Assembly (NCBI RefSeq): GCF_039888675.1
Contig: NZ_JBDQQR010000005.1
Coordinates: 62,001 to 126,000 of the forward strand
Reading direction: 5' to 3'
DNA length: 64,000 bases
From: Mesorhizobium sp. CAU 1732
GTDB lineage: Bacteria > Pseudomonadota > Alphaproteobacteria > Rhizobiales > Rhizobiaceae
The first letter of the stretch is position 1; each line of letters opens with the position of its first letter. The notes beneath the pieces were generated by a model. The model searched no databases. It was given only the letters and a program-made list of their open reading frames with translations, and had not been told where the DNA came from. The position numbers and the translations under genes were made by a program. Positions 1 through 64,000 of the stretch are shown here, in pieces.

Positions 1-1996
1 GATCATCGATCACGATCGCACCTGATCCGTCGGTGAGGGCGACTTCCGTCAGGAAACCGGCGAGGGCCAAAGCGCGCTGCTCGCCTTCGCTGAGAATTTC
101 AGATGTCACCTTCGTCAGCTTTGTTTGTGGATTGACCTCGAATTCCGCCTTTGTCTTGTCGCTCTTGCGTGCGAGTCCGACATTCAGGTGCATGATGTCG
201 AACCCGGTGCGCTCCGCATCAAAGCGCGTGACCACGGCCTTCGTCAGGTGAGTATCCAGTAAATCGTTCGCCCGTTGTGTAATTCCTTTAGTCTGGACAT
301 CTGCGAGAGCCTTCAAATATGCGTCGTCGACGACCAACAGATCGCGTCGCGCGACAAGCTTCGACTTGTTCGCCGAGAGGGTCTTGCGATCCTCAAGCTC
401 GGCTTTCTCAGCCGTGAGTTTGGTTCGCTCCTCTGCATTCCCGGCTTGCGCAAGGCCGTCCTTCTCGGCTTTCAGCTTGAGTGCAAACGCTTGCACCTCA
501 AGGAGCGGCACCACCATCGGGGGCGCCGTCTCGTATGCATCACCGTGAAGGCGCGCAATCGCTTGGTCGCGGCGTTTCACCGCCGCTGCCTGGAAGCTCA
601 CGAGAAGATCAGCTAACCCCGTATCGCGCTTTCGAATTTGCTCGAGCCGGTCCGCGAAATCCACCGCCCGAAGGCAGGCTAGTTCGTGCAGTGTTGCAAC
701 CGCATCAGCGACCGCCTTCTCCGCCGCTGTCGCCGCTCGGTCCAACGTATCGTCCATGTACTTTTGGAAGCGCTGCATCCGGCTCGCCCCTTCGGGCAGC
801 AGAGGCTGCTGACACAGCACGCAGGCAGAGGGCGCGTCGTCCACGGACACCACCGGGAAGGTTTTGCCGACATAGGCTTCCTTAACCGAGTAGTCGCGGG
901 CGGCTGCCCAGAGCGCCCGCCACGTGTCGCTGCCCACTCCCGGGAGAGGCTCGTCTGTAAAGAGAGCGCCGGCGGCGACCGTGGCGGCGTTCCTTGCCGT
1001 GGTTGCCATATCGCGCAGAGCGGTAAGCTTCTCAAGGGGTTCGTCAGTCAACGTCGCTCCAACAGCGGCGCTTTCGGTAGCAAGCGTCTCTGCCCATTTG
1101 GCGAAAGCCGTGACGTCGGCGGCGGCAGCAGCACCAGCCGACAGCGCCACGGTGATTTCTACCAGGCGCTTTTGGTCTGTCTCGCAAAATGCGGTCGCCG
1201 TGTCGATCTGGGCGTCCGTCGTGAGTTTGTTGAGCGCCTTGTCGAACCGCTGGGCTGCGGTGTCCCGCGCCGGGGCGAACGATATTGCTGTAAGGCTGAC
1301 CTTGTTTCCAACCTCGGTCGCGCGCTCCGCCTCGAGCGTGTCCTTCAGGCCGAGGCAGACGCCGTTCAGTCGATGAGGCAGGGCCAGTCCGAAGGGAAGA
1401 AAGCGGATCTGATTGCCGCCATCGACGTAGATCTGCGCGGAGGCAGAATCGAAGACCGCCACCTGCATGAGTTCAGGGGAAGCCGTATTTCCCGGAGACC
1501 ATGCAATGGGAATATCTCCAGCACCTGCGTCGATGATGATCTCTGCGGTTTGCGGTCCTGTCGATACTCCATAAACGTCGGCGAGAACCTTGAGTTTGGC
1601 CGGATTCTCGACGCGCGTGCGGCAGGCAGTTCTCAAAATCCGCACGAAGCCGCTCTTGCCGCTGCCATTGCGGCCATAAACGATCGTCAGAGCTTTCGGA
1701 CAAAAGGTGAGGCCTGCCTTTGGTACGAGCCGGTTAATGTTCTCGGCATTGGCGATACCCTTCAGCACGATGGGCTGGTGTTTTCCGCCCCCGAAATGGC
1801 TTTTGACGAAAGGAACGGCCGCCGGCGGAGCGCTGGCAAGGGTGAATCCGGCAGCTTTTTTGACCATGCCCAGCAGCTCGCCGAGGTCGCCGTCCGTAAG
1901 GTCATTGCTGATCGCGAGTCTGCGCAGGGCATCCTGCTTCCAGGACGACAATTTATTCGACCAATCCAAGACATCGTCTATCGGCTCTCTAGTCAT
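1..1996 (-). CDS. AAA family ATPase with CxxC hook-like motif (3' end outside window)
   Basis: This minus-strand frame is open for 665 codons and runs off the left edge. It starts at ATG 1996 behind a GGGGGG purine run. Residues 1-50 form a small helical N-domain. Walker A is GRNGSGKS (about 108-115), the ABC-type signature is LSEGEQRALALA (about 632), and the last visible residues AIVIDD are Walker B. A CVLC pair (C392, C395) sits in the middle of the coiled part, as in Rad50 or RloC zinc hooks. The layout is that of SMC/RecF-like ATPases found in phage-defence islands. Any effector domain would lie beyond the window, so RloC-like, OLD-like or repair roles cannot be separated. It is divergent from the nuclease/ATPase cassette at 2141. 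Confidence 0.85.
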   Translation of the reverse strand, partial: MTREPIDDVLDWSNKLSSWKQDALRRLAISNDLTDGDLGELLGMVKKAAGFTLASAPPAAVPFVKSHFGGGKHQPIVLKGIANAENINRLVPKAGLTFCPKALTIVYGRNGSGKSGFVRILRTACRTRVENPAKLKVLADVYGVSTGPQTAEIIIDAGAGDIPIAWSPGNTASPELMQVAVFDSASAQIYVDGGNQIRFLPFGLALPHRLNGVCLGLKDTLEAERATEVGNKVSLTAISFAPARDTAAQRFDKALNKLTTDAQIDTATAFCETDQKRLVEITVALSAGAAAAADVTAFAKWAETLATESAAVGATLTDEPLEKLTALRDMATTARNAATVAAGALFTDEPLPGVGSDTWRALWAAARDYSVKEAYVGKTFPVVSVDDAPSACVLCQQPLLPEGASRMQRFQKYMDDTLDRAATAAEKAVADAVATLHELACLRAVDFADRLEQIRKRDTGLADLLVSFQAAAVKRRDQAIARLHGDAYETAPPMVVPLLEVQAFALKLKAEKDGLAQAGNAEERTKLTAEKAELEDRKTLSANKSKLVARRDLLVVDDAYLKALADVQTKGITQRANDLLDTHLTKAVVTRFDAERTGFDIMHLNVGLARKSDKTKAEFEVNPQTKLTKVTSEILSEGEQRALALAGFLTEVALTDGSGAIVIDD

Positions 1997-2140
1997 TATT
2001 GTCCCCCCGAATGATGATATGCTTTTATACGATTTTCTGCGGGTAATGCCCGCCCGATCAGCTAATTCAATACCACGGCGGTTGCCCAACGCGTAAGGTC
2101 CAACCCCTACGAGCAGACGGCAAACAAAAAGGGGCAGGAA

Positions 2141-3409
2141 TTGACGTATCGCTTTGTTCACGCTGCGGATATCCATCTCGACTCGCCGCTACGTTCGCTC
2201 GCGCTACGCCATACCGATCTCGCCGAGCTGATCGGCAACGCCACTCGGCAAGCCTTCGTGCGTACTATCGACCTTTGCCTCGACGAACAGGTCGATGCTC
2301 TCGTGATCGCTGGCGACCTCTACGACGGGGATCAAACCTCGATGAAGACGGCCCGCTTTCTGGCCGAGCAACTGCGGCGCCTCGACCAGGCGGGCATCCG
2401 CGTCTTCATCATCCGCGGCAATCATGACGCGCTGTCGAGGATCACCAAGGAATTGGTGCTCCCCGATTCCGTGAAAGTTTTCGGCGGACGAGCGGAAGCG
2501 ATCGCTATCGATCGGGCTCCCGGACGCGTCCCCGTCGTCATCCATGGCCTGAGCTTTGCTCAGCCCCATGCGCCGGAGAACCTCCTGGGGCGGTTTCGAC
2601 CTGTGGTGGATGGGGCGATCAATATTGGCATTCTGCATACGAGCCTAGGCGGCTCCCGCGATCACGACCTCTATGCTCCGTGCAGCCTTTTCGATCTCCA
2701 GGCGACGGGATTTCACTATTGGGCGCTTGGCCACGTGCACAAGCGCTCCACCGCCGAGGGAGCGTGCGCGATTGTGATGCCGGGCATGCCGCAGGGTCGC
2801 GATATCAACGAAGCGGGACCTAAATCGGTCACGCTCGTGACCATCTCCGACGATCGTTCGATTCGCTTGGAAGAGCATTTCACCAGCGTCGCTCAATTCG
2901 AGCGGATTTCCATCGACGCCACCGGTTTGGACGATTGGCGCGATTTGGTGTCGGCCCTGACACGCGCGCTCGAGAACGTGCGCGATGAGGTCCGCGCCGA
3001 ACATCTTGTTGCGCGCGTGCGCATAACGGGCGCGACACCGTTGGCTTGGCGCATGCGGCGTGACAGCGACTTGCTGAAAGCCGAAGCCGACGACAGAGCC
3101 TCCGTGATCGGTCGCAGCTGGATCGAGCAGCTCGAAATCGCTAGCCGTCCCGTAGAAGAGCGAGGCGAGGCCTCCGGCGACCCAATCAGGGAGCTTCATC
3201 GCCTGATCGAAGACGATGTCCTCACGTCGGCGGCATTGCGAAGCGAACTCACCAGCATCGCCGAAGAGATACGGGCTCAGTTGCCGCAAGAATGTCGGGA
3301 CATTTTTGGCAAGGATGAAGCCGCCTTCCAAGATGTCGTCGCTCGTCTGGCACAAGAGGGCGCCGAGGGCGTCGTGGCGCGCCTCGAGGCTGCCGGCGGG
3401 GAGAGTTGA
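2141..3409 (+). CDS. Mre11/SbcD/YhaO-like metallophosphoesterase (DNA exonuclease)
   Basis: The 422-residue protein is of the calcineurin-like phosphoesterase fold. Metal-binding motifs appear in order: ADIHLDSP (D10, H12), IAGDLYDGD (about D59), RGNHDALS, and the C-terminal GHVHKRS. This is the signature of Mre11/SbcD/YhaO nucleases that process DNA ends with a Rad50-like ATPase. The C-terminal 150 residues are helical and probably bind the partner. The start is TTG at 2141 behind GGGGCAGGAA; no ATG lies nearby in frame. It is separated by only 3 nt from the YhaN-like gene, so the pair is surely co-translated. The nuclease function is known for the family; a defence role is inferred from the neighbours. 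Confidence 0.9.
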   Translation: MTYRFVHAADIHLDSPLRSLALRHTDLAELIGNATRQAFVRTIDLCLDEQVDALVIAGDLYDGDQTSMKTARFLAEQLRRLDQAGIRVFIIRGNHDALSRITKELVLPDSVKVFGGRAEAIAIDRAPGRVPVVIHGLSFAQPHAPENLLGRFRPVVDGAINIGILHTSLGGSRDHDLYAPCSLFDLQATGFHYWALGHVHKRSTAEGACAIVMPGMPQGRDINEAGPKSVTLVTISDDRSIRLEEHFTSVAQFERISIDATGLDDWRDLVSALTRALENVRDEVRAEHLVARVRITGATPLAWRMRRDSDLLKAEADDRASVIGRSWIEQLEIASRPVEERGEASGDPIRELHRLIEDDVLTSAALRSELTSIAEEIRAQLPQECRDIFGKDEAAFQDVVARLAQEGAEGVVARLEAAGGES

Positions 3410-3412
3410 GCC

Positions 3413-6400
3413 ATGCGCCTCCGTCGTCTTGACCTCACCCGCTACGGCAAATTTACCGACCGCAGCATTGACTTCGGCGAGCCAACAGCAGGCGAGCCAG
3501 ACCTGCATGTTATCTATGGTCCGAATGAAGCCGGGAAATCGACGGTATTTTCCGCCTTTCTCGATCTCTTGTTCGGGATCGGCCCACAGAGCCCGTACAA
3601 CTTCCTCCACCCATATGCGACCATGCGGATCGGTGCCTTGCTGGATAGCGGCGGCGAAACTAGGCGCTTCGCGCGCCTCAAGCGCCCGCAGAACAGTCTC
3701 ATCGATGGTGAAGACCGCAGCATTCCTGAAGTCGCTATCCGCGGCGAACTCGGCGGCATTGATCGCGATGCCTATCGCACGATGTTCTCGCTTGACGATG
3801 AAACGCTGGAAAAGGGCGGCGAAAGCATCTTGTCCAGCAAAGGCGATCTCGGCCAATTGCTGTTCTCGGCCAGCGCGGGTCTCTCGCATCTCAGCGACAG
3901 ACTCGGTGCTCTGACAGCGGATGCAGAAAGCTTTTACAAGTATCGCGCGCGCTCTGGCGCGCTGGCTGACCTGAAAGCACGTCTGGCCCAACTCAAGGCG
4001 GAGCGTGAGCAGTTCGATACGCTCGCGACGGAACATGCCAGGCTTGTAGACGGCCGGGACCGGGCAGCTACCCAGTATAATGAAGCGATCAAGGAACGTG
4101 GAGACATCCACCGCCGCATGGACGAGATCCAGCGTTATCTCACCGCATTGCCTCGCCTTTTCGCTTTGCGCGGCATCCGTGCGCGACTCGCGCCCTTGGC
4201 CGATATTCCCGAAGCTCCGCGAGGGTGGGCGTCCGAGGTACCCGACCTCCAGCGAAACGAAATCGAGCTCGGCGTCAAAACCAGGACGGTCGCGGACGAG
4301 ATCAGCCAGCTTTCACACCAGATGAAGGAGATCGTCGTCAACGAGCCCGCATTACGGATTGCCGAGCGAGTGGAGCGGTTGGCCGAGCTGCGCGCGCGTT
4401 ACGTCACGGCTGAAAAGGACCTTCCCGAGCGGCGTGTGCAGTTGCGCGAGCTCGACCTCGCGATTTCCGGAATTCTTCACCGCATTGAGCGGCCCGAGGA
4501 AGCTGAGCCCAAGCGGCTTGTACTGGGCGCAGCTACCATCGGTCGTCTGCGCGATCTGATCGAGTCGCGATCTGGCATCGACGCCGCGATCCGCACTGCT
4601 GCCGGAGAGCTTGAAGAGGCGCGGCGCCGGCTCGATGAAACTTCCGCGAAGCTGCCAGTGAGCGATTCGGATTCTCAAGCGCGCGGCGAACGTGAGCGCG
4701 CTTTCGCGGAACTGGCCGTCGTGGTCGAGGCGCTTCGTTCCGCCGACCATGATGTTCGGCGTCGGCACGCCGAGCGCGCTCGCGCTGCCGCCGTTGAGGT
4801 GCTGAACGATCGACTCGCTGAATTGCGCCCGTGGCAGGGTACCGAGAATGAGCTCGTCGCCATGGACTGCCCAAGTTCAGAAGCGCTTCAGAATTGGAAG
4901 ATGCGCCGTGGCGAGGCCGAGTCGACAGGGTCCCAGCGCGCGGCAGAGATTGAACGGCTGACGACCATCCTTAGGCATTGCGAAGCCGAGCAGGCCAGCT
5001 TCGCATCGACGACAGGTGTCGTCTCCGACCACGAAGCTGCAGAAATCCGAACTCAGCGTGAGCAAGCTTGGGCGGTGCATCGTCGGACGCTTGACGCGGC
5101 GTCCGCTGATAATTTCGAGGCCGCCTTGCGGCACGATGATATCGTAAGCGCCGGGCGCTTTTCTCACATGGGCGATCTTGCGAGGCTGCATCAGAATGGG
5201 CAAGCGCTCGCCGTCGCCAAGGCGGATCTGACACGCGCCGTCGAGCTTGGCCGCGGGGCCGATGCAATGTTGGCGGCAATCGATGCGGAGATCGCGACCG
5301 GAACCGGTACGATAGCCTCCTGCTTCCCTGGGACACCGTCGCTCACGCAGCTTGAGTCTTGGCTCGCTCGTCGTGACAAGGCGCTCGAGGCCCGCCAAGC
5401 GGTTCAAATCGCCTCGCGGGACATCCGTTCTGCTGAGAAAGATGCGGCCGTCGCTGTCGAACGGCTTATAGCCGCGATGACGGCCGCTGGCCTTTCGCCG
5501 GGCTCTGACGCGAGCTTCGATGTTATACTCGCCAAGGCTCAGACGTCGCTCGATCGCGAAGCTGAGCTCCGCCGTCTCCGTGACGAGCTGGATGACCGCG
5601 GCCACGATGTCGTCCTGCGAGAACGCACTGTGGAACAGGCAGGATCGGATGATCGGGCCTGGGCAGAGGCGTGGGCAAAGACGTGCCGCGGGTGCTGGCT
5701 AGGCGAGGCGCTTGAGCTGCCCGGCGTGGGCGCCGTACGCGAGGCGCTCGCTGCGGTCTCCGAGCTTTCGCCCACCATCGAGAAGCGCGCTACACTGCTG
5801 GATCGTATCGAGAAGATGGAAAGGGACCAACTTGCATTCAATGAGGAGGTCGTTGCACTCACACGACTTCTGGAAATCGAAGTCGGGTCCGAAACCGTGC
5901 TCGCGTTGGCGCAGCGTATCGGAGAACAGGTTCGCAACGCAGCCGTCGACCGAGATCGCCGATCCAGCTTAACGAATAGGGTCGAAACGGCAAAGGAACG
6001 GCAGAGCGAGCTCGCTGAAGCCGAAGCCGTTCACAACGAGCACAAGCGACGAATGACGGCGTTTTTCGGAGTCGTCTCTCTTGAAGAGGTGGGCCAGAAG
6101 CTGTCAGCCATCGAGCGACGAGCCGAACTTATGGCTCAGGCGCGGGATGCGGAGCAGGACATTGTCGAGGCATTGCGAGCGTCCGATGTTGCGGCTGCCG
6201 AGGTAGCCCTCGATCTGTCGGACAGACCTGCTCTCGATTCGGAGTTAGCCGAGTTGACCGCACAAGCGGACGAACACGACAAGCGGTGTCATGAGCTGTT
6301 CGCGGCAAAATCCGCCGCTCAGGACCGGGTCGAAGGGATTGGTGGAGACGCAAAGGTGGCTCTCATAGAGGAGCGCCGACGTACAACGCTTCTCGAGATC

Positions 6401-6916
6401 GAGGACGGCGCCGTGCGTTACCTTCAGCTCCGCGCCGGCATCGCGGCTACACAGCAGGCGCTTGCTGCTTATCGAGAACGCCATCGCAGCTCGATGATGG
6501 CGCGAGCTTCCGAAGCGTTTCGAACCATCAGTCGGGACGCCTATACCGGGCTCGTCGCGCAGCCTGGCAAGGACGGCGACACGCTGATAGCGCTTTCGGC
6601 CGAGGGCGGCTCGAAAGCCGCCGACAAACTCTCCAAGGGCACGCGCTTTCAGCTCTATCTTGCCTTGCGCGTCGCAGGATACCACGAGTTCGTCCGCTCC
6701 CGCAGTTCCGTGCCCTTCGTCGCAGACGACATCATGGAGACGTTTGATGATTTCCGCGCCGAGGAGGCGTTTCGCCTCTTCGCGGAAATGGCTCAGGCCG
6801 GCCAGGTGATCTACCTGACACATCACCAGCATCTGTGTGACATTGTTCAGCGCGTTTGCCCGGCGGCGCGGCTGCACCGACTAGACGGCGATGAGATGAC
6901 AAGGAACGTCGCTTGA
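3413..6916 (+). CDS. YhaN/Rad50-like AAA ATPase, coiled coil
   Basis: This is a 1167-residue SMC-like ATPase. Walker A is GPNEAGKST at residues 36-44, followed by the typical YhaN N-terminal lobe. A long Glu/Arg/Ala-rich coiled coil spans roughly 170-1000, and the C-terminal lobe has the signature KLSKGTRFQ, Walker B FVADDIMETFDD and the H-loop region YLTHHQH. The family (AAA_27) partners with YhaO-type nucleases. A CRGC sequence near residue 756 is off-centre in the coil, so I do not call it a zinc hook. The start ATG is 3 nt after the nuclease stop. It presumably drives ATP-dependent opening or scanning of DNA for the nuclease; the substrate is unknown. Confidence 0.9.
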   Translation: MRLRRLDLTRYGKFTDRSIDFGEPTAGEPDLHVIYGPNEAGKSTVFSAFLDLLFGIGPQSPYNFLHPYATMRIGALLDSGGETRRFARLKRPQNSLIDGEDRSIPEVAIRGELGGIDRDAYRTMFSLDDETLEKGGESILSSKGDLGQLLFSASAGLSHLSDRLGALTADAESFYKYRARSGALADLKARLAQLKAEREQFDTLATEHARLVDGRDRAATQYNEAIKERGDIHRRMDEIQRYLTALPRLFALRGIRARLAPLADIPEAPRGWASEVPDLQRNEIELGVKTRTVADEISQLSHQMKEIVVNEPALRIAERVERLAELRARYVTAEKDLPERRVQLRELDLAISGILHRIERPEEAEPKRLVLGAATIGRLRDLIESRSGIDAAIRTAAGELEEARRRLDETSAKLPVSDSDSQARGERERAFAELAVVVEALRSADHDVRRRHAERARAAAVEVLNDRLAELRPWQGTENELVAMDCPSSEALQNWKMRRGEAESTGSQRAAEIERLTTILRHCEAEQASFASTTGVVSDHEAAEIRTQREQAWAVHRRTLDAASADNFEAALRHDDIVSAGRFSHMGDLARLHQNGQALAVAKADLTRAVELGRGADAMLAAIDAEIATGTGTIASCFPGTPSLTQLESWLARRDKALEARQAVQIASRDIRSAEKDAAVAVERLIAAMTAAGLSPGSDASFDVILAKAQTSLDREAELRRLRDELDDRGHDVVLRERTVEQAGSDDRAWAEAWAKTCRGCWLGEALELPGVGAVREALAAVSELSPTIEKRATLLDRIEKMERDQLAFNEEVVALTRLLEIEVGSETVLALAQRIGEQVRNAAVDRDRRSSLTNRVETAKERQSELAEAEAVHNEHKRRMTAFFGVVSLEEVGQKLSAIERRAELMAQARDAEQDIVEALRASDVAAAEVALDLSDRPALDSELAELTAQADEHDKRCHELFAAKSAAQDRVEGIGGDAKVALIEERRRTTLLEIEDGAVRYLQLRAGIAATQQALAAYRERHRSSMMARASEAFRTISRDAYTGLVAQPGKDGDTLIALSAEGGSKAADKLSKGTRFQLYLALRVAGYHEFVRSRSSVPFVADDIMETFDDFRAEEAFRLFAEMAQAGQVIYLTHHQHLCDIVQRVCPAARLHRLDGDEMTRNVA

Positions 6917-7049
6917 TGTCGTATGCTACGATTTGTGACGGCTGAGCCGCGCATTACATCAGCGATCAGGTGACGCGATGATGGACACAGAGGGATTGTC
7001 AGGCGACGTATACTTGGCACCTTAGCGAATTGGAGAGGCAAACCAGATA

Positions 7050-10000
7050 ATGGCGGACGGCGGGGATCGACCGTATTTCAAGTATTCCATCGTTCAGCTT
7101 GAAGAACTCTTCGAGCGATCCGGTGGGGATGTGGTTATCCTGAAGGCATTGGGACGCGAGCTCGCCGATCACCGAGGTACTGACCGCGCCGCGCGGCTCC
7201 TCGAGAAGGTGAAGCTCACATTGTCCGCTACTCGTCAGCGACGCGTCAACGCGGCTGACGAATTTGTCGAGAGTCCCCCTCCACTCGGAGCGAAGGTCAT
7301 CGCATTCCCCAAGCCGGATCCGATGACGCCCAAGCCATCGCCATCGCGGCCGGCTGAACCGTCGGGAAGAGTTGAGCTTCCGCCTGTCCTCGACCTAGGC
7401 GCGCTTCCGATCTTCACCGCAACCCATACGGAGAATGAGCCGCGCGCCATTCTGGCTGCATGGAGCGCGCTTGAGTCACTGTCGCCCCAGACATTTCGGC
7501 GGCCGGAGGATCTCGCCGCCGGCGATCGCCGCAGTGTCACGGATTTTGCCAAAGGCGGCGTTCCCTGGGGCAGGGGAGAGCGATCGAAGCCGAAGTATCA
7601 GCTCTACTACCAGATCATTCTGGAATCGGTCGCCATGGACAAGGCGACAGAGGCGCTGATCAAATCCTTCGGACAGGACGAGGAGCGTGGGACTCGGGTC
7701 AGGGAAAAGGCCGCGATCGGCGCGATCCTCGTCGACAAGGACGGCTTCCTGCTGGAAGATAAATCCGTGGCCATATCGAGCTTCGCATGGGCCCTTCCTC
7801 TCGCCTTGCGGCTTGAACTCGGTGCGCTCGGCGCTTGGCCGACGATCGAGGAGAAGATCAAAGCCAAGGTCGAGGAAATCCTGCGCAGACGCGGTCACGA
7901 CGGTCAGCCCCTCGCATTGGATATTGCCACGATCGAGACGGCATATCGCTGGCTTGTGCGCCAGTTTGGCCTGGCCTCGGATCTGTTGGAGCCACCTTCT
8001 TTCGCCCTGCGGGTGTACCACTACTACAAAGCCAAGAATCCTCCCGAGGTCGCTCTCCTCAATTCCTTCTTCCTGAACGATCTCGCGAAGGCCGCAGCCC
8101 TCGTCGCAGGCCCGTCTGCGCCGGCTGGTCTTAAGGGCTATCTTGGTCTCGAACGACCCACCACCGCCGTCGACCTTTTCGCCTCTGCGGGGGCGGTCGA
8201 AGAGGCGGTCGCCCCTAGGTTGACGCCGCTGGCGCGATGGCCGTCTCCCGGCGGCCATCCGCTTGTTCTGCTGCAGCAAGCAGCCGTGAACCTGACTCGG
8301 AAGGAGTTGCTGGGTAAGGACCGTATTATTGCCGTCAACGGACCACCCGGGACCGGGAAGACGACGTTGCTGCGCGACATCGTCGCCGCGAGCGTGCTCG
8401 ATCGGGCGCTCGCCATGGCGACCTTCGAGGATCCGGAATCCGCATTCACACCGTCCGGCCAGAAACTCCAGACCGGCGATGCCGGCTATCTGCATCTGTA
8501 CAAACTCGATCCCCGGCTCCGGGGCCATGAGGTCCTTGTCGCGTCGAGCAACAACAAGGCTGTCGAGAACATCAGCCGTGAGCTTCCCGCCCGCAAGGCT
8601 ATCGGCCGAGGGGCGGACGAGATCAGCTATTTCCGCACCGTGAGCGATCTGGTTTACGGCCCGCGCGAGTCGGAGGACGATGACGAACGGGCGCGCCAGG
8701 AGCCGATCGAAACCTGGGGAATGATCGCAGCGGTCCTGGGCAACGCCCTAAACAGGGCAACCTTCACCCAGCGGTTCTGGTGGCACAAGGATCGTGGCTT
8801 TCGGATCTACCTGAAGGCGGCGAAGGGCGATTCCGTTGTCGAGGAGGTCAAGGACGAGGCGACCGGCCGGATCGTCGAGCGTCGTATTCCGGCCATCGTG
8901 TCGTTGGAGGCCCCCCCGTCGCCCCAGCAGGCGAAGGCGAACTGGCGCAAGGCGCGGGCCCGGCTGAATGCACTCAAGCGCGAGGTCGAGACCGAGCTCA
9001 CGGCGATCGAAGGCGTGCGTGCGCTGTGTTTGAAGCTCTCGCCGGCCAGGGCAGAAATAGCCGAGGTAGAGAAGGTCAAATCCCGCCTCGCCGGCCAACG
9101 TCTCGAAGTTGAGCGGGAGCGTGACGCCAGCGAAGCGACCGTCGCGGATCGCCGTCGCGCACATGAAGCGGACTCTGCCGCGCTTGCTGCCGTCCGTCGC
9201 CGTCGCCCCGCTTTCTTCGCGCGCCTCTTCCGCATGCAGGTGTGGAGGGATTGACAGCTAGCCAACGAACCGTTGCTCGCCGCCGCCGGAGCTTCCGCGC
9301 AGAAGTTGCGCGAAGCCGAGCGATCATTCTCCGATGTCGTCGCGTCGTTGGGCAGGATCTCCGCCGAGATCACCAAAGCAGATGCTCGTCTGGCGCCGCT
9401 TGCAGCGACCGTCCGGACGCTGATGGAAGAGCTGGAGCCACATCGCGCGGTCCTCGGCGATCGCATCGTTGATGCCGACTTCTTCGCCCGCGGTCACGAG
9501 GCGTCGAATCTTGAGGCTCCCTGGATTCCCGATCGGCTGCACCGGAAAAGAGAAGACCTATTCGTTGCCGCGATGGAGGTGCATCGTGCCTTTATCGATG
9601 CGTCGGCCCAAAAGATCCTGCACAATGTTGGCGCGCTGATGAACGTCTTCAGCGCGGGACCGCCACCCGACGAAGCGCGCCGCAGTCTGCTCGGCGACCT
9701 CTGGTCGACCCTGTTCATGGTGGTGCCTCTCGTCTCCACCACCTTTGCCTCGGTTGACAGGATGCTCGGACTGTTGCCGCCTGGCAGCATTGGCTGGTTG
9801 CTGGTCGACGAGGCCGGCCAGGCGCTCCCTCAGGCTGCCGTCGGAGGTGTGATGCGCGCTCGCCGTTCGATCATCGTCGGTGATCCGCTGCAGATCCCAC
9901 CGGTCGTGACACTGCCGGCGCGCCTCAACGCCGAGATCTGCCGGTTCTTCAGGATCGATATGGCCCTCTGGTCGGCGCCAGAAGCCTCTACCCAGACACT

Positions 10001-10676
10001 TGCCGACCGTGCCTCCTCCTATCAGGCGAGTTTTCGGTCCGATCAGGGGCCGCGTCGTGTTGGCATGCCCCTCCTCGTGCATCGGCGTTGCCAAGAGCCG
10101 ATGTTCGGGATTTCCAATCGCATAGCGTATGATGGGCAGATGGTGCACGCGCCCGCACCGAGGGATGCTGGCGAGGTAGGCTCTGTCTTGGGGCCGACCA
10201 AATGGCTCGACATCGATGGCGAGGCGGATACGAAATGGTGCGCAGCCGAGGGCGATGTCGTTGTCGCGATGCTTCGCAAACTCACCAGCGCTGGCGTCAC
10301 GGAGCCTGACCTCTTCATCATCACGCCGTTCCGCGTCGTCGCCCAAGAAATGCGCCGCCGGCTGCGGCAGGAGAAGGATCTGGTTGAGCGCCTGAATATC
10401 GATATTGAGGAGTGGACCGAAGATCGTGTTGGCACCATCCATACCGTGCAAGGCCGAGAAGCCGAGTCGGTCATTCTCCTCCTCGGCGCCCCGGCGGCCT
10501 CCCAGCACGGCGCAAGGAACTGGGCGGCCGGCACGCCCAACATCCTGAACGTTGCTGTGTCGCGTGCAAAGCAGAACTTTTACGTCGTTGGCTCGTACGC
10601 TGCCTGGTCAAGCGTCGGCCATGCAAGGGAGCTTGCGTCGTTACGGCGGGCGCGCATCGGTCAGACAGGCGCGTAG
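7050..10676 (+). pseudogene. SF1 (Upf1/Dna2-like) AAA helicase split by an in-frame TGA
   Basis: One frame runs for 1208 codons, broken only by TGA at 9252-9254 (codon 735). Before the stop, Walker A GPPGTGKT is at residues 431-438. After it come the DEAG box in WLLVDEAGQALPQ, the motif III-like GDPLQIPP, and motifs V/VI in GTIHTVQGREAES and NVAVSRAKQNFYVVGS. This is the AAA_11/AAA_12 helicase arrangement. Coding quality continues unchanged across the stop, and the context (D-stop-Q-L-A) fits a TGG Trp to TGA change. The second half has only a TTG at 9273 with no nearby Shine-Dalgarno. It lies 133 nt after the YhaN-like gene and is probably the third gene of that cassette. Sequencing error is an alternative. 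Confidence 0.8.
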
Positions 10677-10769
10677 GAAACACTGTCCGAAATTCATATA
10701 CAAACTTCGGATAGCACCGGCCTTCGATCGGTGGCTGGAGGCCGTTTCCTGTCCTCGGTTTGGTTCGCG

Positions 10770-10979
10770 TCAAACCATCAGCTTAAGCTGATGCGTCCCA
10801 CCTTGCTTGTCGTCCTCGAACGACGACAAAGTAACACCAATCAGCCGAGCTCCATCCCCTTTCCTGTCGGAAAGAGAGGATCGAGCAGGCTGCGCAAGAC
10901 GCCGTCCATCTCGGCGATCCGCGCGGACTGCCGAAGGTGCGAAGCACGCCCAACGAACGAATACGTCTGGAGGACTCAT
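10770..10979 (-). pseudogene. possible remnant of a DinB/Pol IV C-terminus
   Basis: On the minus strand the last residues ARLIGVTLSSFEDDKQ then QLKLMV-stop look like the end of Y-family polymerase IV proteins, which often close with RLxGV..S and QLxLF. Just upstream, in a second frame, the minus strand reads MDGVLRSLLDPLFPTGKG, which would join it after a one-base shift near 10855. Further upstream that frame is closed by TGA. I see no start or catalytic part, so this would be a fossil of about 200 nt. The assignment rests on memory of the family only. Confidence 0.3.
10776..10874. repeat. cluster of palindromes between helicase and TIR genes
   Basis: Three symmetric elements occur within 100 nt: a perfect 18-bp palindrome CATCAGCTTAAGCTGATG (10776-10793); an 8-bp stem TTGTCGTC/GACGACAA with a 7-nt loop (10807-10829); and a 6-bp stem CTTTCC/GGAAAG with a TGTC loop (10859-10874). 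They could end helicase transcription or act as binding sites ahead of the TIR gene. They also overlap the DinB-like remnant on the other strand, so part of the symmetry may be inherited from coding sequence. Confidence 0.5.
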
Positions 10980-11592
10980 GGGGCTGCTTATTGAAGATCG
11001 TGTCCGGGGACGTGCTCGTCAGGCCGCTGCTGCCGCGAAGCTTTCTGTGCATCACGTGCTGGCGCAACGTGCGCGGCTGGAGAAGCCACGTTACGACATA
11101 TTTCTCTCGCAGGCGCTGAAGGATGAGGAGATCGTGCTCGGTATCTACACGATCCTCACCGAGGATTTAAGGCTGACCGTCTTCTGCGACTGGATCGACG
11201 CCGGGCATTCCGACCATGCGGGAACGACGCCGTCGGACGCGGCTTACATCCGGGACAAGATGCTCGCGTCTACCGGGCTTGTGTTCGTCGATTCCGAGCA
11301 TGCTGTCGGCTCTAACTGGATGAGCTGGGAAATCGGGTGGTTCCATGGCGCGAAGGGACGCGTCTGCGTGCTGCCCGTTGTGACGGACGAGGCCGAGCAA
11401 TATCGTGGCCGGCAATATCTGGGGCTCTATCCGGTGGCGGAGGACGACGTGGAGCACGTCCTTCGGGTGTCCGTGCCGCTTGCAAGGGTCGCTGCCGGCT
11501 ACCCGCCTGGAACGCCACTCGGTCTAGCCACATCGTTGCCTATGAGGATCTGGAACTCGCTGGAAACGTTGCCACGCTATTTCCTTGGGTAG
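10978..11592 (+). CDS. TIR-domain protein (third TIR of the Thoeris locus)
   Basis: The protein has 204 residues. ATG 10978 is preceded by TGGAGGACTC, a good Shine-Dalgarno, so longer upstream starts are rejected. A TIR fold begins at RYDIFLSQALKDEE (about 38-51), passes the BB-loop region, and reaches SNWMSWEIGWFHG, where E118 is the expected catalytic glutamate of NAD-processing TIRs. A YLGLYP motif follows, which is shared as YLGLYH with the TIR encoded at 11599. The gene converges on that TIR gene with 6 nt between stops. It is inferred to be an extra ThsB-like sensor/cyclase feeding ThsA, but its separate strand leaves an independent role possible. Confidence 0.8.
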   Translation: MGLLIEDRVRGRARQAAAAAKLSVHHVLAQRARLEKPRYDIFLSQALKDEEIVLGIYTILTEDLRLTVFCDWIDAGHSDHAGTTPSDAAYIRDKMLASTGLVFVDSEHAVGSNWMSWEIGWFHGAKGRVCVLPVVTDEAEQYRGRQYLGLYPVAEDDVEHVLRVSVPLARVAAGYPPGTPLGLATSLPMRIWNSLETLPRYFLG

Positions 11593-11598
11593 CCAGGC

Positions 11599-12150
11599 CT
11601 AATTCCGCAGCCAGGCGGCAAGCTCGGTCGCTGTATTCTTCTTGTGGTCCAGGACCATCCATACCTCGCTTCGATGGCCCTCCAAACGGCCCCAGACGAT
11701 GCGGTGGTAAAGTCCAAGATATTCCCATTCGGCCCACGCCATGTCGTAGGCGGTCTCGGACGACGGGAACAGTGCAATGTTCGCCAAGGTCTTGCAGCCA
11801 TCCGCTATGCCGAGTTCCCATGGGACCCAACGGCTGTCCTTGCTGTTCTTGCTGGTGAGGACGACAAATTTCCTCGATTGCGAGATGCGCCTCTTCAGAA
11901 TCTTAGCAGTTTCCGCGCTTGTATACGGCGGCATCTCAGGATCGACCTCGTCGACATAGACACGAGCGCCGTGGTTCTCGAGCACTATCGTGGCACCGAC
12001 GACCAGATCCCCGTCCTTGCTTGAGTGGGAAAGGAAGGTTGCGCCTTCCGGGGAGCGGGAGGCTGCATTCTTCCGAATGGTCGCCTGCTCCGAGGCAGTC
12101 CTCTGGTCCGCGAAGCCACGCAGTTCTGCCGATGTGACGAACTGAGCCAC
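11599..12150 (-). CDS. TIR-domain protein, second ThsB of Thoeris
   Basis: The protein has 183 residues and a GTG start at 12150, 9 nt after the ThsA stop, so it is the third gene of the minus-strand operon. A TIR core begins at TFLSHSSKDGDLV (about 38-50), continues with VYVDEVDPEMP, and has the catalytic-site segment SRWVPWELG with E112. Thoeris TIR proteins sense phage and make a cyclic ADP-ribose isomer that activates ThsA; this is established for the family. Its TIR type differs from the ThsB at 13611, so the locus carries two distinct sensors in one operon. Confidence 0.85.
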   Translation of the reverse strand: MAQFVTSAELRGFADQRTASEQATIRKNAASRSPEGATFLSHSSKDGDLVVGATIVLENHGARVYVDEVDPEMPPYTSAETAKILKRRISQSRKFVVLTSKNSKDSRWVPWELGIADGCKTLANIALFPSSETAYDMAWAEWEYLGLYHRIVWGRLEGHRSEVWMVLDHKKNTATELAAWLRN

Positions 12151-12159
12151 GCGCGCTAC

Positions 12160-13608
12160 CTATCCGACCTTGGCCAGGCGATCGAAGATGGCTCGAACGG
12201 TGGAGAGGATTTTGTCGTCGGCCGCGCCGGCATCGGAAAGCACCCGGAGCTCGTCATCGGTAGGCCGTAGTGCTTTGGGTCCGGTTGCGGGTGTCGCCGA
12301 ACCAAGCAGTTCTCGGCTTATCGCCTCCGCGGCGCCGCCAAACGTACCGATCGGGAGCAGGAACGACCCGGCGGTCTGTGCAAGTGCAAACTCCTCCATG
12401 ACGCCACCGGCGACGACCTCGGTGCCTGCTTCCGACTTGATGCCGCCGAGGAACGTGACGATACCCGAATGGCGAGCCAGCTCGGCTCGAAGCGCGCGCC
12501 ATTGATCACGATCCGGCATTTTTCCAGGCAGAGGTTGAGGGAAAGGTCGTACAATCAACCGGCGGTCTATGTCCCAGCCACCGCCGGTCCGCAATGCGTC
12601 CATGAACCCCGCTACAGTCGCCGGCCCCACCAGAAGTCCGGCGCCCGAGACCAGATCTCTGCCGGTGTCGCCGACCATACGGCCGAGCTTCTCGGCAATC
12701 GCGTAGATTCTCGGTGTCCGGGAATCGGAGCGATCCAGTGGCCAGCTACCACTCACCCAAACCCGCTTTTCCGCCACTCGCTTCTCGACTTGATGAAGCA
12801 ACTGTGGGACCTCGTCATAGTCGTCGATCTCGACGGCGACTAATCCGTAGCGCCTCAGATCCTTGGCCCAGAGCTGATGCTGCGCCAGTCGAGCCTTGAA
12901 CTCGTCATCAGTCTTGAAATGGGTCCGTTTTGGAGGGCGGAGGATTGCGAAGTGTTCGGGCGGCGACTCCGTGAAACTCTCGCGGATTAGCGAAAGCACA
13001 TGCCGAACATTCGGGTCCGTCAGGCTGAGGCCCACGAAAAGCATGGACATGCTACTAAGATGCGCCTGCAACAACGGTAGGAACGCGCCACGTCGCGTTC
13101 GATAGAGCTCGTAGTCGTCGGTAGAGATGACCAGGTCGTCAAGCCTGTCGACCGAACCGTGCATCTTGTAGAGGCGCGTGGCTCCGGGTGTCGGCCTAAG
13201 CGCGAGATCCTTTGCTCCCGAGATTGCGTCGAGTGGCCGGTTGATACCTGCGAAGGCGCGCTCGACGAGCCGGTCGTAGTTGGTCGTCCAGATATGACGA
13301 ACGGGAAGGCGCGCGAGAATCTGCAGGGTCTCTGGTACGGCCAATTCCTGGCCAATCTCTCTTTTGATGACATTGCGCACGCCGGTTGCGTTGCCAGTTT
13401 CGAGGATATGCCACTGCGCGAGCGCGGCGAGATCGTGGATGTCCTTGGAATTGACGCCGATCTCTTCACCGATCTCAGTCAGCAGTTCCGTCCATGAAGG
13501 ATAGCCGGCAGCCATTGAGACGCCCGCACCCACAAACGTCACGCCGGCCCCATCGTGCAGCGAGGACGGGAACTCTTTGAGGAACTTAGTCCGACCTGCG
13601 CCCGCCAT
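12160..13608 (-). CDS. thsA: Thoeris effector ThsA (SIR2-SLOG NADase)
   Basis: The protein has 482 residues. The N-terminal SIR2 domain has the nucleotide-binding FVGAGVSMAAGYPSW (GAG at 27-29), catalytic N110 in TTNYDRL, and H150 in YKMHGSVD. These match the Asn/His pair needed for NAD hydrolysis in known ThsA. From about 287, a C-terminal Rossmann-like SLOG domain (RVWVSGSWPL, LVSGAGLLVG, GGVMEEFALA) is the expected sensor for the cyclic ADP-ribose signal. The start ATG is 2 nt after the upstream TIR gene stop. On activation it should drain NAD and abort infection. The SIR2-SLOG order plus flanking TIR genes make the Thoeris call strong. Confidence 0.93.
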   Translation of the reverse strand: MAGAGRTKFLKEFPSSLHDGAGVTFVGAGVSMAAGYPSWTELLTEIGEEIGVNSKDIHDLAALAQWHILETGNATGVRNVIKREIGQELAVPETLQILARLPVRHIWTTNYDRLVERAFAGINRPLDAISGAKDLALRPTPGATRLYKMHGSVDRLDDLVISTDDYELYRTRRGAFLPLLQAHLSSMSMLFVGLSLTDPNVRHVLSLIRESFTESPPEHFAILRPPKRTHFKTDDEFKARLAQHQLWAKDLRRYGLVAVEIDDYDEVPQLLHQVEKRVAEKRVWVSGSWPLDRSDSRTPRIYAIAEKLGRMVGDTGRDLVSGAGLLVGPATVAGFMDALRTGGGWDIDRRLIVRPFPQPLPGKMPDRDQWRALRAELARHSGIVTFLGGIKSEAGTEVVAGGVMEEFALAQTAGSFLLPIGTFGGAAEAISRELLGSATPATGPKALRPTDDELRVLSDAGAADDKILSTVRAIFDRLAKVG

Positions 13609-13610
13609 AG

Positions 13611-14087
13611 TTATTTCCCGGCAGCTCTAGCTGCCGCCTCGATCCAAGTCTCGATATTGTTGTATCCGTCGTTGAGGACCCAGTCGTAGTTTGCATAGAG
13701 CGTATTCATCCTCCGCTCCCCAACCGAAAAGTAGGACAGTGGATTGGTGCCTGGGACGTCAGCGCCGGTCTGCGGATGCCTGATGTTATGGATGTCGATC
13801 GCCAGAAGCCCCTTGCCCAGCTCGAAGCTTCGTTTGATTTCGTGCTGGACCCATGGTCGATGATAGGTCTCGGCGCCATAGAGGACGACAGTAACCGATG
13901 TCCCCGCCAGTTGCTGCTCGATCCACTTTTCGATACCGCCAGCGCGGCGCTTGACTTCCTCGAATTCAGCCTTGTCGTAGAACGGAGTTGCCTCACCATT
14001 TCGACGGACGACCCAAGAGTTACGGACCTGCATCACGCGATGCACATCGCGATCGTAGTGGAAGCTGAAGAATACCTTTCGCGTCAA
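13611..14087 (-). CDS. thsB: Thoeris TIR protein ThsB (MTH538/DUF1863 type)
   Basis: This TIR-like protein of about 158 residues begins RKVFFSFHYDRDVHRV and continues VRNSWVV, a hallmark of ThsB. The segment YHRPWVQHEIKRSFE carries the conserved Glu. It is the first gene of the operon. The sequence GGAGGA (14092-14097) decides the start: TTG 14087 has the right spacing and gives the usual family N-terminus, while ATG 14090 is too close. ATG 14105 lies upstream of the Shine-Dalgarno and would add six residues. It should sense infection and produce the cyclic nucleotide for ThsA. Confidence 0.88.
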   Translation of the reverse strand: MTRKVFFSFHYDRDVHRVMQVRNSWVVRRNGEATPFYDKAEFEEVKRRAGGIEKWIEQQLAGTSVTVVLYGAETYHRPWVQHEIKRSFELGKGLLAIDIHNIRHPQTGADVPGTNPLSYFSVGERRMNTLYANYDWVLNDGYNNIETWIEAAARAAGK

Positions 14088-14105
14088 CATATCCTCCTGA
14101 GTCAT

Positions 14106-14519
14106 AAAACAATGGAAATTGCGAGTAGAAATCGCTCGTTCTCATTGAGCGCTAGATCGACCTAGAATAATAGCGAATACATCTCTTATTACGCGTGTGG
14201 ATCGGTCGGACACATTTTTCCTCCGAAATCGACGAAATCGGTACTCGGTGCTGCGCAACACGACGCGGCGAGCGCATCGAATCAAGCAGATATCAATGTC
14301 CGTTATGGCGCAACCGCGCATGTGCCGTGCGGACACTCCGACACCCGACTTCCAAGAGGTGGCTACGCTTCACTCAACAGCCGATCCGAGACGCGTTGCT
14401 GCCGAAACTGATTGGCTAGGTAAATGGCAGTCTTTCCGGCGGGCCGTTTGAAATCTGTCAGTCCGTTTCTCACCCCGTTGGGAAGTCTCGTCTATACATC
14501 AATGCAAATTGCGGGATCG
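14106..14519. other. gene-free boundary between defence island and conjugative backbone
   Basis: About 400 nt without a credible gene on either strand. It is less GC-rich than either side and must hold the promoter of the Thoeris operon. I see no integrase, tRNA or clear att-like direct repeat. Confidence 0.5.
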
Positions 14520-14572
14520 AGGCTGGTGAGTTCAAGATAGGCGTCGCCCTTTAGGCCGGGCTCTTGGCGAAG

Positions 14573-14608
14573 CCGAAGCCTGACGGTGTTCGCCCATACG
14601 GGCTTCGG
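14573..14608 (+). repeat. leader hairpin upstream of 14653
   Basis: The arms CCGAAGCC (14573-14580) and GGCTTCGG (14601-14608) form a perfect 8-bp stem with a 20-nt loop, 44 nt before the start of the next gene. It is the first of the inverted-repeat leaders that precede genes of the conjugative backbone. Confidence 0.55.
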
Positions 14609-14652
14609 TCCCTGACGCGAGGCCGGCTGCCGCCGGAGAGGAGACCTGGAGG

Positions 14653-14931
14653 ATGTTCGCTATCCTGAACTCCTGGCTGCAGCGCCGCCGTGCCATTCGC
14701 TGGCGTTGGCAGGCCGACGCGCGTCGCCTCGTGCGAGAGGATGAGCGGGGCGCCTATTACGAGGCGCAGCGCCTCGCGGCACGGGCGCTGGCCGCGGGCA
14801 GCGGTGCGGAGTTCGCCCATTGGGCCAAGGTCGCGGCGGAGGTGGCGCGGATCTCGCCGCGTGCGGACATGGATCTCGCGACCGTACATGCGATCGTCGA
14901 CGCGGAGCTGCGGCGGGCGGGCAGGCCTTAA
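14653..14931 (+). CDS. small conserved hypothetical protein of the conjugative backbone
   Basis: The protein has 92 residues and starts at ATG 14653 directly behind GAGGAGACCTGGAGG. It is basic at the N-terminus (LQRRRAIRWRWQADARRLV) and helical throughout, with many Ala and Arg residues. No catalytic motif or membrane segment is visible. I do not recognise a function. The good ribosome binding site and the position at the head of the plus-strand backbone gene row support it as real. Confidence 0.6.
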   Translation: MFAILNSWLQRRRAIRWRWQADARRLVREDERGAYYEAQRLAARALAAGSGAEFAHWAKVAAEVARISPRADMDLATVHAIVDAELRRAGRP

Positions 14932-15027
14932 GCGGTGTCACGCCGGGCGGCGCGACAAGGATCATCAACGGCGATGCCGCGGCAGCGCCCGGCGAGAATG
15001 GTTCGTTCGGGAGAGGCAGGGGACCAA

Positions 15028-15209
15028 CGGGAGCGGGCCAATCCCGCTCTTCTGCGATGTCTCTTGGTCCGGTCCCGGATCTTCCACGATCAACCCGCTG
15101 CGGGGTCGGCTACGCGGAGCGTGCCGCCGCTTTCGTCTTCGACTTCAGGGTGATCGCGACCGGGACAGGCCCTTCCGAGGAGCCATCGAGCGGGATTGGC
15201 CCGCTCCCG
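15028..15209 (+). repeat. 22-bp perfect inverted repeat in leader of 15224
   Basis: The 22-nt arm at 15028-15049 is the exact reverse complement of 15188-15209. The arms enclose 138 nt of GC-rich non-coding sequence and end 14 nt before the next start codon. Transcribed, this would clamp the leader and hide the ribosome binding site region. Arms this long and perfect are unlikely by chance, even at this GC content. Confidence 0.8.
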
Positions 15210-15223
15210 ATGGAGCCTCACCC

Positions 15224-15409
15224 ATGTCGAACGACCTTGATCTCGCCCAGAACGCCGCCTTCCAGCTCGCCCGCACCCTGATGGTCCCGGTCTCCCTGTT
15301 CGAGGTCGACGGCTCCTACGGTGTCCTGCCGGCCGACGAGCTCGACGGCGCCGATGTCACAGTGCTTTTCGAATACGATCCCTTCTCGGGCGCACGGCCG
15401 GCTCATTGA
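15224..15409 (+). CDS. small acidic hypothetical protein
   Basis: The protein has 61 residues and starts at ATG 15224, just behind the long inverted repeat. It is acidic and compact, beginning MSNDLDLAQNAAFQLARTL and ending with a VTVLFEYDPF strand. No known motif is seen. Its position in the leader-gene-leader pattern of this element and the clean ORF-like composition support it; the function is unknown. Confidence 0.6.
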   Translation: MSNDLDLAQNAAFQLARTLMVPVSLFEVDGSYGVLPADELDGADVTVLFEYDPFSGARPAH

Positions 15410-15452
15410 GCCGGCCTTTTGCTTTTCGGGCTGCCGCTTGCGAGCGGCATGC

Positions 15453-15533
15453 GGCAAGGGAAGCTTCGCCGCGGCTGGCACGGAATGGGCGGCGCAAGTT
15501 GCAAGTTCTCATCTTGCCAGCCGCGCCCTTGCC
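15453..15533 (+). promoter_or_regulatory. bulged long hairpin in leader of the TOPRIM gene
   Basis: Outer stem GGCAAGGG (15453-15460) pairs with CCCTTGCC (15526-15533). A 9-nt left bulge AAGCTTCGC (15461-15469) follows. The inner 11-bp stem CGCGGCTGGCA (15470-15480) pairs with 15515-15525, with no unpaired base on the 3' side. The same architecture recurs at 16582-16617. It is most likely a structured RNA element upstream of ATG 15625. Confidence 0.7.
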
Positions 15534-15624
15534 CCCTTTGCTCTTCGCGGCCTCCGGAAGCGGCCCCCAAAGACTGGGGCAAGGCAGAACAGGAAAGGCG
15601 GCCGCAAAGAAGGCCGGGCAAAAA

Positions 15625-16590
15625 ATGGAAAAGAAGGAACTGGAAGAACTGCGGGACCGTGTGAGTTGCGCCGCCGTACTGGAACATGCAGGCTTTGCGA
15701 TCGATCTGAAGGAAAGCACGCGCAAGGCGGTCAAATACCGGCGCGGGGGCGAAATCGTCATAGTCATCCACGATGGCAAGGGATGGTTTGATCCGCTGAG
15801 CGACGCCAAGGGCGACGTTTTCAATCTAGTCGAGCATCTGGAGGGCTTCACCTTTGTGGAGGTCCTCGATCATGTCGCATCACTTATCGGGCTCGTGCCG
15901 ACAGAGCCGGTATGGATGCGGCAGGCGCGGGAGAGCCAGCCAGCAGATTCCATCCCCGAACGCTGGCAAAACCGCCGCAAGCCATGGCGGGGATCTGCCA
16001 CCTGGCGCTATCTTCGCGATGAGCGATGCCTGCCGGAATCCATCATCCGCTCCGTCATCCAGCATGATCTTCTGCGCGAGGGGCCGCGTAGCTCAATGTG
16101 GGCGGCGCACAAGAGCGATGATGGCACTGTCACAGGCTGGGAGGAGCGCGGACCTGAATGGCGAGGTTTTTCAACAGGTGGCGCAAAAGTGCTACTCAGG
16201 CTTGGCCCACCCAACGCTTTGCGTCTGTGCGTTACCGAAGCCGCAATCGACGCGATGAGCCTTGCCGCACTGGAAGAGGCGCGTCCCGGCAGCCTCTATC
16301 TCAGCACGGGCGGGGGATGGTCGCCGTCGACCGAGGCTGCGATCCGCCATCTTGCGATGCAGGATGGCGCAGAGCTTGTCGCCGCCACCGACAATAATGA
16401 GCAGGGCGATCGATATGCGGAAAGGCTGGAGGCAGTCGCGACTGAATCCGGTTGCAAATTCGCGCGCCTGCGTCCGGTCGAAGACGACTGGAACGCAGAA
16501 CTGAAGGCAAAGGTAAAAAGAGAAAAAGGGGGAAGGGAAGAGGAGGAGGAATCCCGGCTGCCGCATGCCCGCCGTCCGCCTCAAGGGTAA
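15625..16590 (+). CDS. DUF3991/TOPRIM domain protein (primase-like)
   Basis: The protein has 321 residues from ATG 15625 (MEKKELEELRDRVSCAAVLE), the usual family N-terminus. The upstream open frame to 15406 is leader sequence and was rejected as coding. The DUF3991 part includes KGWFDPLSDAKGDVFNLVEH (about 52-71). The C-terminal TOPRIM region has LCVTEAAIDAMSLAAL, the acidic AATDNNEQGD, and a final DDWNAELK. Such proteins are common on plasmids and integrative elements and resemble DnaG/relaxosome-associated primases. Initiating complementary-strand synthesis after transfer is an inference. The Lys/Glu-rich tail runs into the next leader. Confidence 0.85.
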   Translation: MEKKELEELRDRVSCAAVLEHAGFAIDLKESTRKAVKYRRGGEIVIVIHDGKGWFDPLSDAKGDVFNLVEHLEGFTFVEVLDHVASLIGLVPTEPVWMRQARESQPADSIPERWQNRRKPWRGSATWRYLRDERCLPESIIRSVIQHDLLREGPRSSMWAAHKSDDGTVTGWEERGPEWRGFSTGGAKVLLRLGPPNALRLCVTEAAIDAMSLAALEEARPGSLYLSTGGGWSPSTEAAIRHLAMQDGAELVAATDNNEQGDRYAERLEAVATESGCKFARLRPVEDDWNAELKAKVKREKGGREEEEESRLPHARRPPQG

Positions 16591-16617
16591 AGCTTCGCCC
16601 GGCTGCGCCGGCCCTTG
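16582..16617 (+). promoter_or_regulatory. second copy of the bulged hairpin motif, leader of 16730
   Basis: Outer stem CAAGGG (16582-16587) pairs with CCCTTG (16612-16617). An 11-nt left bulge ends in AAGCTTCGC. Inner stem CCGGC/GCCGG (16599-16603 with 16607-16611) has a TGC loop. This matches the 15453-15533 element in order and bulge sequence but with a different inner stem. The TOPRIM stop codon (16588-16590) lies in the bulge. Flanking CCGTCCG/CGGACGG can extend the structure. Confidence 0.65.
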
Positions 16618-16729
16618 ACCCGGCCGGACGGAGAGGCGGCCGCGGGGAGGGGTCAGGAAGGCCGAAGAGGATGGTGATCCGCATGGGATGAACCGCGCTC
16701 CGGCCTGACGAGGCTGAAGGAGCCCGCCA

Positions 16730-17332
16730 ATGACCCTCACCGCCATCCGCAAAGTCTATCAGGGCGTCGCCGATCGCCGGCAGACGTTCCGCATGTTCGA
16801 TCGCCATGCCCAGAGGCCTGACCGCTGGCAGAATGACGACAGCGCACTCTTCATCGGAGAGTGGTTCGAACATCGCCAGAGCGAGCACGACTACATGCTC
16901 AACATCCTGCAGCCGCTCTGGATGCGGCATGATATGTTCGCCATGCGCGAGTTTCTGACGGGCAGCGTGACCAGCGTATTCTTCTCGCTCGCGATCGACG
17001 GAGCCGTTCGTCATTTCCACGGCTATTGCGATCTTGCCGACAATGGCTCGCCCGAGCGCATGAAAGCCGCGATCATCGAGCGGGAAACCCGGCCGGTACG
17101 GGCAATGACGCGCGACGAGCGGCTCGAGCATATCTGGAGCGCGACCGAGGACGGCTATCGCGGCTATGCCGATGAGCGTTTCCCGGTAACGCAGCGTGGC
17201 CAGCGTGTCGTGATGATGTGTGCATCCCGGCAGGCGCGGACCTTCAGGCTGCTCGACCAGCTCACCGATGCCGAGGTGTCGACGAAGCTACCGGTGCATC
17301 TGCGCTACCTTCCCGAACAGATAGCGGCTTGA
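16730..17332 (+). CDS. conserved hypothetical protein of the conjugative backbone
   Basis: The protein has 200 residues and starts at ATG 16730 behind GAAGGAGCCCGCCA. It is rich in aromatic and basic residues, with the segments HDYMLNILQPLWMRHDMF and HFHGYCDLADNG. No membrane span or recognised catalytic motif is visible. It is 14 nt upstream of the DUF3085 gene, so the two are one transcript. I do not know its function. Confidence 0.7.
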   Translation: MTLTAIRKVYQGVADRRQTFRMFDRHAQRPDRWQNDDSALFIGEWFEHRQSEHDYMLNILQPLWMRHDMFAMREFLTGSVTSVFFSLAIDGAVRHFHGYCDLADNGSPERMKAAIIERETRPVRAMTRDERLEHIWSATEDGYRGYADERFPVTQRGQRVVMMCASRQARTFRLLDQLTDAEVSTKLPVHLRYLPEQIAA

Positions 17333-17346
17333 GCGGAGGCGGGACC

Positions 17347-17748
17347 ATGCTGACTTTCCCGATCTGCGATGTGCGCAAGGTCATAGCGCAGGGTATTGCC
17401 GACGCTCTCGCCAATGGCGGCTTCAGCGACCCGCATCTGGGCCTGTCGGAACACGACAATTGCAAACCCGGCCTTTGGCTGGTTGGCGATCATGGGGTCT
17501 ATCTGTGCTCGAACGGCAAACTGGCCGAGGGGCAGAAGCCTTTGGTCGCCTATGCCGAAGAGTGCAATCCCGATGTCAACGAGGACTGGTGGGACGTCAA
17601 ACGCGCCACCTTCGGCAGTGACGACGGCGTGGACTTCCTCAGCGCGACCTCTCTTGAGGCGCTGTTTGCCGGTACGCCTGACGGCACGCATCTGCGCATA
17701 GCCTTCATGACGGAGTCGATGCAGCTCTTCATTGTCCGCAAGGACTGA
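17347..17748 (+). CDS. DUF3085 domain protein
   Basis: The protein has 133 residues from ATG 17347. The segments PGLWLVGDHGVYLCSNG and VAYAEECNP followed by SDDGVDFL are characteristic of DUF3085. The family occurs on proteobacterial mobile elements and its function is unknown. A DUF3085 RNA motif has been described upstream of such genes in comparative RNA surveys, which may relate to the structured leader ahead of 16730. The preceding gene ends 14 nt upstream. Confidence 0.8.
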   Translation: MLTFPICDVRKVIAQGIADALANGGFSDPHLGLSEHDNCKPGLWLVGDHGVYLCSNGKLAEGQKPLVAYAEECNPDVNEDWWDVKRATFGSDDGVDFLSATSLEALFAGTPDGTHLRIAFMTESMQLFIVRKD

Positions 17749-17865
17749 TCCGCTTCGCCGCAAGGCGTAGCGCAATTCCACCCTTTCCAACTGATCGCGT
17801 TCAACCAGCTTGCCGGCGCTCCGGCGGGAGGGTGACGCGCGCCTTCAACACAGGAGATATTTGAA

Positions 17866-20800
17866 ATGGCGCAAGACGATCCTTTCACGCTCGATATGTT
17901 CGGCAGCACCTCGCTGTCCTCCGGTCTTGGCCTTGGCGTGACCGCCTTTACCGACGACTTCGACCCGGATGACGATCCGGATTCCACCACGCCCGCACCG
18001 GCCATTGCCGGTGTGGTGTGCTCGCCGAATCCGAAGACACAAAGCAATCCAGCTCGCGGCATGAACTTCCACCTCGCCGACAGCCGCGGTCTGGCGAAGG
18101 GCTGGAAGAAGCGTGCGCGCGACAGCATCGCAGCGATCCGGCTCGCCGCCGAAATCGAAGAGGAGGATCGTCCCGCCACAGGCGAGGAGCAGGAGCAGTT
18201 GATCCGCTTCACAGGCTTCGGCGCATCGGAACTGGCCAATGGCGTGTTCCGCAAGCCCGGCGCGGTCGAATTCAGCAAGGGCTGGGAGGAGATCGGCGGC
18301 GAATTGCAGGATGCCGTGGACGATACGGCCTATGCTTCGCTGTCACGCTGCACGCAATACGCCCATTTCACGCCAGAGTTCATCATTCGGGCGATCTGGT
18401 CAGGACTTCAGCGGCTTGGATGGCGTGGTGGCCGCATGCTCGAACCCGGTATCGGCACAGGTCTGTTTCCAGCGCTGATGCCCGAGGCGCTGCGCGACAT
18501 CTCCCATCTGACAGGCATTGAGCTCGATCCAGTCACCGCCCGCATCGCCAGGCTGCTGCAGCCACGCGCCCGCATCATCACCGGCGATTTCGCGCACACC
18601 GATCTGTCGGCCAGTTTTGATCTCGCCGTCGGCAATCCGCCATTCTCCAGCCGAACGGTCCGCTCCGACCGTGACTATCGCTCGATGAGTCTGGTGCTGC
18701 ATGACTATTTCATCGCGAGGTCGATCGACCTGCTGAAGCCGGGGGGCTTTGCCGCTTTCGTCACCAGCCATGGTACGATGGACAAGGCCGATTGCTCGGC
18801 GCGCGAGCATATTGCGAAGTCCGCCGACCTGATTGCCGCGATCCGTCTGCCCGAGGGCAGTTTCCGGGCCGAGGCCGGTACGGACGTCGTCGTCGACATC
18901 CTGTTCTTCCGCAAGCGCAAGACTGGAGAGCCTGAGGGCGATCAGGCCTGGCTCGATATTGATGAGGTGCGTCCAGCGACGGAGGACGAGGGGGCGATCC
19001 GCATCAACAGATGGTTCGCCCGCCATCCCGACTTCGTGCTCGGCGAGCATGTCGTGCGCCACGGTATCTATGGCCCGAAGGAGACCTATTCCTGCCCGCC
19101 GCGCGACGGCGAGGATCTCGACGCGGCTCTTGCCGCCGCCATCTCCCTTCTTCCGGAAGCCCTTTATGACGGTGAGCCGACCGTCATCGATGCCGATCTG
19201 GAAGATATAGCCGATGGCGCCCCCGTCGATCTTCCGTCAGAGCGCCACGTTCGCGAAGGCAGCTTCTATTTCGAAAGGTCGCAGGGCCTGATGCAGATCA
19301 TCGACGGCGAGCCCGTTCCGGTGAAGGTTCGCAGGGGCCGCAGCAGCGACGGTATCCCGGAGAAGCATGTCGGCATCATCCGCAAGCTGATCCCGGTCCG
19401 CGACGCCGTGCGCGAGGTGCTGAAGGCGCAGGAGCTCGACCGTCCCTGGAAGGATTTGCAGGTCAAGCTCAGGATCGCCTGGTCGAGCTTCGTGCGCGAG
19501 TTCGGCCCGATCAACCACACCACCGTCTCAATCACGGAGGATGAGGAGAGCGGCGAGGTTCGCGAAACTCATCGGCGTCCGAACCTCCAACCTTTCCTGG
19601 ACGACCCTGATTGCTGGCTGGTAGCGTCGATCGAGGATTATGATCTCGATACCGATACATCCCGCCCAGGCCCGATCTTCTCGGAGCGGGTGATCTCGCC
19701 GCCGGCGCCGCCTGTGATCACCAGTGCGGCCGACGCGCTCGCCGTGGTGTTGAACGAACGCGGCCATGTCGATCTCGACCACATCGCCGAGCTTCTGCAC
19801 CGTGATGCGGATTCGGTCGTGGAGGAACTTGGGAGCGCGATCTTCCGTGATCCCGCAGATGGCTCGTGGCAGACCGCCGATGCCTATCTGTCCGGCCATG
19901 TTCGCGACAGACTGAGGGTGGCGGAAGCAGCAAGCGCGCTCGATCCCGCCTATCAGCGCAATGTCGCCGCACTTGCCGCCGTGCAGCCGATCGATCTTGG
20001 CCCTTCGGACATTACCGCTCGGCTCGGCGCGCCGTGGATACCGGCCGCCGATATCGTCGCCTTCATCAAGGAGACGATGGATGCCGACATAAAGATCCAT
20101 CACATGCCCGAACTCGCGTCATGGACGGTCGAGGCGCGGCAACTCGGCTGGCTCGCCGTCGGCACATCGGAATGGGGGACCAACCGCCGTCATGCCGGCG
20201 AACTGCTTGCCGATGCCCTCAACAGCCGCGTTCCACAAATCTTCGACACCGTGCGAGAGGGCTCCAGCGAACGGCGGGTGTTGAATGTCGTCGACACCGA
20301 GGCGGCAAAGACCAAGCTGCAGAAGATCAAGGATGCGTTCCAGCGCTGGATCTGGTCGGACGCCGATCGCACCGACCGGCTGGCGCGCGACTATAATGAT
20401 CGCTTCAACAACATAGCGCCGCGCCGTTTCGACGGTTCGCATCTCCATCTTCCAGGCGCCTGTGCGGCCTTCACCCTCTATCCGCACCAGAAGCGTGGGA
20501 TATGGCGGATCATATCGTCGGGCGCGACCTATCTGGCGCATGCCGTGGGGGCCGGCAAGACGATGACCATGGCAGCCGGTATCATGGAACAGCGTCGTCT
20601 CGGCCTGATCGCCAAGGCGATGCTGACCGTCCCGGGCCATTGCCTCGCTCAGGTCGCGCGTGAGTTCCTGGCGCTCTACCCGAATGCCCGCATTCTCGTG
20701 GCCGACGAGACCAATTTTACCAAGGACAAGCGGGCCAGGTTCCTGTCGCGCGCGGCGACTGCGACATGGGACGCGATCATCATCACGCATTCGGCATTCA

Positions 20801-22971
20801 GGTTCATCGGCGTGCCCTCAGCCTTCGAGCAGCAGATGATCCATGATGAGCTGGAACTCTACGAGAAGCTGCTGCTCGACGTCGAGGACGACGACCGCGT
20901 CTCGCGCAAGCGGCTTGAGCGCCTGAAGGAAGGCTTGCAGGAACGGCTCGAAGGTCTCGCCACCCGCAAGGACGATCTGCTGACTATCTCCGAGATCGGC
21001 GTTGACCAGATCATTGTCGACGAGGCGCAGGAGTTCAGAAAACTCAGCTTCGCGACCAACATGTCCACGCTCAAGGGCGTCGATCCAAACGGTTCGCAGC
21101 GCGCCTGGGACCTCTATGTCAAATCCCGCTTCATCGAGGTGAAGAACCCGGGCAGGGCGCTCGTACTGGCGTCGGGAACCCCGATCACCAACACATTGGG
21201 CGAGATGTTCAGCGTGCAGCGGTTGATGGGCCATGCGGCGCTGATGGAACGCGGACTGCACGAGTTCGATGCCTGGGCGAGCACGTTCGGAGAAATGACG
21301 ACCGAGCTCGAACTTCAGCCATCCGGCAAATACAAGCCGGTGTCACGCTTTGCCAGCTTTGTGAATGTCCCGGAACTGATCGCCATGTACCGGTCCTTCG
21401 CCGATGTGGTGATGCCGGATGACCTGGCGCGCTATGTGAAGGTGCCGGCGATCTCTACCGGCCGACGCCAGATCGTCACGTCGAAGCCGACTTTAGCTTT
21501 CAAGCGCTACCAGATGATCCTGGCCGAGCGCATCAGGAAGATCGAGCTTCGCGAGCGGCCGCCAGAGCCCGGTGACGACATCCTGCTTTCCGTCATTACG
21601 GATGGCCGGCATGCCGCGATCGATCTTCGCCTGGTCGATTGCGACAATGACAATGAGCCCGACAACAAGCTCAACAGTCTGATCTCCAACGCCTATCGCA
21701 TTTGGCAGGAAACGGGAGCCAACAGCTACGTTCGCCCGGACGGCAAAGCCTATGAGCTTCCCGGCGCGGCGCAGATGATCTTCTCCGATCTCGGCACGAT
21801 CAATGTCGAGAAGACGCGCGGCTTCTCTGCCTATCGCTGGATCCGCGACGAACTGATCCGTATGGGCGTGCCCGCGTCCGAAATCGCCTACATGCAAGAC
21901 TTCAAGAAGTCCGAAGCCAAACAGCGGCTGTTCGGCGATGTCCGTGCCGGCAAGGTACGTTTCCTTCTTGGAAGCTCCGAGACGATGGGCACCGGCGTCA
22001 ATGCCCAGCTCAGGCTGAAGGCATTGCATCACCTCGACGTGCCATGGTTGCCATCGCAGATAGAGCAGCGCGAGGGCCGCATTGTCAGGCAGGGCAACCA
22101 GCATGATGAGGTCGATATCTTCGCCTATGCCACCGAGGGTAGCCTCGACGCGACCATGTGGCAGAACAATGAGCGCAAGGCACGATTCATCGCCGCAGCA
22201 TTGTCGGGCGACACCACCATCCGCAGGCTGGAGGATATGGGCGAAGGCCAGGCCAATCAGTTTGCGATGGCGAAAGCGATTGCTAGCGGCGATCAGCGCC
22301 TGATGCAGAAGGCCGGTCTTGAAGCTGACATTGCTCGACTTGAACGGCTGCGCGCCGCCCATATCGACGATCAGCATGCCGTGCGCCGCAATATCCGTGA
22401 TGCCGAGCGCGATATCGAGCAATCCACCCGCCGCATTGCCGAAATCGGCGAGGACATCGCGCGGCTCGTTCCAACCTCGGGCGAGGCCTTCTCGATGAAG
22501 GTGACCGGCAAATCCTATGTCGACCGCAAGGATGCCGGTCGCGCCTTGCTCAAGGAAATCCTGACCCTGGTGCAGGTCCAGCAGGAAGGCGACACCATCA
22601 TCGCCTCGATCGGCGGCTTCGATCTCGAATTCTCAGGCCAGCGCTTCGGCAATGACAGCTACCAATATGTCACTTCGCTTCTAATCACCGAGGCCGACGA
22701 CGAGATCGACCTGCCGATCACGGTAACGCCGCTCGGCGCGATCTCCCGCCTCGAGCACGCGCTGTCAGGCTTCGACCATGACCAGGAGCGCTATCGCCAA
22801 CGGCTTGCCGATGCCAACCGTCGGCTGGCGTCCTACCAGGCTCACGGCGACGGCGGAGACTTCGCGTTCGCCAACGAACTCGCCGACAAGCATCGGCAGC
22901 TTGCCGAGGTCGAGGCCGATCTGGCGCAGGATATCGATGGCATTGTCGACGTTGAGCCGCTCGCCGCCTGA
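17866..22971 (+). CDS. giant DNA methylase-helicase fusion (strawberry-notch/SNF2-like)
   Basis: The protein has 1701 residues; ATG 17866 follows CAGGAGATATTTGAA. An N-6 adenine methylase-like domain has SAM motif EPGIGTGLF (about 193) and catalytic NPPF (about 257). The SF2 helicase half has Walker A GAGKT (K898), IIVDEAQEF (about 1050) and motif VI QREGRIVRQGNQ (about 1400), followed by a coiled C-terminus. Such fusions are standard on alphaproteobacterial conjugative elements. Likely roles are modification or remodelling of the incoming DNA and restriction avoidance; neither is shown here. The DISARM/BREX resemblance is only at the level of domains. Confidence 0.9.
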   Translation: MAQDDPFTLDMFGSTSLSSGLGLGVTAFTDDFDPDDDPDSTTPAPAIAGVVCSPNPKTQSNPARGMNFHLADSRGLAKGWKKRARDSIAAIRLAAEIEEEDRPATGEEQEQLIRFTGFGASELANGVFRKPGAVEFSKGWEEIGGELQDAVDDTAYASLSRCTQYAHFTPEFIIRAIWSGLQRLGWRGGRMLEPGIGTGLFPALMPEALRDISHLTGIELDPVTARIARLLQPRARIITGDFAHTDLSASFDLAVGNPPFSSRTVRSDRDYRSMSLVLHDYFIARSIDLLKPGGFAAFVTSHGTMDKADCSAREHIAKSADLIAAIRLPEGSFRAEAGTDVVVDILFFRKRKTGEPEGDQAWLDIDEVRPATEDEGAIRINRWFARHPDFVLGEHVVRHGIYGPKETYSCPPRDGEDLDAALAAAISLLPEALYDGEPTVIDADLEDIADGAPVDLPSERHVREGSFYFERSQGLMQIIDGEPVPVKVRRGRSSDGIPEKHVGIIRKLIPVRDAVREVLKAQELDRPWKDLQVKLRIAWSSFVREFGPINHTTVSITEDEESGEVRETHRRPNLQPFLDDPDCWLVASIEDYDLDTDTSRPGPIFSERVISPPAPPVITSAADALAVVLNERGHVDLDHIAELLHRDADSVVEELGSAIFRDPADGSWQTADAYLSGHVRDRLRVAEAASALDPAYQRNVAALAAVQPIDLGPSDITARLGAPWIPAADIVAFIKETMDADIKIHHMPELASWTVEARQLGWLAVGTSEWGTNRRHAGELLADALNSRVPQIFDTVREGSSERRVLNVVDTEAAKTKLQKIKDAFQRWIWSDADRTDRLARDYNDRFNNIAPRRFDGSHLHLPGACAAFTLYPHQKRGIWRIISSGATYLAHAVGAGKTMTMAAGIMEQRRLGLIAKAMLTVPGHCLAQVAREFLALYPNARILVADETNFTKDKRARFLSRAATATWDAIIITHSAFRFIGVPSAFEQQMIHDELELYEKLLLDVEDDDRVSRKRLERLKEGLQERLEGLATRKDDLLTISEIGVDQIIVDEAQEFRKLSFATNMSTLKGVDPNGSQRAWDLYVKSRFIEVKNPGRALVLASGTPITNTLGEMFSVQRLMGHAALMERGLHEFDAWASTFGEMTTELELQPSGKYKPVSRFASFVNVPELIAMYRSFADVVMPDDLARYVKVPAISTGRRQIVTSKPTLAFKRYQMILAERIRKIELRERPPEPGDDILLSVITDGRHAAIDLRLVDCDNDNEPDNKLNSLISNAYRIWQETGANSYVRPDGKAYELPGAAQMIFSDLGTINVEKTRGFSAYRWIRDELIRMGVPASEIAYMQDFKKSEAKQRLFGDVRAGKVRFLLGSSETMGTGVNAQLRLKALHHLDVPWLPSQIEQREGRIVRQGNQHDEVDIFAYATEGSLDATMWQNNERKARFIAAALSGDTTIRRLEDMGEGQANQFAMAKAIASGDQRLMQKAGLEADIARLERLRAAHIDDQHAVRRNIRDAERDIEQSTRRIAEIGEDIARLVPTSGEAFSMKVTGKSYVDRKDAGRALLKEILTLVQVQQEGDTIIASIGGFDLEFSGQRFGNDSYQYVTSLLITEADDEIDLPITVTPLGAISRLEHALSGFDHDQERYRQRLADANRRLASYQAHGDGGDFAFANELADKHRQLAEVEADLAQDIDGIVDVEPLAA

Positions 22972-22983
22972 ATGATCATGATG

Positions 22984-23011
22984 GCCCGCCATGTCCTCGG
23001 ACGTGGCGGGC
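22984..23011 (+). terminator. hairpin terminator after the methylase-helicase
   Basis: GCCCGCC (22984-22990) pairs with GGCGGGC (23005-23011), with inner GTC/GAC pairing, 12 nt after the stop codon. The tail (TATTCTCAT) is only weakly U-rich. It is probably an intrinsic terminator or mRNA end stabiliser. Confidence 0.6.
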
Positions 23012-23297
23012 TATTCTCATGTCGTCGCCAGAAAAGATGGGGAGGGAAAAAGAAAAAGGGGAGGGAAAAGCCCGCTCGCAGATCGGGCGGTCAGGTGACG
23101 CTGGCGCTCAACCGCGCCGCTCGCGATCCCGGCCCGTCTTCCTCGCAAGGCGCTGACGCGCCCCGCTCGTCTGGCCGGGCAGGGATGCTCGGCCGCAGTT
23201 GCACCAGGCCGTCCGCTCCGCGGGCCGGTGGGGGTCTTCGGGAAGAAGACAGGACCGGCAAGGCCCGGTTCTCCAACCCCCATGAAGGAGTAATTCC
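23012..23297 (+). promoter_or_regulatory. non-coding leader of the ParB-like gene
   Basis: About 290 nt without a gene. It opens with a purine tract (GGGAGGGAAAAAGAAAAAGG) that resembles one at the 3' end of the TOPRIM gene near 16521. It ends with GTCTTC-GGGAA-GAAGAC inside a GGGGGT/ACCCCC pair just before GAAGGAG and the start codon. It looks like another structured leader. Confidence 0.5.
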
Positions 23298-24959
23298 ATG
23301 CATGTCATGAAGGTCGATCCGCGCGCGCTGAACGAGAATCCCGACCGTTCGCGCCAGACCAAGTCCACCCCGCAGGCAGACCTGTTGCTGCTTGCGACCA
23401 TCAAGGCTGTCGGTATCGTTCAGCCCCCGGTGATCTTTCAGCAGACCGATGGCGGCAATGGCTATGTCATCGATTCCGGTCATCGCCGTGTCCGGCAGGC
23501 AATCAAAGCCGGTCTTGAAGAGATCGACGTGATCGTTGTCGAGGCTTCCAACGACAATGGCGCAATGCGCTCGATCGTCGAGAACACGGCGCGCGATCCG
23601 CTCAACCCAGTCGATCTTTGGCGCGCAATCGAGCGCCTGGTTGCTCTGAGCTGGACCGAGGAGGCGATTGCGATTGCTCTGTCACTCACGGTTCGCCGTG
23701 TCCGTCAGCTCAGGCTAATGGCCAATGTGCTGCCGGCCATGCTCGATCACATGGCGAAGGGCGATATGCCCAACGAGCAGCAGCTACGCACGATCGCATC
23801 CGCCTCGCTCGATGAGCAGAAGGAGGTCTGGAAGGCCAACAAGCCGTCGAAGTCCGACCCCAGGGCGAACTGGTGGGGCATTGCCAATGCGCTGACGAAG
23901 ACGCGCATGTTCGCCAAGGACGCCAGCTTCGATGACGAGCTTGCGCGCGCCTATGGCATCGAATGGGAGGAAGACCTGTTCGGTCCCGCCGACGAGGATG
24001 GCCGCTACACCACCAATGTGGAAGCCTATCTCGGCGCGCAGCAGGAATGGATGACCAACAACCTGCCCAAGCGCGGCATCGTTGCCGAAACCGGCGACTA
24101 CGGCGAGGTCAAGCTGCCGAAGAAGGCAGAGCGCGTCTATGGCAAGCCGACGAAGTCGGATCACACCGCCATGTATATCGACCGACAGGGCAAGGTGCAG
24201 AGTGTCGTCTATCGCATGCCCGAGGAGAAGAAAGCGAAGGGCGACGCCGGTGATACGGATGTGGCTCCGACTGCACGACCCGACGTCACCCGCAAGGGGC
24301 TCGACATGATCGGCGACCTGCGCACCGACGCCCTGCATGAGGCGCTTGCCCGAGCACCGATCGAGGACGACACGCTGATGGCGCTGCTCGTTCTGGCCTT
24401 TGCCGGCATGAACGTCTCGGTGACATCAGGGGCCAGCGGCGCATCGCCCTATGGGTCGGCCAATCTTGGCGAACATGCTGCACGGCTATTCAACCCCGAA
24501 GGCGCTTTCGCCTTCGACATGGACACGCTGCGCATCGCGGTTCGGTCCGTGTTGATCGAGGTGCTGTCATGCCGCTCGGGTCGGTCGAAGAGCGGCACTG
24601 TCGCGCTCGTTGCCGGCGATGCGGTCGGCGCTGACGGCTTCCTCGCCAATATGGGGACGGAGGAGTTCCTGTCGTGCCTGTCGCGTCCGGCTCTGGAGGC
24701 ATCGTGCAAGGACACGCCGGTCCTGCCGTGCCGGAAGGTGAAGGACACGCGCGCCGCTCTGGTCGAGCATTACGCAGAGGGACGGTTCGTCCACGCTTCT
24801 GCGCTGTTCGAGCCGAACGCGATCAAGCTCGCAAACTGGCTCAAGGAGAACGAGCCAGTCGCCGAGGATCAGGACGAGGGTGACGACGATCAGGTCGATC
24901 ACGCCGACGAGTCCGAAGGCGAAGAGTTCGACGAGCCATTCCGCGAAGCCGCCGAATAG
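23298..24959 (+). CDS. ParB/RepB/Spo0J-family protein
   Basis: The protein has 553 residues; ATG 23298 lies behind ATGAAGGAGTAATTCC. Residues 1-100 are a ParB N-domain: the family NTPase/arginine motif appears as DSGHRRVRQAI and ENTARDPLNP. A helix-turn-helix follows at EEAIAIALSLTVRRVRQLRLM (about 116-136). The remaining 400 residues are less typical and end in an acidic tail. No ParA is nearby, so it may be a DNA-binding regulator or a stability factor of the element rather than a partition protein. Confidence 0.85.
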   Translation: MHVMKVDPRALNENPDRSRQTKSTPQADLLLLATIKAVGIVQPPVIFQQTDGGNGYVIDSGHRRVRQAIKAGLEEIDVIVVEASNDNGAMRSIVENTARDPLNPVDLWRAIERLVALSWTEEAIAIALSLTVRRVRQLRLMANVLPAMLDHMAKGDMPNEQQLRTIASASLDEQKEVWKANKPSKSDPRANWWGIANALTKTRMFAKDASFDDELARAYGIEWEEDLFGPADEDGRYTTNVEAYLGAQQEWMTNNLPKRGIVAETGDYGEVKLPKKAERVYGKPTKSDHTAMYIDRQGKVQSVVYRMPEEKKAKGDAGDTDVAPTARPDVTRKGLDMIGDLRTDALHEALARAPIEDDTLMALLVLAFAGMNVSVTSGASGASPYGSANLGEHAARLFNPEGAFAFDMDTLRIAVRSVLIEVLSCRSGRSKSGTVALVAGDAVGADGFLANMGTEEFLSCLSRPALEASCKDTPVLPCRKVKDTRAALVEHYAEGRFVHASALFEPNAIKLANWLKENEPVAEDQDEGDDDQVDHADESEGEEFDEPFREAAE

Positions 24960-24988
24960 GCCGTCCCTTCTCTTTCCGAATGCCATTC

Positions 24989-25016
24989 CGCCGCCGGGTC
25001 ACACCGGCGGCGTTTT
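24989..25016 (+). terminator. rho-independent terminator after the ParB-like gene
   Basis: CGCCGCCGG (24989-24997) pairs perfectly with CCGGCGGCG (25004-25012) around a GTCACA loop and is followed by TTTT. It lies only 28 nt before the next start codon, so it could also act as an attenuator for the 25045 operon. Confidence 0.85.
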
Positions 25017-25044
25017 CATTTTCAGCAACAGATAGGTTTGCACC

Positions 25045-25518
25045 ATGTCAGCATCGCTGATCTTCGACATTGCCCCGATAGGCTCGATCGTCTCCTGGTC
25101 GGACAGGACCCCGCGTCCGCCCGAGCGCCACCGCAAGAAGCTATCGGCGTGGAAGGGCTCCAATAGCTTTGGACGCCTGATCCGCAAGCAGGGCCAGCGC
25201 ATCATGGGCAGTGTGATTCTGCCCGCCAGCTTCACCCTCCATGAAGGCGATCATGGCGCGCATGGCGTGGTCGTCATCCGCGTGCATCGCAGCTTCTCCG
25301 TCAACACGAACCTGCGCTTCACCGTGCTCGAGCGCCCTGCCATCGGATCGGTGCGGATATTTGACCGCGCTGGCGACAATGCCGAGCTCGTGCATCTCGC
25401 CGGCAGCAGGCAGCAGGCCGAGGAATGGCTGTCGCGCCATGGCTATCCGCGCGCCGTCATGCAAACCGTGTCGGCCGACGAGGTTGCCGCCGACAGCGTT
25501 GAGGGGAGGGCGGCGTAA
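25045..25518 (+). CDS. conserved hypothetical protein
   Basis: The protein has 157 residues from ATG 25045. The middle is beta-rich with the segment ITLPASF-like VILPASFTLHEGDHGAHG and VVIRVHRSFSVN. There is no membrane segment and no catalytic motif that I recognise. Its stop codon overlaps the start of the next gene, and three genes (25045, 25518, 26405) form one tight operon. The function is unknown. Confidence 0.7.
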   Translation: MSASLIFDIAPIGSIVSWSDRTPRPPERHRKKLSAWKGSNSFGRLIRKQGQRIMGSVILPASFTLHEGDHGAHGVVVIRVHRSFSVNTNLRFTVLERPAIGSVRIFDRAGDNAELVHLAGSRQQAEEWLSRHGYPRAVMQTVSADEVAADSVEGRAA

Positions 25519-26405
25519 TGGCGAACTCCCCGCACACAACAACAACGGGCTCCACTTCCCGGTTTCCGGAGGTGGAGTTCGGCCACACGGCAGACGGCAT
25601 GTTCGCCGCCCGTGTGGCCGACAACGCTTTTGCCATGGCGCCGTGCCGCGACGGTTCTCATTATCTCGTGACGGCCTGGCGGATCGGCAGGCCGATCACT
25701 GAGTGGAAACGCGCCGATTTCTATGGCCATTCCGGCTCGCTCGCCGACGAAGCCGGCTTCCGCGCCAGAGTTCTGGAAAATGCGGAGCATCAGCGTGAGA
25801 AGCTGGCGCTCGGTCGGCGCGAGATCCACTCGAGCGCCTCTACGCCATGGGGCCCGTCTCAGGGCGGCACTGTCTTTGCCGAGGGCATCACCTGCCACTC
25901 GACCGCCGGCCATGGCGGTTTCCATCTGTCGGCCGATCGTAACCGCAAAGTCCATCCGTCGCTGCGCGCCAATCGCGGTTGGTATGAAGAAGATGAGTGC
26001 TGGGCGATCGTCGCGATCAGCTTCCCTCATCTCTTCACCAGCTTCGAACGGCGTTGCGCGGAATCTACGATGAAGGACAGTTGGCCCGACCAGTGGGAGG
26101 CCATCACTGGCATAGTCCTTCAGCCGGGTGAATCCCGCACGAAGGACGAGCGCGCCTTCCTCGCAGAACATGCCGATGACTGGCTGGTGCAGTCGGCCAT
26201 CATGTCCGATCCGCATCCGGGCTTCACCGAGGTCATCGCGACCAGAGGCGGTTGCCGTGAGGATGGCGTCGAGCGCCGGCGTTTCCTCGTCCCTTCGTCC
26301 GAATACAAGATGGGGCGCTTTGGCTTCGTCATCGATACCGGACGTCATGCCGAGTATAGCGATGCGTCGAGCTTTCCGGGCATCCACGGCAAGAGGGTCG
26401 CGTGA
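25518..26405 (+). CDS. conserved hypothetical protein (DUF7007-like)
   Basis: The protein has 295 residues; the ATG overlaps the previous stop (TAATG). Features include CRDGSHYLVTAWRIGRPITE, STPWGPSQ, and the repeated phrase HGGFHLSADRN followed by WYEEDECWAIVA. I associate this with the DUF7007 family of conjugative elements, but from memory only. The C-terminal ERRRFLVPSSEY segment is also conserved-looking. It is translationally coupled on both sides. Confidence 0.7.
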   Translation: MANSPHTTTTGSTSRFPEVEFGHTADGMFAARVADNAFAMAPCRDGSHYLVTAWRIGRPITEWKRADFYGHSGSLADEAGFRARVLENAEHQREKLALGRREIHSSASTPWGPSQGGTVFAEGITCHSTAGHGGFHLSADRNRKVHPSLRANRGWYEEDECWAIVAISFPHLFTSFERRCAESTMKDSWPDQWEAITGIVLQPGESRTKDERAFLAEHADDWLVQSAIMSDPHPGFTEVIATRGGCREDGVERRRFLVPSSEYKMGRFGFVIDTGRHAEYSDASSFPGIHGKRVA

Positions 26406-26731
26406 TGGCCGCCCTCGATCCCCGCGCGCGTCTCTTCCGCATGGAGGAGGCACGTCGCCAGACCCAGCATCAGCTCAGCATGATTGAGCGCCAGATCACC
26501 CGGCGAATGACTGCGTTGATCCCGCAATTGCAGCCTAAGCGAAAAGCCTTCCATCGCGGCAGGCCACCCGATCCGGCATCGTTCCTCGAACGCTACCGGT
26601 CCAATCTTGCCGCGATCACGGCTGAGCGTCAGCACGAGATCGATGCCCTGTCGCGCAAGCTGGCGCGGCAGGAGGACGCGATTGTGGTGTTTCGCAGGCG
26701 TTATGCGCTCGGAGCTGCTCAAGCCGCTTAG
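26405..26731 (+). CDS. small coiled-coil hypothetical protein
   Basis: The protein has 108 residues; ATG 26405 overlaps the upstream TGA (GTGATGG), giving coupling. It is very basic and helical (MEEARRQTQHQLSMIERQI; SRKLARQEDAIVVFRRRY), with two predicted coiled segments. No known domain is seen. GTG 26402 is an alternative start one codon earlier. The function is unknown. Confidence 0.65.
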   Translation: MAALDPRARLFRMEEARRQTQHQLSMIERQITRRMTALIPQLQPKRKAFHRGRPPDPASFLERYRSNLAAITAERQHEIDALSRKLARQEDAIVVFRRRYALGAAQAA

Positions 26732-27096
26732 AGGCCTCGACTCTTACGGGTCGAACAAGGCGCTCAACCTCTTTTTTTGATGCCGGTGTCTGTGAGCAGC
26801 CCTTGGCCCTTCTTGCCGGCGGGTTTGCTGCGGTCTGAACCAGCGGCTTGCCGCTTCAAGGCCGCTATCGCGCCGCAGAGCGGCCGAAGCACAGCCGATC
26901 TCGGCAGGGTTACCCCGCGCACTGCGCAGGGACCAGTGAAGAACTGGCCCACGCTTGTCCGCAAGCCAGCCCCGCTCGCCTGTCTGGCTCCGGACCCTGA
27001 AGCGCCCAGCTTGCGCCGGTTCTGTTTGACCGCACCCGCAGGCAAGAAGGGCCGAGGGCCAATCACCTGAAGGGCATCGTCAGAAAGGTAAGCTCA
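26732..27096 (+). promoter_or_regulatory. leader with 26-nt imperfect inverted repeat, upstream of 27097
   Basis: The 365 nt hold no credible gene. The arms 26799-26824 and 27034-27059 are complementary at 24 of 26 positions (core GGCCCTTCTTGCC) and enclose about 210 nt. A T-rich tract CTCTTTTTTT at 26769 may end the upstream operon. Open frames on both strands here mirror each other because of the repeat and are not genes. Confidence 0.65.
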
Positions 27097-27684
27097 ATGT
27101 CCAGTTCAACCCGTCAACCCAAGTCCCGCGCCCGCGCTGCGCAGACCCGCAAGGGCACCACGTTGGAAATGGTCCGGCTCTGCTGCCCCGACAGCAACCA
27201 GGCATCCCTCATCTCCGAAAGCTTCGGGCTCCCTGTCCTCGACAGCGGCGGCATCCGCGAGTTCCACGAGCGCAGTCTGATCGAAGGCGCCGACACCCTC
27301 TCCGAGGGGCTCTCCGACAAGGCGATGCAGATCCATCTCCAGAGGATAGTCGGATCCTATGTCGGCTCGGCCTACGGCGCAGGCCAGTTCTACTCGAAGG
27401 CCGTCTCCGAGGCGAAGGATGCCTCGGCAAGGCTGGCCAACGACGCCCGCGACGAGGATCTCGAAGGCCCCGTGGGCTTCGACAGCGCCGCCCAGCGCAA
27501 GCGCGAGTTCGCCGCTGACATGGGGCTCCAGTCCCACGCCCTGCGCATGGCTGCCGAAGGCGCGGTAGCCGCCTACGAGCACATCGTCGGCGAGGCGTGG
27601 AAGCCCTACGAGCGCCAGGTCGAGAACCCCGGCCAGAGCGTCAGCCGCAAAGCGGCCGAACTCCAGATGGCGGCTCTCGGCTGA
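27097..27684 (+). CDS. conserved hypothetical protein of the conjugative backbone
   Basis: The protein has 195 residues; ATG 27097 lies behind GAAAGGTAAGCTCA. The N-terminus is Ser/Arg-rich and probably disordered. From about 60 on it is helical with Ala-rich segments (YVGSAYGAGQFYSKAVSEAK). No membrane span or enzyme motif is seen. It is preceded by a long structured leader and followed by a strong terminator, so it is a single-gene unit. The function is unknown. Confidence 0.65.
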   Translation: MSSSTRQPKSRARAAQTRKGTTLEMVRLCCPDSNQASLISESFGLPVLDSGGIREFHERSLIEGADTLSEGLSDKAMQIHLQRIVGSYVGSAYGAGQFYSKAVSEAKDASARLANDARDEDLEGPVGFDSAAQRKREFAADMGLQSHALRMAAEGAVAAYEHIVGEAWKPYERQVENPGQSVSRKAAELQMAALG

Positions 27685-27692
27685 GCCCTTTC

Positions 27693-27714
27693 GGGCGGAG
27701 CTTCGGCTCCGCCC
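27693..27714 (+). terminator. hairpin after 27097 gene
   Basis: GGGCGGAGC-TTCG-GCTCCGCCC is a perfect 9-bp stem with an ultrastable TTCG loop, 8 nt after the stop. No U tract follows immediately, so it may serve as a terminator or an mRNA end protector. Confidence 0.7.
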
Positions 27715-27808
27715 ATACATACCCCATCAAGGCCGGTTTCCTTCGGGACGCCGGCCTCTTCGCGTGTCCAGACTGGGATTCAGAATGAGCAGGGTCAACG
27801 TGACCGCA

Positions 27809-27985
27809 CCGATCGCGGCCGTCACGAAAGCTGGTCCTGCTCCGGTCCTCGTCCCGCGAAACGGCTGCGCCGTCCTTCACTGGCGTTGCGGCCCGCAGGC
27901 GACATCTCCCTTCCTTCCGATTGCTCATCGCGGGTTCGCGGACCTGCGGTCCTGCGCGGTCGGACCTCGTGACGGCCGCGATCGG
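27809..27985 (+). repeat. 19-bp perfect inverted repeat in ardC leader
   Basis: 27809-27827 is the exact reverse complement of 27967-27985. The arms enclose 139 nt, almost the same loop size as the 15028-15209 element, and end 27 nt before the ardC start codon. Confidence 0.8.
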
Positions 27986-28012
27986 CGCGGCCCCGAACTG
28001 GAGGTCCGGTAA

Positions 28013-28939
28013 ATGGACAGGAAGAGCAATAAACCCCGCGTCGACATCTATGCGAAGATCACCGACCGGATCGTCGCGGATCTGGAGAAGGGCACGCGCC
28101 CCTGGGTGAAGCCATGGAGCGCGGCCAATACCGCCGAACGGATCACCCGCCCGCTTCGGCACAACGGATTGCCGTATCAGGGGATCAATACCCTGCTTTT
28201 GTGGTCGGAGACGGTCGCGCGGGGCTTCGTCTCGCCAACCTGGATGACCTACAAGCAAAGCGCCGAACTGGGCGGTCAGGTCCGCAAGGGCGAGACCGGC
28301 TCGATGGTCGTCTATGCCAGCCGATTCACGCGTACCGAAACCGATGCGCGGGGCGAAGAGGTCGAGCGCGGAATTCCGTTCCTCAAGGCATACACCGTCT
28401 TCTGCGCCGATCAGATCGATGATCTGCCGGCGCAGTATTACGGCAATCCTGCGCCGGTGGCCGATGCTGTCGAACGTATCGCGCATGCCGATGCGTTCTT
28501 TGCCAATACCGGCGCGATCATCCGCCACGGTGGTAACCAGGCCTTCTTCAATCCGCTGCTCGACATCGTCCAGATGCCGCCCTTCGAGTGCTTCCGCGAT
28601 GCTGCCGGATATTATGCGACCCTCGGTCACGAGATGACCCATTGGGCTGGGTCGGACAAGCGGCTCGATCGCAATCTCTCGCGCTATAGCAAGGATCGGT
28701 CGTTCCGTGCCCACGAAGAACTCGTGGCAGATCTTGGCGGTTGTTTCCTCGCCGCCGATCTCGGAATAGTGCCCGAGCTCGAACCACGCCCCGATCACGC
28801 CAGTTACCTCGCCAGTTGGCTGACGATACTCAAGAACGACAAGCGGTACATCTTCGCAGCCGCCGCCCATGCCCAGCGTGCCATCACCTATCTGCACGGA
28901 CTTCAGCCGGACGCCGAGCAAATCGCGGAGGCGGCGTGA
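28013..28939 (+). CDS. ardC: ArdC-family antirestriction protein
   Basis: The protein has 308 residues; ATG 28013 follows GGAGGTCCGGTAA. The N-terminal ArdC single-strand-DNA-binding part (DIYAKITDRIVADLEKGTRP, then YQGINTLLL) spans 11-130. The C-terminal zincin-like part has HEMTHW (H206, E207, H210) and the third-ligand segment EELVADLGG (about 235). ArdC proteins protect incoming single-stranded DNA during conjugation, so it should act in the recipient soon after entry. Its neighbours (DUF736, relaxase) fit this role. Confidence 0.92.
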   Translation: MDRKSNKPRVDIYAKITDRIVADLEKGTRPWVKPWSAANTAERITRPLRHNGLPYQGINTLLLWSETVARGFVSPTWMTYKQSAELGGQVRKGETGSMVVYASRFTRTETDARGEEVERGIPFLKAYTVFCADQIDDLPAQYYGNPAPVADAVERIAHADAFFANTGAIIRHGGNQAFFNPLLDIVQMPPFECFRDAAGYYATLGHEMTHWAGSDKRLDRNLSRYSKDRSFRAHEELVADLGGCFLAADLGIVPELEPRPDHASYLASWLTILKNDKRYIFAAAAHAQRAITYLHGLQPDAEQIAEAA

Positions 28940-29603
28940 TCTGGCAGGCCGAAGGCCCCGCCTCACGACGGAGTGCTGTCGCAGCGCTCATCCCGTGTGG
29001 CGGAACCGGATCAACAGGCTGTATTGACCGTCACCACAGATGGGGTGGGCCATTCGAATGGCGAAGGCGGATGTCTCCGGCTTGCGAGGGGAAGGCGTTA
29101 AACCTCATTGAGTTCTCCCGGCACGCCGGACGACATGCGACCGGCAGGCGGATGGTATCCCGGTCTGGTCGAGCGGGGGTCTCGCAGGCGCGCGTGGCAA
29201 GATGCCGGGAGGCCGGGCTGGAAAGCGTCTGCCTAAGCTGTGTCGAAATGAACGTCCCGACAGGGTGGCCAGTCGTCTCGCCAGTGGTTTCCTGGAGAGG
29301 GCGCAACCAACTGCGTCCTCGATGTGGCTGGTCTGACCGAAGGCCGTCTTCGCTGCGCTGTGTCTCGTTCTAAAGCCCGCAACATCCGTTCGGTACTTTC
29401 TTCCCCTGCCGAAACCACCCCACGCGACAGGTCGCGCGGGGACCCCGGTTTTGCCGTCATTCCCCGCGGAACAAGAAAGACCCGCCCTGGCTGCCCTCCT
29501 CTGCGTTCCGGCCCCTGCGGGGTGCGAGCCGATCGCCTCCGGTCTGTCGACCGCCATCGAGGTCGCGATGGTCGCGGCCCGAGAAAAACACGGAGACGAC
29601 ATC
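28940..29603 (+). promoter_or_regulatory. 660-nt non-coding leader of the DUF736 gene
   Basis: No credible gene occurs on either strand over 664 nt. Near the 3' end, CCCCGCGGAAC (29462-29472) pairs with GTTCCG (29505-29510) plus GCGGGG (29517-29522) around a 6-nt right bulge. An 11-position stem with one mismatch (CCCCACGCGAC/GTCGCGCGGGG) lies near 29418-29441. An 18-nt stretch at 28947-28964 is the exact reverse complement of 29938-29955, beyond the gene. Confidence 0.55.
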
Positions 29604-29912
29604 ATGGCTACCATCGGCACCTTCACCTCCACCGGCAACGGCTTCACCGGCGCCATCAAGACCCTCAACCTCAACGTCAAAGCCAAGCTGGTCCGCGTCG
29701 AGAACCCCTCAGACAAGGGACCGCATTTCCGCATCTTCTCAGGCTCGGTTGAGCTCGGTGCGGCCTGGCAGAAGGTCTCCAACGAGGGCCGCGACTACCT
29801 CTCGGTCAAGCTGGACGATCCGAGCTTCCCTGCTCCGATCTACGCCACCCTGATCGAGGTGGAGGGCGAGGAAGGCCTGCAGCTGATCTGGTCTCGCCCC
29901 AACCGGGACTGA
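29604..29912 (+). CDS. DUF736 family protein
   Basis: The protein has 102 residues from ATG 29604 ([20 protein letters not shown]), the classic DUF736 start. It continues with GPHFRIFSG and VELGAAWQK and ends LIWSRPNRD. The family is nearly always found on rhizobial plasmids and conjugative elements, and its function is not established. Longer open sequence upstream belongs to the leader. A hairpin terminator follows. Confidence 0.92.
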
Positions 29913-29926
29913 TTGCCCCGAAAGAG

Positions 29927-29948
29927 GGCTCCGCCGCGAGGCGGGGCC
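29927..29948 (+). terminator. hairpin after the DUF736 gene
   Basis: GGCTCCGCC (29927-29935) pairs with GGCGGGGCC (29940-29948) around a GCGA loop, with one T-G wobble. It lies 15 nt after the stop. No long U run follows. Confidence 0.6.
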
Positions 29949-30053
29949 TTCGGCCGTTCGAGGCCCGGTGGTCGATGCGTATCTCGGACCGCGTACGGAT
30001 TGGCGGGTAATTCCCGCGCTCGATGCGGAGACACGTCAGCGTTTCCCGGCCGC

Positions 30054-30332
30054 TCAGCCGTTGAGAGCGTCCTTGATCGCCTTGGCCGGCGTGAAGATCA
30101 GCTTCTTAGCCGCGGCGATCTTGATCGTAGCGCCCGTCGAAGGATTGCGGCCCTCACGCTCCGGCGTTTCCTTCACCTTGAATTTGCCGAAAGCTGGGAT
30201 ACTGGTTTCTGCTCCGCTCTGAGCGGCATCCGCGATCTGCTTGAACACGCTCTCGACAACGGATTTGGCCTGAGCCTTGGTCAGACCCTGCTCGGCTGCG
30301 ATCTTGTCGGCGATTTCATTGGTTGTGGTCAT
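30054..30332 (-). CDS. HU-family DNA-binding protein
   Basis: The protein has 92 residues from ATG 30332 (MTTTNEIADKIAAEQGLTKA). The HU/IHF body is complete: SIPAFGKFKVKETPEREGRNP and TGATIKIAAAKKLIFTPAKA form the DNA-binding arms. It is likely a nucleoid-type protein encoded by the mobile element, which may help DNA bending at oriT or in recombination. An upstream in-frame ATG (30365) would add 11 residues and is less likely. Confidence 0.93.
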   Translation of the reverse strand: MTTTNEIADKIAAEQGLTKAQAKSVVESVFKQIADAAQSGAETSIPAFGKFKVKETPEREGRNPSTGATIKIAAAKKLIFTPAKAIKDALNG

Positions 30333-30477
30333 GTAAAGTGTGCCTCTGTCCTTAATAGCCCCCACAATCTATGCCGATGAAAGCAGGTTTGGGGAAGAGA
30401 TTGCGCGTTCCATGGCAGAGGCAGAAACGGCAAAGTCACAGGCAATAGCCGTACCATCGTCTTGGTTCTGTGCCAGT

Positions 30478-30720
30478 TTATTCCCTATAGCCGCGCCGCC
30501 GCTTTGATCGTTCCAGCTTCGACAGGGCGAGAACGGCGTCGTCCGCTTCGTCGAATGTCTCCATCAAGGATTGACCATTCGTCCCGATACGTCCCCAGTT
30601 GCGGATGACGGAAGCGCCACCGAACAGCGTTGGCTGAATGGCAAGCGAGTAGAACCGCTGCATGTTCTGCTGCGGATCAATACGGCGCATATGAACTGGG
30701 CGATCACCATCACTGGACAT
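30478..30720 (-). CDS. WGR-domain protein
   Basis: The protein has 80 residues. The body RFYSLAIQPTLFGGASVIRN followed by WGRIGTNGQ is a WGR domain, a nucleic-acid-associated module. ATG 30720 was preferred, with GAAGGAAG 11 nt upstream; TTG 30756 would add 12 residues and ATG 30690 would remove 10. It is a stand-alone WGR protein typical of rhizobial plasmids. Its role is unknown. Confidence 0.85.
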   Translation of the reverse strand: MSSDGDRPVHMRRIDPQQNMQRFYSLAIQPTLFGGASVIRNWGRIGTNGQSLMETFDEADDAVLALSKLERSKRRRGYRE

Positions 30721-30922
30721 ACCCGGAGTCTCGCTTCCTTCGGAAGCGGCGTCCAACGAGTTTCATGAATCGTACCGGCAGGTTCGATTCACGCCGTTGA
30801 TGGGTCTTTCTCCGCTCTCTTTCCGGAAGCTCCTCACGCCAGCGTACGAACTATGTCCGGCAATTTGGGATTCCATACTTGTCGATTTCGCATAGATTGG
30901 AACTCGTGCGAAAGGACTGATC

Positions 30923-31314
30923 ATGACAGAGCATGGTGATAACGACGCCGCTGCGACGGGTCCTCATGGGACACTGCGCGCCATGCCTTTGCTTAAGGTC
31001 TCCCGTTCAGCGCTCTGGAGGCAATCGGCCGCGCCGGTTTCTACGGCGCATGGCATCTTCTCTACTTCGCTGCATGTGCGTTTCGTGCCTTCACCGCCTT
31101 CATGGTTCTCGCCGCCATCGTCATGCTGCCAATGGCACTTTGCGTATTCGTCAATCCGAACGCCGCCCCCATGCCGTGGTGGACCTTCCTGATGATGTCG
31201 CTCGGCATGATCGCCTTCGCCATCTTCTATTGCAGGTTCCTCGACTGGTTCACGCCGCCCGGGGCGACGGACCCCTTTGGCCGATACCGGCCATCGGTCA
31301 GGCGGAAGTCTTGA
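30923..31314 (+). pseudogene. frameshifted small inner-membrane protein
   Basis: ATG 30923 has a good AGGA site and reads about 26 plausible residues (MTEHGDNDAAATGPHGTLRA...). The coding character then continues in another frame from about 31005 with EAIGRAGFYGAWHLLYFAAC and two hydrophobic spans (near 31070-31150 and 31165-31235) to the stop at 31314. The second frame has no start with a ribosome site. A one-base indel near 30990-31010 would join them. It converges on traG and overlaps its end by 17 nt. The family is not recognised. Confidence 0.45.
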
Positions 31315-33217
31315 CGAAGCGATTCGGACTGGCGGCCGCGTCCATGTCCTTTCTCCGGAAGTAGATCGCCCGTCCGCAGCGGATAGGATCGTGGCCCTGC
31401 ACGATGATGATCTGCTCATCCTTGCGCATCTGCTGGGTGATCTCATGCGGCATGATCAGCGGTCGGCGTTGCAGGTTGAGGCTTTCGGAGCGGCGCGAGC
31501 CGCTGTTCGAATTGCTCCAGCCGACATTGCGCGATTTGCCCTGCACCTCGACGGTCATCTCCCCACATTGCGCTGACACGTTGCGCGCCGTGTCGAGCGC
31601 CTTGATCGCGGCATAGGATGCAAAGGCGCATCCGTCGATCCAGGACGTCGCGCCGTCTTTCCCGAAATGCCGTTTGAGCTGCCCGACCGATTGATACATC
31701 AGCATCAGCGTGATGCCGTATTTGCGGCCGCGGTCTCGCGCCTCTTCGAGAACGCGCATATAGCCGAGCAGGTCGACCTCATCGAGCATGAACAGAGCGC
31801 GCCGCTCGAACGCGCCATCGGCCTGCGTCATCGCATTGATCAGCGATCCGATGATGACCCGGCCGATGCCGGGATAGGATCGCAGGATCGCGGCGGGGAT
31901 GTTGAGGAAAACATCCTTGCCGCCTGCGACGATGTCGGCCGAGCGGAAGGTGCGGCCGCAGACCAGTGCGGCATAGTTTTCCAGCGACAGCCATTGCGTA
32001 TCCTTCGATGCGGTCGAATAGACGCCGGAAAATGTCTGCTCGGTCATGTTGGTGAAGACGCCGAGCGTTTCGCGGATAAAGGCGGACTCCGACGTCTCCT
32101 GAATGTCGCGCAGCATGGCCAGAACCGAGGGCTCCGGCTCGGAGACGATCTGGCGGAGGCTGCGCAAGTTTCGCCGACCGGCATATTCGGGCGAGAGCAC
32201 GACATGGGCGAGCAGGCCGGTCAGGAGATTGTGCGCCTGGTTCTGGAAGTAGCTGCCGGTCGAGGATTCGAAGCGGGCGCTTTCCGACAAAAGTATATGG
32301 GCGACAGCAACGATATCCTCTTCCTTGTGCCGGGAGGTTTCGATCCAGTCGAGCACATTGAAGCCCGTCACCGGATTGGCCGGATCGAGCACCATGCAGT
32401 CACGGCCGAGTTTTACGCGGCGATGCTCGACGACCATCGGCGCAACCTCTGTCGATGGATCGAGGCAAATCAGTGGGCCGGTATAGCGCAGCGCGGTCGG
32501 CACAACATTGCTCGTGGTCTTGAAGCCGCCCGAGCCGGCAAAGAACAGCATGTGCGTGGAGTCGAAATCCTGCCGGTAGGTCAGAAGCGGGGCCGTGCCG
32601 CCGCTGCCCCATGTCTCCCGGTCGGCCGGATCGAAGGGAATGTCGCGGATGGTTTCCCGGTCGACGCGATAGCGCTCGCCAACGACGATCTCGCCATCGG
32701 GCGGAAACAGCTTTCCCGCCGCCGGCATGGTCAGCCAGTCCGCATCGCCGAAGGTCGCGCGGCGCGCGCGTTTGACGGAATCGGAAACGACGACAGAGAG
32801 GCGGGCCGCGATCGCCACGATGACGAAACCGACAGCGGCAGCAATGACGGCGAAGAAGTCGAGATAGGACAGCACTTCGTCCCATGTCACCGCGCCGCTT
32901 TCGACAGAGGGCGACAGCCGGGCATATTCGCGCAGGCCGTAAAAGCCGGCGACGCCGAGAAAGCAGAGCAGGCTCATCATCGCCACCGGCCGCCGGCGAT
33001 GCAGCGGCAGGGCGAGAACCGTGACCAGCCCCGCAATCGGGCCGAAAAGCAGATTGGGGATCGGCGCGGACCGCAGGAACCAATATGCGTTCGCCGGCGA
33101 AAACCCGCTCGCCATGATCTGCCAGCGGTATGATGTGATCGTCAGCGTGATCGCCGTGACGGCAATCGGCACGACAGCCCATATCACCGACCGGCTGACT
33201 TTGCTTCGCGACACCAT
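31298..33217 (-). CDS. traG: type IV coupling protein TraG (VirD4-like)
   Basis: The protein has 639 residues from ATG 33217. Up to four membrane segments lie in the first 145 residues. The FtsK/VirD4-like ATPase follows, with an unusual Walker A GSGGFKT (228-234), Walker B ALFMLDEVDLLG (about 488) and motifs such as GRKYGITLMLMYQS. It couples the relaxosome to the type IV secretion channel during conjugation. It is the last gene of the leftward traC-traD-traG operon, as in Ti plasmids. The mating-pair-formation genes themselves are not in the window. Confidence 0.95.
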   Translation of the reverse strand: MVSRSKVSRSVIWAVVPIAVTAITLTITSYRWQIMASGFSPANAYWFLRSAPIPNLLFGPIAGLVTVLALPLHRRRPVAMMSLLCFLGVAGFYGLREYARLSPSVESGAVTWDEVLSYLDFFAVIAAAVGFVIVAIAARLSVVVSDSVKRARRATFGDADWLTMPAAGKLFPPDGEIVVGERYRVDRETIRDIPFDPADRETWGSGGTAPLLTYRQDFDSTHMLFFAGSGGFKTTSNVVPTALRYTGPLICLDPSTEVAPMVVEHRRVKLGRDCMVLDPANPVTGFNVLDWIETSRHKEEDIVAVAHILLSESARFESSTGSYFQNQAHNLLTGLLAHVVLSPEYAGRRNLRSLRQIVSEPEPSVLAMLRDIQETSESAFIRETLGVFTNMTEQTFSGVYSTASKDTQWLSLENYAALVCGRTFRSADIVAGGKDVFLNIPAAILRSYPGIGRVIIGSLINAMTQADGAFERRALFMLDEVDLLGYMRVLEEARDRGRKYGITLMLMYQSVGQLKRHFGKDGATSWIDGCAFASYAAIKALDTARNVSAQCGEMTVEVQGKSRNVGWSNSNSGSRRSESLNLQRRPLIMPHEITQQMRKDEQIIIVQGHDPIRCGRAIYFRRKDMDAAASPNRFVKTSA

Positions 33218-33240
33218 ACCCGGTCTCCCCCTTCCGGCAC

Positions 33241-33504
33241 TCAGCCGTCTGCTATCTTTCCGGAAGCCGGCTCTGACGATGGTTGCTGATCCGGCGCTCC
33301 GGCTCTCGCTGCGCGGTCACTTCGAAATGCCATTGCACCCTTGGCTTTCAGCCTGTGGTGCTCATTCGAGTCCGTGCGGATTGATGCCGCCTCCAGAAGC
33401 ACGCCGAGCAGAAAAGCACGGTCTGCCTGTCGCAGACCGGCCTTCACCACCAGACCACCCAGGGTGATCTTTTCCCGTGCGTCCTTCTTCCGGTCATTGG
33501 TCAT
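33241..33504 (-). CDS. traD: conjugal transfer protein TraD
   Basis: The protein has 87 residues from ATG 33504. The sequence MTNDRKKDAREKITLGGLVV and KAGLRQADRAFLLGVLLE is the TraD signature of Ti-type systems. Family-like residues (LLRRVDQRILVLERRRRKD) continue upstream of this ATG in frame up to the traC stop, but no ATG, GTG or TTG exists there. The true start may therefore be a CTG near 33560, coupled to traC. It lies between traC and traG and is part of the relaxosome gene set; its biochemical role is not established. Confidence 0.8.
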   Translation of the reverse strand: MTNDRKKDAREKITLGGLVVKAGLRQADRAFLLGVLLEAASIRTDSNEHHRLKAKGAMAFRSDRAARAGAPDQQPSSEPASGKIADG

Positions 33505-33553
33505 GTCTTTGCGCCGCCTCCGCTCCAGAACGAGAATGCGCTGATCGACCCGC

Positions 33554-33778
33554 CTAAGCAGAAGCGCCTGACGGCTTCTTCGCTCCGATCCGAAATCGGC
33601 CGGCGATCTCCTCGAAAATGGCGTCGAGCTCATTGTCGGGAATATCGAGTTCGGCCAGCCCAGCCTTGGCGGCAGCACGCGCAAAGCGCTCATTGGCCTT
33701 TGCCAGAATAGAGCGGCGCTTTTCGCGCAGTTTCTCTATCTGGGCATCAATCTCTGAAATCGACGATTTCGCGCGCAT
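33554..33778 (-). CDS. traC: conjugal transfer protein TraC
   Basis: The protein has 74 residues from ATG 33778 (MRAKSSISEIDAQIEKLREK). Next comes RRSILAKANERFARAAAKAG and a C-terminal acidic domain (IPDNELDAIFEEIAGRFR), as in Ti-plasmid TraC. The longer frame to 33862 runs into the oriT region and is rejected. It is the first gene of the leftward tra operon, divergent from traA across oriT. TraC is an accessory relaxosome protein that helps TraA at oriT. Confidence 0.85.
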   Translation of the reverse strand: MRAKSSISEIDAQIEKLREKRRSILAKANERFARAAAKAGLAELDIPDNELDAIFEEIAGRFRIGAKKPSGASA

Positions 33779-33998
33779 ATGCTGTTTTCCTTCCGGTCGC
33801 AATGGCATCAATGCAGCGATTATACCGTGTAGAAACGCATAGTAAAAGATGCTAGTTTTCACCGAGCCGAATGGCTCGTTTCAGGTCTGCGCCCGTTCGG
33901 GCGCATCCCGAGAGACGGCATCGGCCCTTCGGTCCGATCTGTTCGAGGGCGCAATATACGTCGCTGAAGCGACATGCTTGGGAGGCTTAGGCGATCGC
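33779..33998. other. oriT: origin of transfer (oriT), MOBQ/Ti type
   Basis: The region lies between divergent traC and traA. At 33946-33959 the sequence AGGGCGCAATATAC reads on the bottom strand with TGCGCCCT, the RSF1010/Ti nic core. It is followed by the small inverted repeat GTCGCT-GA-AGCGAC (33960-33973). Upstream are three hairpins: CGAGCC/GGCTCG (33863-33878), GCGCCC/GGGCGC (33889-33904) and ATCGG/CCGAT (33920-33938). Both tra promoters must also be here. Nicking is expected on the bottom strand within TGCG/CCCT; this follows from the known sites. Confidence 0.85.
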
Positions 33999-36900
33999 AT
34001 GGCGATCATGTTCGTGCGGGCACAGGTGATCAGCCGGGGAGCGGGACGCAGCGTCGTCTCTGCCGCTGCCTATCGCCATCGCACAAGCATGGAGGAAGAG
34101 CTGACCGGCGAGAGCTTCCGCTACGAGGCGGGGAGGGCGGAGCTTGTTCATGAGGAGCTAGCTTTGCCCGATGACACGCCGGCCTGGTTACGCACCATGA
34201 TTGACGGCAGGACGGTCGCCGGCGCCAGCGAGGTGCTGTGGAATGCCGTCGACACGTTCGAGAGAAGGCTGGACGGTCAGCTTGCGCGCGAGATGATCTT
34301 CGCGCTGCCCGAGGAATTGTCGCGGGCGGAGAATATCGAGTTGGTTCGGGAGTTCGTGCGCGACAACCTCACCTCGAAAGGCATGGTCGCCGACTGCGTA
34401 TATCACGACAAGGACGGCAATCCGCATATCCACCTGATGACCACTTTGCGGCCTTTGACCGATGACGGGTTCGGCAAGAAAAAGGTGGCGGTGCTCGGCG
34501 CGGACGGAAAACCGCTGCGCGTCGTTACACCGGATCGCCCGAAGGGCAAGATCGTCTATCGGCTCTGGGCGGGCGACAAGGATACGATGAAGGCGTGGAA
34601 AATCGCCTGGGCCGAAACCGCCAACCGGCATCTCGCCCTTGCAGGTCACGATATTCGCCTCGATGGCCGCTCCTATGCCGAGCAGGGTCTCGACGGCATT
34701 GCGCAGAGTCATCTTGGACCCGCGCGGGCGGCTCTCGCCCGAAGAGGCCAGGAGCGGTATTTCGCGCCGGCCGCTTTGGCGAAACGCCAGGAAATGGCCG
34801 ACCGTCTCAGCGACGAACCTGGACTTCTGCTGAAGCAGCTTTCCGCCGAAAGATCGACTTTCGACGAGCGCGAGATCGCCAAGGCGCTGCATCGCTATGT
34901 CAACGATCCCACGATCTTCGGCAATATCCGCGCCCAGCTGATGGCGTCATCGGATCTGGTCGTGCTGAAGCCGCAGCAGATCGATCCGGAGACGGGCAAG
35001 GCGACCGATCCCGCCGTCTTCACCACGCGCGCCATGCTGCGCACCGAATATGACATGGCGCAGTCGGCGGCTGTTCTTGCCGGGCGGTCAGGCTTCAAAG
35101 TCGCAGCCGAGAAGGTCGATGCAGCCATCCACGAGGTCGGGCAGCGTGACCCCGAGAACCCGTTCCGGCTGGATGCCGAGCAGGTCGATGCCGTCATGCA
35201 TGTCACGGCTGACACGGGTATTGCCGCGGTCGTCGGTCTCGCCGGTGCGGGCAAATCCACCCTGCTCGATGCGGCGCGGATCGCATGGCAGGCGGATGGC
35301 CGGCGCGTCATCGGCGCCGCCCTTTCCGGCAAGGCGGCCGAGGGACTGGAAGAAAGCTCCGGCATATGGTCGCGCACCCTGGCCGCGTGGGAACTGGCCT
35401 GGGCCGACGGAAAGGATCAGCTTGCAAAAGGCGATGTTCTGGTTATCGACGAGGCTGGCATGGTGTCCTCGGAGCAGCTCGCCCGCATCCTGAAAATTGT
35501 CGAGGATGCCGGCGCAAAAGCCGTATTGGTCGGCGATCCGATGCAGCTTCAGCCGATCCAGGCGGGCGCGGCGTTCCGCGCGATTGTCGAGCGGATCGGC
35601 TTTGCCGAACTGACAGGCGTGCGCCGGCAGCGTCAGCAATGGGCGCGCGATGCCTCGCGGCTGTTTGCGCGCGGAAAGGTCGGTGAGGCGCTCGATGCTT
35701 ATGCTCAGCATGACTGCATTCTCCAGCTCGAAACCCGTAAGGCGGCGATCGAGAAGATCGTCTTCGACTGGGGACAGGCGAGGCAGCAATATCGGGCTGC
35801 GGCCGAAGCCGAAGATCGCTCTCTCGACGGTTCCGAGCTTCTGGTTCTGGCGCAGACCAATGATGACGTGCGCCAGCTCAACGAGGCGATCCGCACCATC
35901 ATGGCCGCACAGGGCGCGCTCGACTACAGCCGCGCCTTCCAGACCGAACGGGGCGAACGCGAGTTTGCCATTGGCGACCGTCTGATATTTCTTGAAAATG
36001 CCCGCTTCTTCGAACAGCGAGCCGAGCACCTTTCCGTCCAGCATGTGAAGAACGGCATGCTGGGAACCGTGATCGGCACCACGACCGAAAGCGGCGAGAC
36101 GCTTTTGACCGTCAGGCTCGATGCCGGCCGCGAGGTCGTATTCTCTCAGGACACCTGTCGCAATATCGATCACGGCTATGCGGCGACGGTGCATAAATCT
36201 CAAGGGTCGACGGTCGACCGGACTTTCGTTCTCGCCACCGGCATGATGGATCAGCATCTCGCCTATGTCGCCATGTCCCGGCATCGCGATCGTGCCGACC
36301 TCTATATGGCGACGGAGGATTTCGAGCAGCGTGGGCCTTGGGGCAGGGTCGCCCGGGTCGATCATGCCGCCGGCGTCACCGGCGAATTGGTCGAAACAGG
36401 CGAAGCCCACTATCGCGGTGACACCGATGCCAAGAAAACGCCCTATGCCGATATCCGCACCGATGACGGCGAGGTGCATCGTGTCTGGGGCGTCAGCCTG
36501 CCGAAGGCCATCGAGGCAGGCGGTGTTGCCGTTGGCGACACCCTTACCTTCCGCAAGGATGGTGTCGAACAGATCACCATCAAAGTTCCCGTCACCGATC
36601 CCGAAACCGGCAAGAAGACATTCGAGGAGCGCGAGGTCGACCGCAATGTCTGGACCGCCAAACAGGACGAGACGGCCGCAGCCCGTCAGGACCGCATCGT
36701 GCAGGAAAGCCATCGCCCGGCTTTGTTCAACCGGCTGGTCGAGAGATTGTCGCGTTCCGGCGCCAAGACCACGACACTCGATTACGAAAGCCAGGCGGGC
36801 TACCAGGCTCAGATTGTCGACTTCGCCCGCCGCCGCAACATGGATCACGCCGCCGAGATTGCGGCCGGAATGGAAGAGGGGGTGGAGCGGCATCTGTCGT

Positions 36901-38636
36901 GGATTGCCGCGCAGCGCGATCGCGTGGCGAGGCTGTGGGAGCGAGCCAGCGTCGCGCTCGGCCTGACGATCGAGAAGGAGCGTAGCGTCTCCTATGACGA
37001 CGATGTGTGCGTCCGTACCAATGTGCCGGTGCAGGTTCCGGTCGAGCTGGACAGGGCGCATTCCCTGCTTGCCAGCGCGGAGCGGTTCGCGCGGTCGTTG
37101 GAGGAGAGTGCCCGCGTCGAGCAGCTTGCCTCCGCCAGATGGACGGAGCGCGAGGCAATCCTGCTGCCGGTCCTCGGACGCATCTATCGCGATCCGGAAT
37201 CCGCACTTGCTGCCCTTAACGAGCGAGCATCGGCCTTCGACGGAGATCCGCGCCGGTTTGGCGAAGAGATTGTGCGGGATCCGTCCATACTCGGCGCGCT
37301 GCATGTTAGTGCCAGCCTGGTCGACAGTCAGGCTATCCGCAAGGAGTGGGCGGTGGTGGTAAAGGCCGTATCCGAACTTGCCCCGCTTGCCCGTAACCAT
37401 GCCGAGAATTTTGCCCGCGACCGCGGCGCGTTCGAGAAGCGCGAGCAGACCCGCCGTGCGGCCATGTCGATATCGGTGCCTGCTCTCTCTCCGCATGCCA
37501 TGGCCCGGCTTGCCGAGATCGAGGCGGTGCGCGAACGGGGCGGGGAGGGCGCATACAAGACAGCGTTTTCCTATGCCACCGAAGCGCGTTCGGTCGTTCA
37601 GGAGATGAAGGCAGTCGGCGAGGCGCTGACGGCTCGCTTCGGTTGGAGCGCCTTCACCGACAGGGCAGACGACTATGTGCGGAAGCAGATGCAGGATCGC
37701 ATGCCGGAAGGCATGACGCCGGAACGCGGTCAGGAACTGGCGGTTCTGTTCTCGCAGGTGCGGCGCTTCAACGAGCTCGAGCATCACTCCGAAAGGCGCG
37801 ATCCTTCTCGCATCGTCGCGCCTGCGGCGCATGATCCGTCCAGCGCTCCGGAGAGTTCGATACCGCCCACGCTGCCGATGCTCGCCGCTGTCACCGAGTT
37901 TACGGTTTCCATCGATGACGAGGCCCGTCGTCGTGCCATAGATGTTGCAAGCTACCGGCAGAGCCGCGCCAGTCTCGCCGATACTGCGCAGCGGATCTGG
38001 CGCGATCCGGCCGTGGCGCTGTCGATGATCGAGGATCTGATCGGCAAGGGTGTCGATCCCGAACGGATAGGCCGCGCGATAACCAACGATCCTTCCGCCT
38101 ATGGCGCGCTACGCGGCTCCGATCGCATGATGGATCGGCTGCTCGCGCCCGGACGGGAGCGCAAGGCGGCCGAGCGGGCGCTGAAGAGCATCCCCGCCTT
38201 GGCGCGCGGTATGGGTCAGGCCTGGCGCAAAGCATTCGATGCCGAAAAGGCTGCGGTCGAGGCTGACCGCAACCGCATGGCTGTGTCCATCCCCGCTCTG
38301 TCGCAGCGCGCCGAGGCCGAGCTTGCGCGCCTCAGCGCTGCGATCGCCAAATCGCCGAACGAGACCACGGTGCTGGTGCGCTCCGTCGACGCCACGGCGC
38401 GCGCGGAATTTGCCAGGGTCAGCAAGGCGCTCGATGCGCGGTTCGGGCCGAACGCCGTTGCCCGCAGCGACCCGGGTGTGATCGACCGCGTGCCGGCGGC
38501 GCAGCGCAACGTGTTCGAGGCTATGCAGCCGAGGCTGAAGGTCCTGCAGCAGGCCGTGCGTGTCGACCGATCACAGGAGATCGTCGCTGAGCGCCAGATG
38601 CGGGCGCTGCGACAGGCCAAGGGCGTTACGCGATAG
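33999..38636 (+). CDS. traA: Ti-type conjugative relaxase-helicase TraA
   Basis: The protein has 1545 residues from ATG 33999 (MAIMFVRAQVISRGAGRSVV), with GGAGG 13 nt upstream. The longer open frame to 33849 crosses oriT and is rejected. The MOBQ relaxase domain has Tyr25 in SAAAYRHRTS and the metal triad H136, H143, H145 in HDKDGNPHIHLM. A RecD/TraI-like helicase follows, with Walker A GLAGAGKST (about 413) and VIDEAGMVSS. A long helical C-terminus contains repeat-like DUF segments. It nicks oriT, stays covalently bound to the DNA and unwinds it for transfer. Confidence 0.96.
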   Translation: MAIMFVRAQVISRGAGRSVVSAAAYRHRTSMEEELTGESFRYEAGRAELVHEELALPDDTPAWLRTMIDGRTVAGASEVLWNAVDTFERRLDGQLAREMIFALPEELSRAENIELVREFVRDNLTSKGMVADCVYHDKDGNPHIHLMTTLRPLTDDGFGKKKVAVLGADGKPLRVVTPDRPKGKIVYRLWAGDKDTMKAWKIAWAETANRHLALAGHDIRLDGRSYAEQGLDGIAQSHLGPARAALARRGQERYFAPAALAKRQEMADRLSDEPGLLLKQLSAERSTFDEREIAKALHRYVNDPTIFGNIRAQLMASSDLVVLKPQQIDPETGKATDPAVFTTRAMLRTEYDMAQSAAVLAGRSGFKVAAEKVDAAIHEVGQRDPENPFRLDAEQVDAVMHVTADTGIAAVVGLAGAGKSTLLDAARIAWQADGRRVIGAALSGKAAEGLEESSGIWSRTLAAWELAWADGKDQLAKGDVLVIDEAGMVSSEQLARILKIVEDAGAKAVLVGDPMQLQPIQAGAAFRAIVERIGFAELTGVRRQRQQWARDASRLFARGKVGEALDAYAQHDCILQLETRKAAIEKIVFDWGQARQQYRAAAEAEDRSLDGSELLVLAQTNDDVRQLNEAIRTIMAAQGALDYSRAFQTERGEREFAIGDRLIFLENARFFEQRAEHLSVQHVKNGMLGTVIGTTTESGETLLTVRLDAGREVVFSQDTCRNIDHGYAATVHKSQGSTVDRTFVLATGMMDQHLAYVAMSRHRDRADLYMATEDFEQRGPWGRVARVDHAAGVTGELVETGEAHYRGDTDAKKTPYADIRTDDGEVHRVWGVSLPKAIEAGGVAVGDTLTFRKDGVEQITIKVPVTDPETGKKTFEEREVDRNVWTAKQDETAAARQDRIVQESHRPALFNRLVERLSRSGAKTTTLDYESQAGYQAQIVDFARRRNMDHAAEIAAGMEEGVERHLSWIAAQRDRVARLWERASVALGLTIEKERSVSYDDDVCVRTNVPVQVPVELDRAHSLLASAERFARSLEESARVEQLASARWTEREAILLPVLGRIYRDPESALAALNERASAFDGDPRRFGEEIVRDPSILGALHVSASLVDSQAIRKEWAVVVKAVSELAPLARNHAENFARDRGAFEKREQTRRAAMSISVPALSPHAMARLAEIEAVRERGGEGAYKTAFSYATEARSVVQEMKAVGEALTARFGWSAFTDRADDYVRKQMQDRMPEGMTPERGQELAVLFSQVRRFNELEHHSERRDPSRIVAPAAHDPSSAPESSIPPTLPMLAAVTEFTVSIDDEARRRAIDVASYRQSRASLADTAQRIWRDPAVALSMIEDLIGKGVDPERIGRAITNDPSAYGALRGSDRMMDRLLAPGRERKAAERALKSIPALARGMGQAWRKAFDAEKAAVEADRNRMAVSIPALSQRAEAELARLSAAIAKSPNETTVLVRSVDATARAEFARVSKALDARFGPNAVARSDPGVIDRVPAAQRNVFEAMQPRLKVLQQAVRVDRSQEIVAERQMRALRQAKGVTR

Positions 38637-38655
38637 GCAGGGAGGGAAGGTCATC

Positions 38656-39165
38656 ATGGACAGACTGGAATCCGCAGCGGAACTGAGAGCATCTATCGAT
38701 GCCGAGATGGCGATGTTCAGGCGCGATGCCGAGAAGTCATCTCAAGGTGAGCCGCAATCGGCGGATGCGAAACGCCGCCGCCTGTCCAATGAGATGGTCG
38801 AGGATATCGCCGGCCGTTGGGAGAAGGTTCTCGCGCTGATGAAGGAGAGTGGCGCGTCCGCCGCGATGCTGGATGAAGCACGCGCGCGATCGAGCGAAGA
38901 TATCGCGTGGCTGATGGCGGAGCGCAAACGCCGGGAAGCGCCCGCGGGAGACGAAGGCACACGCGGGCTGGATCGCGGCGTGACCGGCCTAGTGCTTGCC
39001 GGCGCGTTGCTCGTATCGGCACGCGACCTGCCTGCCCTGCGCGAGGACGAAATTCAGGCCTGGCTCCAACAATCCATCCCGCTCGCCAAAAGAAACTGTG
39101 CGCAATGGCGGGGTCGGACCTCTCGCCGGTCAAGCAGGAGGGTTCCTGCCCGCGGAGAGCACTGA
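38656..39165 (+). CDS. hypothetical protein downstream of traA
   Basis: The protein has 169 residues; ATG 38656 follows GGAGGGAAGGTCATC, 19 nt after the traA stop. It is helical and charged up to about residue 105, then has a modest hydrophobic stretch (GVTGLVLAGALLVSA) that may be a membrane anchor. The Arg/Ser-rich tail looks non-native and overlaps the next gene. Co-transcription with traA suggests an accessory transfer role, but no family is recognised. Confidence 0.65.
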   Translation: MDRLESAAELRASIDAEMAMFRRDAEKSSQGEPQSADAKRRRLSNEMVEDIAGRWEKVLALMKESGASAAMLDEARARSSEDIAWLMAERKRREAPAGDEGTRGLDRGVTGLVLAGALLVSARDLPALREDEIQAWLQQSIPLAKRNCAQWRGRTSRRSSRRVPARGEH

Positions 39166-39490
39166 GCACCAGACCGCCAAAGCCAATATTACTCTGCTCG
39201 CCGCCGCGCTCGAGGATTATGGCCGGTCGGTCGAGTTCGAGCGCCACCAAGTCGAGAACCAACATCGCGAGGAACAGCATCGACACCGACAGGAAATCCT
39301 AGCGTCGTCGCAAGGTCTGGCCGCGATCCTCAATGCGCCGGCGCATGAGCGAAGCGCGCGATTGAACAACGTTCGGCAGTTCCGGCGCGAGCTCGACAGC
39401 ATGGTGAGCGACATCAGTCGGCGGCTGACGTCCGCGGATCGGGCAGCCTTAAAGGCCGGCAATGCTGGTCGATTGTCGGACGGCATTTGA
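39098..39490 (+). CDS. coiled-coil hypothetical protein after traA
   Basis: The protein has about 130 residues. GTG 39098 was chosen because the frame upstream of it is Cys/Pro/Arg-rich noise. The coding part has GPLAGQAGGFLPAEST, then a long helix with an HQVENQHREEQHRHRQEIL coiled coil and an acidic/basic end (RRLTSADRAALKAGN). It overlaps the previous gene by 68 nt in another frame. It is probably the last gene of the traA operon; the function is unknown. Confidence 0.55.
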   Translation: MRNGGVGPLAGQAGGFLPAESTEHQTAKANITLLAAALEDYGRSVEFERHQVENQHREEQHRHRQEILASSQGLAAILNAPAHERSARLNNVRQFRRELDSMVSDISRRLTSADRAALKAGNAGRLSDGI

Positions 39491-39694
39491 ATATACCTAG
39501 ATCAGGCGCAGGTTCAGCGTCAGCAGATGGGCCGCGCACGCGGGGCGGCGATTTCGATCAAGCGGTAGGCTCACAACTTTCAAGCGAACTAGGCAGCCGC
39601 CGGCATAATTGGGCGAAATATTCTCGCCAGATTCGAGATGCCCTGCTGCGTAACTGTATCTTCAGGCCGCATCCTCGTGCTTGACGAGCTCACG
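39491..39694. other. gene-free junction after the transfer genes
   Basis: Between the end of the traA operon and a minus-strand gene I see no coding, hairpin or repeat feature. The local sequence becomes less GC-rich and the gene style changes beyond it, so the end of the conjugative backbone may lie here. Confidence 0.35.
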
Positions 39695-40039
39695 CTAAAA
39701 ATCGTTTTTTGCGGCGTTGCGAGAGACAATTGCGTCGAATGGCTCGTCCGACCCCGCAACCCAAAGGAGATTCGCCGGCATGCATTTGGCGTGCTTGTGG
39801 ATGTGGCTTACAATCAGCGCCTTGGAGCCCTCGTTGTCGACAACTACTTCCGCGAGCACCCGGATCAACAAGCTTCCATCCTCCACGCGGATCGTCGCCG
39901 TCGCGGTCTCGAAATCGAGCTCATAGTGGCCCTCGTATCTGGTAATGCCTCTGCAGTACCGTTCGAGGTCTCCTATCGCACTTTCAATCACGGCACCTGC
40001 GTCCCTCAATAATACGATAGCTTCATAAGCATGCGGCAT
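39695..40039 (-). CDS. DUF2218-like hypothetical protein
   Basis: The protein has 114 residues from ATG 40039. Alternating strands and helices are visible: YELDFETATATIRVEDGSLL then IRVLAEVVVDNEG, with a late PANLLWV. This order is reminiscent of DUF2218 proteins, where a dose-like beta domain ends near a Trp. The match is from memory and weak. There is no operon partner. The balanced composition supports a real gene. Confidence 0.45.
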   Translation of the reverse strand: MPHAYEAIVLLRDAGAVIESAIGDLERYCRGITRYEGHYELDFETATATIRVEDGSLLIRVLAEVVVDNEGSKALIVSHIHKHAKCMPANLLWVAGSDEPFDAIVSRNAAKNDF

Positions 40040-40350
40040 ACAGACAGTCCTCGTCGTGATGCGCCCGAGATTGCCCCCTTATACTGACGCTGCTTCTGTT
40101 GTTCTGCTCCCCGGAGATATCGTTCACAGTATGTGTTACGGTCTAATCCCTTGCCGGTAATACACAGACTGAACAAAGCACGGCGATAACTTCCAAAGTA
40201 GCTTTTATAAATTCGACAGAGACGCCGATCTGGTTCTATGACGCAGTCTTGAACCCAACTACTGCTAACCTGAGAAGTGACCGCCCCAGACATCCAGACG
40301 GGAAAAACTGATTGAGATGCTGGGCTGGCTTCGATTGACATCCATGAGTG

Positions 40351-40602
40351 TCATGGAGTGACCCCGAAAAATCTCTTTGGTTGGAACGACTCCTTGCCCG
40401 CCGGCGGTCGCACAAAGGGCTGAAGTGACTCCTTCAACTGTTCCTGGGTAATCGCAAAACTTATGTGCTGGATCTGACTTGCGGTCATTGCCGGTTCTCG
40501 AGACAGCTCACCGTCTGAGCGCACCTTGAGCAACATGAACCACACAGCGTATAGGCTCCCACCCAAGAGGATTGCACGAACGCCGTGTGTCTCCAAGCGC
40601 AT
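40351..40602 (-). CDS. possible small membrane-anchored protein
   Basis: The 83-residue frame starts at ATG 40602, 16 nt after the enoyl-CoA hydratase stop. The N-terminus has one short hydrophobic segment (AILLGGSLYAVWFMLL) followed by a polar domain. No clear Shine-Dalgarno is seen, but codon and residue usage are natural. It would be the last gene of the leftward hydratase unit. Confidence 0.35.
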   Translation of the reverse strand: MRLETHGVRAILLGGSLYAVWFMLLKVRSDGELSREPAMTASQIQHISFAITQEQLKESLQPFVRPPAGKESFQPKRFFGVTP

Positions 40603-40618
40603 GGCTGCGGAGTGCGTG

Positions 40619-41413
40619 TCATTGGTTCGGTTCTAAGTTGGCCGATTCGCTTGAATGTCTGAAGTTTGGCTTTCTGCGTTCGCGAAATGCTGAAAAAGCT
40701 TCCGCAAAGTCGGGACCTTTCAGGAGGTGATTAAAGGACGTCTGCTCAAGTTCCATCTGACGATTTACCGTGTCAGATAGTCCGTATGTCATAAGGCGCT
40801 TCGTTGCCTGGATCGCTGTCGCCGGCTTATCGGCGATCTGCTTCGCCTTTTTCATAACCTGTGGCAGAAAGTCTTCGACCGAATAGATGTCGTTTAGCAG
40901 GCCAAAGGAGAATGCTTCCTCAGCGGTGAACGGCTCGCCCGTGAAGAGAAGATTGCCGGCGATCTTTCGTCCGACGAGCAGCGGCAAAAGGATAGAGGAT
41001 GCGGCTTCCGGCACCAGACCCAGACTGACGAAGGGAAGCTGGAATCGCGCGTTCGGAGTTGCGTAGGCGAGATCGCAGTGCAGTAGCATCGTCGTGCCAA
41101 TGCCAATGGCGAGACCGTCCACAGCAGCGATTACTGGCTTTGGATGCGTGCTGAGCGCCTCAAGGAAACGCCACGCAGCAGTTGCCTTGTCATCTTCCGG
41201 CCATTCAGCGAAGTTCGCTAGATCGTTGCCGACAGTAAAGGCTGCCTGCTTACCTGCAATAACCACCACGAACACGTCGGTCCGCTCGGCCGCGTCCCGC
41301 AACGCTCCGATCAACGCCTCGTACATCTCGAAGGTGATGGCATTCTTCTTTTCGGGACGGTTGATCGTGATCTGCAAAACGCCGTCTTCTGCAGAGAAAT
41401 GTTTCTCGATCAT
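40619..41413 (-). CDS. enoyl-CoA hydratase/isomerase
   Basis: The protein has 264 residues from ATG 41413 behind CAGGAGAGACAAGC; a longer start at 41455 lacks support. The crotonase fold is shown by INRPEKKNAITFEMYEAL, oxyanion-hole segments around KQAAFTVGNDLANF and VDGLAIGIGTTMLLHCDLAY, and FVSLGLVPEAASS. It should hydrate or isomerise an enoyl-CoA in the pathway of the adjacent rightward operon (ligase, dehydrogenase, thiolase). It is divergent from the MarR regulator. Confidence 0.9.
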   Translation of the reverse strand: MIEKHFSAEDGVLQITINRPEKKNAITFEMYEALIGALRDAAERTDVFVVVIAGKQAAFTVGNDLANFAEWPEDDKATAAWRFLEALSTHPKPVIAAVDGLAIGIGTTMLLHCDLAYATPNARFQLPFVSLGLVPEAASSILLPLLVGRKIAGNLLFTGEPFTAEEAFSFGLLNDIYSVEDFLPQVMKKAKQIADKPATAIQATKRLMTYGLSDTVNRQMELEQTSFNHLLKGPDFAEAFSAFRERRKPNFRHSSESANLEPNQ

Positions 41414-41502
41414 TGCTTGTCTCTCCTGACTATCCGCCTGCACGGGCGGCAACACATCTACAACTCTTCCGGGCTCGGCCGATGGACAGATTCCTGTCGT
41501 GT

Positions 41503-41682
41503 CTACCGCACGAGCCAGAGAAGGGGGACGATCAGCAGCAACAGGACGCCGAGGATGGCGAACTGGCCTATCGCGACCTCGTTCTGCGCCTTTTCCCGTT
41601 CACGGTCCTCTTGGCCAACGACCGAAACAACACCACAGCATTCAAGATAGGTTACCCTCACTACTGGGCTCTCGTTCTTCAT
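41503..41682 (-). CDS. small single-span membrane protein
   Basis: The 59-residue protein starts at ATG 41682 behind GGAGGAGAGCT. It has a soluble N-terminus with CC (residues 15-16), a charged QEDREREKAQNE linker, and one C-terminal hydrophobic span (FAILGVLLLLIVPLLWLV) ending in Arg. The strong ribosome site and tail-anchor-like layout support a real gene. It is the first gene of the leftward unit with the enoyl-CoA hydratase and lies under the MarR-box promoter. Its function is unknown. Confidence 0.6.
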   Translation of the reverse strand: MKNESPVVRVTYLECCGVVSVVGQEDREREKAQNEVAIGQFAILGVLLLLIVPLLWLVR

Positions 41683-41750
41683 AGCTCTCCTCCGTGGGAT
41701 CGGTCGCTTGGGAGAATTTCATTCCACTGCGCTTGCAAATCCCGAGATGA

Positions 41751-41762
41751 TTGTATATGCAA
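41751..41762. promoter_or_regulatory. probable MarR operator
   Basis: TTGTATATGCAA is a near-perfect palindrome (10 of 12), of the TTGnATATnCAA form common for MarR regulators. It lies between the divergent small membrane gene and the MarR gene, where an autorepression site is expected. A related site is found before the binding-protein gene at 43042. Confidence 0.55.
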
Positions 41763-41824
41763 ACGATGCCCGGTTGTCCATCGGGCTTGAAGCGGCGAGA
41801 CATCAACGACAGGCGGATTTCGTT

Positions 41825-42328
41825 ATGAGGCAGGTGCACCCTGTATTCGAAGCACTGCGCACATCGGTCGATGCGTGCACATGCGCCTCGATGAGGAAGG
41901 CCACGAGGATCACGGCGCAACTGTATGATCGGCTGCTCGAACCCTCCGGTCTGACGACTGCGCAATTCTCGCTGCTTGCGGCGCTCTATTATGCCGACGC
42001 GGTACCAATGACCCGGCTTGCCGAAAAGCTTGTGCTTGACCGGTCCACGCTGACCCGGACGCTGGCGCCGCTTGAGCGTGAGGGACTGGTGGAGGTGCGG
42101 CCGGGAGCAGACAGGCGCGTCCGCGTTGTCGCGATTTCGGTTCGCGGTCTCGAACGGCTGATCGGCGCTTTGCCTTATTGGCAGGAAGCACAGGAGAGGT
42201 TGCAGTCCAATCTCGGCGATACGGAATGGGCGGCCCTGCGGCGTTCGCTGCAGTTCGTTACGTCTGCTTCGCGCAAGTCGGTCGCGGAGCTTCCGTCTTC
42301 GAGATCAGCTCATTTCCAGGAGGGATAA
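41825..42328 (+). CDS. MarR-family transcriptional regulator
   Basis: The protein has 167 residues from ATG 41825. A winged helix is visible: CASMRKATRITAQLYDRLLE, GLTTAQFSLLAALYY, then recognition helix LDRSTLTRTLAPLEREGLVE and wing PGADRRVRVVAIS. Upstream in-frame starts (TTG 41708, ATG 41747) would place the palindromic operator inside the gene, so the shorter form is preferred. It likely responds to an aromatic or CoA-thioester ligand and controls the divergent hydratase unit and the catabolic operon. Confidence 0.9.
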   Translation: MRQVHPVFEALRTSVDACTCASMRKATRITAQLYDRLLEPSGLTTAQFSLLAALYYADAVPMTRLAEKLVLDRSTLTRTLAPLEREGLVEVRPGADRRVRVVAISVRGLERLIGALPYWQEAQERLQSNLGDTEWAALRRSLQFVTSASRKSVAELPSSRSAHFQEG

Positions 42329-42335
42329 GTCTACT

Positions 42336-42956
42336 ATGTCAAAAAGCGTCGAGTTCTTTTTCGACTATGGAAGCCCGGCAACCTATCTTGCCTACAAGCG
42401 GCTGCCTGATATCGCGCGCGCCCACGGTGCTGAAGTCAAGTATCGCCCGTTTTTGCTGGGTGGCCTGTTGAAAGCGGTAGGGAATTCCGCGCCCACCGAC
42501 TTGCCGGCGAAACGGGAGTGGATGTGGCAGGATCTTGCGCGGATCGCCAAGCGGTACGACATTCCATTCAAGGTCAATTCGGCCTTTCCGGTCAACACGC
42601 TGGTGCTGATGCGTGCTGCAACCGCGGTCGAGCCCACCGGCCGGCTGCTCGAATTCTCGGACGCCATCTTCGGCGCGTTGTGGGAGAAGGACCGCAACCT
42701 GGGCGACCTGCATGTCCTCAGGGAGGTGGTTACCGGGGCGGGTTTCGACTTCGAGCAGATCGCAGCCGACAGCCAAAAGGCCGACGTCAAGGACCGTCTC
42801 CGTGTCTCGACGGAGGAAGCCGCCGACCGCGGCGCGTTTGGTGCCCCGACGTTCTTCGTCGCGGGCGAGATGCATTTCGGGCAAGATCGCCTTGAATATG
42901 TGCAACTTGCGCTAGCCGGAGCTGCGAAACAAAACGTGTCGCAGGGGGCCGTCTAG
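42336..42956 (+). CDS. DsbA-family 2-hydroxychromene-2-carboxylate isomerase-like protein
   Basis: The protein has 206 residues from ATG 42336, 7 nt after the MarR gene. The thioredoxin-fold kappa-GST/HCCA isomerase pattern is complete: VEFFFDYGSPATYLAYKRL, PFLLGGLLKAVGN, then GAFGAPTFFVAGEMHFGQDR. The catalytic Ser sits in the DYGSP motif in place of Cys. In naphthalene pathways such enzymes isomerise HCCA with glutathione. Here the substrate is unknown, and a glutathione-linked step on an aromatic acid is possible. Confidence 0.9.
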   Translation: MSKSVEFFFDYGSPATYLAYKRLPDIARAHGAEVKYRPFLLGGLLKAVGNSAPTDLPAKREWMWQDLARIAKRYDIPFKVNSAFPVNTLVLMRAATAVEPTGRLLEFSDAIFGALWEKDRNLGDLHVLREVVTGAGFDFEQIAADSQKADVKDRLRVSTEEAADRGAFGAPTFFVAGEMHFGQDRLEYVQLALAGAAKQNVSQGAV

Positions 42957-43041
42957 GAACGGCCATCCGAGTCCTGCCACTTAGTTTCGACACCGTGGGT
43001 ATCGCAAGCCAACGAGAACGTGCAGAGGCGTATCTAATTAC

Positions 43042-43053
43042 TTGTATATACAC
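43042..43053. promoter_or_regulatory. second MarR-box-like site
   Basis: TTGTATATACAC shares eight starting bases and the AT-rich centre with the 41751 palindrome. It lies 34 nt before the binding-protein start, where it could overlap the promoter of the long rightward operon. It is less symmetric than the first site. Confidence 0.4.
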
Positions 43054-43087
43054 GTAAACGCATGAAATCATCGGGAGGAGAAAATCG

Positions 43088-44314
43088 ATGACATCGAAGC
43101 AAAAGGCATTTCTGACGACGGCAATGGCTGCGGTTCTCGGTGCGCTTGCGCCGGCAGCTTACGCCCAGACCGTTTCGGGCGACGTGGTCAGGCTCGGCGT
43201 GCTGACCGACATGTCCGGCATCTATTCCGACATATCGGGGACGGGTGCCGTGGAGGCGGCACGGATGGCCATCGAGGATCATGGCGACGCTGTTCTCGGC
43301 AAGCCGATCGAGCTCGTCTCGGCGGATCACCAGAACAAGGGCGACGTGGGCTCGGCGAGGGCGCGCGAATGGTATGACGGGGGGGTCGACGCCATCTTCG
43401 AGATGATGGCGTCGTCGGTCGCCCTGGCGGTGTTCGAAGTAGCGACGGAAAAGGAAAAGGTCGCAATCGCTGCAGGCGCGGCGAGCTCGGCCTTGACCAA
43501 CGAGAACTGCTCGCCCTTCGGCGCGCACTGGGTCTACGACACCCATGCTCTGGCCGCGGGCACGGCGCGCACGCTTGCGACCCAGCCGGATTCGAACTCC
43601 TGGTACTTTATCACGGTCGACTACGCCTTCGGTCATGCGCTTGAATCCGACTCGTCGGCCTTCGTAACGTCTGCAGGAGGTCAGGTGGCCGGCTCGGTGC
43701 GGCATCCGATCGGTGCTCCCGACTTCGGCTCGTATCTGTTGCAGGCGCAGTCTTCCGGGGCGCAGGTCGTGGCGCTCGCCAATGGCGGGGCCGATATGGT
43801 CAACTCGCTTCGGCAGGCGGGCGAGTTCGGTATCGTGCAGAGCGGGCAGAAGCTGGTCGCGCTGCTGCCGCACCTTACCGACATCAACGCCGTTGGCTTG
43901 GAGACCGCCCAGGGCCTTCTTCTGACCGAGGGCTTCTACTGGGACCGCACCGATGAAACCCGCGAATGGTCCCGGCGCTTCTTCGAGCGGCACGGCGCGA
44001 TGCCAACCATGGTGCAGGCAGGTGTCTATTCGTCGGTCCTCCACTACCTGAAGGCGATCGATGCGGCGGGCACGGACGAGGCCGCGGCCGTGATGGAGAA
44101 GATGCGCGAGCTTCCCATCAACGACATGTTCGCTACGAACGGACTGCTGCGGATCGATGGCCGGATGGTCCACGACATGTATGTCGTTCAGGTGAAGAGC
44201 CCGCAGGATGCGCAGTATCCGTGGGACTACTACGAGATTCTGCACACGATCCCCGGCGACGAGGCCTTCCGCCCGCTCGAAGAGAGCGCCTGTCGCCTGG
44301 TCGAAGGCAATTGA
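43088..44314 (+). CDS. branched-chain-amino-acid-type ABC transporter substrate-binding protein
   Basis: The protein has 408 residues; ATG 43088 follows GGGAGGAGAAAATCG. A Sec signal peptide covers residues 1-26, with a likely cut after AAYA. The periplasmic-binding type-1 fold begins at VVRLGVLTDMSGIYSDISG. Continuing features are ADHQNKGDVG and VDYAFGHALESDS. Relatives bind amino acids, aromatic acids or short-chain carboxylates. It is the first gene of an operon that encodes the matching ATPases and permeases, so the ligand is probably the substrate of the CoA ligase. Confidence 0.93.
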   Translation: MTSKQKAFLTTAMAAVLGALAPAAYAQTVSGDVVRLGVLTDMSGIYSDISGTGAVEAARMAIEDHGDAVLGKPIELVSADHQNKGDVGSARAREWYDGGVDAIFEMMASSVALAVFEVATEKEKVAIAAGAASSALTNENCSPFGAHWVYDTHALAAGTARTLATQPDSNSWYFITVDYAFGHALESDSSAFVTSAGGQVAGSVRHPIGAPDFGSYLLQAQSSGAQVVALANGGADMVNSLRQAGEFGIVQSGQKLVALLPHLTDINAVGLETAQGLLLTEGFYWDRTDETREWSRRFFERHGAMPTMVQAGVYSSVLHYLKAIDAAGTDEAAAVMEKMRELPINDMFATNGLLRIDGRMVHDMYVVQVKSPQDAQYPWDYYEILHTIPGDEAFRPLEESACRLVEGN

Positions 44315-44350
44315 ACGCAACGCATCACAGCAATTGAAGTGGAGAAGTAA

Positions 44351-45103
44351 TTGTCCGCAGATCAGAAAAAAGCAGACGAGCGCAGTCCTGTTGCGCTCGT
44401 CGTCGGCGCTGGCGATGCCCTTGGCAGCGCGATTGCCAAGCGGTTCGCTCGTGAAGGCTTTACCGCGTGCGTCGTCAGGCGTTCGGAAGACAAGCTCCAG
44501 CCGCTTGTGGACGACATCAAGGCGGCCGGCGGCAAGGTGGTCGCCATCGGAGCCGACGCGCGAAAGGAGGATCAGGTTGTCGAACTTGTCGACCGGATCG
44601 AACGCGACATCGGGCCCATCGAAGTCATGGTCTTCAACATCGGCGCGAACGTGCAGTTCGACATCGTCGAGACGACCGCACAGAAATACTACAAGGTCTG
44701 GGAGATGGCCTGTTTCGCCGGCTTCCTGTCAGGCCGCGAGACGGCCAGGGTCATGAAGTCTCGCAAGCGCGGCACGATCCTCTTCACGGGCGCCACCGCG
44801 GCGGTGCGCGGCGCCCGCGGCTTCGCAGCCTTCTCGGGAGCCAAGCACGGCCTTCGGGCTCTTGCGCAGAGCATGGCGCGCGAGCTCGGACCGCAGAACA
44901 TCCATGTCGCCCATATCGTCATCGACGGTGCGATCGACACCGATTTCATCCGCGACCGCTTTCCGGAGCGCTACGCATTGAAGGATGTGGACGGGATTCT
45001 CAACCCCGACCACATCGCGGAGACCTACTGGTTCCTGCACACGCAGAAGCGCACCGCCTGGACCTTCGAACTGGACGTGCGGCCATACATGGAGCCCTGG
45101 TGA
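44351..45103 (+). CDS. SDR-family protein lacking the catalytic Tyr
   Basis: The protein has 250 residues; TTG 44351 sits behind GGAGAAGTAA. A Rossmann start VALVVGAGDALGSAIAKRF binds NAD(P). At the usual YxxxK position it reads FSGAK, so Tyr is Phe161 with Lys165 kept, and the usual Ser is replaced in GATAAV. The end has the VIDGAIDTDFIRDRF loop. I recall a subgroup of SDRs with this Phe, so it may be natural. It may bind a substrate or act by a different mechanism. It lies between the binding-protein and flavoprotein genes. Confidence 0.85.
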   Translation: MSADQKKADERSPVALVVGAGDALGSAIAKRFAREGFTACVVRRSEDKLQPLVDDIKAAGGKVVAIGADARKEDQVVELVDRIERDIGPIEVMVFNIGANVQFDIVETTAQKYYKVWEMACFAGFLSGRETARVMKSRKRGTILFTGATAAVRGARGFAAFSGAKHGLRALAQSMARELGPQNIHVAHIVIDGAIDTDFIRDRFPERYALKDVDGILNPDHIAETYWFLHTQKRTAWTFELDVRPYMEPW

Positions 45104-45113
45104 GGAGGCGGAC

Positions 45114-45833
45114 ATGAAAGCACTTATCGTACACGCCCATCCCGAGCCGCAATCCTTCACGACATCGATGAAGGATACCGCGCGGCGGGTACTCGAGGCG
45201 CAAGGCTACGACACCGTGGTCAGCGATCTCTATGCGCAGCAGTTCAATCCGGTCGCGTCCGCGTCCGACTTCGGCTCCCGCAAGCGGGACGACTATCTGG
45301 TCTATGCCCTTGAACAGCGCAACGGCTTCGAGACGTCGAGCCTAGCGCCGGATATCGCGGAGGAAGTCGACAAGCTTCTCGCCGCCGACCTGCTGGTCCT
45401 GAACTTCCCGTTCTACTGGTTCTCAATGCCCGCGATCCTGAAGGGCTGGATCGACCGCGTCTTCCTGTCCGGGCCGCTCTATGGTGGCGTGCGCTTCTAC
45501 GACAAGGGCGGTCTGCGCGGGCGCAAGGCGTTCGTGACCGCGACGCTTGGGGGCCGCCCGCACATGTTCGGGCCGAAAGCCATCCATGGCGAGATCAACG
45601 ACATGCTTCGCCATCTGCTGCGCGGGACGCTAGGCTATGTCGGCTACGACGTTCTCGAGCCCTTTTATGCTTATCATGTGCCGTATTTGCCGGAAGACGA
45701 GCGGCGGAAGATCATGGACGATTTCGAGACGGCGCTTCGTGGGCTCGATACCCGTCCTGCCCTCAGTTTCCCGAGCCTTGACAATTTCGATGGTGAGCTC
45801 TTTCCGCTTGACCACCTCGCCGTGGCGAAATGA
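45114..45833 (+). CDS. NAD(P)H dehydrogenase (quinone)-like flavodoxin-fold protein
   Basis: The protein has 239 residues; ATG 45114 follows GAGGAGGCGGAC. A flavodoxin-2 fold is seen: MKALIVHAHPEPQSFTTSMK, then LLVLNFPFYWFSMPAILKGW (FMN/FAD and substrate face) and GGLRGRKAFVTATLGGRPHM. Such MdaB/NQO-like enzymes reduce quinones or enones by two electrons. In this operon it may reduce an unsaturated intermediate or act as a redox partner. Confidence 0.9.
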   Translation: MKALIVHAHPEPQSFTTSMKDTARRVLEAQGYDTVVSDLYAQQFNPVASASDFGSRKRDDYLVYALEQRNGFETSSLAPDIAEEVDKLLAADLLVLNFPFYWFSMPAILKGWIDRVFLSGPLYGGVRFYDKGGLRGRKAFVTATLGGRPHMFGPKAIHGEINDMLRHLLRGTLGYVGYDVLEPFYAYHVPYLPEDERRKIMDDFETALRGLDTRPALSFPSLDNFDGELFPLDHLAVAK

Positions 45834-45848
45834 GACAGGAGGGCGAAG

Positions 45849-47612
45849 ATGTATAAGGCACCCGTCGGGGACTACCTGTTTCTGATCAACGAACTTACCG
45901 CTGTGGAGGGAACGTCCTCGGTGCGCCAGCAGGTGGACGCGGCGACCGTGGAAGCGATCATCAGTCACGCGGCAACCTTCTACGAGGAGGTTCTGGCGCC
46001 GACGAATGCAGTGTCCGACAGGGAAGGCGCGCAACTCTCCAATGGGACGGTCAAGGTGCCGGGCGCGCTGGCCAGCGCGTATCGGGCCTACGCGGAGGCA
46101 GGCTGGGGCGGCCTGCGTTTCCCGACCGAATGGGGAGGGCAGGGTCTTCCGCGGGTGCTCGCCGCTGCCTCCGTCGAAATGCTCAATGGCGCCAACCTGA
46201 CTTTCGGGTCGGGGATGCTGCTTTGCGACGGCGCGATAGAGGCGCTGCTGGCCTGTGGCACCGACGAACAGAAGCAGACCTATCTTCCGAAGCTGCTGTC
46301 GGGGGAATGGACGGGCTCGATGAACCTGACCGAGCCGCAGGCGGGTTCCGACCTGTCGCAGATCAGGACCACGGCTGTTCGCGACGGCGACCGCTACCGG
46401 ATTAGCGGCAGCAAGGTGTTCATCACCTTCGGCGATCACGACATGGCCGACAACATCGTCCATCTCGTGCTGGCGCGGATCAAGGATGCGCCGACCGGTA
46501 TCAGGGGGCTTTCGCTGTTCCTCGTGCCGAAGTTTTTACCCGGTGAGGACGGCAAGTCGAGCGTCGCTAACGACATAAAGGTGGTGTCGATCGAACACAA
46601 GCTTGGCCTGAAGGCGAGCCCGACCTGTCTGCTCGCGTTCGGTGATGGCGAAGGTGCCGAGGGATGGCTCGTCGGCGAGGAGAATCGGGGCCTCGAGCAC
46701 ATGTTCGTCATGATGAGCGCCGCCCGGTTCACGGTGGGCATGCAGGGGATCGGTATCTCCGAGGCCGCATATCAGCTCGCAGCCGCCTATGCGAACGAAC
46801 GCGTGCAGAGCCGGACGCTACTCGGCGGCGAAGGCGCCCCGATCGTCCACCATCCCGACATCCGCCGCATCCTGATGACTATGTCGTCGCAGGTCGAGGC
46901 CAACAGGGCGCTTGCCGTCCAGCTCGCCGAATGGCTGGACCTCGCCGAGGAGGCGGAGGATCGGGATCGATACCTTGCGTGGGCAGAGTTCTTGGTTCCG
47001 ATCCACAAGGGTCACGCGACAGAATGCGCTGTCGAGATCGCATCGGCCGGCATTCAGGTGCATGGCGGGATCGGCTTCACGGAAGACCGCGAAGCCGCCC
47101 AGTTCTACAGGGATGCGCGTATCCTTCCGATCTATGAAGGAACGACCGCCATCCAGGCGAACGACCTGATCGGGCGCAAGATAGTGCGGGACGGCGGCGC
47201 GGTGGCACGCGACCTGCTCGGCATGGTCGCCAAAACTCTGCCCGCCCTGCGAGTGAGCCGCGATGGTCGGCTGGAGGCACTTGCCAATCCGCTGGAAAGA
47301 CTGGTCGAGACCGCCGAAGGGCTTGTCGACTTTATCGTGACGACAGCGCCGACTGATCCGGCTCGCGTCTATGCGGGGGCCGTCCCGACTCTGAGAGCGC
47401 TTGGGCGTCTGTTCTCGGGCTGGATGCTCTGCAGGAGCGCGATTGCGGCAGCCGACGCGATCTCCGAAGGAGCGAGCGACGACTTTTACGATCGCAAGCT
47501 GACGACATCGCGCTTCTTCATGGACTGGATCGCCCCTGTCGCCACTGCCGAGATGCGCTCGGTGATGGCGTCGGACGATCAATATTTGCGCACCACTACC
47601 AAGGCTGTTTGA
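45849..47612 (+). CDS. acyl-CoA dehydrogenase (DmdC/long-type)
   Basis: The protein has 587 residues; ATG 45849 follows AGGAGGGCGAAG. The long acyl-CoA dehydrogenase type is recognised by an extra N-segment (YKAPVGDYLFLINEL), SMNLTEPQAGSDLSQIRTTA, the FITFGDHDMADNIVHLVLAR loop typical of DmdC-like enzymes, and the catalytic Glu in ILPIYEGTTAIQ. It introduces the alpha-beta double bond into an acyl-CoA, passing electrons to ETF. It sits just before the ligase and thiolase genes, completing a beta-oxidation set. Confidence 0.93.
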   Translation: MYKAPVGDYLFLINELTAVEGTSSVRQQVDAATVEAIISHAATFYEEVLAPTNAVSDREGAQLSNGTVKVPGALASAYRAYAEAGWGGLRFPTEWGGQGLPRVLAAASVEMLNGANLTFGSGMLLCDGAIEALLACGTDEQKQTYLPKLLSGEWTGSMNLTEPQAGSDLSQIRTTAVRDGDRYRISGSKVFITFGDHDMADNIVHLVLARIKDAPTGIRGLSLFLVPKFLPGEDGKSSVANDIKVVSIEHKLGLKASPTCLLAFGDGEGAEGWLVGEENRGLEHMFVMMSAARFTVGMQGIGISEAAYQLAAAYANERVQSRTLLGGEGAPIVHHPDIRRILMTMSSQVEANRALAVQLAEWLDLAEEAEDRDRYLAWAEFLVPIHKGHATECAVEIASAGIQVHGGIGFTEDREAAQFYRDARILPIYEGTTAIQANDLIGRKIVRDGGAVARDLLGMVAKTLPALRVSRDGRLEALANPLERLVETAEGLVDFIVTTAPTDPARVYAGAVPTLRALGRLFSGWMLCRSAIAAADAISEGASDDFYDRKLTTSRFFMDWIAPVATAEMRSVMASDDQYLRTTTKAV

Positions 47613-47657
47613 GCGCTAACCGGATGCGCGGGCTGTACATCGATCAGGAGGACTTAC

Positions 47658-49277
47658 ATGCGAGGGCTGATACAGGATCGTCAATTGTCGCTTACGGGGG
47701 CGCTTCTCCACGCGGCCGCCAATCATGGCGACACCCCGCTCTTCTCGGTGGACAGGGAAGGCCTTATCCAATCGTCCACATGGGCTGGTATGGAAGGGCG
47801 TGTCCGTCTTCTGGCCAGCGCGCTCTCTGCCCGCGGCATAGGAGAAGGAGACCGTGTCGCCACCCTCGGGTGGAACAACCTCCGTCATCTGGAAATCTAC
47901 TACGCCGTCACTGCGATCGGCGCCATCTGCCACCCGATCAACCCCCGCCTGTTCACCGACCAAGCCGTCTATATCGCGCTCCATGCGCAAGACCGGGCGC
48001 TGTTCTTCGACGTCGACTACGCGCAACTGGCGTCAGAGATCGTGAAGGCCTCCCCACATCTGGAATTCTCTGTACACCTGGACGATGCGGCCCCCGCGCC
48101 CGAATGCATCGAAAAGGCGATTTGGTACGAAGATCTCCTGCTGGAAGGGAACGACACCTTCGCCTGGCGGGAGTTCGACGAGAGGACAGGGGCATCGCTC
48201 TGCTACACGTCCGGAACCACTGGCAATCCCAAGGGCGTGCTGGCCAGCCATCGCTCTCTGGTGTTGCATGCCATGGCGGCGCGCACCGACGACCTCTTTG
48301 CACTGTCGGCCCAGTCCACCGCCTGCTGCATCGTACCACTCTACCATGCGCATGCGAGTTGGGGACTTCCCTTCGCGGCCGCCATGTCTGGCTCCGCGCT
48401 CGTCATGCCTGGAACCAGGCTCGATCCCGCCAGTCTGCTGGAGACGTTTGACAACACCGGCACCACGGTCGCAAACGGCGTCCCCACCATATGGCACTCC
48501 TTCGCGGCCCATCTCGATGCGACGGGCCTGTCCACGACTTTGGGCAGGGTGGTGATCGCAGGTTCCGCGCCCGCCGAGGGCCTGATCAACAGGCTCGAGA
48601 ACGTGCATGGAGTGAAGGTCTGCCATATCTGGGGTATGACGGAGACCGGTCCGTGCGGCACTGCCGGAGGCATGCCGTCGCGCACGAAATCATATAGAAG
48701 CGAGGAACTGGCGTCGCTGAAGGCCAGGCAGGGGCATTCGCTCTTCCCGCTGGAGCTACGCGTCGTCAACGACAACGGCACGCCGTTGCCGCGCGAGGAA
48801 AGCAATATCGGCCAGTTGCAGGCGCGGGGACCTTTCGTGATCTCGGGCTACTATCGCGGGGAAGGCGCGGGGGCCGTCGACGCGGACGGATGGTTCACCA
48901 CCGGCGACATCGCGTGCATCGACAGGCACGGCGCGGTCAAGCTTGTCGATCGCGCCAAAGACCTCGTGAAATCCGGCGGGGAATGGATTTCGTCAATCGA
49001 CGTCGAGAACGCCGCCCTTGAGCATCCGGATATCAAGGAGGCGGCCGTTATCGCCGTGCCTCATCCCACCTGGATGGAGCGCCCGCTGCTGCTAGTCGTG
49101 CCCTATCCCGATCGCGAGATCGATGAAGGCGCGATCAGGGATTTTCTCTCCCAACGGATAGCGAAGTGGTGGCTGCCCGACCGCATTGTGTTCGTGTCCG
49201 AACTTCCGCGCACGGCCACCGGAAAGGTGATGAAGGCGGAACTCAGGAAGACCTATTCAAGCGAATCGGCCGCATAG
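47658..49277 (+). CDS. acyl-CoA synthetase (AMP-binding)
   Basis: The protein has 539 residues; ATG 47658 lies behind CAGGAGGACTTAC. ANL-superfamily motifs are complete: P-loop CYTSGTTGNPKG, GMTETGPCG, WFTTGDIACID, and the C-terminal catalytic Lys in RTATGKVMK. The N-terminal region (LGWNNLRHLEIYYAVTAIGA) is of the AlkK/DmdB medium/long-chain type. It activates the imported carboxylic acid to its CoA ester with ATP, the entry reaction of the pathway. Confidence 0.93.
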   Translation: MRGLIQDRQLSLTGALLHAAANHGDTPLFSVDREGLIQSSTWAGMEGRVRLLASALSARGIGEGDRVATLGWNNLRHLEIYYAVTAIGAICHPINPRLFTDQAVYIALHAQDRALFFDVDYAQLASEIVKASPHLEFSVHLDDAAPAPECIEKAIWYEDLLLEGNDTFAWREFDERTGASLCYTSGTTGNPKGVLASHRSLVLHAMAARTDDLFALSAQSTACCIVPLYHAHASWGLPFAAAMSGSALVMPGTRLDPASLLETFDNTGTTVANGVPTIWHSFAAHLDATGLSTTLGRVVIAGSAPAEGLINRLENVHGVKVCHIWGMTETGPCGTAGGMPSRTKSYRSEELASLKARQGHSLFPLELRVVNDNGTPLPREESNIGQLQARGPFVISGYYRGEGAGAVDADGWFTTGDIACIDRHGAVKLVDRAKDLVKSGGEWISSIDVENAALEHPDIKEAAVIAVPHPTWMERPLLLVVPYPDREIDEGAIRDFLSQRIAKWWLPDRIVFVSELPRTATGKVMKAELRKTYSSESAA

Positions 49278-49294
49278 GCGACGGGAGACAGGCA

Positions 49295-50485
49295 GTGGAA
49301 ACGGTATTCATCGTCGACGGCGTCCGTAGTGCAATCGGAACATTCGGCGGATCGCTTAAGGACGTCGCGCCGACAACACTTGCAGCGAAATGCATCGAGG
49401 CGGTGGTTCAGCGCTCGGGCATCGACGCGGATGAGGTCGGACATGTGGTGATGGGCAACGTCATCCATACGCAGCCCTCGGACATGTACCTATCGCGCGT
49501 TGCTGCGATCGAGGCGGGAATTCCGAAAGAGGCTCCTGCCTTCACCCTGAATCGCCTTTGCGGCTCTGGTGTGCAGGCCGTCGTCTCCGCGGCGCAGACT
49601 ATCATGCTCGGCGACACTGATTGCGCGATCGCCGGCGGTGCCGAATCCATGTCCCGTGCGCCGCATTCGACGCAGGCCGCTCGGTGGGGAACGCGGTTTG
49701 GCGACCAATCCGTGACGGACATGCTCATCGGCGCACTGACCGATCCGTTTGGAAACGGGCATATGGGCGTGACGGCCGAAAATGTGGCGGATCGCTGGGA
49801 CGTGTCGCGCGAGGCCCAGGATCGCTTCGCTCTTAAGAGCCAGCGGCGTGCGGCCGCAGCCATCGACGAAGGCCGGTTCCGGACCCAGATCCTTCCCCTT
49901 GAAGTCAAAGCCAAAGGCAAGGTCGTCACCTTCGACACGGACGAGCATGTCAAGCGTGACACCACGCTCGATGGCCTCGGAGGACTGAAGCCAGCTTTCA
50001 AGGCCGGTGGCTCGGTTACAGCGGGAAACTCCTCCGGCGTCAACGACGGCGGCGCGGCGCTTCTGCTCATGGGCGAAGGCAAGGTCAAAAGCGCCAATGT
50101 GAAACCGATGGCGCGCATAATCGGCTATGCGCATGCGGGGGTCGATCCTTCGGAGATGGGCGTCGGCCCGATCCCGGCGGTGAAGGCGTTGCTGGCCAGG
50201 ACGGGGATGAAGGCCTTCGAATTCTCGGTCATCGAGTGCAATGAAGCTTTTGCGTCGCAGTCCTGTGCGGTCGCCAGGGAACTCGAGCTCGACCCGGAAA
50301 CGCTCAATCCAAACGGCGGGGCCATCGCACTCGGGCACCCGATCGGGGCGACCGGCTCCATCATCATCGTGAAAACTCTGTACGAACTTCAGCGCACCGG
50401 AGGGCGCTATGGGCTCGTGACGATGTGCATCGGGGGAGGCCAGGGCATCGCGCTGGCTATCGAGAACCTGAGCACCGCGTCCTGA
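49295..50485 (+). CDS. acetyl-CoA C-acyltransferase (thiolase)
   Basis: The protein has 396 residues from GTG 49295 behind GGGAGACAGGCA. The upstream extension to 49166 overlaps the ligase gene and was rejected. Thiolase active-site residues are present: nucleophilic Cys in LNRLCGSGVQAV, His in GGAIALGHPIGATG, and the second Cys in MCIGGGQG. It cleaves a 3-ketoacyl-CoA to acetyl-CoA and a shortened acyl-CoA, the last step of the set encoded here. Confidence 0.94.
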   Translation: METVFIVDGVRSAIGTFGGSLKDVAPTTLAAKCIEAVVQRSGIDADEVGHVVMGNVIHTQPSDMYLSRVAAIEAGIPKEAPAFTLNRLCGSGVQAVVSAAQTIMLGDTDCAIAGGAESMSRAPHSTQAARWGTRFGDQSVTDMLIGALTDPFGNGHMGVTAENVADRWDVSREAQDRFALKSQRRAAAAIDEGRFRTQILPLEVKAKGKVVTFDTDEHVKRDTTLDGLGGLKPAFKAGGSVTAGNSSGVNDGGAALLLMGEGKVKSANVKPMARIIGYAHAGVDPSEMGVGPIPAVKALLARTGMKAFEFSVIECNEAFASQSCAVARELELDPETLNPNGGAIALGHPIGATGSIIIVKTLYELQRTGGRYGLVTMCIGGGQGIALAIENLSTAS

Positions 50486-50543
50486 GCGGCGAGGAAAAGC
50501 GGGATCGTCGCTCCAGGCGACCAACGTGAAGTGGGAGGAGAGA

Positions 50544-51302
50544 ATGGAAGACGAGCCGATCATACTGGAGGCAAGGGGGCTGACGAAGGAGTTTAAGGGC
50601 TTCTTTGCGGTAGAAGGCGTTGACCTGAACGTGCGTCGCGGAACGATTCATGCACTTATTGGTCCAAACGGAGCCGGCAAGACGACCTGCTTCAACCTGC
50701 TCACGAAATTCCTGCCGCCGACACGCGGCACGATCACCTACAAGGGCGAGGACATCACCGCGCTGTCGCCCGCCGACATCGCGCGGCAGGGGCTGGTGCG
50801 CTCGTTCCAGATCTCGGCAGTGTTTCCGCACCTCACGGCGCTGGAGAACGTGCGCATCGCCCTTCAGCGCAAGCGCGGCGACTCATTCGACTTCTGGCGG
50901 TCGCAGAAGGTACTTTCGTCTTTTGACGACGAGGCACGCCACCTTCTCGGTGATGTCGGCCTTTCCCGTTTCGAGAACATCAACGCCTCCGACCTCTCCT
51001 ACGGTCGCAAGCGGGCGCTGGAAATTGCGACGACGCTGGCGCTAGACCCTGAAATGCTGCTGCTCGACGAACCTATGGCCGGCATGGGCCATGAGGATGT
51101 CGATCGAATCGCCGCGCTGATCCGGCGCATCTCCGCCGACCGCACGATCCTGATGGTCGAGCACAATCTTTCGGTCGTGGCGAGTCTGTCGGACACCATC
51201 ACCGTGCTTGCACGGGGCAAGGTACTGGCTGAAGGCAACTACGCCACCGTGTCGAAGGACCCGCGTGTCGTCGAGGCCTATATCGGAGCGGGACATGGCT
51301 GA
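50544..51302 (+). CDS. livG: ABC transporter ATP-binding protein, LivG type
   Basis: The protein has 252 residues from ATG 50544 behind GGGAGGAGAGA. Walker A GPNGAGKTT, the LivG-type insert after RSFQISAVFPHLTALENV, signature LSYGRKRALEIA and Walker B MLLLDEPMAGMG are seen. It powers the Liv-type importer together with the LivF-like gene, which it overlaps by 8 nt. Confidence 0.93.
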   Translation: MEDEPIILEARGLTKEFKGFFAVEGVDLNVRRGTIHALIGPNGAGKTTCFNLLTKFLPPTRGTITYKGEDITALSPADIARQGLVRSFQISAVFPHLTALENVRIALQRKRGDSFDFWRSQKVLSSFDDEARHLLGDVGLSRFENINASDLSYGRKRALEIATTLALDPEMLLLDEPMAGMGHEDVDRIAALIRRISADRTILMVEHNLSVVASLSDTITVLARGKVLAEGNYATVSKDPRVVEAYIGAGHG

Positions 51303-52041
51303 GGCGGTTTTTACAAGCGACGCGCGCGACGTGTCCGTGGACTCACCGCTGCTGGCGGCTAAGAATCTCGAGGCATGGTACGGGGAAAGCCATGTACTGC
51401 ACGGCGTGACGTTCGACGTGAGGCCGGGGGAGGTGATCACGCTGCTGGGCCGCAACGGCGCGGGAAAAACTACCACCCTCAAGGCGATCATGGGCATTCT
51501 GCCTAAGCGTAAAGGCTCGGTACTTTTTCAGGGCAAGGAACTGATGCATACGCCGTCCCGCCACGTGGCGCGTGAGGGCATCGCCTTTTGCCCTGAGGAG
51601 CGCGGCATCTTCGCCTCGCTGTCGGTCGAAGAGAACCTGATGCTGCCGCCGCAGGTCAGGCCGGGCGGCATGAGCGTCGATCGCATCTTCGAGCTGTTCC
51701 CGAACCTCAAGGAGCGGCTGTCGAGCCAGGGTACGAAGCTGTCGGGCGGTGAGCAGCAGATGCTCGCCATTGCGCGCATCCTACGCACTGGGGCGAAGAT
51801 GTTGCTGTTGGACGAGCCGACGGAAGGCCTGGCCCCCGTCATTATCCAGCAGATCGGCAAGACCATCGCACGGCTGAAGCAAGAGGGCTTCACCATCGTG
51901 CTGGTCGAGCAGAACTTCCGCTTTGCCTCCACCGTCGCTGATCGACACTATGTCGTCGAGCAGGGCAGGGTCGTCGACATGATCGAAAACGACCAGCTCA
52001 ATGCGAACGTGGCGAAGATCGAAGCCTATCTTGGGGTATGA
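51295..52041 (+). CDS. livF: ABC transporter ATP-binding protein, LivF type
   Basis: The protein has 248 residues; ATG 51295 overlaps the LivG-like stop. Walker A is GRNGAGKTT, then GIAFCPEERGIFASLSVEEN (typical of LivF), signature KLSGGEQQMLAIARIL and LLLDEPTEGLAP. It is the second ATPase of the importer. An N-terminal extension of about 18 residues precedes the fold. Confidence 0.93.
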   Translation: MAEAVFTSDARDVSVDSPLLAAKNLEAWYGESHVLHGVTFDVRPGEVITLLGRNGAGKTTTLKAIMGILPKRKGSVLFQGKELMHTPSRHVAREGIAFCPEERGIFASLSVEENLMLPPQVRPGGMSVDRIFELFPNLKERLSSQGTKLSGGEQQMLAIARILRTGAKMLLLDEPTEGLAPVIIQQIGKTIARLKQEGFTIVLVEQNFRFASTVADRHYVVEQGRVVDMIENDQLNANVAKIEAYLGV

Positions 52042-52045
52042 GACC

Positions 52046-52933
52046 ATGTTCGAGCTAATAGGAATCCCGCCGCAGGCTCTGTTTGGGCAATTGCTTCTCG
52101 GTCTGATCAACGGGTCGTTCTACGCGATCCTGTCTCTCGGGCTTGCGGTAATCTTTGGCCTTCTGAACATCATCAACTTTGCACATGGCGCGCAATACAT
52201 GCTGGGTGCGTTAGTGGCGTGGATGCTGCTGAACTATCTCGGCATCGGCTATTGGTGGGCGCTTCTGCTGGTACCGCTGATCGTCGGGGTGTTCGGCATC
52301 GTGCTGGAGCGTCTCATGATCTCGCGATTGTATCATCTCGATCATCTCTACGGCCTGCTGCTGACCTTCGGGCTGGCGCTGATCATGCAAGGCCTTTTGC
52401 GCAACCAGTACGGCATATCGGGGCTGCCCTACAGCATTCCGCCGCAGCTTTCCGGCGGACAGAATCTCGGTTTCATGTTTCTGCCGAACTATCGCGGCTG
52501 GGTCGTCGCCGCCTCGCTGGTCGTGTGTCTCGGGACGTGGTTCGTGATCGAAAAAACGCGGCTCGGGGCCTACCTGCGCGCCGCCACGGAAAACCCGACG
52601 CTGGTGAGCGCCTTCGGCATCAACGTGCCGCTGATGATCACGCTGACCTACGGCTTCGGGGTGGCCCTGGCGGGGCTCGCCGGCGTGCTGGCCGCGCCGA
52701 TCTACTCGGTCAACCCAAACATGGGCGCGGACCTCATCATAATCGTCTTCGCCGTCGTCGTCATCGGCGGCATGGGTTCCATACTCGGCTCCATCCTCAC
52801 CGGCTTCGGGCTCGGGCTCGTCGAGGGGCTGACAAGGGTGTTCTATCCGGAGGCTTCATCCGTGGTCATCTTCGTCATCATGGCGATCGTGCTCATGGTC
52901 AAGCCGGCCGGCCTGTTCGGGAGGACCGCGTAA
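52046..52933 (+). CDS. livH: ABC transporter permease, LivH type
   Basis: The protein has 295 residues from ATG 52046, 4 nt after the LivF-like stop. About eight membrane spans are visible. The signature LLGLINGSFYAILSLGLAV and FGLLNIINFAHGAQYMLGA is that of LivH. The cytoplasmic EAA-like segment is LGAYLRAATENPTLVSAFGI. It forms half of the inner-membrane channel. Its stop overlaps the start of the LivM-like gene (TAATG). Confidence 0.93.
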   Translation: MFELIGIPPQALFGQLLLGLINGSFYAILSLGLAVIFGLLNIINFAHGAQYMLGALVAWMLLNYLGIGYWWALLLVPLIVGVFGIVLERLMISRLYHLDHLYGLLLTFGLALIMQGLLRNQYGISGLPYSIPPQLSGGQNLGFMFLPNYRGWVVAASLVVCLGTWFVIEKTRLGAYLRAATENPTLVSAFGINVPLMITLTYGFGVALAGLAGVLAAPIYSVNPNMGADLIIIVFAVVVIGGMGSILGSILTGFGLGLVEGLTRVFYPEASSVVIFVIMAIVLMVKPAGLFGRTA

Positions 52934-53916
52934 TGTCGGTAGCCAGTGAAACCGAAACCACGGGCATTGCCATTCAGCAGGCGAAGGCAGGTCTGCCTCG
53001 CCACCACTCGGCGATCTTAATCGCGCTGCTGGCCGTGGGGCTTGTCGCGCCCTTTTTCCTCTATCCCGTCTTCCTGATGAAGGTGATGTGCTTCGCGCTG
53101 TTCGCCTGCGCCTTCAATCTGTTGCTGGGCTATGGTGGGCTGCTGTCCTTCGGCCACGCGGCGTATTTCGGCGGGGCGAGCTATATTGCCGCCCACGCGG
53201 CGAAAGTGTGGGGCATGTCGCCCGAGCTAGCCATCCTTTCCGGCACGCTCGCCGCGTCCGTCCTCGGGCTCGCCATCGGTGCACTCGCCATACGTCGGCA
53301 AGGCATCTACTTCGCCATGGTCACGCTGGCCTTCGCGCAGATGGTTTTCTTCTTCGCCATTCAGGCACCCTTCACGGGCGGGGAGGATGGAATCCAGGCC
53401 GTGCCGCGTGGCAGTCTATTCGGCCTGTACAGTCTTCGTTCGGACATGTCGCTCTACTGGGTCGTACTAGCAATTACCTTCGCTGGGCTGCTGCTGATCT
53501 ACAGGATCGTCCATTCGCCGTTCGGCCAAGTGCTCAAGGCGATCCGCGAGAACGAGCCCCGCGCGATCTCGCTCGGCTACCGAGTCAATCGCTACAAGCT
53601 CGCCGTCTTTGTTCTCTCGGCGACCCTCGCAGGACTTGCAGGGGCAACGAAATCCCTGGTTTTCCAGCTCGCCTCGCTCACCGACGTGCACTGGACGATG
53701 TCCGGCGAGGTCGTGCTGATGACGCTGATCGGCGGCATGGGAACCGTGTTTGGACCGATTTTAGGGGCAGCGATAATCGTCACTATGCAAAACTATCTTG
53801 CGTCGTTTGGCGCATGGGTAACAGTCATTCAGGGAGTAACGTTCGTTGTTTGTGTTATGTTGTTTCGTGAAGGGATAATCGGTGTTGTAGGCAAACGTTT
53901 CGGGAAGCCTCTTTGA
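52933..53916 (+). CDS. livM: ABC transporter permease, LivM type
   Basis: The protein has 327 residues; the ATG overlaps the LivH-like stop. It has multi-span LivM features: NLLLGYGGLLSFGHAAYFGG, GIYFAMVTLAFAQMVFFFAI and the coupling segment FGQVLKAIRENEPRAISLGY. It is the last gene of the importer operon. The final 50 or so codons use many A/T third positions (for example GTT GTT TGT GTT), unlike the rest of the gene, while the protein family pattern continues to the stop. Confidence 0.93.
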   Translation: MSVASETETTGIAIQQAKAGLPRHHSAILIALLAVGLVAPFFLYPVFLMKVMCFALFACAFNLLLGYGGLLSFGHAAYFGGASYIAAHAAKVWGMSPELAILSGTLAASVLGLAIGALAIRRQGIYFAMVTLAFAQMVFFFAIQAPFTGGEDGIQAVPRGSLFGLYSLRSDMSLYWVVLAITFAGLLLIYRIVHSPFGQVLKAIRENEPRAISLGYRVNRYKLAVFVLSATLAGLAGATKSLVFQLASLTDVHWTMSGEVVLMTLIGGMGTVFGPILGAAIIVTMQNYLASFGAWVTVIQGVTFVVCVMLFREGIIGVVGKRFGKPL

Positions 53917-54493
53917 TTTGAATCCTCAGCCCATATCAGCCTTATTGCGCTGTTCTCCTGATTTGTTGTTAGCAGGTTGATTTTTGAGCGTTTTTTTGCG
54001 GTTAGGTGACCAATTTTCCGCGGTGTGTAGTTTTCTGGTTGGTGTTAGCGGGCTGTGCTGAAAAGTTCTCTAATCTCGTTAGTCAAGCTGGCTGCTAGAA
54101 GTCTGCGGACACGCCGGATTAACGGTTGTCTAAGCGGTCGACATGAGTGGATCGACGCATGGTGGAGTTAGATGGTCGGATTGACCGAAGTGGTCCTCGC
54201 AACTGCCGAGGCGGTGCATTTCCAGAAACAGTCATATCTCGCGCCAAACATCCCAGCAGGGACGCGCCGGTTGAGGTCAATCGGACTTCACGCGTCCGAT
54301 GAACCTTAACGGAATTGGATGTTGATCTGCCATATCGCATGGGAATGAATACGAGATTGCGAGCCACCGTGATCCTGGATTTCTTGGAAACTCCATACCA
54401 TCGCCACCTTCAGACTAATGCCTTGAGCGTTGAGCGAGAAGGTTGGGTATTGGGGAGGTGTCGTTGCTGTCTCGAAACGCAAGGCACTTGAAG
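53917..54493. other. AT-richer gap between the importer operon and the IS element
   Basis: The 577 nt carry no credible gene on either strand; small frames here have unnatural composition. GC content falls relative to both sides, in line with the codon shift at the end of the LivM-like gene. It may be acquired or decayed DNA into which the insertion sequence later jumped. No clear terminator was found. Confidence 0.5.
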
Positions 54494-54526
54494 TGAATAG
54501 CCCCGAGTTTCGTGGACGCCCTCGGG

Positions 54527-55279
54527 TTACATTTCCTGCTGCCGTTCGAACTCTACGGGTGACAGCATCCCGTTCCTGACGTGCTTGCGCTTCGGGTTGT
54601 AGAACATCTCGATGTAGTCGAACACGTCCTGCCTGGCCTCCTCGCGTGTTCGGTAGATCCTGCGACGTATCCGCTCGCGCTTGAGGAGATTGAAGAAGCT
54701 CTCCGCCACGGCATTGTCATGGCAGTTGCCGCGACGGCTCATCGAGTGCTCAAGATTGTGGTGCTTCAGGAACGCCGCCCAGTCCATGCTGGTGAATTGC
54801 GAGCCTTGATCGGAATGGACCAAGACCTTGCTCTTCGGCTTTCGACGCCACATCGCCATGAGCAAAGCATGCAGCACGACATCAGTAGTCTGCCGTCTCT
54901 GCAGCGACCAGCCGATCACGCGGCGCGAGAATAGGTCGATCACAACGGCCAGATAGGCAAAGCCCTCCTGGGTTCTGATGTAGGTGATACCTGTCACCCA
55001 CGCCCTGTCCGGCGCATCGACATCGAACTGCCGGGCAAGCGTGTTGTCGACCACGACCGACGGCTTGCCACCATTGGAGCCGGGCCGACGCTTATAGCCG
55101 ATCTGTGCCTTGATCCCAGCCAGCCTGGCGAGACGAGCGATGCGGTTGGCGCAACTGGTCTCTCCCTGATCGAGGAGATCGTCATGCAGCTTGCGATAGC
55201 CGTAGACCCTGCCGCTTTCCTTCCAGGCCTTGTTGAGAAGCTCGGTCTGACGTGCATCTTCTCGAGCCCGCTTGCTCAA
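54527..55279 (-). pseudogene. IS3 orfB (DDE transposase), broken by an amber codon
   Basis: The open part has 250 residues with the rve core: DRAWVTGITYIRT (first Asp), LVHSDQGSQFTS (second Asp), and AVAESFFNLLKRERI (catalytic Glu), then the YNPKRKHVRNGMLSP end. The orfB frame really begins further upstream (near 55430 after frameshifting, with KVRYAFVAQHRQQFKVREM). It is cut by TAG at 55292-55294 in the GFYAW motif, where Trp TGG is usual. TTG 55279 is only the next possible start and lacks a ribosome site. Confidence 0.85.
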
Positions 55280-55383
55280 AGGATTCTTCAGCTAAGCATA
55301 AAAGCCACTAGGCCGGATGCGCAGGCAGCGACACATCTCCCGCACCTTGAACTGCTGGCGATGCTGGGCAACGAACGCGTATC

Positions 55384-55656
55384 TCACCTTGCATCCTTGG
55401 CGAAATACGCGGTGGCTTTTTTTAGGATGTCGCGCTCCTCGGTAACGCGCGCCAACTCCTTCTTCAGGCGTCGGATCTCAGCTGCCTGATTGTCATCTGT
55501 CGAGACGGACGGCTTCGAGAACTTCCTGCGCCACGCATAAAGTGAATGCTGACTGACCCCGAGCCGCTTCGAAACCTCTGCAACGGGATAGCCCCGCTCG
55601 GTGATCTGCGCGACAGCATCGCGCTTGAACTCATCAGTGAAATTGCCTGACAGCAT
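55384..55656 (-). CDS. IS3 orfA (transposase helix-turn-helix subunit)
   Basis: The protein has 90 residues from ATG 55656. The helix-turn-helix TDEFKRDAVAQITERGYPVA and VSKRLGVSQHSLYAWRRKF is followed by a leucine-zipper-like coil (RRLKKELARVTEERDILKKA). This is the standard orfA of IS3 elements. A run of seven A near its end is the likely slippage site for making the OrfAB transposase. Confidence 0.92.
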   Translation of the reverse strand: MLSGNFTDEFKRDAVAQITERGYPVAEVSKRLGVSQHSLYAWRRKFSKPSVSTDDNQAAEIRRLKKELARVTEERDILKKATAYFAKDAR

Positions 55657-55892
55657 CAGGGCCTCCTTACCTCAAATTTAGGGAAGAAGGCGTCCACAAA
55701 TCTAGGGGCTATTCAAAGCACACTTAGGCGCTTCGCCAGCGTAGTGGTGGTTTTGATCGGACCGCGTCATGTGTTGAGATAAGATGCTCAACGGCTTCTC
55801 CTGAACAATGACCCTCACGAACTCGAAAAACCCATGCGCGCCACTCGTAGCGGCGACACAACTAACCTCACGCAGAACGCCAGAATCGCTAC

Positions 55893-57308
55893 TCAGGTAT
55901 CTTTCTCCAGCATCTTCCCAGGGTTCATGATTGTCTGCGGATCGACCGCCCGCTTTATGACGCGCATCAGTTCGAGCGTCGCATTGCCGTGCTCGTGGCG
56001 CAGATATTTTTGCTTTTCCTGACCGACGCCGTGCTCACCGGAGCAGGTCCCGTCCATCGAAATCGCACGCTCGACCATGCGCGCGATAAACGCCTTCACG
56101 GTTTCGATCTCGTCCGGATCATTCATGTCGACCAGAGGCTGCACATGGAAATTGCCATCGCCGACATGACCGACGATGGGAGCGATCAGATTAAGCTCGG
56201 CAATTTCGCGCTTTGTTTCCTCGACGCAGTCCGCAAGCCGGGAGATCGGCACGCATACATCCGTGGGTATCGGGCGGGCTCCCGGTCGCAGAGCAAGGCA
56301 AGCCCAGTAGGCGTCATGTCGTGCTTTCCAGAGTTCGGTGCGTTCCTCAAGTTTTTCGGACCATGCAAAGGGTCCACCGCCATAGGCTTCGACGATCTCC
56401 CCGAAGCGCTGAGCCTGCTCTGCAACGCCTGCCGGCGTGCCATGGAATTCGACCAGAAGCAGAGGGGTTTCTGCAAGGCCCAATCCCGAATAGCGATTGA
56501 CGGCCTGAACCGACAATTCGTCCAGCAACTCAATGCGCGCGATGGGAATGGCAGTCTGGATGGTGGCGATCACTGCGTCGCAGGCCGCCCGGACGGTCGG
56601 AAATGCACAGCTGCCGCCAACCACGGCTTCCGGAATCGGCGACAGGCGAAGAACCAGTTCGGTGATGATGCCGAGCGTCCCTTCCGACCCGACGAGCAGT
56701 CGTGTCAGGTCGTAGCCTGCGGATGATTTGCGTGCGCGCCGCGCCGTGTGCACGATTTTGCCGTTCGGAAGCACCGCGGTCACTGCAACGACGTTGTCGC
56801 GCATCGTGCCATAGCGCACCGCGTTGGTTCCCGAGGCCCGCGTCGCCGCCATACCGCCCAGAGATGCGTCAGCGCCGGGATCGATCGGGAAGAACAGGCC
56901 GGTGTCCCGGAGATGCTCGTTGAGCGTCAAACGCGTCACGCCCGGCTGTACCCGGCAATCCATGTCCTCGGAATTGACCTCCAGAATGGCGTTCATCCGG
57001 GAGAGATCAATCGATACCCCGCCGTACGGCGCGTTGACGTGACCTTCAAAGGATGAGCCTGCGCCAAATGGAATCATCGGGACAAGATGCGCGTTGCAGA
57101 CCCGGGCAATCATGGCGACCTCGTCGGTCGATTCCGGGAAGACAACGGCATCGGGGAGTTGGCTCTCCAGCCATGTCAACTGGCTCGAATGCTGTCGGCG
57201 CATGGCCTCGGCTGTCGACAACCGGTCCCCGAAGGCGGTCGTCAACTCAGCGATCGCGTCTTCATATCGATGATCGGGGCGTTGCGCTTGATGTTGCGTC
57301 GTCTGCAC
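55893..57308 (-). CDS. FAD-binding oxidoreductase, GlcD/D-lactate dehydrogenase type
   Basis: The protein has 471 residues; GTG 57308 has GGAGGAG 6 nt upstream, better than TTG 57323. The PCMH-type FAD domain has PMIPFGAGSSFEGHVNAPYG and GADASLGGMAATRASGTNAV, then GYDLTRLLVGSEGTLGI. The C-terminal oxidase domain ends with the metal-site segment GHVGDGNFHV and SGEHGVGQEK. It should oxidise a D-2-hydroxy acid to a 2-oxo acid. It is divergent from the FAH/SDR operon. Confidence 0.93.
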   Translation of the reverse strand: MQTTQHQAQRPDHRYEDAIAELTTAFGDRLSTAEAMRRQHSSQLTWLESQLPDAVVFPESTDEVAMIARVCNAHLVPMIPFGAGSSFEGHVNAPYGGVSIDLSRMNAILEVNSEDMDCRVQPGVTRLTLNEHLRDTGLFFPIDPGADASLGGMAATRASGTNAVRYGTMRDNVVAVTAVLPNGKIVHTARRARKSSAGYDLTRLLVGSEGTLGIITELVLRLSPIPEAVVGGSCAFPTVRAACDAVIATIQTAIPIARIELLDELSVQAVNRYSGLGLAETPLLLVEFHGTPAGVAEQAQRFGEIVEAYGGGPFAWSEKLEERTELWKARHDAYWACLALRPGARPIPTDVCVPISRLADCVEETKREIAELNLIAPIVGHVGDGNFHVQPLVDMNDPDEIETVKAFIARMVERAISMDGTCSGEHGVGQEKQKYLRHEHGNATLELMRVIKRAVDPQTIMNPGKMLEKDT

Positions 57309-57629
57309 TGGGTGCTCCTCCAAACACGCCGTCCGCGGCGTCTGATTACTGGTAAATCAAGTGTCAACGGCGATCGGAATCAAAGCCAGCCTGGCTGAGC
57401 GGTTCGGGGCAAGCTGCTGCAAATCGATGCGGTTTCCACATGCACATATCTCCGCGCTTGACAGGGATTGAAACTTAGGTGCATTTTTAAATGAATGATA
57501 TATTTTTTTCTTTTTTGGAAGCTCCGACAGCACTTTGATGCGTAAACGTCCGCAGGAGGGGCGCACCAAAACTTCGCGCGCATTCCATCCTCAATCCAGA
57601 CCAAACGACAAAGGGAAGAGCGACCACAG
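57309..57629. promoter_or_regulatory. divergent promoter region
   Basis: These 321 nt lie between divergent oxidoreductase and hydrolase genes. An AT-rich stretch around 57480-57520 (ATGAATGATATATTTTTTTC) marks the likely promoter DNA for one or both. The imperfect palindrome ACTGG-TAAAT-CAAGT (near 57348) could be an operator, possibly for the GntR protein at 60622. Confidence 0.45.
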
Positions 57630-58490
57630 ATGAAGCTTATGCGTATATCCAACTTCCAGGGCCAGGTTGTTCCTTGCGTTCTGGACGAGACAGGAACCGC
57701 AAGGGACGTATCGTCGATTGTGACGGACTTTACGCCCGAGACGCTTTCTCCGAAGCTTCTCGCAGACCTTGCAAATATCGACCTGCAGACGCTTCCCGCC
57801 ACTCCCTTTGAGGAGAACCAGATCGCGCCGCCGGTTTCCCGGCCTCGGAATATCTGGTGCATTGGGCTGAACTATTCCGATCACGCCGCAGAATCGAACC
57901 TGCCAATTCCCGTTGAACCCATCGTCTTCAACAAGGCTTCCTCGTCCTTTTGCGGCCCGAATGAACCGATCCATCACGCGCCGACCATGACCAAGCTAGA
58001 CTGGGAAGTGGAACTGGGAATTGTGATCGGGAAGCCCACGCTTTCCGTCACCGCTGCCGAAGCCTTGTCGCACATTGCCGGTTTCGTGGTCGTCAACGAT
58101 GTCTCAGAACGGGCTTGGCAGGTCGAGCGCGGCGGCCAGTGGGTAAAAGGGAAAAGCTTCCCCAGCTTCTGCCCCACAGGCCCCTGGCTTGTCACCACCG
58201 ATGAGATTGATGACGTACAGGATCTGGTAGCCTGGCTTGAAGTCAACGGTGAGCGGCGGCAGTCGGGAAATACGTCGAACATGATCTTCAGCGTTGCGGA
58301 GATCGTGGCTCATTTGAGCCAATTCATCCTTCTCGAGCCCGGCGACCTGATTTGCACGGGCACGCCGGCGGGAGTCGGGGCCGGCCTGACGCCGCCCCAA
58401 TGGTTGCAGCCTGGCGATGTCGTTTCGCTCGGCATCGATCGACTCGGCAGCCAGCGCCAGGTTGTGACTTCGTTTAACGGGAGGGTGTAA
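57630..58490 (+). CDS. fumarylacetoacetate-hydrolase-family protein
   Basis: The protein has 286 residues from ATG 57630. The FAH fold has RNIWCIGLNYSDHAAESN, the metal-binding acidic residues in LDWEVELGIVIG and VVNDVSERAWQ, and the active-site RGGQWVKGKSF. It resembles sugar-acid enzymes such as 2,4-diketo-3-deoxy-fuconate/rhamnonate hydrolase, which releases pyruvate and lactate. Aromatic meta-cleavage hydrolases or decarboxylases are alternatives. It is coupled to the SDR gene (TAATG overlap). Confidence 0.9.
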   Translation: MKLMRISNFQGQVVPCVLDETGTARDVSSIVTDFTPETLSPKLLADLANIDLQTLPATPFEENQIAPPVSRPRNIWCIGLNYSDHAAESNLPIPVEPIVFNKASSSFCGPNEPIHHAPTMTKLDWEVELGIVIGKPTLSVTAAEALSHIAGFVVVNDVSERAWQVERGGQWVKGKSFPSFCPTGPWLVTTDEIDDVQDLVAWLEVNGERRQSGNTSNMIFSVAEIVAHLSQFILLEPGDLICTGTPAGVGAGLTPPQWLQPGDVVSLGIDRLGSQRQVVTSFNGRV

Positions 58491-59239
58491 TGAACAGCTA
58501 TGATTTCGCCGGACAACATGCCGTCGTCACAGGCGGTGCAAGCGGGATTGGCGCAGCCGTAGCCTATCGGCTGGCTCTGTCGGGCGCGCGCGTCGCCATC
58601 TGGGATATGAACACGCAGAAGCTCGACAGCAAACTGGGAGAGATACCGGACGAGCAACTGCTCGTCGTTCAGGTGGATGTCAGCAACCCGGACGCCGTCG
58701 CCAAAGCCACGCAACAGACCTCCAATGCCTTCGGCAAGGTGGATGTCCTTATCAACAGCGCGGGTGTCCCCGGACCGGCTGCCAAGTTGGTCGACTATAA
58801 ATATGTCGACTGGCGCAAAGTTCATGACGTCAATCTCGACGGCACGTTCCTGCCGTGCCAGGCGATCGTGCCTTTAATGGTCGAGCGCAATTACGGGCGA
58901 ATCGTGAACATTGCGTCCGTTGCCGGCAAGGAAGGCAATCCGAACGCCTCGGGTTATTCCTCGTCGAAGGCCGCCGTTATCGGAATGACGAAGGCGCTGG
59001 GCAAGGAACTCGCTGGCCACGACATCGCAGTCAACGCGGTCACACCTGCCACCGCCGACACGCCCATACTCGAGCGGGTGCCGCAGGAGTTCATCGACTA
59101 TATGCTGTCAAAGATACCGCGCGGACGTTTCGTGACCGTCGAGGAAATCGCGAGTATGGTGCTGTGGATTGCCTCGCGGGAGAACAGCTTCACGACAAGC
59201 GCGATCTTCGATCTATCCGGCGGTCGTGCCACCTACTGA
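58490..59239 (+). CDS. SDR-family dehydrogenase
   Basis: The protein has 249 residues; the ATG overlaps the FAH-type stop. A classical SDR: cofactor motif VVTGGASGIGAAVA, NSAGVPG, catalytic Ser in NIASVAG and YSSSK with Tyr and Lys present. The end segment DLSGGRATY is typical. With the hydrolase it could form the oxidation and cleavage steps of a deoxy-sugar-acid route. NAD versus NADP preference cannot be read with certainty (an acidic IWDMN end of strand 2 suggests NAD). Confidence 0.93.
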   Translation: MNSYDFAGQHAVVTGGASGIGAAVAYRLALSGARVAIWDMNTQKLDSKLGEIPDEQLLVVQVDVSNPDAVAKATQQTSNAFGKVDVLINSAGVPGPAAKLVDYKYVDWRKVHDVNLDGTFLPCQAIVPLMVERNYGRIVNIASVAGKEGNPNASGYSSSKAAVIGMTKALGKELAGHDIAVNAVTPATADTPILERVPQEFIDYMLSKIPRGRFVTVEEIASMVLWIASRENSFTTSAIFDLSGGRATY

Positions 59240-59324
59240 GTCAGGGTATCGATCCGGACAACGCGCGGCGCTTTCCGGACAGACGGGTGTCTTCGTCCGA
59301 ATGCGGGGATGATCCATTAATCGA

Positions 59325-59356
59325 GGAGCGGCGATCTGTTTCGCCGCTCCCTTTTT
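59325..59356 (+). terminator. rho-independent terminator after the SDR gene
   Basis: GGAGCGGCGA (59325-59334) pairs perfectly with TCGCCGCTCC (59341-59350) around TCTGTT, followed by CTTTTT. A strong 10-bp stem with a U tract, 85 nt after the stop. Confidence 0.92.
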
Positions 59357-59434
59357 AGAGGTGCCTGCACGTGGGAACGATGGGCAGGTTGAATAATCCT
59401 CCGGCAAGTCATCGAAATTCCTAGGGAGACCCGC

Positions 59435-60583
59435 ATGCAGGATCGCCACAATATCATGGACATCCGCCGAGCCGCATCGCGCGCGCTCCCACGGCCGGTC
59501 TTCGACTATCTCGACGGCGGCTCGGAAGACGAAATCGCGTTGCGCCGGTCGACGAGCGCATATGACGACATCGAACTGCTACCACAGGCGCTGAAAGACC
59601 TGTCGAAATCGAACCATCAGACGGAGATTTTCGGGAGGAGCATTCCGTTCCCGCTGATGCTGGCGCCAACGGGCTTGACCCGGCTGTTCCACAAGGATGC
59701 GGAGATCGCGGTCGCCGAAGCCTCGAACAGGTTCGGGTTGCCCTACAGCCTGTCGACCCTTGGCACCACGACAATGGAGGATTTCGCGCTTGTGACCACG
59801 GGCCCACGTCTGTTCCAGATATACATATTCAAGGACCGGGGCCTGACGGAAGAATTCATCGCCCGCGCACACGAGGGCGGATATGACGGCCTCATCCTTA
59901 CCGTCGACACGCTGGTTGCGGGCAAGCGGGAGCGTGACCTGTTCAACGACCTCAGCCTGCCGCCGCGCCTCAACCCGCGTACCTTCCTGCAATTCGCAGC
60001 CAAGCCGAAATGGTCGCTTCCCGCGCTCTTCGGAAGGAAGTTCGATTTCGTCAACGTTGCTCACCGCGTCGAGGCAATGTCCGATCGTCAGACGCCTCTT
60101 CATGTCTACGTCGCCGGACAGTTCGATGTCTCCGTCACATGGAAGGATGTCGAGTGGCTGGCGGATCGCTGGAAAGGTCCCCTGGCCGTAAAGGGAATTA
60201 TGACTGCCGAAGACGCCGTTCTCGCGCGCGAGTGCGGAGCTGATACCGTTATGATTTCCAACCATGGGGGGCGCCAGCTCGAAAGCGCTGCTGCACCGAT
60301 CGACCAGATCGCCTCTGTCGCCGATGCGGTGGGTGGAACCGTCAAGATCATCTGCGATGGCGGTATCAGGCGCGGTACCCATATCGTGAAGGCATTGGCG
60401 ATGGGAGCCGACGCCTGCTCGATCGGCCGTCCGTATCTCTACGGCCTCGCCGCAGGCGGGGCACCCGGTGTCGCTCGTGCCCTCGAAATCCTGCTCGACG
60501 AATACAAGAGAACTATGGCGCTGATGGGCGCCGCCACGCCTCGGCATCTTGATGCCTCCATGGTGCGCAGACTTACCAATTGA
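59435..60583 (+). CDS. FMN-dependent alpha-hydroxy-acid dehydrogenase (LldD type)
   Basis: The protein has 382 residues; ATG 59435 follows AGGGAGACCCGC. The TIM-barrel flavoenzyme pattern has RPVFDYLDGGSEDE, PLMLAPTGLTRLFHKD, the YDGLILTVDT strand, and catalytic His in ISNHGGRQLE followed by the FMN-phosphate site CDGGIRRGTHIVKAL. It should oxidise an L-2-hydroxy acid such as L-lactate, matching the lactate expected from the FAH-type reaction. Confidence 0.93.
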   Translation: MQDRHNIMDIRRAASRALPRPVFDYLDGGSEDEIALRRSTSAYDDIELLPQALKDLSKSNHQTEIFGRSIPFPLMLAPTGLTRLFHKDAEIAVAEASNRFGLPYSLSTLGTTTMEDFALVTTGPRLFQIYIFKDRGLTEEFIARAHEGGYDGLILTVDTLVAGKRERDLFNDLSLPPRLNPRTFLQFAAKPKWSLPALFGRKFDFVNVAHRVEAMSDRQTPLHVYVAGQFDVSVTWKDVEWLADRWKGPLAVKGIMTAEDAVLARECGADTVMISNHGGRQLESAAAPIDQIASVADAVGGTVKIICDGGIRRGTHIVKALAMGADACSIGRPYLYGLAAGGAPGVARALEILLDEYKRTMALMGAATPRHLDASMVRRLTN

Positions 60584-60601
60584 CGGCGGGTGGTCCCGCC
60601 G
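60584..60601. terminator. hairpin between convergent genes
   Basis: CGGCGGG-TGGT-CCCGCCG forms a 7-bp stem between the convergent hydroxy-acid dehydrogenase and GntR genes. There is no clear U tract on either side, so it may act in both directions or be only a stabiliser. Confidence 0.45.
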
Positions 60602-60621
60602 CGCCGGACCCGAACGGCAGA

Positions 60622-61353
60622 CTACCGGATTTCTTCGGTTGCAAGCTGGGCAAGACGATTGCCGGCAGGGCCGGATTCTGTCGGCTGTGCCCGTAAGAAC
60701 TCGGATACGCTTTCGCTGGTTCGCCGAAGATGCTCATCCATGAGGGCACAGGCACGATCAGTGTTGCGGTCCAGTGTCGCCTCCATGATCGTCCGATGCT
60801 CTTCCAGAACGTCGCGCTCGACCCTCGAGGTGAAGGTGGCGAGCCTGCGATACCGATCCGCCTGATCGAAAAGCATCGCGCGCAGGCGCAATTGCCAGGG
60901 ACTGCTGCACGAGGAAACCAGTGCGAGATGAAAGATTTCATGCGCCGACCCCCAGCTTTCGATATCCTTGGCCTTTGTGAGTGTTAGAACATCGGGCAAT
61001 CGCGAAAGTCGGTGAAAGGAAGCGACGATCCCGGTTTCCCATTCGACGCCACCTTCCTGTATCGCGCTCCGAAGGCATAGATCTTCGATGATGCAACGTG
61101 TGTTAGTCAGATCTTCCAGATCGGCCGCCGATACCGGCGTCACTCGGAAACCTTTCTGCGCGGTGGCCTGAATGAGACCTTCTGCTGCAAGGCGCGACAA
61201 CGCCTCGCGCACGGCGCCGAGGCTGGCACCCAATTGTTCGCATAGGGCATTGATGAGCAATCGTTCACCTGGCAGGTGACGGCAGGACAGAATGTCCGCT
61301 CTGATGCTTAGAAAGGTCTGCTCGGTTCTGCTCTTAGCGGCTTTTTCTATCAT
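60622..61353 (-). CDS. GntR-family regulator (FadR-type C-domain)
   Basis: The protein has 243 residues from ATG 61353 behind CGGAGAGCTCAAAA; longer starts at 61386 and 61473 lack sites. The winged helix has GERLLINALCEQLGASLGAV and REALSRLAAEGLIQATAQKG. A helical FCD ligand domain follows (CIIEDLCLRSAIQEG to MDEHLRRTSESV), with conserved His and Asp for a metal/carboxylate ligand. It probably controls the hydroxy-acid module at 55.9-60.6 kb in response to an organic acid. Confidence 0.92.
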   Translation of the reverse strand: MIEKAAKSRTEQTFLSIRADILSCRHLPGERLLINALCEQLGASLGAVREALSRLAAEGLIQATAQKGFRVTPVSAADLEDLTNTRCIIEDLCLRSAIQEGGVEWETGIVASFHRLSRLPDVLTLTKAKDIESWGSAHEIFHLALVSSCSSPWQLRLRAMLFDQADRYRRLATFTSRVERDVLEEHRTIMEATLDRNTDRACALMDEHLRRTSESVSEFLRAQPTESGPAGNRLAQLATEEIR

Positions 61354-61554
61354 TTTTGAGCTCTCCGAGATGCTGGATCGCTGCATCGACCAGCATTTCA
61401 ATATATTTCCTCTCCCATCATAGATCAAATGTCTGAGCAGAGGTATAGTCCGTGCCCCATGGCACGAAGGCATAAAACTCTTGTTTGCTTCCGGATCTAT
61501 CCGGCCACCCTGCCGTAACGTTCGGACGGCGTTACGCGCCTACAAACGCCCGCT

Positions 61555-62442
61555 CTATTTCAAGCCAGCATTCCCCATGAGCTTGTCCTCGGTCCTAGTT
61601 TCGAAATCACCGGCATCGTGGCGTTCGCGAAGTTGTTCGGTCGGCAGTCCCTTGACCCGGTTGACCATGCGACCCCGCACCACGGCCGGTCGTTCGAACA
61701 TCTGGTCGGCCCAACGCAGCACGTTCTTGTATTCGTGCACGGACAGGAATTCGGCCGCATCATACTGCCAGCCCTTGACGGTGCCGCCGTACCACGGCCA
61801 GATTGCCATGTCGGCAACGGTATACACGGCTCCGCCGACGAACTCATTTTCAGCCAGCCGCCGGTCGAGGACGTCCAACTGGCGCTTCGTTTCCATGGCA
61901 TAGCGGTCGATGGCATATTCGATCTTGCTGGGCGCGTAAGCGTAAAAGTGGCCGAAGCCGCCGCCGAGAAACGGCGCGGACCCGACCTGCCAGAACAACC
62001 AGGACAGCGCCTCTGCGCGTGCGGCCGGTTCCTTCGGCAGAAAGGCACCGTCAAATTTCTCCGACAGATACAGGAGGATTGCAGCCGATTCGAAAACGCG
62101 AACGGGCGTAGGACCGCTTCGGTCCACGAGTGCGGGGATTTTCGAGTTCGGATTGATTTCCACGAAACCCGATCCAAACTGATCGCCCTTGCCGATGTCG
62201 ATCAGCCAAGCGTCGTACTCTGCGCCGGAATGACCGGCAGCCAGAAGCTCCTCCAGCATGATGGTGACCTTTTGGCCATTGGGCGTGCCCTGCGAGTAGA
62301 GCTGGTATGGGTGACGACCGACAGGAAGTTCGGTTTCATGCGTGGAGCCGGCGATAGGCCGGTTGATCCTGGAAAAGTACGTGTCGTCGCCCTTGGTCCA
62401 ACTCCAAACCTTTGGCGGCACGTAAGCGGCGTCTTGCGTCAT
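61555..62442 (-). CDS. YghU-like glutathione S-transferase (disulfide reductase type)
   Basis: The protein has 295 residues from ATG 62442. The N-terminal YghU extension (YVPPKVWSWTKGDDTYFSRI) is followed by a GST thioredoxin fold (HPYQLYSQGTPNGQKVTIML, NPNSKIPALVD, VFESAAILLYLSEKFD) and an all-helical C-domain. The TPNGQK segment carries the Asn used to bind two glutathiones in YghU. Its role may be reduction of mixed disulfides or glutathione conjugate handling. Its neighbour is another glutathione-type isomerase. Confidence 0.92.
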   Translation of the reverse strand: MTQDAAYVPPKVWSWTKGDDTYFSRINRPIAGSTHETELPVGRHPYQLYSQGTPNGQKVTIMLEELLAAGHSGAEYDAWLIDIGKGDQFGSGFVEINPNSKIPALVDRSGPTPVRVFESAAILLYLSEKFDGAFLPKEPAARAEALSWLFWQVGSAPFLGGGFGHFYAYAPSKIEYAIDRYAMETKRQLDVLDRRLAENEFVGGAVYTVADMAIWPWYGGTVKGWQYDAAEFLSVHEYKNVLRWADQMFERPAVVRGRMVNRVKGLPTEQLRERHDAGDFETRTEDKLMGNAGLK

Positions 62443-62544
62443 GATTGCGGCTCCTGGCTTGGCTGACGGAGACGGCGGGCAGCTGACAGAACACGTCGCC
62501 TTCCTGATCCCCGCGACTTACCGATTAAATTCATCGGACGGTCT

Positions 62545-63165
62545 TCAGGCGTCTGGAGAGTAAGGCTGCCGGCCTATGGTCAAAGCACGATCAAGCATTT
62601 CAAGACGGTCCTGCCCCCAGAACGGTTCGCCGTTGAGAACGTAAACTGGAACACCAATCGCATCAGCCGCGATCGCGTCGGCGGTGTTCTGCTCGCGGAT
62701 CGCTATGATCCGCGGATCGCTGGCGTTCTTGATCGTCGTGGCTGAATCATGGCCGGATTCTTCCAGCAGCTTCGCCAGGACCTCGACGTTCGCGATGTCC
62801 CTGTCTCCGGCCCTGTATGCAGCGAACAGGCGCTGCATGAAGGGCAGCGGATCAGCACCGGCATCCACGAGTGCGGCTACGACATGGTCTGCCAGGGCGG
62901 GGTCGAGCGGGAAATGGTCGAGATGCAGCTTGATGGGCAAAGAGCGCATCTCGGCATAGCGCTGAAGCTCGATGATCCGGTAACGCTGGCGCACGGGAGG
63001 TCGATTGGCAGGCGCGACGCCGCCCGAAATGGCCCAGACCCCCAAAAGATTGACGGGCTTCACATTGATTGTGGCACCATGACGCGTTGCGATATCGCAC
63101 AGAAGCTTATGGCCCAGATAGACCCACGGCGACGCCGACGTGAAATAGTAATCGATCTCAGCCAA
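62545..63165 (-). CDS. second DsbA-family 2-hydroxychromene-2-carboxylate isomerase
   Basis: The protein has 206 residues from ATG 63165. The HCCA isomerase/kappa-GST pattern is EIDYYFTSASPWVYLGHKLL, KPVNLLGVWAISGG, and ADAIGVPVYVLNGEPFWGQD. The Ser in the TSASP motif is the expected glutathione-activating residue. It differs clearly from the copy at 42336, so it is a separate acquisition. With the YghU-like gene it suggests a glutathione-dependent isomerisation step. Confidence 0.92.
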   Translation of the reverse strand: MAEIDYYFTSASPWVYLGHKLLCDIATRHGATINVKPVNLLGVWAISGGVAPANRPPVRQRYRIIELQRYAEMRSLPIKLHLDHFPLDPALADHVVAALVDAGADPLPFMQRLFAAYRAGDRDIANVEVLAKLLEESGHDSATTIKNASDPRIIAIREQNTADAIAADAIGVPVYVLNGEPFWGQDRLEMLDRALTIGRQPYSPDA

Positions 63166-63859
63166 GCTGACCTCCCTCGCCTCGGAATACGAAATAGTCT
63201 TTATGTGAAAAAATATATCACATCGGTATGTGGCGCAACTTGCTCGCGGATGTCAAGGCACCCGGCAGCGACCAGCTTTTTACCTGGCGACGGATGGTCG
63301 GTCGCATGATGGGTTTCCAGTTTCAAGGGGTAATCAAACCATCGTTTCGGACAGCCCGTGCATCCGCGCTTGACACCCGGCGGCAATGGTACAATACATC
63401 AAAGCTGAAAAATGTTATCAACGCGGAAAAATAGATTTTCTGGGGAGGGATCTTGTAAGGTCGAGAAGGTGGTTCCGGCTCAAGCATCCTTGAACGTTGT
63501 CAGACATTGCGTTCACAGAGCTGTCCAACCTCTTTCCTTATGGATTGGGAGGAGTCAATCATGATGCATTTGTGCGCATTTCTTGCGCGACCGGCACGTG
63601 CTCAGGGCTTAGGTGCGACCGTGAAACGTCGTACTGGCGCCTCCTTGCTCTGGCCTGCACGGGGCACGCTGCTTTGAGCCTGCGCACCAAGGGCTCGATC
63701 AATTTCCGTTGACGGCTTTTCCCCGCGCTCGGTCGACGAGCCAAGGATGACCGCCGGGGCTAAGGTCCTGAGATATAACCGGAGCCTGGATTCACACTCG
63801 AACGACATTCCGTAGACTCTACGGCTATGACTTTCGGCGACACAAGGGAGGGTACTGAA
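63166..63859. other. gene-poor region with regulatory DNA
   Basis: Nearly 700 nt separate the isomerase gene from the TRAP gene. An AT-rich stretch near 63205-63225 (TGAAAAAATATATCACATC) is the likely promoter of the leftward isomerase/GST unit. A GGGAGGAG site precedes ATG 63561 and a 38-codon frame (MMHLCAFLARPARAQ... ending 63677). This could be a leader peptide or the stump of a lost gene. Nothing else is clear. Confidence 0.4.
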
Positions 63860-64000
63860 ATGATGAAGCTTTCTGTAGTTTGTGGTTTGATTGCGGCCGT
63901 CGGGATGTCGACGGTTGCGAATGCTCAGGAGCGTGTGCGCTGGCGGATGCATTCATCCTATAGCCAGTCATTGCCGATTCCCGGGGCATTCGATGTCTTC
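63860..64000 (+). CDS. TRAP transporter substrate-binding protein DctP, N-terminus
   Basis: Only the first 47 residues are in the window, from ATG 63860 behind GGAGGGTACTGAA. A Sec signal peptide (MKLSVVCGLIAAVGMSTVA with cut after NAQ or NA) is followed by RVRWRMHSSYSQSLPIPG, the usual mature start of DctP-type binding proteins. It implies a TRAP importer for an organic acid, which would suit the hydroxy-acid module to its left. Confidence 0.8.
   Translation, partial: MMKLSVVCGLIAAVGMSTVANAQERVRWRMHSSYSQSLPIPGAFDVF

Follow-up and report, generated by a model that had tools for sequence, protein, structure and literature searches.

Elements A, F, H, I and J sit upstream of five genes in the leading region of a Ti-type (MOBQ) conjugative element carried by the window, i.e. 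the whole 64,000-nucleotide stretch analysed. The fold of these elements is well supported, and their function we infer: the chances appear evenly balanced that each of the five genes (15224, 23298, 27097, ardC and DUF736) is led by a 200-300 nt single-strand promoter-like entry element on the transferred strand (T-strand). A fold that suits that strand better than the mRNA suggests an undescribed way to switch on the first genes to enter the recipient during mating, at a stage when the DNA is single-stranded. The leaders are labelled A (15224), B (15625), C (16730), E (17866), F (23298), G (25045), H (27097), I (ardC) and J (DUF736), and the features are:

15014..15216, minus: element A, predicted T-strand element 5' of the 15224 gene; arms 15024-15049/15188-15213
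15224..15409, plus: 61-aa gene of unknown family (Pfam: no match)
15424..15571, no strand: repeat before 15625 named in the initial annotation; in the window, not above chance
16607..16727, no strand: repeat before 16730 named in the initial annotation; not above chance
23058..23258, minus: element F, predicted T-strand element 5' of the ParB-like gene 23298
23298..24959, plus: gene with ParB N-terminal domain (PF02195)
26799..27059, minus: element H, predicted T-strand element 5' of the 27097 gene; single hairpin of ~260 nt
27097..27684, plus: 195-aa gene of unknown family (Pfam: no match)
27782..27992, minus: element I, predicted T-strand element 5' of ardC 28013; family I/J, junction core
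28013..28939, plus: ardC, antirestriction protein (PF08401, PF18818)
29306..29600, minus: element J, predicted T-strand element 5' of the DUF736 gene 29604; family I/J
29604..29912, plus: DUF736 gene (PF05284)
31298..33217, minus: traG-type coupling protein (PF02534)
33944..33973, minus: oriT core, cgagggcgcaatatacgtcgctgaagcgac on the plus strand; nick expected on minus near 33949/33950
33999..38636, plus: TraA-type relaxase (PF03389 and others); frame open from 33849, likely start 33999, 3' of oriT

Inverted repeats and conserved folds of the leaders

For every leader in the window, the strongest local inverted repeat was compared with 500 dinucleotide shuffles. Of the six leaders named in the initial annotation, four exceeded chance, namely with the 22 bp perfect repeat before 15224 (15028-15049/15188-15209, loop 138; 0/500 shuffles), the 19 bp perfect repeat before ardC (27809-27827/27967-27985, loop 139; 0/500), and repeats of 52 pairs before 27097 (26799-26864/26991-27059; 0/500) and before DUF736 (29272-29344/29535-29600; 1/500). 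The hairpins it had placed before 15625 and 16730 showed no excess over chance (75/500 and 175/500 shuffles, respectively), and the repeat before 23298 was unremarkable in the window copy alone (95/500). In a listing over all 64 kb with arms at most 400 apart, the top four inverted repeats by length (I1-I4) all fell within leaders of this region, the fourth (I4) being that of 15625.

When relatives were included and the window counted, the repeat of leader B reached p ≤ 0.05 in 6/22 leaders, with z < -2 in 13/22 on the minus and 12/22 on the plus strand, and that of leader C in 1/24. Leader F reached this level in only 4/28 leaders, and element F rests on the aligned fold; this conserved fold before the ParB-like gene had been missed in the initial annotation. 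Leader E had a short hairpin only (p ≤ 0.05 in 10/26, the window not among them), while the short hairpin of leader G (22/23), followed by T-rich DNA, looks like a terminator of the gene before it. The DUF3085 and 25518 genes have almost no leader. A common fold across the entire gene set was dropped: leader C fails, B is weak in relatives by repeats, and E and G have short hairpins. The device initially proposed as common to the gene set is retained as a conserved one whose position ahead of several leading-region genes is fixed, and not as one of the whole set, with 15625 and 16730 at chance and only short local hairpins at 17866 and 25045.

Covariation was examined on alignments of 15 to 26 homologous leaders, window included. 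Alignment A1 held 26 of the 29 listed ardC references, A4 held 21 of 22, and A2, A3 and A5 held all those listed; the listing had omitted L043-L046 (ardC), L061 (A) and, in addition, relatives below an identity limit. Aligned cells changed on both sides of a pair (both-side cells) were counted on T-strand alignments against shuffles for four of the five elements (A, F, H and J), element I being outside this count. Covarying pairs numbered 9/37 in element A (15 sequences; 12 both-side cells against 3.6±1.6 shuffled), 12/52 in F (26 sequences, 96.4% of cells paired; 25 against 7.6±2.1), 32/72 in H (22 sequences, 93.6% of cells paired; 152 against 45.9±6.1) and 22/63 in J (21 sequences, 20 distinct; 56 against 15.5±3.1), with 0/500 shuffles in each case, pairs being counted on the same alignments from which the structures were predicted. 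When the partner was slid along the alignment, paired cells fell from 94-96% to 30-52% in the tests of these four elements. Stems of the conserved leaders are kept by covariation, and the covarying stems at the same positions that the initial annotation had asked for were found for the 15224, 23298, 27097 and 29604 leaders.

A scan by folding energy in windows of 240 nt was less clear: element A alone of the window's five elements passed z -4, and H, I and J of the window did not. Five other window sites likewise passed, so the whole-locus scan was dropped as proof. Across loci, A stood out in the window and L071, and H in L066.

The ardC and DUF736 element family

The ardC (I) and DUF736 (J) elements are one family. 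Model R1, built from ardC leaders only, matched element I at E 1.2e-27 (a training sequence) and also DUF736 leaders, that of the window at 29407-29579 on the minus strand (E 0.002). Its 24 places comprised two in the window's genome (the window itself and one weak match without a gene) and 22 in 18 other genomes of the class (Alphaproteobacteria). Twenty of these 22 precede ArdC, DUF736 or YspA-like genes at short distance, and two (L088, L090) have no recognised gene. R1 also weakly matched the opposite strand of some ardC leaders (best L056, E 1.4e-5).

Among leaders with the start codon at hand, the gap between element and start codon was 17-22 nt in 21 ardC leaders (20 nt for element I) and 23-29 nt in 19 of 20 DUF736 leaders, and the ribosome-binding site falls inside this gap. 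Read on the T-strand, 24/33 ardC elements carry G-N-A as their inner triloop; G-N-A triloops stabilise DNA mini-hairpins. Element I, element A and a large part of the other-genome set (17 of 20 placed R1 matches; L082, L085 and L091 omitted) share a terminal palindrome close to the ribosome-binding site, either GGCCGCG-N5-CGCGGCC or GAGCGGG-N5-CCCGCTC. The terminal hairpin beat shuffles in A (15/16), I (28/33) and the other-genome set (14/17), and was no better than shuffles in H (12/22), J (11/24) and F (9/26). Pairing of the 3' half with the far arm exceeded chance in 11/16 (A) and 20/33 (I) leaders but in only 6/17 of the other-genome set; a bistable switch between terminal hairpin and far arm was not pressed.

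Strand of the fold and strand of transfer

The minus strand is the template of these genes. We infer that it is also the T-strand because of the gene order and the oriT core, in which the nick is presumably placed as in RSF1010 and Ti. Downstream of the Ti-type gene set, traG, traD and traC were present in seven annotated relatives and traA also in five of them; the window itself carries traG and traA by Pfam. A similar oriT core occurs in the traC-traA gap of L057, L064, L066, L067 and L071, and the core has minus orientation in the window as well as in 5/5 other loci inspected. The RSF1010/Ti-type oriT pattern itself gave no match in the window with up to 2 mismatches allowed. In L119, two DUF736 genes, each with an element, face away from each other, and one element therefore lies on the other strand; L066 has a weak R1 match on the plus (other) strand at 35754 (E 0.0055). 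The L097 contig has a different arrangement relative to the coupling protein. Direction versus coupling protein in other genomes was left unused, their sequence being mostly from the downstream side.

Leaders lacking an ATG, GTG or TTG start were dropped before folding, leaving 16/18 for A, 14/24 for C, 24/26 for E, 26/28 for F, 22/25 for H and 33/35 for I; the J set was limited to relatives sharing 70% protein identity or more. With RNA parameters, z was lower on the minus than on the plus strand in 15/16 (A), 18/26 (F), 21/22 (H), 21/33 (I) and 14/24 (J) leaders, a preference that is modest for I and J; with DNA parameters the counts were 13/16, 23/26, 19/22, 21/33 and 20/24. Coding controls, folded with RNA parameters for every second relative, showed no minus lean (7/12, 7/14, 6/12, 1/15 and 6/22), and leaders E and C leaned to plus (minus lower in 5/24 and 4/14). 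In all five leaders the minus strand had the lower consensus energy, while covarying pairs gave no strand discrimination (minus/plus: A 19/18, H 39/37, I 27/28, J 27/25, F 24/23), both counts omitting L061 and L072 (A) and L041 and L043-L046 (I). The plus strand too folds beyond shuffles (mean z -3.1 for A, -4.5 for H). In 17 leaders from independent genomes, the T-strand had the lower energy in 17/17 and the lower z in 15/17.

Wobble was assessed by predicting structures without G-U and then tallying G.T against A.C cells. On the T-strand, G.T prevailed strongly in F (70/15) and H (89/16) and unevenly elsewhere (A 9/18, I 4/5, J 10/8); wobble columns over the five leaders were 14 against 4. 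In a cruder count, H alone was reversed (41 A.C against 53 G.T on the plus strand). The wobble counts thus agree strongly with the minus strand for F and H, and not for all leaders. Energies, consensus energies and independent genomes indicate that the minus strand, rather than the mRNA, is the main folded molecule, and the transferred strand is predicted to fold into a stem-loop. The better fold on the coding strand expected of an mRNA leader or riboswitch was not seen, wobble being decisive for H and F only.

Candidate mechanism and comparison with known systems

The elements would fold on the transferred strand during its single-stranded phase and, after entry, the folded T-strand may recruit RNA polymerase of the recipient, or else a primase-like starter, to the hairpin foot. 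The genes would thereby be transcribed at once, directly from the single strand, until second-strand synthesis erased the fold and silenced them. Such elements would act like the single-strand promoters Frpo/ssi, yet be of an unrelated type. Of the two mechanisms offered initially, single-strand promoters are the better fit; RNA leaders holding translation find no support, since it is the strand opposite the mRNA that folds better. Sigma-70 boxes in the last 115 nt of the five leaders scored 5.8-6.2 of 12 matches against 6.1-6.4 in shuffles, and none exceeded chance upstream of the left arm; therefore, no housekeeping promoter is visible. ArdC of R388 is described as required in the recipient and not in the donor (PMC7213743).

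Structured single-stranded DNA might instead have another job, such as ssi-type priming of the complementary strand or landing/protection sites for proteins, candidates being ArdC, the ParB-like protein and the DUF3991/toprim protein. We consider this unlikely. The fold is on the presumed transferred strand, as it would require, and RSF1010-type MOBQ plasmids use hairpin priming sites. Priming, however, needs no near-fixed 17-29 nt gap to a start codon with its ribosome-binding site, and the elements occur in multiple copies per conjugative element, each heading a gene. Less likely again is an antisense RNA, transcribed from the minus strand over each leader, that folds and silences the gene in cis or trans. 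It predicts the same strand preference and would also cover the template-strand bias of pLS20 (see below) and the divergent pair of L119, but it would need a minus-strand promoter placed right where unrelated coding sequences (ArdC, DUF736, YspA-like) begin, 17-29 nt from the fold, and no Rfam family matches (Rfam 15: none at E ≤ 1 over window positions 10000-50000, none at E ≤ 0.5 over 19 loci).

An mRNA leader, whose plus-strand RNA fold controls translation or blocks read-through until entry, is still less probable. The plus-strand folding of A and H would suit it, as would the comparable EGeRS1-B region of pLS20, which in native orientation stops expression from an upstream promoter (PMC8708921, section 3.4). 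Against it, the conserved minus-strand G.T pairs of H and F become A.C mismatches in the mRNA, the consensus energies favour the minus strand throughout, and sigma-70 boxes upstream of the left arm are at chance. Double-strand operator palindromes bound by a repressor, with incidental folding, are very improbable: they would suit the terminal palindrome described above but leave covarying stems 140-200 nt apart and G.T pairs on one strand unexplained.

If true, the single-strand promoter reading would show that gene expression from a single strand is not confined to Frpo, and it would have to be asked what recognises a fold that lacks promoter boxes. No description of these elements, or of early expression of Ti-type and other alphaproteobacterial conjugative genes in the first minutes after entry, was found in PMC open papers. 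A conserved template-strand fold at a near-fixed distance from the start codon makes the reading directly testable, and the relevant plasmids bear on crown gall biology, symbiosis and biodegradation.

Promoters of the phage N4 virion RNA polymerase are likewise small hairpins of the single-stranded template strand, located immediately ahead of the start site; they need a dedicated polymerase. Frpo/ssi of F and ColIb-P9 also belong to the leading region, where they precede establishment genes and fold on the incoming strand (PMC9849209, PMC11541004), and here too the transferred strand would be the gene template, given the presumed nick position. In Frpo, -35/-10 boxes are rebuilt in the stem, whereas none exceeds chance in the five leaders, and the present elements are ~200-300 nt long with inner branches. 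They are best read as analogous to Frpo but outside that group. Two published surveys searched for Frpo by BLAST, one of them also by TTGACA/TATAAT consensus, and the words alphaproteobacteria, rhizob- and agrobacter- are absent from the main text of PMC11541004. STAXI is another structured motif, located close to SSB and antirestriction genes; an ssDNA role was considered for it, but it consists of repeated pseudoknots with UUCG loops, which per its authors stabilise RNA rather than DNA (PMC2864571), in contrast to the inner G-N-A triloop of the ardC elements.

The layout is close to that of EGeRS1 of the pLS20 family in Bacillus, where multiple long inverted-repeat leaders also stand right before establishment-gene ribosome-binding sites. 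EGeRS1 is a conserved 400-600 bp region rich in inverted repeats, with several copies per plasmid, preceding ribosome-binding sites of establishment genes including ardC, and no constitutive promoter was found (PMC8708921, sections 3.3, 3.4 and 4.1). Its authors rejected single-strand promoters because the transferred (nicked) strand of pLS20 was reported as non-template (PMC8708921), whereas in the Ti-type element it would be the template. R1 gave no match (E up to 10) in the 35 of 65.8 kb of pLS20 searched (L120), ardC leader included. Seven pLS20 leaders were folded, four of them (GC 0.49-0.50) taken as EGeRS1-type by GC, without published coordinates. These four, ardC's included, had strong folds that were better on the template strand (energy 4/4, z 3/4), and the other three (GC 0.33-0.38) had slightly lower energy on the coding strand. 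As this bias occurs despite non-template transfer, template-strand bias may have another cause.

More tentatively, and less likely than not, the elements could represent an alphaproteobacterial ssDNA regulatory class (the ardC/DUF736/YspA family and three further types) in which polymerase would initiate on the T-strand as it enters, with no need of -35/-10 boxes, the small near-gene hairpin emerging first and the far arm possibly invading later as a built-in timer, with EGeRS1 as a convergent or very distant member. The strand test by wobble and energy asymmetry distinguishes a structured DNA from a structured RNA. It is relevant to the strand argument about EGeRS1, whose reported strand assignment would merit a second look if it belongs to such a class.

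Inverted repeats and covariation in the leaders

The 15.2-29.9 kb region, within a contig of 142,303 bases, held a conserved gene set encoding a 61-aa protein, DUF3991/toprim, DUF1419 and DUF3085 proteins, a 1701-aa methylase/helicase, a ParB-like protein, two further proteins (25045 and 25518), a 195-aa protein, ArdC and DUF736. Much of this set, with its order kept, was found on plasmids of Agrobacterium, Rhizobium, Mesorhizobium, Aminobacter, Bradyrhizobium, Xanthobacter, Ancylobacter and Roseibium.

The initial annotation had placed long inverted repeats before the genes of the set. This held for the leaders of 15224, 27097 and ardC (each matched by 0/500 shuffles) and of DUF736 (1/500), but not for those of 15625 (75/500) and 16730 (175/500); the window copy of the ParB-like leader was matched by 95/500. 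The test was repeated on all leaders found among the relatives, window included, with 60 shuffles each.

Leaders with an inverted repeat at p<=0.05 (60 shuffles)
Leader; gene that follows; leaders at p<=0.05
A; 15224, 61-aa protein; 13/18
B; 15625; 6/22
C; 16730; 1/24
E; 17866, methylase-helicase fusion; 10/26, hairpins short
F; 23298, ParB-like; 4/28
G; 25045; 22/23, hairpins short and terminator-like
H; 27097, 195-aa protein; 23/25
I; 28013, ardC; 25/35
J; 29604, DUF736; 16/24

Measured from the start codon, arm positions were shared by many relatives: in leader A they were about -200/-36 (loop near 138), and in the ardC leader of the closest relatives about -212/-46 (loop near 140).

Minus-strand alignments of leaders A, F, H, I and J were made (A1-A5), of which A2-A5 were folded and counted; the covariation counts cover H, J, F and A. 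Covarying stems, proposed earlier as the check on these repeats, were present in all four, with both-side changes above those of 500 shuffles and cell counts matched by none, although the structures were derived from the same alignments and the shuffles ignore relatedness. When the partner was slid by 1-3 columns, paired cells fell to 30-52%. The elements are real and conserved.

Covariation in minus-strand alignments
Leader; pairs; cells paired; pairs with both-side changes; cells with both-side changes vs shuffled
H; 72; 93.6%; 32; 152 vs 45.9±6.1
J; 63; 95.1%; 22; 56 vs 15.5±3.1
F; 52; 96.4%; 12; 25 vs 7.6±2.1
A; 37; 93.8%; 9; 12 vs 3.6±1.6

Folding strand of the leaders

The elements folded mainly on the minus strand, the template of these genes. 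Folding energies were expressed as MFE z-scores against 20 shuffles with RNA parameters, and the two strands were also compared under DNA parameters. RNAalifold gave the lower energy on the minus strand in 5/5 leaders, while the number of covarying pairs hardly differed between strands. For wobble pairs, G-U was excluded from structure prediction to avoid favouring either strand; wobble columns with three or more cells numbered 14 (G.T) vs 4 (A.C). A cruder plus-strand count inside the best inverted repeats totalled 133/92 (A.C/G.T).

Strand comparison of five leaders
Leader; mean z minus vs plus; minus lower z (RNA); minus lower (DNA); RNAalifold minus/plus; G.T/A.C cells, minus strand; cruder plus-strand A.C/G.T
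A; -5.10 vs -3.13; 15/16; 13/16; -141.8/-134.5; 9/18; 10/2
F; -2.49 vs -1.45; 18/26; 23/26; -148.2/-136.1; 70/15; 12/7
H; -7.30 vs -4.53; 21/22; 19/22; -240.4/-207.5; 89/16; 41/53
I; -2.80 vs -2.38; 21/33; 21/33; -136.7/-132.5; 4/5; 24/21
J; -2.81 vs -2.13; 14/24; 20/24; -165.4/-140.0; 10/8; 46/9

The minus strand had the lower z in 14/22 B, 4/14 C and 5/24 E leaders, and in 7/12, 7/14, 6/12, 1/15 and 6/22 coding controls, which were taken from every second relative and folded with RNA parameters. The minus-strand fold was clearly favoured in H and F, where G-T pairs swapping to A-T or G-C on the minus strand correspond to A.C mismatches in the mRNA. It was favoured by energy in A, moderately in J and weakly in I.

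The ardC/DUF736 element family and the transferred strand

To the right of the gene set lay a traG-type coupling protein gene (minus strand), followed by the oriT and a TraA-type relaxase gene. Features noted in the window were:
12160-14105, minus strand, SIR2-like gene with a STALD domain, adjoining a 164-aa open frame, where the leading region borders other DNA
17866-22971, methylase-helicase fusion of 1701 aa in the leading region
33944-33973, variant of the oriT core
33999-38636, relaxase of the TraA type carrying a BID domain (PF17841) at its C-terminus

A core like CCAAGGGCGCAATTATACGTCGC occurred in the traC-traA gap of five relatives, the minus strand carrying TTGCGCCCT or CTGCGCCCT; the RSF1010-type pattern, with up to two mismatches, missed the window variant. 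By analogy with the RSF1010 and Ti nicks, the strand cut at this core is presumably the minus strand, which would lead leftward via traC, traG, DUF736 and ardC to 15 kb. As judged from sequence and a putative nick position, the strand that serves the leading genes as template would therefore also be the one transferred (T-strand).

Pfam describes PF17841 for Bartonella effector proteins, and in the relaxase the BID domain may act as a signal for type IV secretion. The SIR2-like gene and the 164-aa open frame possibly form a defence pair. Single-strand-specific plasmid methyltransferases are reportedly the subject of a further study (PMC7736820), which may bear on the methylase-helicase fusion.

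Leaders I and J belonged to one family, from which H, F and A differed in sequence. Read 5' to 3' on the T-strand, the order in this family was: start codon and ribosome-binding site in complement, 17-29 nt, one small hairpin (GGCCGCG-CCNAT-CGCGGCC), the long stem, the junction (CACC-loop-GG, the conserved GGCCGGAACGNAGTGGAGG and GGC-GNA-GCC) and lastly the far arm. The triloop was G-N-A in 24/33 ardC leaders. The gap to the start codon was 17-22 nt in 21 ardC leaders and 23-29 nt in 19/20 DUF736 leaders, the start codon of the twentieth being doubtful. Purine-rich plus-strand tracts (pyrimidine-rich on the T-strand) lay just left of the far arm in several elements, at 23035-23072 in the window, and on the left side of F in L033, L036 and L059 and of I in L034, L039 and L040 (L-numbers are loci from other genomes).

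A model built from 26 ardC leaders (R1) matched DUF736 leaders (window copy, E 0.002; best, L060, E 1.8e-8), also before second DUF736 copies (L032, L072), and gave weak matches to some ardC leaders on their opposite strand. At E<=1e-4 it was found in 19/289 genomes of the class, window's own included. Outside that genome, 20 of the 22 places directly preceded genes for ArdC (2), DUF736 (7; six assigned by tblastn, and L080 because it is nearly identical to L079) or, in 11 cases, a YspA/SLOG-like protein (seven by tblastn, one of these also tested for PF10686, and four by eye); no recognised gene was found at L088 and L090. The start codon lay 20-43 positions past the match in 18/20 cases (91 in L082; L085 without a distance). 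For seventeen of the 20, all of them outside the set from which the model was made, both strands were folded; energy was lower on the T-strand in 17/17 and z in 15/17, a comparison slightly biased by the minus-strand origin of R1. In a draw from the phylum containing many relatives, 18/299 genomes matched at E<=1e-5, window's own included and one outside the class. In a plasmid collection, DNA similar to the window ardC element occurred in 22 records; nine of the ten listed had no annotated feature there and the tenth carried no annotation.

The YspA/SLOG-like protein (308-315 aa), with an ardC-type element in L074-L076, L078, L081, L086, L087, L089, L093 and L094, may be another entry gene. 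In L119, two DUF736 genes stood back-to-back, each with an I/J element (7252-7433, plus; 7651-7807, minus), so that the elements occupied opposite strands, separated by about 220 nt.

Proposed single-strand promoter reading and comparison with known systems

The element would act as a single-strand promoter on the T-strand, with the transcript beginning at the hairpin foot. This reading fits because of the fixed gap to the start codon, the template-strand folding and the probable identity of the transferred strand. No -35/-10 boxes above chance were found, either in the last 115 nt of the element or in the DNA upstream of its far arm. Early expression in recipients requires the Frpo single-strand promoter elements of the F plasmid (PMC9849209), and anti-defence genes are abundant in the leading region (PMC11541004).

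EGeRS1 of the Bacillus pLS20 plasmid family is described as a conserved stretch of 400-600 bp, containing inverted repeats, that precedes establishment genes, ardC among them, lacks a constitutive promoter and halts read-through; single-strand promoters are deemed unlikely there given its length, the lack of a promoter and a nicked strand that is the non-template one (PMC8708921). R1 had no match in 35 kb of pLS20 (L120). Seven pLS20 leaders were folded. The four GC-rich ones, taken as EGeRS1-type (NC_015148, before CDS 14918-15760, 13708-14001, 18799-19038 and 23381-23890), had lower energy on the template strand in 4/4 and lower z in 3/4; energy was not lower there in the three AT-rich ones. 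The bias of the GC-rich leaders is at odds with the non-template transferred strand as given in PMC8708921: either the published strand argument should be re-examined, or some other cause underlies the template-strand bias, and this latter possibility weakens the single-strand promoter reading here. In layout, EGeRS1 of the pLS20 family is the closest relative of the leading-region elements described here.
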